This document shows, piece by piece, positions 1 through 64,000 of a DNA stretch of 64,000 nucleotides (its first letter is position 1; each line of letters opens with the position of its first letter). The DNA is from Actinocorallia sp. API 0066 (lineage in GTDB: Bacteria > Actinomycetota > Actinomycetes > Streptosporangiales > Streptosporangiaceae): NCBI RefSeq assembly GCF_020991275.1, contig NZ_JAJLQY010000008.1, forward strand, positions 248,001-312,000, read 5' to 3'. The notes below the pieces were generated by a model. The model did no database searches, was not told the origin of the DNA, and worked only from the letters and a program-made list of their open reading frames with translations. The position numbers and the translations under genes were made by a program.

Positions 1-1071
1 CAGCGTCGGGTCGTAGGCCCACGTGCCGACCGTCGAGGGGTCATACCCCAGGGTGGTGGGGCTGAGGGGGCTCCACGCCCGCGCGTACTGGCCGAAGTAG
101 ACGCTCTTGATGAGCACGTCGAGGTTCAGCGACCGCTGGAAGGCGATGCGGACCTTCTCGTCCGAGAACGGAGCCTTCTTGGCGTTGAGGTACAGGCTGT
201 AGGCCGTTCCGGGCGAGTCGGCGCGCAGGAGCTGGAGCGAGCCGGAGCCCTTCACCTGGGCGACGTCGGCGGGCTGGACGCCGTCGACGCCGTTGACCTG
301 GCCGCTGGTGAGCGCGCCGAGCCGGGCGGAGTTCTCGGGGATGAACTGGAAGGTGAGGCCGTCGAGCAGGGCCGGGCCCGTGTGCCCCGCGGTCGGCGGC
401 GCCCACGCGTAGGCGGGGTTGCGGGTGAGCTTGATGCTCGACTTCTTCTCCCAGGCCGAGACCTGGAACGGTCCTGTGCCGACCGGGCTCTGGCACTGCT
501 GCGCGGCGTCGCGGGTGAGGGCCTTCGGCGACTGGATGCCGAGATAGGCGGTCGACAGGGCCTGGAGGAACGGCGCGGTCGGCGCGGCGATCTTCACCTC
601 GACGGTGCTCGCGTCGACGACCTTCGCGCCCCGGTACACCGAGATCAGGCTGGCGGCGTAGTAGGACTTGGTCTTGGGGTCGACGACGTGGTCGAGGGTG
701 GCCTTGACCGCGGTGGCGTCGAAGGGCGTGCCGTCGTGGAACACCACGCCCTTCTTCAGCGTGAAGGTGTAGGTGGTGCCGTCGGGGGAGACGGCCCACT
801 TCTCGGCCAGGGCCGGATGGAACTTGCCGTCCGAGTCGAGGGAGACCAGGCTGTCGAAGATGTTGCGGTTGACGATCGCCGTGGCCTGCATGGGGCTGAC
901 GGCGGGGTCCAGGCAGTCGGGTTCCTGGGTCAGCGCATAGGTGAGCGTTCCCCCGGACACCGGCTTTCCGGTAGCGGTCTTGCTGTCGCCATCGGAGGAC
1001 GAGCAGGCGGCGGTTCCGGCGAGGAGTACCGCGCAGAGCGCGATCACCGAGCCGGCAGTGTGGTTGTGCAA
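1..1071 (-). CDS. ABC transporter substrate-binding lipoprotein (SBP family 5), 3' end outside window
   Basis: The translated frame (357 codons to the window edge) reads as an extracellular solute-binding protein of the oligopeptide/nickel type. It has an N-terminal hydrophobic segment ending in LLAGTAACSSS, a probable lipobox with the acylated Cys at residue 23. A typical family 5 start follows (GGTLTYALTQEPDCLDPA), then FHDGTPFDATAVKATLDHV and SPVGTGPFQVSAWEKKS. I chose the TTG at 1071 because GGGAGA lies 7 nt upstream and an in-frame TGA sits a few codons further up; a GTG eight codons inside is the alternative. It starts 37 bp after the last PKS gene on the same strand and has its own heptad-repeat site upstream, so it may be co-regulated with the cluster. 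Whether it serves the cluster or only happens to border it cannot be told; the permease and ATPase genes would lie beyond the edge. Confidence 0.85.
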   Translation of the reverse strand, partial: MHNHTAGSVIALCAVLLAGTAACSSSDGDSKTATGKPVSGGTLTYALTQEPDCLDPAVSPMQATAIVNRNIFDSLVSLDSDGKFHPALAEKWAVSPDGTTYTFTLKKGVVFHDGTPFDATAVKATLDHVVDPKTKSYYAASLISVYRGAKVVDASTVEVKIAAPTAPFLQALSTAYLGIQSPKALTRDAAQQCQSPVGTGPFQVSAWEKKSSIKLTRNPAYAWAPPTAGHTGPALLDGLTFQFIPENSARLGALTSGQVNGVDGVQPADVAQVKGSGSLQLLRADSPGTAYSLYLNAKKAPFSDEKVRIAFQRSLNLDVLIKSVYFGQYARAWSPLSPTTLGYDPSTVGTWAYDPTL

Positions 1072-1107
1072 GGTACTTTCTCCCAGGGATTCGGGCGCGC
1101 ATGTCGG

Positions 1108-4100
1108 TCATCCCGGTCCGTTCGCCTTCGACGAGGGTCCCCCGAGCACGGATAGCGGAACGACCTCCGTAGTGTGGGCGAGCCACCTAAGTGCGACCTT
1201 AAGAACGCCTAACGCGGCGAGCTCCGCACGCATGAAGCGGGCCAGGGCGGCGGGCGTCGGATGGTCGAAGACCGCCACCGGCGGCAGCGGCAGCCCGGTG
1301 GCCGCGCACAGCCGGTTGCGCAGATCGAGGGCCGTCAGGGAGCTGAAGCCCGCCTCGGCGAATCCCGCGTCCAGATCGGCCTCGGCCGCGTCGGCGTGCC
1401 CGAGAACGGTCGCGGCGTGGAAGCGGACGAGTTCGGCGAGGATCTTCTCCTGGTCGGGTTCGCTCGCCCCGGCCAGCCGCAGCCGCAGCTCGGCCACCGC
1501 GTCGTCGTCCTCCTCCGGCACGGGAAGGTCCGTGGCGGGGGCCGCGGGGGCGTTGTCCTGACGCCACCGCGCCAGGGCGGGCAGCAGCTCGGCCAGCGGG
1601 CCGCGCAGCTCCTCGGGCAGCAGCAGATCGGCGGCCAGCCGGTCGGTGTCGCCGTCGGCGACCGCGGACCAGAAGCCCGTCTCGGCGGCCGATCCGCGGC
1701 TCCAGGCGGGGGCGTCCAGCCAGTACCGGCGGCGCTGGAAGGCATAGGTCGGCAGGTCGGCGACGCGGGCGTCCGGATACAGGGCGTCCCAGCCGACGGG
1801 CACGCCCCGCGCGTGCAGCCGCGCGACGGCCTGGAGCACCGAGCGCGGCTCGGTCCGGTCGCGGCGCAGCGCCGGAACACAGGTCCCGTCGCCGGTGAGG
1901 ACCTGCTGGGCGGCCGGGGTGAGGACCCCGTCGGGGCCCAGCTCCAGCGCGGTGCGCACCCCGGCGCGCTCCAGCGCCGCGACGGCGGGGGCGAACCGGA
2001 CGGCCTCGCGCACCTGCCGCACCCAGTAGGCGGGCGAGGTGAGCAGGCCGGGTCCGGCGAGCTCCCCGGTGACGGTCGACACGACCGGGATCACCGGCTC
2101 GCGGTAGGACAGCGCGGCGGCGACCTCGCCGAACTCCGCCAGGACCTCGTCCATGTGCGCGGAGTGGAAGGCGTGGCTGACCCGTAGCCGCCGCGTCCTG
2201 CGGCCCAGCCCGCGCCAGTGCTTCACGGCGGCGGCGACGGCCGGGCCGTCACCCGACACCACGACCGCGTCGGGGCCGTTGACGGCCGCCAGCGACAGGC
2301 CCTCGCCCGCCTCCGCGAGGAACGCGGTGATCTCCTCCTCGCCCGCCTGGATCGCGCCCATCGCCCCGTCCGACCTGGCCCGCTGCATCAGCGAGCCCCG
2401 CGCGGCGACCAGCCGGGCGGCGTCGGGGAGGGTGAGCACCCCCGCGACATGCGCGGCGGCCAGCTCGCCGATGGAGTGCCCCGCGACGAGGTCGGGCCGC
2501 ACCCCCCAGCCCTCCAGCAGCCGGAACAGCGCGACCTCGAAGGCGAACAGCGCGGCCTGGGTGTACTCGGTCCGGTCGAGCGCGCCGTCGTCCTCGGCCA
2601 TCACCTCGACGATCGGGCGGCCGAGCAGCGGATCGAGATGGCCCGCGATCTCGGCGAGCGCCTCGGCGAAGGCGGGGATCCGCTCGGCCAGGGTGACCCC
2701 CATGCCGGGCCGCTGGCTGCCCTGGCCGGAGAACAGGAACGCGGTACGGCCCGGCCGGGCCGCGTCGGCGACCACGCCGGGCGACTCCTCGCCGCGCGCC
2801 AGATCGGCCAGCCCGCGCAGCAGGTCGTCACGGTCGTCGCCGAGGACGACCGCGCGGTGCTCGAACAGGGTGCGGCGGGTGGCCAGGGCGTGCCCGACAT
2901 CGGCGGGGCCGGCGTCGGGACGGGCGATCGCGAAGTCCAGCAGCCGTCCCGCGCTCGCGCGCAGCGCCGCCGGGGTCCGGCCGCTGAGCGGCCACAGCAG
3001 CGCAGGGGCCGCGGCGGGCGCCGCCGCCGGTTCCGGCTCCTCGCCGTCGGGCGCCTGTTCGAGGATCACGTGGGCGTTGGTGCCGCTGATGCCGAAGGAG
3101 GAGACGGCGGCCCTGCGCGGCCGGTCGTGCTCGGGCCAGGGCGTCGGCTCGGTGAGCAGGCGGACGGCCCCGGCGCTCCAGTCGACGTGCGGCGAGGGCT
3201 CCTCCGCGTGCAGTGTCCGCGGCAGGACCCCGTGCCGCAGCGCCTGGACGGTCTTGATGACCCCGGCGACCCCAGCGGCGGCCTGGGTGTGGCCGATGTT
3301 CGACTTGATCGACCCGAGCCACAGGGGGGTCTCGCGGTTCTGGCCGTAGGCGGCGAGCAGCGCCTGGGCCTCGATCGGGTCGCCGAGGATGGTCCCGGTG
3401 CCGTGCGCCTCGACCGCGTCGACCTCGTGCGGTTCGAGCCCCGCCTCGGTCAGGGCACGTTTGATGACCCGCTGCTGGGACGGACCGTTGGGTGCGGTGA
3501 GGCCGTTGCTGGCGCCGTCCTGGTTGACGGCCGATCCCTTGAGGACGGCCAGGACGGGGTGGCCGTCGCGCCGGGCGTCCGACAGCCGTTCCAGGAGCAG
3601 GAGGCCGGCGCCCTCGCCGAATCCGGTGCCGTCGGCCTCCGCTCCGAACGAACGGCACCGGCCGTCGGGGGACAGGCCGCGCTGACGGCTGAACTCCACG
3701 AACAGCGCCGGGGCGGCCATCACGGTGACGCCCCCGGCCAGCGCCAGATCGCAGTCCCCGGCGCGCAGCGCCTGCGCGGCCAGGTGCAGCGCTACCAGCG
3801 AGGACGAGCAGGCGGTGTCGACGGTGACGGCGGGGCCGAGGAACCCGAAGGTGTAGGCGATCCGGCCCGAGGCGACGCTGCCCGCGCTGCCGTTGCCGAG
3901 GAAGCCCTCCAGCTCGGCGGGGGCCTCGTGCAGGCGCAGCGCGTAGTCGCCGTACATCAGGCCGGTGAACACCCCGGTCCTGCTGCCGCGCAGCGCGGCC
4001 GGGCTGATCCCGGCCCGCTCCACGGTCTCCCACGCGGTCTCCAGCAGCAGCCGCTGCTGGGGATCGGTGGCCAGGGCCTCGCGCGGGCTCATCCCGAAGA

Positions 4101-4425
4101 AGGCCGCGTCGAAGTCGAGGGCGTCGGTGAGGAAGGCCCCCGACCGGGTGTAGGAGGTGCCGACGCGTTCGGGGTCGGGGTCGTAGAGGGCGTCGAGATC
4201 CCAGCCGCGGTCCTCGGGGAGGCCGCCGATGGCGTCGGTGCCCGAGGCGACCAGATCCCACAGGTCGTCGGGGGAGCCGACGCCGCCGGGGTACCGGCAG
4301 CCCATGGCGACGATCGCGATCGGCTCGCGCCGCCCGTCCTCCAGTTCCCGTACGCGCTTGCGGGTCTGCTGGAGATCGGCCGTCACCCGCTTCAGGTAGT
4401 CGAGGAGCTTGGCTTCGTTCGTCAC
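1108..4425 (-). CDS. Type I PKS, extension module 8 (KS-AT-ACP, no reduction, no thioesterase)
   Basis: 1105 aa; GTG start at 4425 with GGAGG six bases upstream. Residues 1-33 form the coiled N-terminal docking helix ([14 protein letters not shown]). KS about 35-460 with active Cys206 (VDTACSSS) and both His motifs (EAHGTGT, KSNIGHT). AT about 560-860 has GHSIGE and the HAFH signature expected for malonyl-CoA. The ACP Ser is Ser1029 in GFSSL, where GFDSL is usual. There is no KR, DH, ER or TE, so the final intermediate should be a beta-ketoacyl thioester left on the ACP. That fits release by the KAS III/glyceryl-ACP system at 48376-51550 instead of a TE. It starts 20 bp after the module 6-7 gene and is the last of four collinear PKS genes. 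The last 35 or so residues look like read-through: they contain a TTA codon (Leu1072) and overlap the heptad repeats. Confidence 0.95.
1185..1213 (-). promoter_or_regulatory. Three direct heptads at 11-bp period upstream of the solute-binding protein gene
   Basis: On the minus strand three heptads GTTAGGC, TTAAGGT and CTTAGGT start exactly 11 bp apart (forward positions 1207, 1196 and 1185), each separated by 4 bp. The site lies 114-142 bp upstream of the TTG start and inside the 3' end of the module 8 PKS gene. The AAGGTC-N4-TTAGGTGGC core recurs at 51613-51630. The heptad/11-bp geometry is what is known for transcription activators that bind one helix face (SARP-type); which regulator binds here is inference. 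Confidence 0.5.
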
Positions 4426-4445
4426 GGGGTTCCTCCGGGGAACGG

Positions 4446-15830
<11,385 letters not shown>

Positions 15831-15879
15831 CCACTTCTGGGTCGTGCCGGGTCTGGGCGGCGCGGAGTCGGGCGTCGGG

Positions 15880-27252
<11,373 letters not shown>

Positions 27253-27302
27253 GATGTCGTGTCCCCTTCTCGATGTGCGCGATGGCCGGTGTCGGCGGCC
27301 GT

Positions 27303-30300
27303 TCAGACCGTGCCGAGCTCGTTGTCGATGAAGTCGAAGATCTCGTCGTCGCTGGCCTCGGTGAGGCGTTCGGTGATCTCCTCCTCGCTCCGTCCGCCGG
27401 GGCGGAGCCGGTCCAGGAGGGCTTGGAGCCGGTCGGCGAGCAGGGCCCGGTCGCCGTCGGCGGCGGGCAGGGCTCCTTCCAGCCGGTCCAGATCGGCGAA
27501 CGCCGGCGGGGCTCCGCCGACGGCGGTGATTCCGGCCTCGATGAGCAGCCGGGCGGCCAGCGAGGCCGGGGTCGGGTGGTCGAACAGGAGGGTGGCGGGC
27601 AGGCGCAGCCCGAGGACCGCGCCGACCCGGTTGCGGAGTTCGACGGCGGTGAGCGAGTCGAACCCGAGGTCGAGGAAGCCGCGGTCGACTTCGACGTCGT
27701 CCGGGCCGGAGTGGCCGAGCGCCGCCGCGACCTCGGTGCGGACCAGGTCGAGCAGCAGCCGCTCGGCCTCTTCGGGCGGGGCGGCGGCCAGGCGTGCGCC
27801 CAGATCGGCGGCGCCGGGCCTGCCGCCGGATCCGGCGGCGCGCCGGGCGGCGGGCCGGACCAGGCCGTGGAAGAGGTGCGGGAGCTCGTCCTTGCGGGCC
27901 GCGGCCCGCAGCACCGGCAGGTCCAGCTTCGCGGTGACGGCCACCGGCGCGTTCAGGGCGATCGCGTCGTCGAGCAGCGCGAGCGCCGGGCCGGGCGGCA
28001 GCGCCAGGAGCCCGGCCTTGGCGATGCGCTGCTGCTGGACCCGGTCGAGGGTGCCGGTCATGCCGCCCTCGCTCGTCCACGGTCCCCACACCAGGGAGGT
28101 GGCGGGCAGTCCCAGCCCGCGCCGGTGCAGGGCCAGCGCGTCGAGGTAGGCGTTGCCGGCGGCGTAGTTGGCCTGGCCGGGTGTGCCGAGGGTGCCGGCG
28201 AGCGAGGAGAACAGCACGAAGTGCCGCAGATCGCCGCCGAGGGTGAGCCTGTGCAGGTTCCAGGCGGCGTCGGCCTTCGGCCGCAGGACCGCGCCCAGCC
28301 GTTCGGCGGTGAGCGCCCCGACGACGGCGTCGTCCAGGACCCCGGCCGCGTGGAACACCCCGGTCAGGGGGCCGGGCAGGCCGTCCAGGACCGCGGCGAG
28401 CGCGTCGGCGTCGGCGGCGTCGACCGCGGCGATGGTCACCCGGGCGCCCAGCCCGGTGAGCTCCTCGCGCAGTTCGGCGGCGCCTTCGGCGGCCTCTCCG
28501 CGCCGGGCGGCCAGCAGCAGGTCCCGCACCCCGTGTTCGGCGACCAGATGGCGGGCCACCTTGGCGCCCAGCCCGCCGGTCCCGCCGGTGATCAGCACGG
28601 TCCCTTCGTCCAGGCCGTCCAGGGCCGGGGCGTCCGGCGGCAGGACGGCGGGGGCGAGGCGGGGGGCGTGCAGCGAGCCGCCGTGGAGGGCGAGCTCGGG
28701 TTCGCCGGTGGACAGGGCGGCGGCCAGGTCGGCGGGGGTGGGGTCGGTGTCGGCGTCGAGGAGGACGAACAGGCCGGGGTTCTCGGTCTGGGCGGAGCGG
28801 ATGAGCCCGCGCACGGCGGCGCCCGCCAGGTTGTCCGGCGCCGGGTGGTGGTGGGTGGCGACGGCGGAGCGGGTGAGGATCACCAGGGGATCCGGACGGT
28901 CGGCGGCGAGCCGGTCGTGGATCCGGGCGAGGGTCTCGGCGACCGCCGAGCGGGCGGCCTCGGCGTCGGCGCCCGACGGCGGGGTGAACACCTCCATCCC
29001 GGAGCCGATCCCGGGGTCGGCGGACGCCTCGATGGGGATCCAGGTCAGGGTGTGGAGCGGCTCGCGGGTCTCCTGGGCGGGCAGCTCCGCGGTGAGCGGC
29101 CGGACGGACAGCGACTCGACGGTGAGGACCGGGGCGCCGGTGGCGTCGGCGGCGGTGATCGAGCCGTCGGCGCCGAGCCGGACGCGCAGGGCGTCCGCGC
29201 CGGTGGCGTGGACGGTGACGCCCTGCCAGGAGAACGGCAGGCCCACCTCCTGGTCGGCCAGCGGGTGCAGGGCGGCGTCCAGGAGGGTGGGGTGCAGGGC
29301 GTGCGCGGCGGCGTCGAGCCCGCCGGGCAGCTCGACCTCGGCGTAGCGGGCCGTCTCGTCGCGCCAGGCCGCGGTCAGCCCGCGGAAGGACGGACCATGA
29401 CCCAGGCCGTGGTCGCTGAGCCGGTCACGGAGCTCCTCGACGTCCAGCGTCCGGGCGCCGGACGGCGGCCACTGCGCGAGGCGGGTTCCGGGGGACGGCT
29501 CACCGGCCAGGGTTCCGGCGGCGTGCCGGACCCACGGGGCGTCGTCGGAGTCGCGGGAGTGGATCGCCAGCGTCCGGCGGCCGTCGGGATCGGCGGGCGC
29601 GACCGTCACCTGAAGCCGGGCGTTGCCCCGGTCGGTCAGGACGAGCGGCCGCTCCAGGGTGAGCTCCTCGATGCGGCGGTGGCCGGTGCGGTCGGCGGCG
29701 TGCACGGCCAGGTCCAGGAACGCGGTGCCGGGCAGCAGGACGTGGCCCTGCACGGTGTGCTCGGCCACCCAGGGCAGGGTCTGGGCCGATACCCGGCCGG
29801 TGAGGACGAGCGCGCCGTCCCCGGCGAGGTCGACGACCGCGCCGAGCAACGGGTGGCCGGAGCTTTCCAGGCCGAGCCCGCCCGCGCCGCCGCCGTCGGC
29901 CCCGGAGACCAGCCAGAACCGGCGGCGCTGGAAGGCGTAGGTCGGCAGGGCCGCAGCCCGGGCGCCCGGGTAGACCCGGGTCCAGTCGGGTTCGGCCCCC
30001 TGCGCGGCGGCCTGCGCCACCGCCAGGGCCAGCGTGCGGTTCTCAGGCCGGTCGCGGCGCAGGGCCGCGACCAGCGCGACCGGGCCCGACCCGGCGAGGC
30101 ACTCGGCGGCCAGCGCGGTCAGCACCGCGTCGGGGCCGACCTCAAGGAAGGTCGTGACGCCCTGCTCCCGCAGCGTGCGGACCCCGTCGAGGAACCGGAC
30201 GGGCCTGCGGACGTGCTCGGCCCAGTAGCCGGGCGCGCCCAGGTCGTGCCCGGTCACGAGGGTCCCGGTCACGTTCGACACCAGCGGGATCCGCGGTTCG

Positions 30301-33300
30301 CGGTGCGGGAGCGCGTCGGCGATCCGGCCGAACTCGGCGATCATCGGGTCCATGAGCGGGGAGTGGAAGGCGTGGCTGACCTTCAGCCGGCGGGTCCGTC
30401 CGCCGTCGGCCTCCCAACGTGCCGCCAGCGCCAGGACCGCCCCCTCGGCGCCGGACACGACCGTCGAGGACGGTCCGTTGACCGCGGCGATGCTGAGGTC
30501 CGGCCCGTCGATCAGCGGAAGGATCGCCTCTTCGGGGGCGTCGAAGGACACCATCGCCCCGCCGGGCGGCAGCGCCTGCATCAGCCGGCCGCGGGCGGCG
30601 ACCAGGGCGCAGGCGTCGGCGAGGTCGAGGACCCCGGCGGCCTGCGCGGCGGCCAGCTCGCCGATGGAGTGGCCGATGAGGATGTCGGGCCGCAACCCCA
30701 GATGCTCCAGCAGCCGGAACAGGGCCAGTTCGGTCGCGAACAGGGCGCTCTGGGTGAAGACCGTCTGATCCAGGAGGGTGCGGTCCTCGGCGAGGACGAC
30801 CTCCCGCAGCGGCCGGTCCAGATGCGGGTCGAGATGCGCGCAGATCTCCTCGAACGCCGCCCGGTAGACCGGGTGTGCCGCCAGGAGCTCCCGGCCCATG
30901 CCGGGCCGCTGGCTGCCCTGGCCGGAGAACAGGAACGCCAGCCTCCCTCCGGCGACGCCGCGGACGGTGTCGGCGGCGGGCGTGCCGTCGGCGAGGGCGG
31001 TCAGCGCCGCCGCCAGCTCCTCGCGGCCGTCGGCGACCAGGACGGCCCGCAGGTCGAGACGGGGCCGGGTGGTCGCCAGGGCGAGACCGTAGTCGGCGGC
31101 CGGGGTCTGCGGTTCGGCCGTCAGCCGGTCGCGCAGACGGCGGGCCTGGTCGCGCAGGCCGCCCTCGTCACGGGCCGACAGCAGATAGGGGACGGGCGCG
31201 TCCGGCGTCTCGGCGCGTTCGGGCGCCGGGGCGGCGGGCGCCTGTTCGAGGATGACATGGGCGTTGGTGCCGCTGATGCCGAAGGAGGAGATCCCGGCTC
31301 GGCGCGGATGCCCGTTCTCGGCCCACGGGACGGGCTCGGTGAGCAGCCGCACGGCCCCGCTGTCCCAGTCGATATGCGGCGAGGGCACCTCGGCGTGGAT
31401 CGTGCGGGGCAGCAGCCCGTGCCGTAGCGCGCCGATCATCTTGATGATCCCGGCGACTCCGGCGGCGGCCTGGGTGTGGCCGATGTTCGACTTGATGGAT
31501 CCGAGCCACAGCGGGGTTTCGCGGTTCTGTCCGTAGGTGGCGAGGAGTGCTTGGGCCTCGATGGGGTCGCCGAGGGTGGTGCCGGTGCCGTGTGCTTCGA
31601 CGGCGTCGACCTCGCTCGGCTTCAGGCCCGCGTTGGCGAGGGCTTGGCGGATGACGCGCTGTTGGGAGGGTCCGTTGGGTGCGGTGAGGCCGTTGCTGGC
31701 GCCGTCCTGGTTGACGGCCGATCCCTTGAGGACGGCCAGGATCGGATGGCCGTTGCGCCGGGCGTCCGACAGCCGTTCGACCAGCAGGACGCCCGCCCCT
31801 TCCGACCAGCCCGCGCCGTCGGCGTCGGCGGAGAAGGAGCGGCACCGTCCGTCGGGGGACAGTGCCCGCTGACGGCTGAACTCGACGAAGAACTCGGGTG
31901 TCGCCATCACGGTCACCCCGCCGGCGAGGGCGAGGTCGCATTCGCCGTTGCGCAGCGCCTGCGCCGCCAGATGGAGGGCGACCAGCGAGGACGAGCAGGC
32001 GGTGTCGACGGTGATGGCGGGGCCTTCGAGGCCGAGGGCGTAGGCGATGCGTCCCGAGGCGACGCTGCCGGTCGTCCCGGTGGCCAGATAGCCCTCGACC
32101 CCCGCCTGGGCGGCGCTGCGGCCCGTGCCGTAGCCGGTGCCCATCAGCCCGGCGAACACTCCGGTCCTGCTGCCGCGCAGCGTGACCGGGTCGAGGCCGG
32201 CCCGCTCGATCGCCTCCCAGGCGGTCTCCAGCAGCAGCCGCTGCTGGGGGTCGGCGGCTAGGGCCTCGCGCGGGCTCATGCCGAAGAACGAGGCGTCGAA
32301 CGCGCCCGCGTCGTACAGGAAGCCGCCGCGCCGGGTGTAGGTGCGGCCGGGCGCGTCGGGGTCGGGGTCGTGCAGGGCGTCGGTGTCCCAGCCGCGGTCG
32401 GTCGGGAAGTCGCCGGTCACGTCCGCGCCGTCGAGCAGGAGCCGCCACAGGTCCTCGGGGTCGCGGACCCCGCCGGGGAACCGGCAGCCGAGCCCGACGA
32501 TCGCGATCGGGTCGTCGGCCGCGACAGTCACCGCCGCGGTCCGGCCCTGGCTCGGCGCGCCCTCGAAGGCGGCCGTCAGGAACGCGGCCAGCGCGTCGGG
32601 TGTGGGGTGGTCGAACACGAGGGTCGCGGGCAGGCGCAGCCCGGTCGCGTTCTGGAGCCGGTTGCGCAGTTCGACCGAGGTGAGGGAGTCGAATCCGAGG
32701 TCCTTGAAGGCCTGGCCGGAGGGCAGGGGACCTGATCCGCTGTGGCCGAGGATCGCGCCGGCCTGCTCGCGCACCAGGGTCAGCAGGGCCTCGGCCCGGG
32801 CGGCCGGGTCGAGACCGGCGAGCCGTCCGGTGCCGGTCGCGGCCGCGGCGCGCCGGACGGCGGCGGGGACGAGCCCGCGCAGCACGGCGGGGACCTCTCC
32901 CGCGGCCCGGGCGGCGGCCGGGTCGGGGCGGAACGGGACGAGCTGGGGCCGGGTCTGCCGCAGCGCGGCGTCGAACAGCGACAGGGCCCGTTCGGTGCTC
33001 ATCGGCGCGATCCCGGCCCGGGCGAGACGGGCCAGCTCGGCCTCGGCGAGATGGCCGGTCATGCCGCTGGCCTGCTCCCACAGCCCCCAGGCCAGGGAGA
33101 GTCCGGGCAGCCCCCGGACGCTGCGGTGCCGGGCCAGGGCGTCCAGGTGGGCGTTGGCGGCCGCGTAGGCGGACTGCCCGGCGGTGCCGATGGTCCCGGC
33201 GATCGAGGAGAACAGCACGAACGCCGACAGGTCCAGATCGCGGGTGAGGGCGTCCAGATGGTGGGCGGCCTCGGTCTTGGGCCGCAGGACCGCGGCGGCG

Positions 33301-36300
33301 CGCTCGGGGGTGAGGGCCGTCAGGACCGCGTCGTCGAGGACGGCGGCGGCGTGGACGACCGCGGTGAGCGGCCGGTCGGCGGGGATCGCGGCCAGGAGCG
33401 CGGCGAGGGCGTCGCGGTCGGCGACATCGCAGGCCACGGCCGTGGCCTGCGCTCCGAGACCGGCCAGTTCGGTGAGGAGGTCGCCGACGCCGGGGGCGTC
33501 CGGGCCGCGCCGCCCGGCCAGGAGCAGATGGCGGATCCCGTGCCCGGTGACCAGATGCCGGGCCAGCAGGGCGCCGAGCGTACCGGTCGCGCCGGTGATC
33601 AGGACCGTGCCCGAGGGGTCGAGCGGCCGGACGGTCCCGTCGGCGGGGGAGGCCGCGGTGAGCCTCGGGACGCGGACGCCCTCGGCGCGCAGCGCCAGCT
33701 GGGGCTCCTCACCGCGCAGGGCGGGCAGGAGCAGGGCGCGGGCGGCGGGGGAGTCCTCGACGTCTGCCAGGACGAACCGGCCGGGATGCTCGGCCTGCGC
33801 GACCCGGACGAGACCCCAGGCCTCGGCCTGGCCGGGGTCGGCGTCCTCGCCGTCGCGGACGGCGACCGCGCCGCTGGTCAGCAGTGCCAGACGGGATCCG
33901 GCGAAGCGGTCGTCGGCGAGCCAGCGGTGCAGCAGGTCCAGCACCGGCAGGGTGGCCGGGGCTCCGGGGGCGACAGGGACCGCGACGACGTCGGGGACGT
34001 CCTCGATCGCGGTGAGGTCGGTGCCGTCCAGGACGACCACCTCGGTCCCGGTGCCGGGCTCGGGCCTGGCCGCGACCCAGTCGAGGGTGAACAGGGCGCC
34101 GTCGCCGTCCGAGCCGGTGAGGTCCGCCGCGCTGACGGGCCGGACGCTCAGCGAGCCGGCGGTCAGCACGGGTGATCCGGCGGGGTCGAACACCGCCAGC
34201 GCGAAGGCGTCCGTTCCGAGGGCGGTCAGCCGGACCCGCAGCCGGGTCGCCCCGGTGGCGTGCAGTCCGACGCCGGTCCACGAGAACGGCAGGACGGGGT
34301 CGGTGCCCTCGCCCAGCACGATCGGGTGCAGGGCGGCGTCGAGCAGCGCCGGATGGAGCGCGAAGGCGGACTCGCCGGCCGGAAGGTCGATCTCGGCGTA
34401 GGAGTCGGCGCCGTGCCGCCACAGGGCGGTGAGCCCCTGGAAGGCGGGCCCGTACCCGTAGCCGCGGTCGGTGAGCCGCTCGTAGGCGCCGTCGAGGGGC
34501 TCGGGGCGGGCGCCGGGCGGCGGCCACGGGCCCGTCCACGCGGGCGCGGCGGGCGCTCCGGGAGCCAGGACGCCGGTGGCGTGCGGCGTCCACGGGGCGG
34601 TGCCGTCCTCGTCCGGGCGGGAGTGGACGGCCACGGTGCGCCGTCCGGAACCGTCAGGACCGGCCAGGATCACCTGGACGCGGACCTCTCCGCGCGGCGG
34701 CAGGACCAGCGGCGCCTGGAGGATGAGCTCCTCGACCCGCTCCAGCCCCGCGGCCCGCCCGGCGTGCAGCGCCAGATCGAGATGGGCGGTCCCGGGCAGC
34801 AGGACGGTGCCGTGGACGGCGTGGTCGGCCAGCCAGGGCGAGGTCTCGGTGGACAGCGTCCCGGTGAAGAGGATCTCTCCGCTCCCGGCGGGTTCCACGA
34901 CGGCCGTCAGCAGCGGATGGCCCGCGGAGTCCTGCCCGGCGGGAACGCCGCCCGCGGGGGCGGGCGCCGCGGGCAGCCAGAACTCCTCGCGCTGGAAGGC
35001 GTAGGTGGGCAGGTCGGCCGCGGGTCCGGTGCCGAGGACGGTCCGCCAGTCCACGTGCACGCCCGCGGCGTGGGCGTGGGCGAGCGCGGTGTGGAACCGG
35101 GTGACGTCGCCTTCGTTCCTGCGCAGGGTGGCGAGGGTGACGCCGGACGTTCCGGTGGCGTCGGCGGTCTCCTGGATCGCGGTCGTCAGCACCGGGTGCG
35201 GGCTGGCTTCGGCGAACGCGGTGTGCCCGTCGGCGAGGAGCCGGGCGACGGTGTCGGAGAAGCGGACGGTGTGCCGCAGGTTGCGGTACCAGTAGTCGGC
35301 GGTGAGCTCGGTCCCCTCGACGACCCGGCCGGTGACGGTCGAGTGCAGCGGGATCGTGGAGGGCACCGGCACGATCCCGTCGAGCGCGTTCAGGACGGCC
35401 GCACGGACCGTCTCGACCTGGGGCGAGTGCGAGGCGTAGTCGACGGGGATCCGGCGGGCCCTCACCTCGTCGGCGGCCAGCGCCGCCAGGAGCTCCTCGA
35501 TCGCGCCGGCGTCGCCGGACACGACGGTCGAGACGGGGCTGTTGACCGTCGCGACCGCGAGCCTGCCCTCCCAGCGGGTCAGCAGCTCGCCGACCCGGGC
35601 GGCGGGCAGCGCGACCGAGACCATGCCGCCGGTCCCGGCGAGCGCGGTGATCGCCTTGCTGCGCAGGGCGACGACGCGGGCGGCGTCTTCCAGCGACAGC
35701 GCGCCCGCGATGTAGGCGGCGGCGATCTCGCCCTGGGAGTGGCCGATGACGGCGGCGGGCCGCACGCCGTGGTGCTGCCAGAGCCGGGCCAGGCCGGTCT
35801 GGACGGCGAACAGGGCGGGCTGGACGACGTCGACGCGCTCCAGCGCGACCGGGTCGGCGAGCGCCTCGTGCAGATCCCACCCGGTGTGGGGGGCCAGGGC
35901 ACGGGCGCAGGCGTCGAGGTGCTCGGCGAACACGGGCGAGCCGACCGCCAGGGCGAGCCCCATCCCGACCCACTGCGAGCCCTGGCCGGGGAAGACGAGC
36001 ACCGGGTCGGCCGAGGCGCCCGCCACTCCGGTGACGGGGCCCTCGTGGCCGCGGGCGAGCGCGGCCAGCCCGGAGAGCAGGGCGTCGCGGTCCTCGCCGA
36101 GGACGACGGCGCGGTGGTCGAGCGCGGCCCGCCCGAGGGCGAGGGTGCGGGCGACGGCCGTCAGGTCCGCCGCGGCATCGGTCCTGAGCCGCTCGTGGAG
36201 GCGGGCGGCCTGCTCGCGCAGCGCCGCGCCGTCGCGGGCCGACAGGATCAGCGGCGGCACCTGGGCGGCCGGTTCCGGCGGCTGCGCGGGGGCCGGTGCG

Positions 36301-39300
36301 GGGGCCTGTTCGAGGATGACATGGGCGTTGGTGCCGCTGACGCCGAAGGAGGAGATCCCGGCGCGGCGGGGCCGGTCGTGGTCGGGCCAGGGGGTCGGCT
36401 CGGTCAGCAGGCGGACGGCGCCGGCGGTCCAGTCGACGTGCGGCGAGGGCTCCTCGGCGTGCAGGGTCGGCGGCAGCAGCCCGTGCCGTAGCGCGCCGAT
36501 CATCTTGATGATCCCGGCGACTCCGGCGGCGGCCTGGGTGTGGCCGATGTTGGACTTGATGGATCCGAGCCACAGGGGGGTTTCGCGGTTCTGTCCGTAG
36601 GTGGCGAGGAGTGCTTGGGCCTCGATGGGGTCGCCGAGGGTGGTGCCGGTGCCGTGTGCTTCGACGGCGTCCACTTCGTGTGGTTGGAGTCCGGCGTTGG
36701 CGAGGGCTTGGCGGATGACGCGCTGTTGGGAGGGTCCGTTGGGTGCGGTGAGGCCGTTGCTGGCGCCGTCCTGGTTGACGGCCGATCCCTTGAGGACGGC
36801 CAGGACGGGGTGCCCGTTGCGCCGGGCGTCCGACAGCCGTTCCAGGAGCAGGAGGCCGACCCCTTCGCCCCAGCCGGTGCCGTCGGCGTCGGCGCTGAAG
36901 GAGCGGCAGCGCCCGTCGGGCGAGAGACCGCGCTGGCGGCTGAACTCCACGAACGTCGCGGGGGAGGCCATGACCGCGGCGCCGCCGGCGAGGGCGAGCG
37001 TGCACTCGCCGTTGCGCAGGGCCTGGGCGGCCAGGTGCGTCGCGACCAGGGAGGAGGAGCAGGCGGTGTCGATGGTGATCGCCGGGCCTTCGAGGCCGAA
37101 GACGTAGGCGAGCCGTCCGGAGGCGACGCTTCCGCGGCTGCCGTTGCCGACATAGCCCTCAAGGCTGTCGGGTGCGGGTCCGGCCCAGGCCCCGTAGTCG
37201 CCGTACATGATGCCGGTGAACACCCCGGTCGGGGTGCCGCGCAGGGAGGTGGGGTCGATTCCGGCGCGTTCGAGGGTCTCCCAGGCCGTCTCCAGGAGGA
37301 GGCGCTGCTGGGGGTCCATGGCGGTGGCCTCGCGGGGCGAGATGCCGAAGAAGGCGGGGTCGAAGCGGGCGGCGTCGTAGAGGAACGAGCCGTGGCGGGT
37401 GTAGGCGGTGCCGGGTCGGTCGGGGTCGGGGTCGTAGAGGGCGTCGAGGTTCCAGCCGCGGTCGGCCGGGAGCGGCCCGATGGTGTCGGTTCCGGAGGCG
37501 ACCAGGTTCCACAGCTCTTCGGGCGAGGTGACGCCGCCGGGGTAGCGGCAGCCGATGGCGACGACGGCGATCGGCTCGCCGGTGTCGGCGGTGACGGCCG
37601 GGGCGGTGGGCGCCGCCGGGGTGGTCCCGGCCAGTTCGGCGGACAGATGGGCGGCCAGCGCGGTCGGGGTCGGATGGTCGAACACCAGCGTCGCGCTGAG
37701 CCGCAGCCCGGTGGCGACGTTCAGGCGGTTGCGGAGCTCTACGCCGGTCAGGGAATCGAAGCCGACGTCTTTGAAGGATCGTCCGGGTTCGACCCGTCCG
37801 GGCGAGCCGTGGCCGAGGACGGTGGCCACTTCGGTGCGCACGAGTTCCTGGACGGCGCGGTCGCGTTCGGCGGCCGGCAGCCGGGCCAGCCTCTCCTTCC
37901 ACGAGTCGGGAGCGCTTGCGGGCGTGGCGGCGGGCACCAGCTCGGCGAACACCGGGGCGATCTGCTGGGTCCTGGCCCGTGACCGGAGCGCGGGAAGGTT
38001 CAGCCGTGCGGGGACCGCGACAGGCGCCTGTCCCGCCAGCGCCAGATCGAGCTGGCGCAGTGCCTCGTCGGTGGGCAGGGGCAGCAGTCCGGTGCGGGCG
38101 GTGCGGCTGAGGTCCTGTTCGGCGAGATGGCCGGTCATGCCGCTGGCCTGTTCCCACAGGCCCCAGGCCAGGGACAGCGCGGGCAGGCCGTCGGCGGCCC
38201 GGTGGCGGGCGAGGGCGTCGAGGTAGGTGTTGGCGGCGGTGTAGTTGCCCTGGCCGGGGCTGCCGATGATCCCGGTGACGGAGGAGAACAGCACGAACGC
38301 GGCGAGGTCCAGGTCGCGGGTGAGGCGGTGCAGATGCCAGGCGGCGTCGGCCTTGGGCCGCAGGACGGCGTCGAGGCGTTCGGGCGTCAGTGAGGTGATG
38401 ACGGTGTCGTCGAGGATCCCGGCGGCGTGGACGACGCCGGTGAGGGGGTGGTCGCCGGGCACTCCGGCCAGCAGGGCGGCGAGGGCGTCGGGGTCGGCGG
38501 TGTCGCAGGCGGCCAGGGTGACCTCGGCGCCGTGCGCGCTGAGCTCGGCCTCCAGGGCGAGTGCTCCTTCGGCGGCGGGGCCGCGCCGTCCGGCCAGCAG
38601 CAGATGGCGCACCCCGTGCTCGGCGACGAGGCGCCGGGCGACGAGCCCGCCGAGCGTGCCGGTGCCGCCGGTGATGAGGACGGTGCCTTCGGGGTCGAAG
38701 GCGGGGGCGTGGCCGGCCGCCGGGTCGGCGGGCCGGGTCAGGCGGGGTACCAGGGCGGTGCCCTCGCGCAGGGCGATCTGGGTCTGCCCGGTGGCCAGGG
38801 CCGCCGCGACGGCGGCGGGCGTCGCGGTCTCGTCGAGGTCGAGGAGGACGAACCGGCCGGGCTGCTCGGACTGGGCGGTGCGCACCAGCCCCCAGACCGG
38901 GGCGGCGGCGAGCCCGCGCACGGTGTCGTCGGGGGCGGCGGCGACCGCGTCCCGGGTGACGATCACCAGCGGGACGTCGGCGGAGCGGTCGTCGGCGAGC
39001 CAGCGCTGGATCAGGTCGAGGACCGGCCCGGTCGTGGCGGCGAGGGTGTCGCCCTCGGCGGTGCTGACCGGGGCGAGCACGTACTCCGGCCGCCCGGAAT
39101 CGTCGAACAGCGCGTCGAGGCCGGTGACGGGCTCGTCGGCGAACAGCGGCGCGCCGTCGAGCACGGCCCAGCGCGGGAGGGGGGCGTCCGCCGCTGCGGG
39201 CAGGGGAGTCCAGGACAGTGCGTAGGGTCGTTCACCGCCGCGCGCGGTGGTGAACGAGGCGGGGTCGGCGGGCCGCAGGGACAGCCCGGACACCGATCCG

Positions 39301-42300
39301 GCGGAGCGGCCGTCGCCGTCGAACAGCTGGAGGGCGATCCCCTCGCCCGAGGGGGAGATCCGCGCCCGCAGGACGCGTCCGGCGGGCGCGCCCAGGGTGA
39401 CGCCGCTCCAGGAGAAGGGCAGCAGCGGCCGGTCGGCCGGCGCGCCGCGCACCGTCAGGTGCAGGGCCGCGTCCAGGAGCGCGGGATGCAGAACGAACCC
39501 CGTGGTGTCGACGTCGTCGGGGAGCGCGAGGTCGGCGAAGATGGCCTCACCGGCGGTCCACGCGGCCCGGACCCCCTGGAAGAGGGGCCCGTAGTCGTAG
39601 CCGCGGGTGGCCAGGTCGTCGTACAGGCCGGTCAGGTCGAGGCGGCGGGCCCCGGCGGGCGGCCAGGCGGCGGCCGGGACGGCCGGCGCCGCGGGCTCCG
39701 GGGCGAGCAGGCCGGTGGCGTGCCGCGTCCAGGGCGGTTCGGGATCGCCGGCCGGCCGGGAGTGGACCGCGACGGCGCGCCGCCCGTGCTCGTCGGGCAC
39801 GGCGAGGGTGACCTGGAGCTGGACGGCCTCCTGTTCGCCGAGGACGAGCGGCGCGTGCAGGGTGAGCTCTTCGATCCGGCCGGCGCCGGCCCGGGCTCCG
39901 GCGTGCGCGGCGAGGTCGACGAACGCGGTGCCGGGCAGCAGGACGGTCCCGGCGACGGCGTGGTCGGCCAGCCACGGGTGGGTGCGCAGCGACAGAGCGC
40001 CGGTCAGGACGGTCGCGTCGCCCTCGGCGAGGGAGAGCGCGGCGTTGAGGAACCGGTGCCCTGCGGGGTTCTGCCCGAGCGCGGACGCGTCGGCCGTCCC
40101 GGCGTTCACGGGGTCGATCCAGAACCGTTCGCGCTGGAAGGCGTAGGTCGGCAGGTCGTCGGCGGCCGGTCCATCGGGGAGCGCGGCGGACCAGTCGACG
40201 GGTGCTCCGGCCAGGCGGGCCTCGGCGAGGGACAGCAGGAACCGCTCGGCGCCGTCCCGGTCGCGCTGAAGGGTGCCGGCGGTGCGGGCGTCCGGCAGGG
40301 TGTCCTGGAGGGCGCCGGTCAGGATCGGATGGGGGCTGACCTCGACGAACAGGGTGTGGCCGTCGGCGGCAGCGGCCCGCACGGTCCGCTCGAACTCGAC
40401 GGTCTGGCGCAGGTTGCGGTACCAGTAGGCGGCGTCGAGCGCGGTGCTGTCGAGGAGCTCGCCGGTGACGGTGGAGTAGAAGGGCACGGCCGGGGGACGG
40501 GGGGTGATCCCGTCGAGGGAGTCGAGGACGGGCCGCCGCACCGCCTCCACGTGCGGGGAGTGGGAAGCGTAGTCGACGGGGACCCGCCGAGCCCGCACCC
40601 CCTGCCGCTCGTACCGCGCGAGGAGCTCCTCGATCGCCTCGGGGTCGCCGGAGACCACGGTCGCGGCGGGTCCGTTGACGGTGGCGACGGCCAGCCGCGC
40701 GTCCAGGTCGGCGCGGACCTGCTCGGCGGGCAGCGCCACCGACGCCATCGCGCCGCTCCCGGCGAGCGCGGTGATCGCCCTGCTGCGCAGGGCCACGACG
40801 CGGGCGGCGTCCTCCAGCGACAGCGCCCCCGCGACATAGGCGGCGGCGATCTCGCCCTGGGAGTGCCCGATGACCGCGTCGGGACTCACGCCGTGCGCCC
40901 GCCACAGGGCGGCCAGCGACACCATGACCGCGAACAGCAACGGCTGCACGACGTCGACCTCGTCCAGGGCCGCCGGGTCGGCGAGGGCCTCGTGCGGCGA
41001 CCAGTCGATGTGGGGGGCGAGCGCGCGGGCGCAGGCGTCGAACTCCGCGCGGAAGACCGGGCTCGCGGCCAGCAGGTCCGTGGCCATCCCGGTCCACTGC
41101 GAGCCCTGCCCGGGGAAGACGAACACGGTCCTGGCCGAACCGGCCGCCTCTCCGCTGACGACGTTCGCGGCGCTCTCGCCCCGGTTCACCGCCCGCAGCC
41201 CGGCGAGGAGGTCGCCGGTGTCCCGCCCGACCACGACGGCCCGCCGTCCGAACGTGCTCCTGGCCAGCAGCCCGCGGGCCACCGAGGCGGGCGCGGCCGA
41301 GGGCCGCTCCCGCAGGTGGTCCGCGAGCCGTCCGGCCTGGGCCCGCAGGCCGTCCTCGCCCGCCCCGGACAGGACCAGGGCGACGGGCGGCGTGCTCCCG
41401 GGCTCCTCCGCCTGCGGCGCCGGCCGTTCGGCGGGCGGCTGTTCGAGGATCAGGTGGGCGTTGGTGCCGCTGATGCCGAAGGAGGAGACGGCGGCCCGGC
41501 GCGGACGTTCGGCGTCGTGGGGCCAGGGCGCGGGCTCGGTGAGGAGCCGCAGCCGGCCGGATCCCCAGTCGATGCGGGGGGTCGGGCTCTGGGCGTGGAG
41601 GGTCGCGGGGAGCGTCTCGTGCCGCAGAGCCATGATCATTTTAATGACGCCGCCGACGCCCGCCGCGGCCTGGGCGTGACCGATGTTCGATTTGAGCGAG
41701 CCCAGCCACAGGGGGGTGTCGCCCGCGCCGTAGGCGGTCTGGAGGGCGGTGGCCTCGATGGGGTCGCCGAGGGTGGTGCCGGTGCCGTGGGCCTCGACGG
41801 CGTCGATGTCCTGCGGGCGCAGGCCGGCGTCGGCCAGGGCGCCGGCGATGACGCGCTGCTGGGCGCGGCCGCTCGGCGCGGTGAGGCCGTTGCTGGCGCC
41901 GTCCTGGTTGATCGCCGAACCGCGGATGACGCCGAGCACCCGGTGGCCGTTGCGCAGGGCGTCGGGCAGGCGTTCCAGCAGGAGCATGCCGACGCCCTCG
42001 GCCCAGCCGGTGCCGTCGGCGTCGGCGGAGAAGGCGCGGCAGCGTCCGTCGGCGGACAGTCCGCGCTGGCGGCTGAACTCCACGAACATGCCGGGCGTCG
42101 ACAGGACCGTCGCGCCGCCCGCCAGCGCCAGGTCGCATTCACCGGACCGCAGCGACCGCGCCGCCAGGTGCAGGGCGACCAGCGAGGACGAGCAGGCGGT
42201 GTCGACGGTGATGGCCGGGCCCTCCAGGCCGAGCGCGTAGGCGATGCGGCCGGAGGCGACGCTGGTCGTGCCGCCGGTCAGCAGGTAGCCGTCCAGGCCG

Positions 42301-45300
42301 CCGCCGGGCTCGTGCAGCCGGGGCCCGTAGTCCTGCGCGGTCGCGCCGACGAACACCCCGGTGGGGCCGCCGGTCAGGCCGCGCGGATCGAGACCGGCCC
42401 GCTCGACGCTCTCCCACGCGGTCTCCAGCAGCAGCCGCTGCTGGGGGTCCATCGCGGCGGCCTCGCGCGGGGAGATGCCGAAGAACGCGGCATCGAACCC
42501 GGCGACGTCGCGCAGGAAGCCGCCGCCCCTGGCGTAGGTGGTCCCCGGGACGTCCGGGTCGGGGTCGTAGAGGTCCTCGAGGTTCCAGCCCCGGTCGTCG
42601 GGGAAACCGCCGATGGCGTCGGCTCCCGAGGCGACCAGGTTCCACAGGTCCTCCGGCGAGGCGACCCCGCCGGGGTAGCGGCAGCCGATCCCGATGACGG
42701 CGATCGGCTCGTCGTGGCTCGTCCGCACCGTCCGCGTGACGGCGGCGGGCGGCGTCTCCAGCAGGTGGCGGGTGAGCGCGGCCGGGGTCGGATGATCGTA
42801 GACGAGGGTGTCGGCCAGCGGCACGCCGAGGGACTCGGTGAGCCGTTCGCTGAGCTCCACCCCCATCAGCGAGTCGAATCCGAGGTCCTTGAACGTCAGC
42901 GCGTCGTCGACCGCTCCGGGGTCGGCGTGCCCCAGGATCGCGGCGACCTCGGCCCTCACGGTGGCCTCCACCTCGGCGGCCTCCCCGGCGGCCGGGGGCG
43001 CCGCGGGATCGACCGCGACCGGCTCGGCCGCCGGCGCGGTACGGGCGGGCGCGGGGTCGCCGAGCCAGTGGACGCTGCGGTCGAAGGCGTAGGTCGGCAG
43101 GTCGACGACCCGGCCGGGAAGGATCAGGTCCCAGGAGGGTGACACGCCCCGGGTGTGCAGCCGGGACAGCGCGGTCAGGAGGGTCGCGGGCTCCGGCCGG
43201 TCGCGGCGCAGCAGCGGGATGATCGTCCGGCCGCCGCCGGTCGCGGTGCGGGTGAGTCCGCTGAGGACGGCGTCGGGCCCGATCTCGACGAACACCGAGG
43301 CGTCCGCGGCCAGCAGCGCCCGCACCCCGTCGTGGAACCGGACGGGCGCGCGCACGTGCCGCACCCAGTAGTCGGCGGAGCCGAGCAGCCCCGGTGCGGC
43401 GAGGGCGCCGGTCACGTTGGAGACCACGGGCAGGCGCGGTTCACCGTAGGCGAGCCCTTCGGCGACGGCCCGGAACTCCTCCAGGACGCCGTTCATGTGA
43501 GGGGAGTGGAAGGCATGGCTGACCTTCAGCCGGCGGGTCCGGTGCCCGCGCCCGGCCCACAGCGCGCCCAGCTCCAGGACGGCGTCGATGTCACCCGACA
43601 CGACGGTGGCGGCGGGCCCGTTGACGGCCGCGACCGAGACCCGGCCGGCGTAGGCGGCCAGGTCGGGCCGTACGGCGTCCTCGGCGGCCTCGACCGACAG
43701 CATCGCCCCGTCCGAGCGCGCCGACTGCATGAGCCGGCCGCGCGCGGTCACCAGCGCGGCGGCGTCGGCCGGCGACAGCACCCCGCTGACGTGCGCGGCG
43801 GCGATCTCGCCGACGGAGTGGCCGATGAGCAGATCGGGGACGACGCCCCACCGTTCGAGGAGCCGGAACAGGGCGACCTCGATCGCGAACAGCGCGGTCT
43901 GGGTGACCGCGGTCTCGTTCAGCCGCTCGGCCGCCTCGGAGCCGGGCTCGGCGAACAGCAGCGCCTTGAGGCCCGGGTCGAGGTGGGTGAGGACGGCGTC
44001 GAGCTCCTCGGCGAAGGCGGGCACCTCGGCGGCGAGCTCGCGGCCCATGCCCGCGCGCTGGGAGCCCTGCCCGGAGAACAGGAAGGCGACCTTGGCGGGC
44101 CCGGCCTGGCCGCGGTTGACCTCCGGTGACGGTCTCCCGGCGGCGAGGGCCGCCAGCCCGGCGAGCAGCCGGTCCCGGTCGGCGCCCACGACGGCGGCCC
44201 GCCGGGTGAAGCTCGTGCGGGTGGTGGCCAGCGACCGGGCGACGTCGGCGATCGCGGGCGCCGGAGCCGAGCCGAGCCGGTCCAGCAGCCGCCCCGCCTG
44301 GCCGCGCAGCGCGGCCTCGGAGACGGCCGACAGCAGCAGCGGTACCGTCCCCTCCGGCGCGTCCACCGGCTCGGGCTCAGGCTCCGCGACGCCCTCGGCC
44401 AGCACGACATGGCAGTTGGTCCCGCCCATCCCGAACGAGCTGACCCCGGCCAGCAGCGGCCTGCCGGGGAAGGGCCAGGGCCCGGCCTCCTGCTGGACGC
44501 GCAGGTTCAGCTCCTCCAGCGGGATCGTGGCGGGCGGTGAGGCGAAGTTGAGGCTGGCGGGCAGCAGCCGGTGCCGCAGCGCCAGCACCGTCTTGATCAG
44601 GCCGGTGATCCCGGCGGCGGCCTCCAGATGGCCCACGTTGGTCTTCACCGATCCGACTGGCAGCGGCTCCCGCGGCGGGCGGTGCGTCCCGAGGGCGGCG
44701 CCGAGCGCGGCGGCCTCGATCGGGTCGCCCAGCCGGGTCCCGGTGCCGTGCAGCTCGACGTACTGGACGTCGGCGGGGCCGACCCCGGCCCGCTCGTAGG
44801 CCGCGCGCAGCACCTCGGCCTGCGCGTCGGGGCTGGGCACGGTGAGCCCGCCGGTGCGGCCGTCGTTGTTGACGGCGCTGCCCCGGATGACGGCCTGGAT
44901 CCGGTCGCCGTCGGCCAGCGCCCGGTCGAGGCGCTTCAGCACGACCAGCCCGCCGCCCTCGCCGCGCACATAGCCGTTGGCGCGGGAGTCGAAGGTGTGG
45001 CACCGCCCGTCGGGGGACAGGCCGCCGAACCTGGCGGTCGCCAGGGCGCTGTCGGGCGACAGGTTGAGGTTCACCCCGCCGGCCAGCGCGAGGGTCGTCT
45101 CGCCCGACCGCAGGGCCTCGCACGCCAGATGGACGGCGACCAGCGACGAGGACTGGGCGGTGTCGACGGTCAGGCTCGGCCCGTGCAGGCCGAGGAAGTA
45201 CGACACCCGGTTGGCGATGATCGCCCGGTTCGACCCGGTGATGGTGTGCTGGGTGACGGCGTGGCCGGCGGCGAGCTTGGCGTAGTCGTCCCAGGTCGCG

Positions 45301-45656
45301 CCGATCCACACGCCGGCGCGGCCGCCGTCGAGGTCCGCGGGCAGCACCCGGGCGTCCTCCAGGGCCTCCCAGGCCAGTTCCAGGGCCAGCCGCTGCTGGG
45401 GGTCCATCGCGCCGGCCTCGCGCGGGGAGATGCCGAAGAAGGCCGGGTCGAACCGGTCGAGGCCGTCGAGGAAGCCGCCGCGCGGGGGAGCGCCGGGCAC
45501 GTCCCAGCGTCCCGGCGGGGTGTCGGTCAGCGCGCTGGTGCCCTCGGCGAGCAGCCGCCAGAACGCTTCGGGGTCGGGCGCCTGGGGCAGCCGGCAGGCG
45601 ATTCCGATGATCGCGATCGCGTCGCCGGGGTGATCGGGCCGGGCCTTGGTAGTCAT
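27303..45656 (-). CDS. Type I PKS, KSQ loading module plus modules 1-3 (each KS-AT-DH-KR-ACP)
   Basis: 6117 aa. The loading KS (about 11-430) has Gln168 in VDTAQSSS, the KSQ form that decarboxylates malonyl-ACP to acetyl-ACP. Its AT has GHSVGE/HAFH (malonyl) and its ACP Ser is Ser929 ([10 protein letters not shown]). Module 1: KS Cys1155, AT GHSQGE/YASH (methylmalonyl), [22 protein letters not shown] with LDD, ACP Ser2635. Module 2: KS Cys2866, AT YASH (methylmalonyl), [22 protein letters not shown] with LDD, ACP Ser4324. Module 3: KS Cys4554, AT GHSIGE/HAFH (malonyl), [20 protein letters not shown] Ser6001. The tail ends [15 protein letters not shown], a docking segment. Output: a triene carrying two methyl branches on an acetate starter. 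The start ATG has GGGGA four bases upstream. The gene heads the PKS operon and its promoter lies next to the IS30/intron scar. Confidence 0.96.
31490..31731 (-). repeat. KS3 tract nearly identical to KS7 and KS2 tracts
   Basis: Module 3 copy of the shared KS segment. It runs from the codons for KSNIGHT back through the [16 protein letters not shown] and [13 protein letters not shown] region. It shares the words gaggagtgcttgggcctc and gcgttggcgagggcttggcg with module 7. Confidence 0.6.
36546..36794 (-). repeat. KS2 tract nearly identical to KS3 and KS7 tracts
   Basis: Module 2 copy of the shared KS segment. It differs from the module 3 copy mainly at the codons for LQPHEVD versus LKPSEVD (around 36670-36690), which suggests a short patch boundary. 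Confidence 0.6.
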
Positions 45657-45712
45657 CGCGTCCCCACGCCTCTCGGGAGTCTTGCTACGCCATTGACGAG
45701 CTTGACCACGGT

Positions 45713-45742
45713 CCCTAAAGCTGGTGCTTGGGCGAACCTAAA
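45713..45742 (-). promoter_or_regulatory. Paired TTTAGG heptads upstream of the PKS operon
   Basis: On the minus strand TTTAGGT (forward 45736-45742) and TTTAGGG (45713-45719) start 23 bp apart, with CCAAGCA between them at about the 11-bp midpoint. They end 57 bp upstream of the PKS start codon. The heptads match those at 51613-51630 and 1185-1213 and have the same orientation relative to the gene. This is likely an activator site for the PKS operon; the -10 element is not obvious (TAGCAA about 25 bp downstream is a weak candidate). Confidence 0.45.
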
Positions 45743-45790
45743 GGCCCATGGCGCCACGGGGGAACGCCGACGGCCCCGGGAGGGGGCGGA

Positions 45791-45891
45791 TTCTCGGGTG
45801 TGTCCGCCGGGCAGATGTCCGAGCAGGACGTAGCGGGTGTGACGCTCGACCAGGGTGATGATCGCGCTCTCGCCGCGGGCGCCGATGATGA
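45791..45891 (-). pseudogene. IS30-family transposase fragment (catalytic-core part)
   Basis: The minus-strand frame reads LIIGARGESAIITLVERHTR then YVLLGHLPGGHT, which is the (GDW)LIIG...SAI.TLVERTTRY segment around the first catalytic region of IS30 transposases. It begins exactly at the 3' end of the group II intron (45892), so the intron sits in the codons for D-L-I-I-G. Transposase similarity stops near 45791. The rest of the IS, including its terminal repeat, is gone, and the PKS promoter region follows. Confidence 0.75.
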
Positions 45892-46311
45892 GTCGGGTAA
45901 CGGGGATTGCGTTACTGCATCCCCGCCCCCTCAGAACCGTGCAAGCAGCTTTCACCGCACACGGCTCAAGCAAGCCCCGAAGGCTCGCCGGCAGGCGAAA
46001 ACGCTGGACCCGTCATGGTGGCGGTTCCCTTCCGCCGTTGACAATGGGTGTGGAGGAGACGGAGTCGTTGATCGCCCGGCATGCTCTCGTCCGGGAAGGC
46101 GATGTATTGTTTGGAAATCGCTTTTCGGATGACAGACCGCCACGTTTCCCATTCTTGTGGGCTTTGCGGCGGTTGGTCAGCGTGCAGCAGGAGCCCTCTG
46201 CAGATCGGGCAACGACCGTTTTGCGCCTTGAGGAGTCGCATGGTCATGGCATCGACCGGCAGTGGTGTTCCCTTGCGACGCCGCTGAGCCCAATATGATT
46301 TCAGGGCAGGA
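45892..46311 (-). mobile_element. Group II intron remnant (3' end: end of maturase ORF, domains V and VI)
   Basis: This is only the 3' part of a bacterial group II intron. It holds the C-terminus of the intron-encoded protein (LKSYWAQRRRKG, then CPICRGLLLHADQPPQSP and LLHTHCQRR, the HNH-like zinc region of actinobacterial intron proteins). A stop codon follows that overlaps domain V, then domain V and a domain VI hairpin. The intron ends ...CCCGAC and transposase sequence resumes at once. The 5' half of the intron and the reverse-transcriptase domain are deleted, so it cannot splice or move on its own. Confidence 0.8.
45934..45967 (-). ncRNA. Group II intron domain V
   Basis: 34 nt on the minus strand, the canonical domain V length. 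It opens GAGCCGTGTGCGGTGAAA and closes with GCACGGTTC, forming the long hairpin with the conserved lower stem and GAAA-type loop. Domain VI follows at 45892-45933 with a stem built on GGGGAT and ATCCCC. Known from the family: this is the catalytic core of the ribozyme. Here it is a relic because the rest of the intron is missing. Confidence 0.8.
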
Positions 46312-46427
46312 TCGGCAGTGGCACGGTTCACCCCGACCAGCCGGGCCGCACCCGCGACGCTGCCGTTCTCCCGATCCAGCACCTCGAAAAACCGGGTCTT
46401 CAACTCCTCAAAACCCACGATCCCCAC
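45966..46427 (-). pseudogene. Chimeric ORF: IS30 transposase N-terminus fused to group II intron protein C-terminus
   Basis: 153 codons in one open frame (GTG start). Residues 1 to about 39 look like the helix-turn-helix start of an actinobacterial IS30 transposase (RFFEVLDRENGSVAGAARLV, then GVNRATAD). From PALKSYWAQRRRKG onward the protein is the C-terminal end of a group II intron maturase with a CPIC...HTHC zinc/HNH-like region. The join is near 46309-46312. The simplest reading is an intron inserted in an IS30 transposase gene, followed by an internal in-frame deletion that removed the middle of the transposase, the intron 5' half and the reverse transcriptase. The ORF ends two bases into domain V. 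I do not expect a functional product. Confidence 0.7.
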
Positions 46428-46499
46428 AACTCCCTGAACGACAGGGTGTTGCGGGGACCATGAGAACCCAAGGGGCTCCCGGGGCCGTCGCGATGCCGA

Positions 46500-47588
46500 T
46501 CAGGACGATCGGCGCAGACGGGCACGCGCCCGCTGAGCGGCTATCAGGGCGCCGAGCACGGCCCGCTGGGGCCGCCGGCCGCCCGACAGCTCCAGCAGGG
46601 AGCGGACGATCCACAACCGCGTCTCCAGGAAGTGCCGGGGCGAGCCGTGGACGTCGTCGTTCTCCACCAGCCGCAGATCCTTCAAGTGGCGGCGCAGATG
46701 CCCGGTGTCGCCGGGCGGGATGATCTCGTCGCGGCGGCTGGCCATCGAGTAGACCGGGATGTCCAGGGACGCCAGCAGTCCGGGCGTGAGGGCAAGGGGC
46801 CTCAGCCGGTCATGGATCTTGGCCCGGTCCGCTCCGGTCAGATGGGCGAGGGTGTCCACCGTGACCGACGGCAGGGCCCGCTGCCAGGCCTCGTCGGTGA
46901 AGAAGTCGATGATCGGGGCGCCCGCGAGGATCACTCCGCGGATGCGCGGGTCGGCGGCGGCCGCGTGCAGCGCCAGATTGCCGCTGAAACTGAGCGCGAC
47001 GGCGTAGGTCCTGGCCGCGTCGGCCCGGTCGGCGACGGCGTCGAGGATCGCGGGCAGCAGCCGGGGGCTGTCCTCGCCGTACCGCAGCGTGTTCTCGCCC
47101 ACGCCGGGCATCTCGGTGACCACCCCGGCCAGCCCCAGCCGGGCGGCCTGGAGCAGGACCGGCGCCCATTGCTCTTTGACGCTGACGATGCCGCCGATGA
47201 CCAGCAGCAGGGGCTTGGGGTCCGCGGCCGACAGCCCGGTGGTCCAGCTCCGCACCCTGCCGCCGGGCAGGTCGAGGTCGAGGCGTTCGATCGCGGTGCC
47301 GCCGCGCCACCGGTCGAAGACCTCGACGCAGCGGTCCAGGGCGGCGCCGCGCGCGGGTCCGTCGACATAGGGGAAGCGGGCCATGTTGTGGCGGCGGAAG
47401 GCCTCCAGCAGCCGGCCGGCGTTCTCGTGCTCGCGTCCGGCGTCGGTCCAGGCCCGCACCCAGGAGCCGGGGCCGTCGCCGTCGTCGTGCTCGACGGCGT
47501 CCAGGACCCGCCGGTACTCGGCCTCGGGGATGCCCTGGGCCTTGGCGTGGACGACCACGAACTGCTTGAGCTCGGCGATGTCGTTCAT
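46500..47588 (-). CDS. Alpha/beta hydrolase, tetronate C5 elimination enzyme (Agg5/AbyA5-like)
   Basis: 362 aa. The centre has an alpha/beta-hydrolase layout with the nucleophile region ALSFSGN (Ser202, where G-x-S-x-G has become S-F-S-G-N). A late acid lies in RRDEIIPP (Asp287) and candidate His residues in DDVHGSPRH (His314/His319). The N-terminal 90 residues are helical, as in the FrsA-like group. In agglomerin and abyssomicin-type clusters the homologue removes acetate from the acetylated hydroxymethyl tetronate to leave an exocyclic methylene; I assign that role from position and fold, not from a search. It overlaps the preceding acyltransferase gene by 4 bp (ATGA), so translation is coupled. 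It is the last gene of the five-gene tetronate operon. Confidence 0.8.
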   Translation of the reverse strand: MNDIAELKQFVVVHAKAQGIPEAEYRRVLDAVEHDDGDGPGSWVRAWTDAGREHENAGRLLEAFRRHNMARFPYVDGPARGAALDRCVEVFDRWRGGTAIERLDLDLPGGRVRSWTTGLSAADPKPLLLVIGGIVSVKEQWAPVLLQAARLGLAGVVTEMPGVGENTLRYGEDSPRLLPAILDAVADRADAARTYAVALSFSGNLALHAAAADPRIRGVILAGAPIIDFFTDEAWQRALPSVTVDTLAHLTGADRAKIHDRLRPLALTPGLLASLDIPVYSMASRRDEIIPPGDTGHLRRHLKDLRLVENDDVHGSPRHFLETRLWIVRSLLELSGGRRPQRAVLGALIAAQRARARLRRSS

Positions 47589-48379
47589 CGAAGGCTCGCC
47601 CGCCCCTCGTCCGAGGGCACCGCGTCGTGACCGGTCTCCTTGGGCGCCTCCAGGGCGTCCTTGATCTCGGTCAGGACGTCGGCCGCCTCCGCGCCGTCGA
47701 TCACCCGGTGGTCGAAGGCCAGGCTGAGCCGCAGGGTCGGGGCGATGGCCAGGCGGCCGTCCCGCACGACCGGCCGGTCGGCTATCCGGCCGAGGCCGAG
47801 GGTGATCGTCGTTCCGCCGACGGAGTGGAACCCGTCGACGGGCCGGTGGCCGAGCGAGGTGACGGCGAAGGTGCCGAACCGTTCGGGCCGCCGGTCCAGC
47901 GGGCGGACGACCCGCCGGAACCCGGCGCGGCCGATCACCACGGGCAGCCGGTGCAGGGCCCTCAGCCCGGCGAACTCCGGCAGGTCGGCGGCGTCGCCGT
48001 CGCGGAAGTACTCGATGCGCTCCTGGAGGGCGAGCGGGTCGGCGGTGTCGGCGTCGGGCAGGACCGCCGACAGCACGACGCGCTGCCCGTTCAGCGTCTT
48101 GTCCAGGGTGATCTTCGCGTTGACGTGCGGATGGCGGACCAGCCGGGGCCGCAGCCCGCCGCGCACGGCGGCGTTGGCGTCGGGATGGCGGGCCAGGACC
48201 CGGGCCGCGGCCGACACCACGTGCGTCAGCGTCGACAGCCGCCGTGGCGCGTCGGCCTGCCGGGCGCGCAGCGCGCTGACGTCGACCTCGGTGTCGAGGA
48301 ACACCGGCGAGAACGACCGGATCTCCTCCAGGAAGTACAGGGTGTGCAGCCGCTCGCGCGGGAAGGCGGGCCCGCTCAC
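47585..48379 (-). CDS. E2-type acyltransferase lacking lipoyl domain (Agg4/AbyA4-like tetronate O-acetyltransferase)
   Basis: 264 aa; GTG start overlapping the ACP stop by 4 bp (GTGA). The protein is the catalytic core of 2-oxoacid dehydrogenase acyltransferases: trimer-type fold segments FAVTSLGHRPVDGFHSVGGT and the end motif FDHRVIDGAEAADVL, with His224 and Asp228 of DHRxxDG. There is no lipoyl or subunit-binding domain, so it is not part of a dehydrogenase complex. In tetronate clusters such proteins acetylate the primary alcohol on C5 of the ring so that it can be eliminated by the next enzyme. The neighbours on both sides (ACP and hydrolase) support this, and the fusion of reading frames suggests the products are made in fixed ratio. 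Confidence 0.85.
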   Translation of the reverse strand: MSGPAFPRERLHTLYFLEEIRSFSPVFLDTEVDVSALRARQADAPRRLSTLTHVVSAAARVLARHPDANAAVRGGLRPRLVRHPHVNAKITLDKTLNGQRVVLSAVLPDADTADPLALQERIEYFRDGDAADLPEFAGLRALHRLPVVIGRAGFRRVVRPLDRRPERFGTFAVTSLGHRPVDGFHSVGGTTITLGLGRIADRPVVRDGRLAIAPTLRLSLAFDHRVIDGAEAADVLTEIKDALEAPKETGHDAVPSDEGRASLR

Positions 48380-48603
48380 GCGCCCACCGCCACCGCGTAG
48401 ATGCGCTCCAGGCTGCGCGCCTCCAGCAGATCGGTCAGGACCAGGGACCGGCCCGTGGTCCGCTCCAGGAGGGTCGCCAGCGTCAGCAGGTGCAGGGAGT
48501 CCCAGCCCGCCAGCTCGTCCAAGCTGCGCCCGACGTCCTCGGGGGTGACGTCCAGGCCCAGCTCGTCCTGGACGAGGGACACGAACTCATCGATCGTGGT
48601 CAC
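48376..48603 (-). CDS. Stand-alone acyl carrier protein for glyceryl-S-ACP
   Basis: 75 aa. Phosphopantetheine site Ser36 in GWDSLHLL; start TTIDEFVSLVQDELGLDVTP is typical of a discrete ACP and unlike the PKS ACP domains (no GFDSL, no RNRL). It overlaps the FkbH-like gene by 4 bp upstream and the acyltransferase by 4 bp downstream. In tetronate pathways this ACP carries the three-carbon glyceryl unit made by the FkbH-like enzyme and presents it to the KAS III-like condensing enzyme. Confidence 0.92.
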   Translation of the reverse strand: MTTIDEFVSLVQDELGLDVTPEDVGRSLDELAGWDSLHLLTLATLLERTTGRSLVLTDLLEARSLERIYAVAVGA

Positions 48604-50504
48604 GGAAGGTCTCCTCCGGAGATGTCGGCGGACAGGGAAGGGGAGTCGCTCAGCTCGTCGCGCAGGTCCAGATGGCCGGGCGGGTCCGCGGGCGCCGTCA
48701 GGTCGTGGACGTACTCGGCGCCCTCGCCGCTCTCTCCGGCACGCGTGAACCCGTGGCGGGTGTAGAACTCGGCGACCTTCCCGTTCTTGGCGCTCGGCCG
48801 GTACAGGCCGCGGACGGTGGCCGCGCCGCTGTCACGGGCGTGGCGCAGGACCGCCGACAGGCCGGCGGCCTCGACGCCGCGGCCGAAGACCCGGCAGCTC
48901 AGCAGGAAGTTCTCGATCCGCAGGGCGGTGCCTTCGCGGTGCAGCAGGACGGCCCCGACCAGCCCGTTGTCGCCGAAGCGGTCGCCGGAGCGCAGCGTCA
49001 CGACCGTCGCGGCGGGGTCGGCGAGCAGGGCGCGGACATCGGCGGGCTGGAGCCGCCGGGTCGTCAGGTTGAACTGGTTGGTGCGCAGGGTGAGCTGGGA
49101 CAGGCGGGCCACATCGGCGTCCTGCGCCCGGGCGGCCCGCACCCAGACGCCGAGCTGCTCCAGGTAGGCCTCCAGCGAGGTGAAGGTGTCCAGGAAGTCC
49201 TTGCGGGCCAGGTCCTCGCGGTACTTCTCGGTCCTGGCGCGGTCCTCGGCGGTCAGCTCGCGGACGGTGAACCAGCCGTCGGCCAGGAGCCTCGGCGTGT
49301 GCAGCGCGGGCTCGGTGTCGACCTGGACGACCGCCACGCCGGGCAGCTCACGGCGGACCAGCCCGCACTCGAACGGGCTGTCGTCGACGAAGACGAGGCT
49401 GTCGACGCCCAGCCCGAGATCCTTGGCGAGCTCGGTCAGGTTGTCGTGCTTGGGCCGCCAGTTCGCGACGATCCTGGTGAAGTCCCCCTCGCGCAGCACC
49501 ATCCCGGGATGGTCGGCCAGCGCCGCGGCGACGGGCTCGGGATCGTTCTTGCTGACGGCCGCCAGCAGCACGCCCTGCGCGCCGATCTGGGCGACCACCC
49601 GCTGGAAGGCGGCGAACGTCTCGCCCCGGTATCCCTCACCGACCTCGATGCCCTCGACCCCGTCGTCGCCGAGGACGCCGCCCCACAGCGTCTGGTCGAG
49701 ATCGACGACCAGGCACTTGGCGGCGCGTCCGGTCACCAGCCGCGCCAGATGCCCGATCTCGCGCGCGTAGCGGGCCAGCAGCGCGGGGGACAGCTGGAGG
49801 CGGGCGTAGGCGGCCAGCCGCGCGTCCACGGCGGGAATCCCCTCGGCCAGCAGGGGGTCGAGATCGACCACGACGACGTTCAGACGGGTCTCGGCCAGGC
49901 GCAGCAGCCGCGCGGCCGCCTCCCGCCACACCACGCCGAGGCGCGCCCGCGACCGCAGGTCGAGGAGCTGGGCAGGGTAGCTGGACGGCAGCGGCAGGGT
50001 GTTGAGGACCAGGGTGCCGCGGGCGTGCTCACCGAACCGGGCGGCCAGCTCCTCCAGCGTGGTGAGCCTGGCGTCCAGGACCCGTTCGACGTCCTCGACC
50101 CGCCACGGCGACGGCACCTCGTCGAAGATCACTGTCGGGTCCAGCAGGCACACGGTCAGGTCCGGGTCGGCCTCGTACAGCCCGCTCGCGGTGTCGGCCA
50201 GTTCGAGGACGTAGCCGTCGTACTGGCCGGTCCACGGCCGCAGCAGCAGCCCGTGCCGGGCCAGCTCGGCCGTCAGGGGGGCAACCAGCGTGCCGAGCGT
50301 GCCGTGCCCGGTGATCGCGATGGTGACCGCGGGGAGGCCGGGATGGGCGCGCAGGACCTCGTCGGGGTCGACCCGCGCCAGCAGCCGTCCGGCCCGGTCC
50401 AGACCGGGCTCGTCGAGCCCGGCCAGCAGCCCGCGGACCGCGGGGTAGTCGGCGGCGAGCCGCCCCGCCCGGCTCAGCTCGGCGATCGGGTCGGTGACCG
50501 CCAT
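48600..50504 (-). CDS. FkbH-like HAD-superfamily glyceryl-ACP synthase
   Basis: 634 aa from the ATG at 50504, which overlaps the KAS III stop in TGATG; a longer frame to 50540 would overlap that gene by 37 bp and is less likely. N-terminal about 230 residues are the SGNH-like part of FkbH proteins. HAD motif I is VVDLDQTLWGG (Asp268, Asp270), motif II AAVSKND, and later VDDSPFECG. The C-terminal third (about 480-600) is GNAT-like (NGKVAEFYTRHGF). Family knowledge: these enzymes take D-1,3-bisphosphoglycerate, remove phosphate and load the glyceryl group on an ACP. Here it feeds the ACP encoded immediately downstream and provides C3 of the tetronate ring. Confidence 0.93.
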   Translation of the reverse strand: MAVTDPIAELSRAGRLAADYPAVRGLLAGLDEPGLDRAGRLLARVDPDEVLRAHPGLPAVTIAITGHGTLGTLVAPLTAELARHGLLLRPWTGQYDGYVLELADTASGLYEADPDLTVCLLDPTVIFDEVPSPWRVEDVERVLDARLTTLEELAARFGEHARGTLVLNTLPLPSSYPAQLLDLRSRARLGVVWREAAARLLRLAETRLNVVVVDLDPLLAEGIPAVDARLAAYARLQLSPALLARYAREIGHLARLVTGRAAKCLVVDLDQTLWGGVLGDDGVEGIEVGEGYRGETFAAFQRVVAQIGAQGVLLAAVSKNDPEPVAAALADHPGMVLREGDFTRIVANWRPKHDNLTELAKDLGLGVDSLVFVDDSPFECGLVRRELPGVAVVQVDTEPALHTPRLLADGWFTVRELTAEDRARTEKYREDLARKDFLDTFTSLEAYLEQLGVWVRAARAQDADVARLSQLTLRTNQFNLTTRRLQPADVRALLADPAATVVTLRSGDRFGDNGLVGAVLLHREGTALRIENFLLSCRVFGRGVEAAGLSAVLRHARDSGAATVRGLYRPSAKNGKVAEFYTRHGFTRAGESGEGAEYVHDLTAPADPPGHLDLRDELSDSPSLSADISGGDLP

Positions 50505-51550
50505 CAGAGCCGCTCCAGCGCGAAGCCGGCTTTGATCCACTTGCTGGACTCCACTGCGATCCCGACCGCGCGGTCACCCCGGCCGAGCAGGCCCAGGACC
50601 TCTTCGAGCTGGAAGAACGCCAGCGCGTTCCCGCAGTTGCCGGTCTGGCCGACGCAGGTGATCTCCTCGGCGGTGTCCAGGCCGAGACGCTCGGAGATCC
50701 GGGCCGTCATCCGGCCGGACAGCTGCGGCGGCAGCACGAAGTCCAGATCGGTGTCCTTCCAGTCGAGGGAGTCGAGCAGCTCGGCGAGGATCTCGGCGGC
50801 CATCTCCGGCACCGACTCCTCGATGGCCTTGTAGTCCTCGCTGACGGCGGCCTCGCCGATCCCGGCGGCGCGTCCCGCGCGATCGGCCTGCCCGAACCAG
50901 CGGACGATCTGTCCCGGCGCGCGGCCCCGTCCGGTGAAGCGGGTCATCACCCGGCGCAGCGCGACCGTGCCGGGCGCCGGATCGGAGGTCAGGACGGCCG
51001 CGCCCGCGCCGTCGCCGAACAGCACCACATTGACGAGCTCGGCCGGGGGAAGGCTGCGCAGATCGGCCTCCAGGTCGAAGTGCCGGGCGCAGCTGTCGCC
51101 CGCGATGACCAGCGCGTTGCGGTGGCCGCCCCCGGCGAGCATCTGCCGGCCCACCTCCAGGGCCTGCACCGCGCCCGAGCATCCCGACTGGAGCTGGTAG
51201 GTCGGGATCTGGTCGATGCCCAGCCGGTCGGCGATCTCGTTGACCGTGGCGGGCATCAGCGCGTCGGGGGTGGCGGTCCCCATGACGATCACATCGATGT
51301 CGGCCGCGTCGGTTCCGGCGGCCGAAAGGGCCCGCCGGGCGGCCCGCTCGCCGAGGTCGGCCAGGGAGACGACGGTCTCGCCGGTGTCGAGGTCGACCGA
51401 CAGGTGCCTGGTGCGGGTGCCGATGAAGACGTCGATCCACTGCTGCCACAGATCGTCCATGCCGAACCGCCGGGCCAGGGTCACGTTGTCGACAGGCGGT
51501 CCGGGCAGGGCGGTTCCGGCGGACAGGAGGCGGATGTCCGATGCGTCCAT
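50504..51550 (-). CDS. KAS III (FabH-like) tetronate-forming condensing enzyme
   Basis: 348 aa; ATG at 51550 with AAGGA six bases upstream. Thiolase fold with active Cys124 (QSGCSGAVQ), the KAS III box VLFGDGAGAAVL, and Asn305 in TGNCGNA. The His of the Cys-His-Asn triad, normally in PHQAN, is replaced: the sequence reads VLPPQLSG with Pro275 at that place. In tetronate pathways this protein joins the glyceryl-S-ACP to the polyketide beta-ketoacyl thioester, using the already acidic alpha carbon, so decarboxylation (the His task) is not needed. This would release the chain from the module 8 ACP, which has no thioesterase. First gene of the five-gene operon, with the heptad site 63 bp upstream. 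Confidence 0.92.
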   Translation of the reverse strand: MDASDIRLLSAGTALPGPPVDNVTLARRFGMDDLWQQWIDVFIGTRTRHLSVDLDTGETVVSLADLGERAARRALSAAGTDAADIDVIVMGTATPDALMPATVNEIADRLGIDQIPTYQLQSGCSGAVQALEVGRQMLAGGGHRNALVIAGDSCARHFDLEADLRSLPPAELVNVVLFGDGAGAAVLTSDPAPGTVALRRVMTRFTGRGRAPGQIVRWFGQADRAGRAAGIGEAAVSEDYKAIEESVPEMAAEILAELLDSLDWKDTDLDFVLPPQLSGRMTARISERLGLDTAEEITCVGQTGNCGNALAFFQLEEVLGLLGRGDRAVGIAVESSKWIKAGFALERL

Positions 51551-51612
51551 CCCGGTCCTTTCTCAAGGTGGCGAGGGAGGGGCCTGAGATCGCCTCCGAT
51601 CCTCTCCCCGCC

Positions 51613-51641
51613 ACCTAAAGCGGACCTTTGCCCAGTCTGAC
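51613..51641 (-). promoter_or_regulatory. Heptad direct repeat (11-bp period) upstream of the tetronate operon
   Basis: Minus-strand heptads CAAAGGT (51624-51630) and TTTAGGT (51613-51619) start 11 bp apart; a weak third copy GTCAGAC falls one step further (51635-51641). The end of the site is 63 bp upstream of the KAS III start codon. The 19-bp block AAGGTC-N4-TTAGGTGGC is shared with the site at 1185-1213. Confidence 0.5.
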
Positions 51642-51649
51642 GCCGCCGG

Positions 51650-54427
51650 TCAGCCGAGATCGGCCATCAGCCGGGCCAGCGTGGCACGCGACCGGATGTT
51701 GAGCTTCCGGTAGATGCGGGTGAGATGGACGTCGACGGTCCGCGGGCTCAACGACAGCCGCTCGGCGATCTCCCGGGTCTTCAGTCCCGATCCGGCGATC
51801 TCGGCGATCTCCCGTTCCCGCTCGGTGAGCACCGTCAGGTCGACCGCCGCCCGGACCGCCGCCGGGGGCGGGGCGAGCCGCACCGCTCCGCCGCGCTGCG
51901 CCAGCTCCTTGGCCAGGATGCGGGTCGCCGCGGCCTCCCTGCGGTGCCCGAGCGTGCTGAGGTGCGGGACGATCGTCATGAGGGCGCGCGCCTGGCAGTG
52001 GATCATCCCCGCGGCGCCGAAGAGATCGGCGGCCTGGCGGTAGCGGGCGACGGCCCCGGCCAGATCGTCGCCGACCCGCAGGACCTCGGCCCGGGCCAGC
52101 AGCGCGTAGGCCCGCGGCGCGGGCGAGGCCAGCCCCTCGACGGCCTTCTCGACCCGGTCGGCCCAGGGGCCCGGCGGTTCGCCCGCGTCCAGCGAGGCCA
52201 GCAGTCCGAGCAGGAAGAACTGGGGCCGCAGGAACGCGGGGATCCCCGGCAGATGCGGGCCGCCGCCCGCGTCCAGCAGCACCGTGACGCTGCGCCTGGC
52301 CTCGCCCCTCAGCCAGGCCACGGTCGCCACCGTCAGCGACGCCGCCACCCCCCAGTAGTGGTTGCCCTGCCGCAGCAGGGTCACCGACCGGTCGGCCAGC
52401 GCCGAGGCCTCGTCCAGCCCGGTGCCGCCCCACACCTCGCACAGCGCCTCCAGCGCGAGGGCCAGGCCGCGCAGATGCTCGGCGCGGATGCACTGGGCCA
52501 GCCGGTCGGCCTCGCCGGCCAGCCGGCGCGCGTCGGACAGGTGGCCGGTCTGCCGGTAGACGTTGCCGAGGCCGAGCAGCAGCGCGGGGAACACATGGCT
52601 CTGGCCGGTGCTCTGGGCGATGCGCATGGCGCGGGTGAAGTGGCGTTCGGCGTGCTGGAAGGCGCCGACGATCGTCTCGGCCCAGCCGAGCAGGCCGAGG
52701 TATTCGGGGTGGGCGGCCAGTTCGCCGTCCGAGAGCCGGTCGATGGCCCCGCCGCAGTCGGCCACCGAGTCCGGCGCGTGCGGGCGGTTCCTGAACGCGT
52801 CGCACAGGCCGTCCAGGACCAGGGCGCCCGCCTCGGCGGTCCGGTCGGCGTGCCGGCGGGCCAGGCGCAGGGCCATCTGCACCTGGCCGCAGCTCGGCAG
52901 CCGTCCGTCGAACGCGCCGATGATGCCGTGCTCGATGATGAGGGCCGCGGCCTCGGGGGGAGGGGAGGGATGGGTGAACGCGTGCGCCAGCTCGTCCTCC
53001 AGCAGGGCGCGCGCCTCTGTGAAGTTGCCCAGCAGGCACTCCACGACCGAACCGAACGCCACCGCCTGGGCGCGCGCGCCGAGCTCCTCCATCGGGATGG
53101 TCCGCAGGACGCGGTGCAGGAGGTCGCGGCTCTCCGACAGCCGCCCGCTCTGGCCCAGCGAACGGGCCAGGAACAGCGTGAGGTCGATGCGGGCGGGGCC
53201 GGGAGGGCTGATCCGCAGCGCCGTCTCCAGCCACTGGACGGCGGCGCCGGGGTCGGTCGGGAAGACCTCCTCGGCGGCCTCCCGCAGGATCTGGGCGTCG
53301 CGCGGGCCGCCCAGGGTCCGGGAGCGTTCGACGTGCACGGCCCGGTCGACGGCCGTGCCACCCCGGCTGGACAGCAGGTCGACCGCCCGGCGGTGGGCGT
53401 GCAGCCGCCAGGTCGGATCGGCCGTGGCGTAGATCAGGCACCGCAGCACGGGGTGGCGGAACCCGTAGGCGCCGGCGTGGTCGACCGGCCGCAGGACGTC
53501 GTGCAGGAGCAGGCAGTCCAGCGCGGCCTGGACCTCGTCGTGGCCGGCTTCGGCGACCACGGTCAGCGCCGCGGCGTCGCCGTGGTCGCCCAGGATCGCG
53601 GCGGCCGTGGCGATCCGCAGCGTCGCGGCGTCGAGGGTCGCGATCTCGCCGAGGATCAGGCTGGTGGACTGGGTGGGCATATCGCCGGGCAGTTCGTTCG
53701 GATCGATGCCGGCCAGCGTGAGCAGGTAGAGCGGGATGCCCTGGCTGACGCGGTGCAGTTCGTGCAGCCGGGCGTCGCCGGGGTCGAGGTCGAGCAGGTT
53801 CGCCGCCTCCTGGAGGGCCAGCGGGCCCAGCTCGATCCGGGTGGCGGCGCCCAGCTCGCAGGCGTGGGCGAGGCTGCCGCGCAGGCGCTGCGAGGCCTGG
53901 CGGGGACGCTGGGCGATGACGAGCAGGACGGGCCCGGCGGTGGGCCGCCGCACGAGCCGGTCGATCAGGTCGGCCGAAGCGGGGTCGGCCCAGTGGAAGT
54001 CGTCCAGGACGACCAGGAGGCCGTCCCCGGCGGCCCGGCCGAGAAGACCGCGCAGCGCGGCGGCGATCCGCTGGCTCTCGCCGACGGCCGGGTTGGGGCC
54101 GCTTCCGGCGGCGGCGCGGGCGAGGATCTCGATGTCCTCGGCGGGAGCCCGGCCCGCGCGGTGGTCGCCGAGCGGGATCGATTCGAGGATCTGGGCGAGG
54201 ATATGGAAGGGCAGGGCCCGCTCCTCGACGACGCACCTGGCGTGGACGACCGGGATGGCCCGGCAGCGCGCCTCGTCCATCAGATCGGCCAGGAGCCGGG
54301 TCTTGCCGACGCCGGGTTCGCCCACGATCTCGACCGTCCGGCCCGATCCGCCGCTCAGAGCGTCGAGGGCCGTGTGAAGTGCGTGGGCCTCGGCTCGCCG
54401 GAGGCCCGTGGTCTCGATGACGCCCAT
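51650..54427 (-). CDS. LAL-type LuxR family transcriptional regulator (ATPase plus C-terminal HTH)
   Basis: 925 aa from the ATG at 54427 (GGGAGA eight bases upstream); a TTG six codons earlier is possible. N-terminal P-loop EIVGEPGVGKTRLL (Lys42) and Walker B LLVVLDDFHWAD near residue 140 define a STAND-type ATPase. The middle is helical, TPR-like. The end is a LuxR helix-turn-helix (LTEREREIAEIAGSGLKTRE, then SPRTVDVHLTRIYRKLNIRS). Such LAL proteins are the usual pathway activators of macrolide and tetronate PKS clusters. It lies directly upstream of the tetronate operon with about 100 bp between stop and KAS III start, and the shared heptad sites fall in that gap and before the PKS operon, so it is the first candidate to bind them. 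Confidence 0.93.
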   Translation of the reverse strand: MGVIETTGLRRAEAHALHTALDALSGGSGRTVEIVGEPGVGKTRLLADLMDEARCRAIPVVHARCVVEERALPFHILAQILESIPLGDHRAGRAPAEDIEILARAAAGSGPNPAVGESQRIAAALRGLLGRAAGDGLLVVLDDFHWADPASADLIDRLVRRPTAGPVLLVIAQRPRQASQRLRGSLAHACELGAATRIELGPLALQEAANLLDLDPGDARLHELHRVSQGIPLYLLTLAGIDPNELPGDMPTQSTSLILGEIATLDAATLRIATAAAILGDHGDAAALTVVAEAGHDEVQAALDCLLLHDVLRPVDHAGAYGFRHPVLRCLIYATADPTWRLHAHRRAVDLLSSRGGTAVDRAVHVERSRTLGGPRDAQILREAAEEVFPTDPGAAVQWLETALRISPPGPARIDLTLFLARSLGQSGRLSESRDLLHRVLRTIPMEELGARAQAVAFGSVVECLLGNFTEARALLEDELAHAFTHPSPPPEAAALIIEHGIIGAFDGRLPSCGQVQMALRLARRHADRTAEAGALVLDGLCDAFRNRPHAPDSVADCGGAIDRLSDGELAAHPEYLGLLGWAETIVGAFQHAERHFTRAMRIAQSTGQSHVFPALLLGLGNVYRQTGHLSDARRLAGEADRLAQCIRAEHLRGLALALEALCEVWGGTGLDEASALADRSVTLLRQGNHYWGVAASLTVATVAWLRGEARRSVTVLLDAGGGPHLPGIPAFLRPQFFLLGLLASLDAGEPPGPWADRVEKAVEGLASPAPRAYALLARAEVLRVGDDLAGAVARYRQAADLFGAAGMIHCQARALMTIVPHLSTLGHRREAAATRILAKELAQRGGAVRLAPPPAAVRAAVDLTVLTEREREIAEIAGSGLKTREIAERLSLSPRTVDVHLTRIYRKLNIRSRATLARLMADLG

Positions 54428-54864
54428 GGTCTGTCTCTCCCTCAACCGCTGGCCGGATGGTCGTTCAAGAGCAAGGGAGTTGTGCCGTCGCCTCCCCCGG
54501 GGACGGGAGGCGTTCCGCTTCTTCCGCTGTGCAGTCTAGGCCGCCGGATCTCGACATTTCCGGTGCCGTGCGTGCAGCTCAGGGGGTTTTGGGCGGTCCG
54601 CAGTGCCCGCGGGGGGTGACACGGTCTCCTCGCGGGCGGCCTCGTTTCCCACTGATCGTGCGCATGAGCCGCTTCTCGTGGGCGGAGTGCTCGTGCCGGA
54701 GCGGATGCGGCTGGAGTAGCAGAAAGGTCCCACCACGATTCATGCAATGGCCCATTTCGGTCATTCATGTAGGAAAAACACACTTTGTTTTCCGGCCGGA
54801 CGCGTCTCGACCGGGGGAGCGGTGCGGTCGGTATCCTCAAGACGGACAACGGAGGATGCCTGCC
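54428..54864. other. 437-bp divergent intergenic region
   Basis: Lies between the LAL gene (minus) and the TetR gene (plus). It holds the 8-bp inverted repeat at 54489-54512, a comparatively AT-rich patch at about 54720-54795, and a TATCCT box (54832-54837) that could be the -10 element of the TetR gene. I see no copy of the TTTAGGT heptads here and no convincing coding sequence. Confidence 0.5.
54489..54512. terminator. Perfect 8-bp inverted repeat (hairpin)
   Basis: CGCCTCCC and GGGAGGCG are separated by an 8-nt loop, giving a stable GC stem 62 bp upstream of the LAL start codon. There is no T tract. In the LAL transcript it could be a leader hairpin; it could also be an operator. Function is unproven. 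Confidence 0.3.
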
Positions 54865-55473
54865 ATGACCAAGCCGCTCGCCGGGCCGCTCGCTTCGGAT
54901 CCGCCGGGCCCGTCCCGCGCCATGCGCATGGACGCCCGCCGGAACCGCGACAGGCTGCTGGCCGTCGCGGCGGAGGTCTTCGCCGAGGAAGGCGTCAACG
55001 CCTCGCTGAACGAGATCGCCAAGCGGGCGGAGGTCGGCGCCGGCACCCTCTACCGGCATTTCCCGACCCGGGAGGCGCTGCTGGAGTCCGTGCTGCACGA
55101 GCAGTTCGAGGACCTGGAGCGCCACGGCCGCGATCTGCTGGCCGCCCCGCCCACCGGCGACGTCCTGGCGGCCTGGCTGCGTGGGGTCATCACCCAGGTC
55201 ACGAGCCTTCCGGGGCTGGCCTCGGTGATGATGACGGTCCTGCACGGCGGAGGCTCCGAACTCGAGGCCTCGTGCTCCTCCGTCCGGGTCGCCGGCGCCG
55301 ACCTGCTGGAGCGCGTCCAGGCGGCGGGCGAGGTCCGGGCCGGGATCGACATCTCCGACCTGCTGAAGCTCGTCATCGCGATCGCGCTGGCCACCGAGGG
55401 CGCGCCGGCCGGCTCGGGGGAGTCCGAACGGCTGCTGGACCTGCTGCTCGCCGGCGTGCGCCGCGAAAGGTGA
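54865..55473 (+). CDS. TetR family transcriptional regulator
   Basis: 202 aa from the ATG at 54865, which has GGAGG nine bases upstream; an ATG three codons earlier overlaps that ribosome site and is unlikely. The N-terminal HTH covers about residues 24-72 (MDARRNRDRLLAVAAEVFAE, then LNEIAKRAEVGAGTLYRHFP). The C-terminal ligand domain is short and without recognisable signature. It is convergent with the MFS pump gene, 84 bp end to end. The two near-identical palindromes in the pump promoter are the size expected for a TetR site, so the likely job is drug-sensed repression of the pump. Confidence 0.92.
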   Translation: MTKPLAGPLASDPPGPSRAMRMDARRNRDRLLAVAAEVFAEEGVNASLNEIAKRAEVGAGTLYRHFPTREALLESVLHEQFEDLERHGRDLLAAPPTGDVLAAWLRGVITQVTSLPGLASVMMTVLHGGGSELEASCSSVRVAGADLLERVQAAGEVRAGIDISDLLKLVIAIALATEGAPAGSGESERLLDLLLAGVRRER

Positions 55474-55557
55474 CGGCGGGCGGCCCCCCTCGGAGTCCGC
55501 CCGCCCGGTGTTGCCGCACGATGGTCCTGGGCCGTCACGGCCGCGAGTTCATACCCG

Positions 55558-57048
55558 TCACAGCGCGCTGACGGGCTTGCCGCCCGTGGCGAGCCTGACC
55601 TTGTGCACGGCCAGCACGGCGATCAACGCGGCCAGGAGGGTGAAGCCCAGGCCGCCGTAGAACGCGGTGGAGATGCCGTGGGACAGCACGTGCGCCGCCT
55701 GGTCGTCCGGGGTGGCCCCGACCGGTGGCTTGGCGGCCTCGTCGCGGATGGCATGGCCGAAGACCGCCACCAGGATCGCCAGGCCGAGCGAGCCGCCGAC
55801 CTGGAGCATCGCCTGGAGCAGGCCGGAGGCGGCACCGGAGTCCTCCTCCGGCAGCCCCGAAAGGATGATCATGTTCATCGGCATGAAGGTCAGGCCGACC
55901 CCGATCCCGAACAGCAGCATCGGGCCGAGCACGCCGGAGGCGAACCCGCTGTCCTCGGTCAGCCTGGTCAGCCAGATGACTCCCGCGGTGATGAGCAGCG
56001 TGCCCGTCACCATGACGGCCTTGGCCCCGACCTTGGGGAACAGCGCCGGAGCGGCTCCCGCGGCGGCCATCTGCGTCAGGGCCAGCGGCAGGAAGGCCAC
56101 CCCGGCCGCGACCGGGCCGAAGCCCAGGACCTCCTGGAGGAACTGGGTGAGGAAGAAGAAGACGCCGAACATCGTCGCGGGCAGGACGAGCGTCAGCGCG
56201 TAGGACGCGGCCCGGTTGCGCTGGGCGAACAGGCGCAGCGGCATGATCGGCTGGCTCACCCGGGTCTCGGTGAGGAGGAAGACCGCCAGCAGGACCACCG
56301 CCGCCACGAACGACACGATGGTCTGGACGTCCGACCAGCCCGCGGCCGAGGCGCGGATGAACCCGTAGACCAGGGCGGACATCCCGATCGTCGAGCTGAG
56401 GGCGCCGGTGAGGTCGAACTTGCCGGGGTGGCGGCGCGGTTCGAGCACGAAGCGGGGCGTCACGATCGCCACGATGACGCCGATGGGCACGTTGATGAAC
56501 AGCACCCAGCGCCACGAGAGGCTGGTCAGGACGCCGCCGAGGATCAGGCCGAGGACCAATCCGGATCCCGCGACGGCCGAGAACACGCTGATCGCCCGGT
56601 TGCGCGCGGGCCCGTCCTCGTAGCTGGTGGCGATAAGCGCCAGCGAGCCGGGGGCGGCCAGCGCGGCGCCGACGCCCTGCAGGGCACGGGCGGCGAGCAG
56701 GAGCCCGCCGCTGGTGGCCAGCCCGCCGAGCAGGGAGGCGATCGTGAAGATGATCACGCCCCAGAAGAAGATCCTGCGGTGGCCGAGGATGTCGCCGCTG
56801 CGGCCGCCCAGCAGCAGCAGACCGCCGAAGGTCAGCGTGTAGGCGTTCATCACCCACGCCAGGTCGGTGGCGCTGAATCCGAGATCGCTCTGGATCTTGG
56901 GCAGGGCGATGGTGACCACGCTGGCGTCCAGCAGCACCATCAGCTGGACGGTCGCGATGATCGCCAGAGCGATCCCCGGCCGCCCGCCTCTGACGGCGGC
57001 CCCCTCCACGGCGGGGGCGGCTCCGGGGGTAAGCGCCGAGCTTGACAT
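55558..57048 (-). CDS. MFS multidrug efflux transporter (DHA2/EmrB-QacA type)
   Basis: 496 aa from the ATG at 57048 (GGAGAG seven bases upstream); the frame is open to 57141, but that part runs through the promoter. About 14 hydrophobic spans. Motifs seen: LDASVVTIALPKIQSDLG in the first helix region, the loop 2-3 motif GGRSGDILGHRRIFF, and helix 5 motif GSGLVLGLILGGVL, all typical of the DHA2 proton antiporters. Probably exports or gives resistance to the cluster product. It is downstream of the FAD protein gene on the same strand but has its own promoter with palindromic operators. Confidence 0.93.
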   Translation of the reverse strand: MSSSALTPGAAPAVEGAAVRGGRPGIALAIIATVQLMVLLDASVVTIALPKIQSDLGFSATDLAWVMNAYTLTFGGLLLLGGRSGDILGHRRIFFWGVIIFTIASLLGGLATSGGLLLAARALQGVGAALAAPGSLALIATSYEDGPARNRAISVFSAVAGSGLVLGLILGGVLTSLSWRWVLFINVPIGVIVAIVTPRFVLEPRRHPGKFDLTGALSSTIGMSALVYGFIRASAAGWSDVQTIVSFVAAVVLLAVFLLTETRVSQPIMPLRLFAQRNRAASYALTLVLPATMFGVFFFLTQFLQEVLGFGPVAAGVAFLPLALTQMAAAGAAPALFPKVGAKAVMVTGTLLITAGVIWLTRLTEDSGFASGVLGPMLLFGIGVGLTFMPMNMIILSGLPEEDSGAASGLLQAMLQVGGSLGLAILVAVFGHAIRDEAAKPPVGATPDDQAAHVLSHGISTAFYGGLGFTLLAALIAVLAVHKVRLATGGKPVSAL

Positions 57049-57085
57049 ACCTGTCTCTCCGTCCCTGGGTTTTCCGGTCAGTAAA

Positions 57086-57141
57086 CGGAAAGCCTCTCCG
57101 CTTACCGGGGAGATGATACGGAGAGACTCTCCGGTTCGCAA
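57086..57141 (-). promoter_or_regulatory. Efflux-gene promoter with two TetR-type palindromes
   Basis: On the minus strand TTGCGA (57136-57141) and TATCAT (57113-57118) are spaced by exactly 17 bp. The spacer holds a perfect 7-1-7 palindrome, CGGAGAGACTCTCCG (57119-57133). A second, near-perfect copy, CGGAAAGCCTCTCCG (57086-57100), lies exactly 33 bp away, three helical turns, just downstream of the start of transcription. Binding at either would block polymerase. Confidence 0.7.
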
Positions 57142-57184
57142 CGGCGCCGGGACGAGGGGGCCGTCGTGACGCCGCTCGCGGGTC

Positions 57185-58579
57185 TCACCTGGAGGCGTCC
57201 GGGCTGATGGAGGCGTCCGGGCTGACCGCCTCGCGCTGCGCGGGCGCCGGGGCGCTGCGGGCGGAGGAGGTCAAGACCTTCGCGATGACGCGCGGGTGCA
57301 GGAGGGTCGCCGGGCTGGCGATCATCTGGGAGGTCGCGAAGAACCGCCGGTACAGGTCCAGGTCGCCGGGCACCAGGTTGATGAGCCGGTCGCTGTACCA
57401 GCGGCCGATGCGCTGGGACAGGCCGGGCTTCTGGTCCGACCAGCCCTGGTCGGTGCTGGTCGCCATCGTCCACGGCAGCCGCAGGGCCTTGGCGATCCGG
57501 CGCTGGAACTTGCGCTCCAGCCCGGCGGGGTCGCCGCTGGCCGAGACGAGCAGGGACTGGAGGATCTCCGCCTCGATCGCCGCGACGGTCATGCCCTGAC
57601 CGTAGACCGGGTTGAACGCGCACACCGCATCGCCCAGGACGACGAACCGCTCCGGCCAGCGGGCCTGCGTGTGGTAAGGGATCCATCGGTTCTGGAGCTT
57701 GACGGCATGGTAGAGCGGGCCGTCGGGCTCGCCCGCGGTGATGGCCTCGGCGACCAGGGGATTGGTCAGGGACCGGGCGAAGTCGACGAACTCGTCGGGG
57801 TCGCCGGGACGCTTCTCACCGCCCGCCGCGAACAGGGAGACCAGCCATCGCCCGTCCTCCACGGTGACCACGGCGCTGCCGCGCTTGCGGTGGGGGGCGT
57901 AGGTGAACTCGCCCGCGGTCTTCCAGTCGCCGTCGAAGTCGTCGGGGATGCGGAAGACCCGGGTGGTGTAGGAGAGCCGGCCGTCGATCACCTGCGCCTC
58001 GGGAACGGGGTAGCCCGCTGCCGTGAGCCAGGATTCGAGCTTCGAGCCGCGTCCGGCGGCGAACACGACCAGATCGGCGTCGACCTGCTCGGAGGTGTCC
58101 GGCGGGCCGGAGGCCGGCCCGCCGGACACCCCGAGGACCCTGGTGCGGTCGTCGTTCCAGCGCAGGCCCTCCACCCGGAATCCGCTCCGCAGCGTGATCT
58201 CGGGCCTGCCGAGGACCCGGCGGCGCAGGGTGCGTTCCAGTGTCGTCCTGGTGACCGTCTGCACCTGCAGGCCGATGGTCCCGCGCGGCCCCGGCCCGTT
58301 GGGGAAGGCGACGCGGCTGGACTCGCCGCCGTCGAAGACGGGCGCCCCCGCGGCGGTGAGTTCGTCCCGCAGCCCCGGGAACAGGCCCTCAAGGATGTTC
58401 GCGCCCCGGGAGAGCAGCGCGTGCGGATGCCTGGCCTGGGGGATTCCGCTGCGGTGCCCGGTCTCCTCGGTGATCGTGTCCTGTTCGAGAATCGTCACTT
58501 CGGAGAAATGGTCGGCCAGCACCCGCGCGGCCACCAGACCGCCGAAACCGGCCCCTACCACCACGGCGTTACGCGGCAT
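57185..58579 (-). CDS. FAD-dependent monooxygenase-fold protein, candidate decalin-forming [4+2] cyclase (PyrE3/ChlE3-like)
   Basis: 464 aa; ATG at 58579 with AAGGA nine bases upstream. Rossmann motif VVVGAGFGGLVAARVL at the N-terminus (Gly9, Gly11, Gly14), FAD-binding acid in TILEQD, the IPQARHPHALLSRGANIL stretch, and the second FAD motif GDAVCAFNPVYGQGM at about 317-331. This is the group of class A flavoprotein folds that contains PyrE3, ChlE3 and relatives in spirotetronate/spirotetramate clusters, some of which use FAD only structurally to catalyse a Diels-Alder decalin closure. The predicted polyketide has the matching diene and dienophile. An ordinary hydroxylase or epoxidase is the alternative; I cannot decide without alignment. 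The gene is followed by the efflux pump. Confidence 0.75.
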   Translation of the reverse strand: MPRNAVVVGAGFGGLVAARVLADHFSEVTILEQDTITEETGHRSGIPQARHPHALLSRGANILEGLFPGLRDELTAAGAPVFDGGESSRVAFPNGPGPRGTIGLQVQTVTRTTLERTLRRRVLGRPEITLRSGFRVEGLRWNDDRTRVLGVSGGPASGPPDTSEQVDADLVVFAAGRGSKLESWLTAAGYPVPEAQVIDGRLSYTTRVFRIPDDFDGDWKTAGEFTYAPHRKRGSAVVTVEDGRWLVSLFAAGGEKRPGDPDEFVDFARSLTNPLVAEAITAGEPDGPLYHAVKLQNRWIPYHTQARWPERFVVLGDAVCAFNPVYGQGMTVAAIEAEILQSLLVSASGDPAGLERKFQRRIAKALRLPWTMATSTDQGWSDQKPGLSQRIGRWYSDRLINLVPGDLDLYRRFFATSQMIASPATLLHPRVIAKVLTSSARSAPAPAQREAVSPDASISPDASR

Positions 58580-58642
58580 CTTCGTCGTCCTTTCATCAAG
58601 GTGAGAAGCGCTGATCCCGTCGGGGACGAAAGCCTCGTTGGA

Positions 58643-58683
58643 GCACCATGGTGCAGGACACCCCTGGAATAATCAACTATTCC
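58643..58683. promoter_or_regulatory. Two palindromes in the AT-rich upstream region of the FAD gene
   Basis: GCACCATGGTGC (58643-58654) is a perfect 12-bp palindrome and GGAATA-ATCAAC-TATTCC (58666-58683) has perfect 6-bp arms. They lie 64-104 bp upstream of the FAD protein start. The surrounding 58600-58800 is clearly poorer in GC than the rest of the window. On the minus strand a TTGTTT and an AT-rich hexamer around the second palindrome could be a promoter. No gene is seen between 58580 and 58804. Confidence 0.4.
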
Positions 58684-58804
58684 GATAGGGAAACAATGGT
58701 CGATGGGCGGCGTTTTTCTTTAGATGAACTTTGGCTCGTAACGCTATAGGGGATGCCATTCTCCAATGGCTGATTGCATGGGTGATCACTCTTCCTGGGG
58801 GCGG

Positions 58805-58974
58805 TCAGGCGGGGCCGACGAGGTGGGGCGGCGCGCCCAGCGTCACCGACAGTTCGCGGGCGTAGCGGACGAGGGCGGCGCCGAAGCGGTCGACGTCGGC
58901 GTCGGTGGTGCGGTAGGCGGGGGCATTGATGCTGATAGCGCCGAGGATCTCGCCCGCCCGCCCGGGGCGCTGGG
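58805..58974 (-). pseudogene. IclR-family regulator, C-terminal remnant
   Basis: About 55 codons ending in TGA at 58805-58807. The frame reads GEILGAISINAPAYRTTDAD then VDRFGAALVRYARELSVTLG, which is the end of the effector domain of IclR regulators. Upstream of about 58975 the frame no longer looks like IclR and no start or HTH is present, so the gene is cut. Confidence 0.65.
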
Positions 58975-59118
58975 ACTATCCGGCGGGAGCCGACTCGGGC
59001 GGATGGTTGGCCGGACTGGCTTCACCGTCGGCCGATCAGTGCGGCGGATCGCGACAGGATCCTGAAGGATCTGTCGACCGACGAGGACGCGCTCAGCGCT
59101 GCCGGGCGGCGGGACGAC

Positions 59119-59388
59119 GTGCGGCTCGCACCGTTGTTCTCGTTCTTGACGATCGAGGGTTTCGGGGGTGGTGACGATCCCCGGAAGGTCGCTCGGCTGC
59201 GGGCCAGCATCAACGCGGCCTGCCGAGTCGCGGCGGGTGATCGGCGGACCAGCTATCGAGCGACTGACGAGTCGATCACGATCGGAATCGCCGGCCCTGA
59301 CGCCCGCGAGCGGATCGGTTTTCTGCACCAGCAGCTCTTGGGGATGAGCCGCAGTAAGGGCTGGACGATCACTGAAGATCTCAGATGA
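59119..59388 (+). CDS. Hypothetical protein, possibly 5'-truncated
   Basis: 89 aa from a GTG at 59119; not a family I recognise. Coding-like sequence in the same frame extends upstream to about 58975 (GWPDWLHRRPISAADRDRIL, then KDLSTDEDAL) without an ATG or GTG start, and stops block it at 58927-58938. It begins where the IclR remnant breaks off, so this may be the 3' part of a gene cut by the same rearrangement. The product is soluble, with no membrane segment. Confidence 0.4.
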   Translation: MRLAPLFSFLTIEGFGGGDDPRKVARLRASINAACRVAAGDRRTSYRATDESITIGIAGPDARERIGFLHQQLLGMSRSKGWTITEDLR

Positions 59389-59503
59389 GCCACTTCCCCA
59401 CGAGCGGATGCTGATCGCTCTCCCGCATGGGGCGGGTGACGCAGGGTGTGGTCACGGGCTCGGCACGTCGCGTCCACGGCTCGGAGTGTTGAGGGCGTAG
59501 CCG

Positions 59504-61888
59504 TCAGCCGGTCGCGGTCTGGAGGTGTGTGCGGAGCGCGGCTCGGAGTTCGGGAAGGCCGGTGGTGGCTCCGAGGCGGTGGAGGAAGTCGGGGACGCTC
59601 CAGGTGATGAGGGCGCCTTGGCGGGAGAGGTAGAGACCCACCTTGTTGATCTTGTGGTGGTCGTGGTAGTCGAGGAGGAGGTAGCCGGCGAGCTGGTAGA
59701 TCTCTTCGCGGCCGAGGCGGCGGGGGTGGGTGGTGGCTTTGCAGTCGAGGAGGAGGCCGTCGAGGATGAAGTCGGCGTCGGCGCCGCCGAGGTCGGTGCT
59801 GCCGGTGAACAGGGGCCCGCAGATCCTTTTTTCGGCGGGGAGCGCCCGCAGGGCGGCGAGGGGTTGGCGGGCGAGGCGGGTCTGCTGGTGGATGTCGTCG
59901 ACGGCGTAGGCGGGGACGGCGGCCGTCAGGTCGTCCAGGGCGGTGGCGGGTGTGGCGTAGGCGGGGTTGGCGAGCATGCTGTAGCGGCGCAGACGACCTG
60001 TGCGGCACAGGTCCTCGTAGAACGAGGCGACGAAACACAGCCGGGCGAGGTCGTCTTCGGAAGACCGCCCGGGGTCGAGAAGGTGTTCCTTCACACGGGA
60101 CAGCAGGTCACGGCCAGCGTCGTGGACGGCGGCCCGCACGGCCTGGGACGGCCCTGCGGTGAAGAGGTCGTCGTCCAGGAGCGCTTCGACGCCGAGGGTG
60201 ACGGCGACACCGAGACCGCCGCCGAAGGACAGGCGGAGCCGGTAGTCGATGGCGTGGCCGAGCGCGGTCCAGTCGGGGTAGCGGACATCGAGGGGCTGGA
60301 CGGGATGGGGCAGCCCGGTCAGGTGGGCCAGGTAGTCGTGCTCGACGTTCCCGCTGGCGGGCAGGTGGGTGTGCATGAACTGAGAGACCGGTGAGGCCGG
60401 GTGTTTGAGCTGCCCGGTGAGGCTGAGCGTTCCGAGGGGCTGCTGGGTTCCGGCGCGTCGCTGCTCGTAGGCGTCGATCCAGGCGACGCCGTCGGGGTCG
60501 AGACGGTGGCGGGCGCGGCTGACGGCGACGTAGATGAGGCGGGCCTCGGCCGGGTTCAGCTCACGGCCGGGCCCGTCGCCGTCGCCGGCGGGCGGGTCGA
60601 AGCCGCGGCCGATACGGACGGTGTCCCATTCGCGGCCCTTGGCCTTGTGGGCGGTGGACACGGTGACCTTGGCCCGGTACTCGGGGGCCAGGCGCTGGAC
60701 GGCTTGGAGGATGGTGTCGGGGCCGTAGGTGTCGACGAGGTCGACGGTCGCTTTCAGGTCGGCTCCGGCGGTGTCGAGCTGCACGTACTCCTGGACCTCG
60801 GCCCAGGAGGAGAACAGGAACAGCTCCGGGTGACTGGTGCGTTTCCCGGCCTTGAGCTCTTGGGCGGCGTGGGCGATGCGTTCCAGGGCCGTACCGCCGC
60901 CGGTGAGCGCGACCGGCACGCCGAGGTTGAGGTAGCCGATGACGTGCGCCATCGCGTCGGCGTTCCCTCGCACCAGCACCGCGTCGGGGTGGGTGAGGGA
61001 TTCGATGCGGGAGTCGGCCGGGCCGTGCCCGGCCAGCTGCATGGCCGATTCGGCGTGCTTGAGCCACCGGTTGGCGACCGCGGCGATGTCGGGGCCGAGC
61101 CGGAAGGACTGGGTGAGGTGCAGATGCTGGGCGGGGAACCCGGTCATCACGTCGCGGGCGCTGCGCCACCCGTAGATCTGCTGGGCGGGGTCGCCGACGC
61201 AGACGCGTTGGGCGTCCTGGGCGAGGAACACCTCCTCCAGGACCGGGTTGGTGTCCTGGGCCTCGTCCAGCAGCACGAAATCCGCGCCCAGGGACGGCTC
61301 GGTGAGCGCCCACAATTTCATGTAGTGGTCGTGCTCGAAACGCAGCCGCCCATCGCGCGAGCGCAGATCGTCCCACGCCTTGACCGCGAACCGCAGCAGA
61401 TGGTGGGCCAGGTAGGCCTGCGCTTCGCCGTCCAGGCCGTTGACCGGTTCCATGTGGCGGGCGGTCACCTGCTGGTCGGTGCTGTAGCAGTACCGGCGGA
61501 TCATCCCCATCACCAGCCGCGCCTGATGCGACACGGTGATCTTCTTCTCGCCGCCCAGATCCAGGTCCCGCACCAGGCCGAGGATGTGCGCGGTCTGCTT
61601 GGCGGGGATGCGGGGCGCGTCCAACCGATGCTGGAAGGCACGCCCGACGGTCCGGAACGCCAGGGAATGGGCGGTGCGGCAGACGACGTTCGGCCCGAAC
61701 CGGCGGGCCGCGTCCACCGCGATCGCCTTGTTGAACGCCACGTACAAGCCACGCCGGCGCGTCGAGGCGCCCATCAGCACCAGCGTCGAGGTCTTCCCGG
61801 TGCCCGCCCCGGCGACCAACGCCAGATCCTGACCCGCGGCGAACGCCTCACGGGCGGCCTGCTGCTCGGCGGTCGGCTCCATGGCCAA
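59504..61888 (-). CDS. UvrD/Rep-type helicase fused to a PD-(D/E)xK-like nuclease domain
   Basis: 794 aa. Superfamily 1A helicase motifs in order: ALVAGAGTGKTSTL (Lys32), LLDEAQDTNP (Asp208-Asp212), VCVGDPAQQIYGWR, TLTQSFRLG-type motif (HLTQSFRLG), VSTAHKAKGREWDTV, and IYVAVSRAR near residue 455. The inserted 2B domain is short. From about residue 500 the sequence is unlike housekeeping UvrD or PcrA and ends with a likely nuclease core: DADFILDGLLLDCKATTH (Asp710, Asp715, Lys717) followed by EEIYQLAGYLLLDY. Start is uncertain: TTG at 61888 has GGAGG six bases upstream, while an ATG lies two codons later. No RecB/AddB partner is visible. A role in DNA processing or phage defence is inference. 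Confidence 0.85.
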   Translation of the reverse strand: MAMEPTAEQQAAREAFAAGQDLALVAGAGTGKTSTLVLMGASTRRRGLYVAFNKAIAVDAARRFGPNVVCRTAHSLAFRTVGRAFQHRLDAPRIPAKQTAHILGLVRDLDLGGEKKITVSHQARLVMGMIRRYCYSTDQQVTARHMEPVNGLDGEAQAYLAHHLLRFAVKAWDDLRSRDGRLRFEHDHYMKLWALTEPSLGADFVLLDEAQDTNPVLEEVFLAQDAQRVCVGDPAQQIYGWRSARDVMTGFPAQHLHLTQSFRLGPDIAAVANRWLKHAESAMQLAGHGPADSRIESLTHPDAVLVRGNADAMAHVIGYLNLGVPVALTGGGTALERIAHAAQELKAGKRTSHPELFLFSSWAEVQEYVQLDTAGADLKATVDLVDTYGPDTILQAVQRLAPEYRAKVTVSTAHKAKGREWDTVRIGRGFDPPAGDGDGPGRELNPAEARLIYVAVSRARHRLDPDGVAWIDAYEQRRAGTQQPLGTLSLTGQLKHPASPVSQFMHTHLPASGNVEHDYLAHLTGLPHPVQPLDVRYPDWTALGHAIDYRLRLSFGGGLGVAVTLGVEALLDDDLFTAGPSQAVRAAVHDAGRDLLSRVKEHLLDPGRSSEDDLARLCFVASFYEDLCRTGRLRRYSMLANPAYATPATALDDLTAAVPAYAVDDIHQQTRLARQPLAALRALPAEKRICGPLFTGSTDLGGADADFILDGLLLDCKATTHPRRLGREEIYQLAGYLLLDYHDHHKINKVGLYLSRQGALITWSVPDFLHRLGATTGLPELRAALRTHLQTATG

Positions 61889-62115
61889 GAGATCCCTCCA
61901 GGGGAGATACGGCTTTATGTACCGTCATCCGGACGCTAGCGGCCGGACACGGTCCGGGGCAGGCCGATCACAATCCGCTGGCCACACCCGGCCGCCACAC
62001 CACACGAATTAGCAGGTTCATCCCCAGCTCGCCGGGCCGACCTGTACCGGGCCGGTAGCCGGGCGGTGCCGGAGGACGCGAGTACCGCGGGTGCGGGAAC
62101 GGCGATACTGCCGTC

Positions 62116-62397
62116 ATGCCACGATCAGAGAAGTCCGGCCTGGACGATTGCGTCGAACTCATGGCGACCATGTGGACCAGCGAGGTCGCCGGCCACACCC
62201 ATGAACGGCAGGCCCGCCACGCGGCCGCGATGCTCCTGTCGGGAAGCGGCATCACCGGCACCGACGCCACCGCCGAGATGATCGAACTCCTCGACGAGGC
62301 CATCCAGGTCGGCTACATCGCCGCATTGAAAGAGGTGGAGAACGGCGACCTCGACGACGACATCCGCTCCTGGCGGCCCGACCTCGCCGACGAATGA
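62116..62397 (+). CDS. Hypothetical small acidic protein (93 aa)
   Basis: ATG at 62116. Sequence starts MPRSEKSGLDDCVELMATMW and is rich in Asp/Glu at the end; helical throughout, no membrane span, no motif I recognise. There is no ribosome site, but GATACT (62104-62109) ends six bases before the ATG, so the mRNA may be leaderless. Two more small genes follow on the same strand. Confidence 0.6.
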   Translation: MPRSEKSGLDDCVELMATMWTSEVAGHTHERQARHAAAMLLSGSGITGTDATAEMIELLDEAIQVGYIAALKEVENGDLDDDIRSWRPDLADE

Positions 62398-62457
62398 CCT
62401 CCGTCACGGCGCTGCCGGAAACGCCTCGGCATCGGCTGCCGCCGGAGAGTACCGTGC

Positions 62458-63288
62458 GTGATCGTGGACGAACAAGAGATGCTGCGCGGCCTGGTCGAGA
62501 CCCTCGACCGCCAGCATCGCGCGCACAAGCTGATCAACGGCGGTGCGATGTCGGCGTGGACGATCCAGGCCGGTAGCCCGCTCGCCGGTGACGACGACAG
62601 GTCCCACCCGTACGAGGTCGGGCACGCCGCCGCGCACGCCCTGTTCGTCGCCCACGACCACCTGCTGTGCCTGCGGTCGTCGTTCGGCCGTGAACCCATC
62701 GTTGTGCACACCCACGGCCAGTTCACCCTCGCCCGGGCCGCACTCGAGAACGCCGCCCGCGCCCTCTGGCTGCTCACCCCCAAGGACCGGGCCACCCGGA
62801 TCACCCGGTGCCTGGCGATGCGCCGCAAGGACGTCCACACCTCCTTCAAGCGGCGCGACCTCGTCGGCGCCCGCTCCCCGCGGACCAAAGAGCAGGCGTT
62901 GGAGGACGTGAACCGCGTCCTGGCAGCTGCCCTCGGCATCACCACCGGCGAGGCCGAACGCGTGGTGAAGGCGACGCCGACCAGCTACCGGGACATGGTG
63001 CGCGAAGCGGGCCCGGCCGCCGGGATCTCCGCCGACACCGCCGAAGCCCTGTGGGGTGTGTGCAGCGCGCTGGCCCACGGCGACCTCACCGGCACCCTCG
63101 ACGCCTCCGAACTGGAGATCACCGCGGCCCGGTCGGTGAAGGGCCGCGACATCGCCACCGTGAAGATCACCGGGTCGGTCGGCAAGCTCTACTGGATCAC
63201 CCGCGCCACCGCCTCGACGATCGACGCCGGATACGACCTGTACGCCCGCCGCGCCGCCTCCCCCTACACCCTGGCCGCAGGATCGTGA
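62458..63288 (+). CDS. Hypothetical protein with HEPN-like features (276 aa)
   Basis: GTG at 62458; a second GTG at 62464 is equally possible and would be leaderless behind TACCGT (62450-62455). The central part HTHGQFTLARAALENAARAL and the later WGVCSALAHGD resemble helical HEPN/DUF5677-like proteins in which an Arg and a late S-x3-H-G pattern line an active cleft, but I cannot confirm membership. No membrane segments. The gene is 60 bp after the 93-aa gene and about 90 bp before the next. Its neighbours include a helicase-nuclease, so an accessory or defence role is conceivable but unproven. Confidence 0.6.
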   Translation: MIVDEQEMLRGLVETLDRQHRAHKLINGGAMSAWTIQAGSPLAGDDDRSHPYEVGHAAAHALFVAHDHLLCLRSSFGREPIVVHTHGQFTLARAALENAARALWLLTPKDRATRITRCLAMRRKDVHTSFKRRDLVGARSPRTKEQALEDVNRVLAAALGITTGEAERVVKATPTSYRDMVREAGPAAGISADTAEALWGVCSALAHGDLTGTLDASELEITAARSVKGRDIATVKITGSVGKLYWITRATASTIDAGYDLYARRAASPYTLAAGS

Positions 63289-63379
63289 CGCCGGACCCGA
63301 CCGGCCGCATGCCGCCCCAGCCCCGTCTGATCGTCGCCGTTCTCCAGCGGCGCAACACCGGATCTGGGATCCTGACCCC

Positions 63380-63610
63380 ATGACCGAGCCCCGTGTGCTC
63401 GCCCCCATCACCGTCGGGGCCCTGCGCAGCTACCTCGCCGAGCAGGGCCTGGCCGACCACCTCCCCGTGGTCGTCGGCGGGACCGATTTCGATGATGCCG
63501 AGCGGACACTGATCGGCATCGCCGACGACCTGCGGCATGACGCGCTCGGACCGTTCGGCGGGCGACTGGTGATCGCAGCGACGGGCTTGGGGTTGGTCGA
63601 CGAAGGCTGA
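63380..63610 (+). CDS. Hypothetical small protein (76 aa)
   Basis: ATG at 63380, product starts MTEPRVLAPITVGALRSYLA; one compact domain with GGTDFDDAERTLIGIADD. It resembles the small hypothetical proteins common in actinomycete genomes, and I do not know a function. No ribosome site is seen; GATCCT (63368-63373) ends six bases before the start, the same arrangement as the 93-aa gene. Confidence 0.55.
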   Translation: MTEPRVLAPITVGALRSYLAEQGLADHLPVVVGGTDFDDAERTLIGIADDLRHDALGPFGGRLVIAATGLGLVDEG

Positions 63611-63711
63611 CCGGACCGGCAAGCGCTTCCATGACGATGGCCGGTGGCACCCGCCTGTGCTCGGGCGGATCTGCCCAGCCGCGTTCGTCGCCGTCCGGGG
63701 TGGCTGGTCAG

Positions 63712-63816
63712 TCAGGGCATGGTGAGAACGAGTCTGCCGTGGACGTTGCCGGCGCGCAGCAGGTCGGCGGCGTCGTTGGCCTGGTTGAAGGGGCGCACGC
63801 TGTCGATCCGGTCTGT
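63712..63816 (-). pseudogene. MDR alcohol dehydrogenase/quinone oxidoreductase, C-terminal remnant
   Basis: The last 34 codons read VRPFNQANDAADLLRAGNVH then GRLVLTMP and a stop, which is the usual end of zinc-type medium-chain dehydrogenases. Nothing upstream belongs to that family: the frame is preceded directly by the stop codon of the next open frame. Only the 3' tip of the gene survives. Confidence 0.55.
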
Positions 63817-64000
63817 TCAGCCCCTGACTGGGTCGTCCTCAATGTGGGTCCAGGTGAAGGCGGGCTCGCCGAGTGGGTGGTGTTGGGCGTAGTCGAACAG
63901 CCTGAGTGGCGGCATCCACGCGGTGACGAACTGCTGCTGGAGATGGAGGGTCAGTGCGAGCAGGATGTCCTCGTCCTGGTGGGGTCTGAAGGCGATCAGG
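63817..64000 (-). CDS. Unidentified protein, C-terminal 60 residues (gene runs past window end)
   Basis: An open minus-strand frame from the edge to a TGA at 63817-63819. It reads LIAFRPHQDEDILLALTLHL, then QQFVTAWMPPLRLFDYAQHH and ends THIEDDPVRG. I do not recognise the family. It is in the same frame as the dehydrogenase remnant that follows it, so the junction between the two may be a rearrangement point. Confidence 0.4.
   Translation of the reverse strand, partial: LIAFRPHQDEDILLALTLHLQQQFVTAWMPPLRLFDYAQHHPLGEPAFTWTHIEDDPVRG

What the first reader, a model, noticed from the sequence alone, without database searches (positions are those of the whole stretch)
1108..51550. Unusually short decalin-type tetronate assembly line with eight extension modules
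Seen: KSQ loading plus eight modules with no thioesterase, and a KAS III/FkbH/ACP/E2/hydrolase cassette. Known: this cassette builds 5-methylene tetronates in abyssomicin, agglomerin and spirotetronate pathways. Inferred product: a C18 chain with methyls at C4, C8, C14 and C16, alkenes at C4, C10, C12, C14 and C16, joined to a methylene tetronate (calculated C25H32O4, about 396.23 Da). C4=C5 and C10-C13 are placed for a decalin. The diene C14-C17 sits directly on the decalin, so a second spiro closure would be strained. The product may therefore stay a dienyl decalin tetronate with a reactive methylene, differing from the large spirotetronates.
Basis: partly seen in the sequence, partly recalled or inferred. 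Interest (0 to 1): 0.85.

Follow-up and report, generated by a model that had tools for sequence, protein, structure and literature searches.

The report
Orphan decalin-tetronate polyketide gene cluster
This is a bacterial gene cluster that probably builds an unreported relative of the tetronate antibiotics, and its chain seems too short for the second ring closure that turns most of its larger relatives into spirotetronates.

Summary
Window 1108-51550 encodes a KSQ loading module, eight extension modules, no thioesterase, and a complete KAS III/FkbH/ACP/E2/hydrolase cassette. No KS was found on the contig between C43:87294 and the first module, so the line looks complete.

The cluster runs about 11 kb past the left window edge. 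There it carries SARP, TEII and PPTase genes, an ABC transporter, a luciferase-like monooxygenase, an oxygenase-like flavoenzyme (FAD1), and a flavoenzyme in the TedJ/Tmn9/ChlE3 [4+2]-cyclase clade, the likely decalin synthase. No AbyU/PyrI4-type spirocyclase was found in the cluster; two genomes with L+8 lines (A. litoris, U. tangerina) gave no hit genome-wide.

The line is not unique. A. litoris and A. macra show identical module orders; A. syzygii, U. tangerina and probably Actinocrispum have L+8 variants. My searches found no published product.

I favour a non-spiro dienyl-decalin methylene tetronate (C25H32O4), further oxidised by a MonCI/Lsd18-type epoxidase, FAD1 and the luciferase-like enzyme, so 396.23 Da is probably an intermediate. 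An abyssomicin-type closure by an unlinked AbmU-like protein remains possible. Novelty: new variant of a known kind.

The parts
1..1107 (-). C-terminal part of an ABC-transporter solute-binding protein; its gene starts left of the window
   Evidence: Open frame with GC3 0.96 running from L009 into the window; identity judged by eye, a like gene by eye in the A. syzygii cluster
1108..4425 (-). PKS4: module 8 (KS-AT-ACP, malonyl, no reduction, no thioesterase); module about 4323-1258
4446..15830 (-). PKS3: module 6 (malonyl, DH-ER-KR; about 15722-9756) and module 7 (methylmalonyl, DH-KR, DH motif G to D; about 9659-4716)
15880..27255 (-). PKS2: module 4 (malonyl, DH-KR; about 27150-22222) and module 5 (methylmalonyl, DH-ER-KR; about 22125-16150)
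   Evidence: start chosen at the docking-domain methionine
27303..45656 (-). PKS1: KSQ loading (about 45620-42789), M1 mm-DH-KR (about 42707-37671), M2 mm-DH-KR (about 37574-32604), M3 m-DH-KR (about 32510-27573)
45966..46427 (-). possible transposase remnant between PKS1 and the hydrolase gene
   Evidence: no Pfam match, resemblance by eye and recalled
46500..47588 (-). alpha/beta hydrolase that would eliminate acetate to give the 5-methylene
   Evidence: orthologues about 69% identical
47585..48379 (-). E2-type O-acetyltransferase of the tetronate cassette
   Evidence: HRVIDG motif
48376..48603 (-). stand-alone ACP for the glyceryl unit
48600..50540 (-). FkbH-type glyceryl-ACP synthase
   Evidence: TIGR01686, 296 bits; no Pfam match at E 0.001
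50504..51550 (-). KAS III-type tetronate-forming synthase
   Evidence: QSGCSG cysteine; 75% identical to A. litoris and A. macra
51650..54445 (-). large LuxR-family regulator
   Evidence: AAA_16 and GerE; 51-52% to regulators in A. litoris and A. macra
54457..55473 (+). TetR-family regulator (true start probably downstream)
   Evidence: TetR_N and TetR_C_43
55558..57141 (-). DHA2-family MFS exporter
   Evidence: TIGR00711 over its cut-off; homologues of 52-59% in the sister clusters
57185..58579 (-). FAD epoxidase of the MonCI/Lsd18 kind, 43 bases upstream of the MFS frame on the same strand
   Evidence: PDB matches MonCI 209 bits and LasC/Lsd18 199 bits; nothing else better than E 0.001

Best explanation
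This is an orphan 5-methylene-tetronate cluster. The L+8 line builds a C18 tetramethyl beta-ketoacyl chain with alkenes at C4, C10, C12, C14 and C16. FkbH and the ACP supply a glyceryl unit, KAS III forms the 3-acyl tetronate, and E2 plus the hydrolase acetylate it and eliminate acetate to give C25H32O4. A TedJ/Tmn9/ChlE3-clade flavoprotein encoded 5.3-6.8 kb left of the window (L009:13183-14697, C43:241183-242697) then closes a trans-decalin between C4=C5 and C10-C13. The remaining diene C14-C17 sits on decalin C13. A second [4+2] with the exocyclic methylene would make a bicyclo[4.2.1] system with a bridgehead enol (four-atom bridge C3-C4-C13-C14, against eight atoms in nomimicin and, by recalled numbering, abyssomicin), so the product stays non-spiro. 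The MonCI/Lsd18-type epoxidase, the FAD1 oxygenase-like protein and the luciferase-like monooxygenase then oxidise it, possibly by epoxidising the C11=C12 decalin alkene and closing a tetrodecamycin-like seven-membered ether (C25H32O5, [M+H]+ 413.232, or higher oxides). Shown: module order, cassette, clade of the cyclase, no spirocyclase found in the cluster. Inferred: the chemistry, its order and every product mass.
For: Module order and no thioesterase; cassette. The left-flank flavoprotein has its three best PDB matches in tetronate [4+2] cyclases: ChlE3 399, Tmn9 367 and TedJ 350 bits (6UI5 and 8R1R named in PMC12380092). In a 36-row tree it falls in the 14-row clade with those three (100/98). 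It lacks arginines kept by MtmOIV and FlsO1: 14 of 14 clade rows lack the third of these; of the 22 other rows 20 keep it (MtmOIV and FlsO1 by construction, one identical pair counted twice) and 2 have Q. Own genome: a single PF18678 hit over cut-off, 112 kb from the window edge. Of 20 genomes reached through tetronate loci (20 of the 80 loci) 17 had PF18678 at E 0.01; the three without include A. litoris and U. tangerina, which carry L+8 lines. Positive control: S. lucensis, which holds a near relative of ChlE3, gave a hit (I did not check that both lie in one cluster). KS domains pair by position with A. litoris and A. macra at M0, M1, M3, M4, M6 and M8 in the tree. Flank genes recur in sister clusters: SARP, TEII, ABC, LLM, MFS, LuxR and TetR, not all in each.
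Against: The A. litoris, A. macra and A. syzygii clusters show no flavoprotein of the 14-row cyclase clade, so decalin closure there needs another enzyme or none; the A. litoris flavoprotein ranks ChlE3 and Tmn9 first, the A. syzygii one the oxygenase FlsO1. The two U. tangerina flavoproteins and PyrE3 were not in the tree. The TedJ residues that the cyclase keeps (H74, L77, R218, R262, R358; it has M for S208 and I for A210) are kept by FAD1 too and do not discriminate. DH7 has G to D. A possible insertion remnant lies between PKS1 and the hydrolase gene. An AbmU-like spirocyclase gene exists unlinked in this genome. No P450 was seen in the cluster, so the TedH route of tetrodecamycin is not copied. 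The PPTase gene was not matched in the sister clusters. Nothing about the product was measured.
Confidence: 0.55

Rival explanations
1. Class I, abyssomicin-type product: the exocyclic methylene reacts with the C10-C13 diene (eight-atom bridge C3-C10, as in abyssomicin) under an unlinked AbmU-like enzyme, leaving the C14-C17 diene as a side chain and no decalin.
For: The C10-C13 diene sits where abyssomicin's does (position recalled). The genome has one PF18678 protein over cut-off at C43:135243-135848 whose best PDB match is AbmU. A passage of PMC6100094 lists oxygenase, regulatory, export and possible import genes for aby; that these are of the same kinds as here is recalled.
Against: That gene is 112 kb from the window edge and about 34 kb from a second tetronate cluster of abyssomicin-like layout, its more likely partner. 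A. litoris and U. tangerina show no PF18678 match in the whole genome at E 0.01. A [4+2] cyclase-clade flavoprotein is in the cluster.
Confidence: 0.15
2. The MonCI-type epoxidase acts on the linear tetraene first and the chain is cyclised through oxygen, giving an oxygen-heterocycle tetronate rather than a decalin.
For: The epoxidase matches only MonCI and Lsd18 well. In 4 of 80 KAS III loci a related gene lies near a tetronate cassette: L049, L055, L075, L081.
Against: No epoxide hydrolase/cyclase was seen among the genes read in the cluster. The cluster carries a cyclase-clade flavoprotein. In the stretches read of A. litoris and A. macra, which have the same line, no epoxidase of this kind was matched.
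Confidence: 0.12
3. The cluster is silent or broken and makes nothing in this strain.
For: Possible insertion remnant at 45966-46427; DUF4158 gene near the left border; DH7 motif change. Two congeners show no KAS III at E 1e-110 and no cyclase at E 1e-125 (thresholds that only close relatives pass).
Against: The PKS and cassette frames are open with GC3 0.92-0.96 over about 50 kb. The DH7 change recurs elsewhere.
Confidence: 0.1
4. The product is a spirotetronate after all, through [4+2] of the methylene with the C14-C17 diene.
For: Nomimicin uses a like dimethyl diene (NMR data in PMC8404215).
Against: After decalin formation the bridge would be four atoms with a bridgehead enol (reasoned, not computed). 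No linked spirocyclase found.
Confidence: 0.05

Closest known systems
Nomimicins (Actinomadura), class II spirotetronates
   Same: C4 and C8 methyls, decalin from C4=C5 and C10-C13, terminal dimethyl diene, methylene tetronate precursor (nomimicin D)
   Different: Nomimicin has a four-carbon linker C14-C17 before the diene, an ethyl end, C7 and C9 oxygens and a spiro ring; this line lacks two linker modules
Tetrodecamycin (TedJ, TedH)
   Same: Methylene tetronate plus trans-decalin with no spiro ring; the cyclase here is in the clade that holds TedJ
   Different: Shorter chain (recalled), no dienyl arm, P450 TedH does the epoxidation and ether closure; here no P450 seen, a MonCI-type epoxidase instead
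L+8 clusters of A. litoris and A. macra (uncharacterised in my searches)
   Same: Identical module order, AT motifs and reduction; same cassette; LuxR, LLM and MFS shared by both (TetR, ABC, TEII and SARP matched in A. litoris, an ABC gene also in A. macra)
   Different: They carry a P450 (Pfam for A. litoris, by eye for A. macra) and an SDR-like gene (by eye); no MonCI-type epoxidase matched there and no flavoprotein of the 14-row cyclase clade
Abyssomicin/neoabyssomicin clusters (aby, abm)
   Same: Tetronate gene set; C10-C13 diene (recalled)
   Different: Seven modules in abm, no C4=C5 (recalled), AbyU/AbmU spirocyclase

Membership tests
5-methylene-tetronate biosynthesis | KAS III, FkbH, ACP, E2 acyltransferase and hydrolase in one set | tested here: met
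5-methylene-tetronate biosynthesis | PKS without thioesterase that delivers a beta-keto thioester (last module unreduced) | tested here: met
TedJ/ChlE3/Tmn9 [4+2] cyclases | Falls in the clade of characterised tetronate cyclases | tested here: met
   100/98 for the 14-row clade; PyrE3 not placed
TedJ/ChlE3/Tmn9 [4+2] cyclases | Loss of arginines tied to NADPH use | tested here: met
   Columns inferred from MtmOIV and FlsO1, not the published numbering; idea from a passage in PMC7489565
TedJ/ChlE3/Tmn9 [4+2] cyclases | TedJ active-site residues | tested here: inconclusive
   Five of seven kept, but FAD1 keeps the same five
TedJ/ChlE3/Tmn9 [4+2] cyclases | Decalin formation in vitro | not testable with these tools
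   Needs protein and substrate
Class II spirotetronate clusters | Linked AbyU/PyrI4-type spirocyclase (PF18678) | tested here: not met
   only C43:135255 over the cut-off; none in the cluster
Class II spirotetronate clusters | Linker long enough for a spiro macrocycle after decalin formation | tested here: not met
   Module order: diene at C14-C17, directly on C13
Tetrodecamycin-type | P450 for epoxidation and ether closure | tested here: not met
   No P450 among the genes read between L009:8016 and window 58579 (permeases and binding protein by eye); MonCI-type epoxidase instead
Tetrodecamycin-type | Non-spiro decalin tetronate product | not testable with these tools
   Predicted only

The most novel reading that the evidence does not exclude
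The L+8 lines define a separate, non-spiro class of dienyl-decalin methylene tetronates with a free electrophilic methylene. This strain differs from the three sister clusters placed in the tree in having a TedJ/Tmn9-type cyclase, and uses a MonCI-type flavin epoxidase where sisters have a P450 to close a tetrodecamycin-like ether.
Probability: 0.35. Interest if true: 0.65.

Novelty: new variant of a known kind. Interest (0 to 1): 0.5.

Why it matters
As far as I recall, the known decalin tetronates are either short and non-spiro (tetrodecamycin) or long and spiro (class II). This L+8 family sits between them: it keeps the decalin spacing and a terminal dimethyl diene but lacks the linker that would let a spiro ring close. 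If true, it gives a testable rule for when the second Diels-Alder reaction can occur, a group of near-identical lines with and without a cyclase-clade flavoprotein, and a predicted scaffold with a free methylene. In tetrodecamycin the compound without that alkene has no antibacterial activity (PMC12380092, introduction read).

Tried and rejected
Further PKS modules outside the window: no KS match on the contig between C43:87294 and the window's first KS. Spirohexenolide as the product: considered because its formula is also C25 (recalled), rejected because its high unsaturation (recalled) does not fit two ER modules; 12 papers listed, none searched for its structure. MonCI-like gene as the decalin synthase: rejected, its matches are epoxidases. 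A module-loss origin from class II lines: the KS tree gave no support for it. P450 of A. litoris against the PDB: CYP101-like matches lead, uninformative. TedJ residue check with two wrong numbering offsets, corrected, and then not discriminating. Actinomadura graeca paper: passages name one region 50% similar to abyssomicin. Literature searches for a matching product: none seen in the listings. Papers: PMC12380092 abstract, introduction, first part of results, passages; PMC13273814 abstract and first part of results; PMC8404215 parts 1 and 2 of 4; PMC10946715 abstract and one section; PMC6521127 abstract and one section; PMC10951976, PMC7489565, PMC8631618, PMC6100094 passages only. No MIBiG or antiSMASH was available, so a product in a subscription journal or an existing MIBiG entry could have been missed.
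Full report
Observation. Nine KS domains lie in it, one of them KSQ. No thioesterase domain is listed. The KAS III, FkbH, ACP, E2 and hydrolase genes are present and contiguous. The same contig has no KS match between 87294 and 251574, so the line does not look truncated at the window edge. The window holds no N.

The cluster is larger than the window. Left of position 1 (L009, which ends at window position 0) lie: a SARP regulator (9134-10186), a type II thioesterase (10183-10929), a PPTase (10926-11567), a flavoprotein here called FAD1 (11650-13128), a second flavoprotein (13183-14697), a luciferase-like monooxygenase (14708-15754) and an oligopeptide-type ABC transporter whose binding protein ends at window 1107 (permeases and binding protein by eye). 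On the right are a LuxR, a TetR, an MFS exporter and a MonCI/Lsd18-type epoxidase. Synteny supports membership: LuxR, LLM and MFS homologues lie beside the lines of both A. litoris and A. macra; TetR, ABC, TEII and SARP were matched in A. litoris and an ABC gene in A. macra. A. syzygii has LLM, ABC, MFS, SARP, LuxR and a FAD1 relative of 56%. The PPTase was not matched in these.

Decalin enzyme. The second left-flank flavoprotein matches ChlE3, Tmn9 and TedJ best among solved structures (399, 367, 350 bits), ahead of the oxygenases FlsO1, MtmOIV and PgaE. TedJ and ChlE3 formed decalins in vitro (PMC12380092 and PMC13273814, abstracts and first parts of results read; 8R1R is TedJ and 6UI5 is Tmn9). 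A maximum-likelihood tree of 36 rows places it in a 14-row clade with all three (100/98); within that clade it joins Tmn9 and TedJ with weaker support (87/89). The idea that such cyclases lose arginines used for NADPH comes from passages of PMC7489565. In my alignment the third arginine column shared by MtmOIV and FlsO1 is non-R in 14 of 14 clade rows; among the other 22 rows 20 keep R (two by construction) and 2 have Q. FAD1 keeps 23 of the 25 shared arginines and ranks FlsO1 first, so I read it as an oxygenase, with doubt. The TedJ active-site residues do not separate the two. Against a simple story, A. litoris, A. macra and A. syzygii show no flavoprotein of the 14-row clade in their clusters, although the A. 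litoris protein ranks ChlE3, Tmn9, MtmOIV, TedJ and PyrE3 highest; the A. syzygii one ranks FlsO1 first. The two U. tangerina proteins were not placed.

No spirocyclase. PF18678 (AOC_like; AbmU and AbyU are among the PDB matches of the own hit) gives one hit over cut-off in the own genome, at C43:135255-135623, 112 kb from the window edge, and one weak hit below it on C44. By eye it lies beside a LuxR, an MFS and a SARP gene. In 20 genomes reached through tetronate loci, 17 have a hit at E 0.01. S. lucensis, whose locus holds a near relative of ChlE3, is among them. The three without are A. litoris, A. meyerae and U. tangerina; A. litoris and U. tangerina carry L+8 lines, A. meyerae was not followed. 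A. syzygii has its only hit on another contig than its L+8 line; A. macra has one about 18 kb from its LuxR gene, across genes that look unrelated by eye.

How common is L+8. I followed 7 of the 80 KAS III loci to whole clusters, plus the two clusters of this genome, nine in all. A. litoris and A. macra have the window's module order. A. syzygii and U. tangerina are L+8 with other AT motifs. An Actinocrispum cluster has nine KS but my profiles found no AT, DH or KR in two of its modules. A. pelletieri and a second Actinocrispum cluster are longer (13 and 12 KS in the stretches read). This genome's second tetronate cluster is L+6. The sample was chosen, not random. KS domains of the window, A. 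litoris and A. macra pair by position at M0, M1, M3, M4, M6 and M8 in the tree; M2, M5 and M7 do not resolve. Of 149 relatives, own genome included, 8 have a KAS III at E 1e-110 or better and only the own genome has a cyclase at 1e-125 or better; these strict limits find close relatives only, and the two congeners pass neither.

Chemistry. The predicted intermediate is C25H32O4. Nomimicin (NMR data read in PMC8404215, parts 1 and 2 of 4) has the same decalin positions and a like dimethyl diene but four more chain carbons between them. Its spiro ring spans C3-C4-C13-C14-C15-C16-C17-C18, eight atoms, as does abyssomicin's by recalled numbering. Here the span would be C3-C4-C13-C14, four atoms, with the tetronate enol at the bridgehead. 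I take this as strong but uncomputed evidence against spiro closure. The oxidases make 396.23 Da an intermediate in my view. A tetrodecamycin-like ether (epoxide on the decalin alkene opened by the tetronate oxygen, a seven-membered ring) is the most economical proposal; in tetrodecamycin a P450, TedH, does this (PMC12380092, introduction read), while no P450 was seen in this cluster and a MonCI-type epoxidase was.

Judgement. It is an orphan member of a recurrent but, in my searches, undescribed L+8 family of methylene-tetronate clusters: a new variant of a known kind, of moderate interest. Not in print is claimed only for the searches listed in Tried and rejected.

Noticed in passing
G000:C43:53867-101585 (L101-L103): A second tetronate cluster in the same genome: KAS III, L+6 PKS with an abyssomicin-like layout plus a methylmalonyl M1, FkbH and two P450-looking genes (by eye).
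   Followed up: partly
G000:C43:135243-141401 (L096): An AbmU-like spirocyclase gene stands with LuxR-, MFS- and SARP-looking genes (by eye) and no KS nearby, about 34 kb from the second cluster; it may act in trans.
   Followed up: partly
window 45966-46427: Short frame with a helix-turn-helix look between PKS1 and the hydrolase gene, perhaps a transposase remnant; no Pfam match.
   Followed up: no
L009:5282-6604: DUF4158 protein (N-terminal part of Tn3-type transposases, recalled) near the left border, with a resolvase-like frame further left (by eye); the cluster may have moved.
   Followed up: partly
G011:C3:444145-455919, G011:C2:553825-565710 and window 4446-15830: The DH that should make the C4=C5 dienophile carries G to D in HxxxGxxxxP in three lines, suggesting a tolerated change.
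   Followed up: partly
L009:15811-20000 to window 1107; A. syzygii L155: An oligopeptide-type ABC transporter with its binding protein is kept in several L+8 clusters; its role for a polyketide is unclear.
   Followed up: no
window 59504-61888: UvrD-like helicase gene that probably marks the right border.
   Followed up: no
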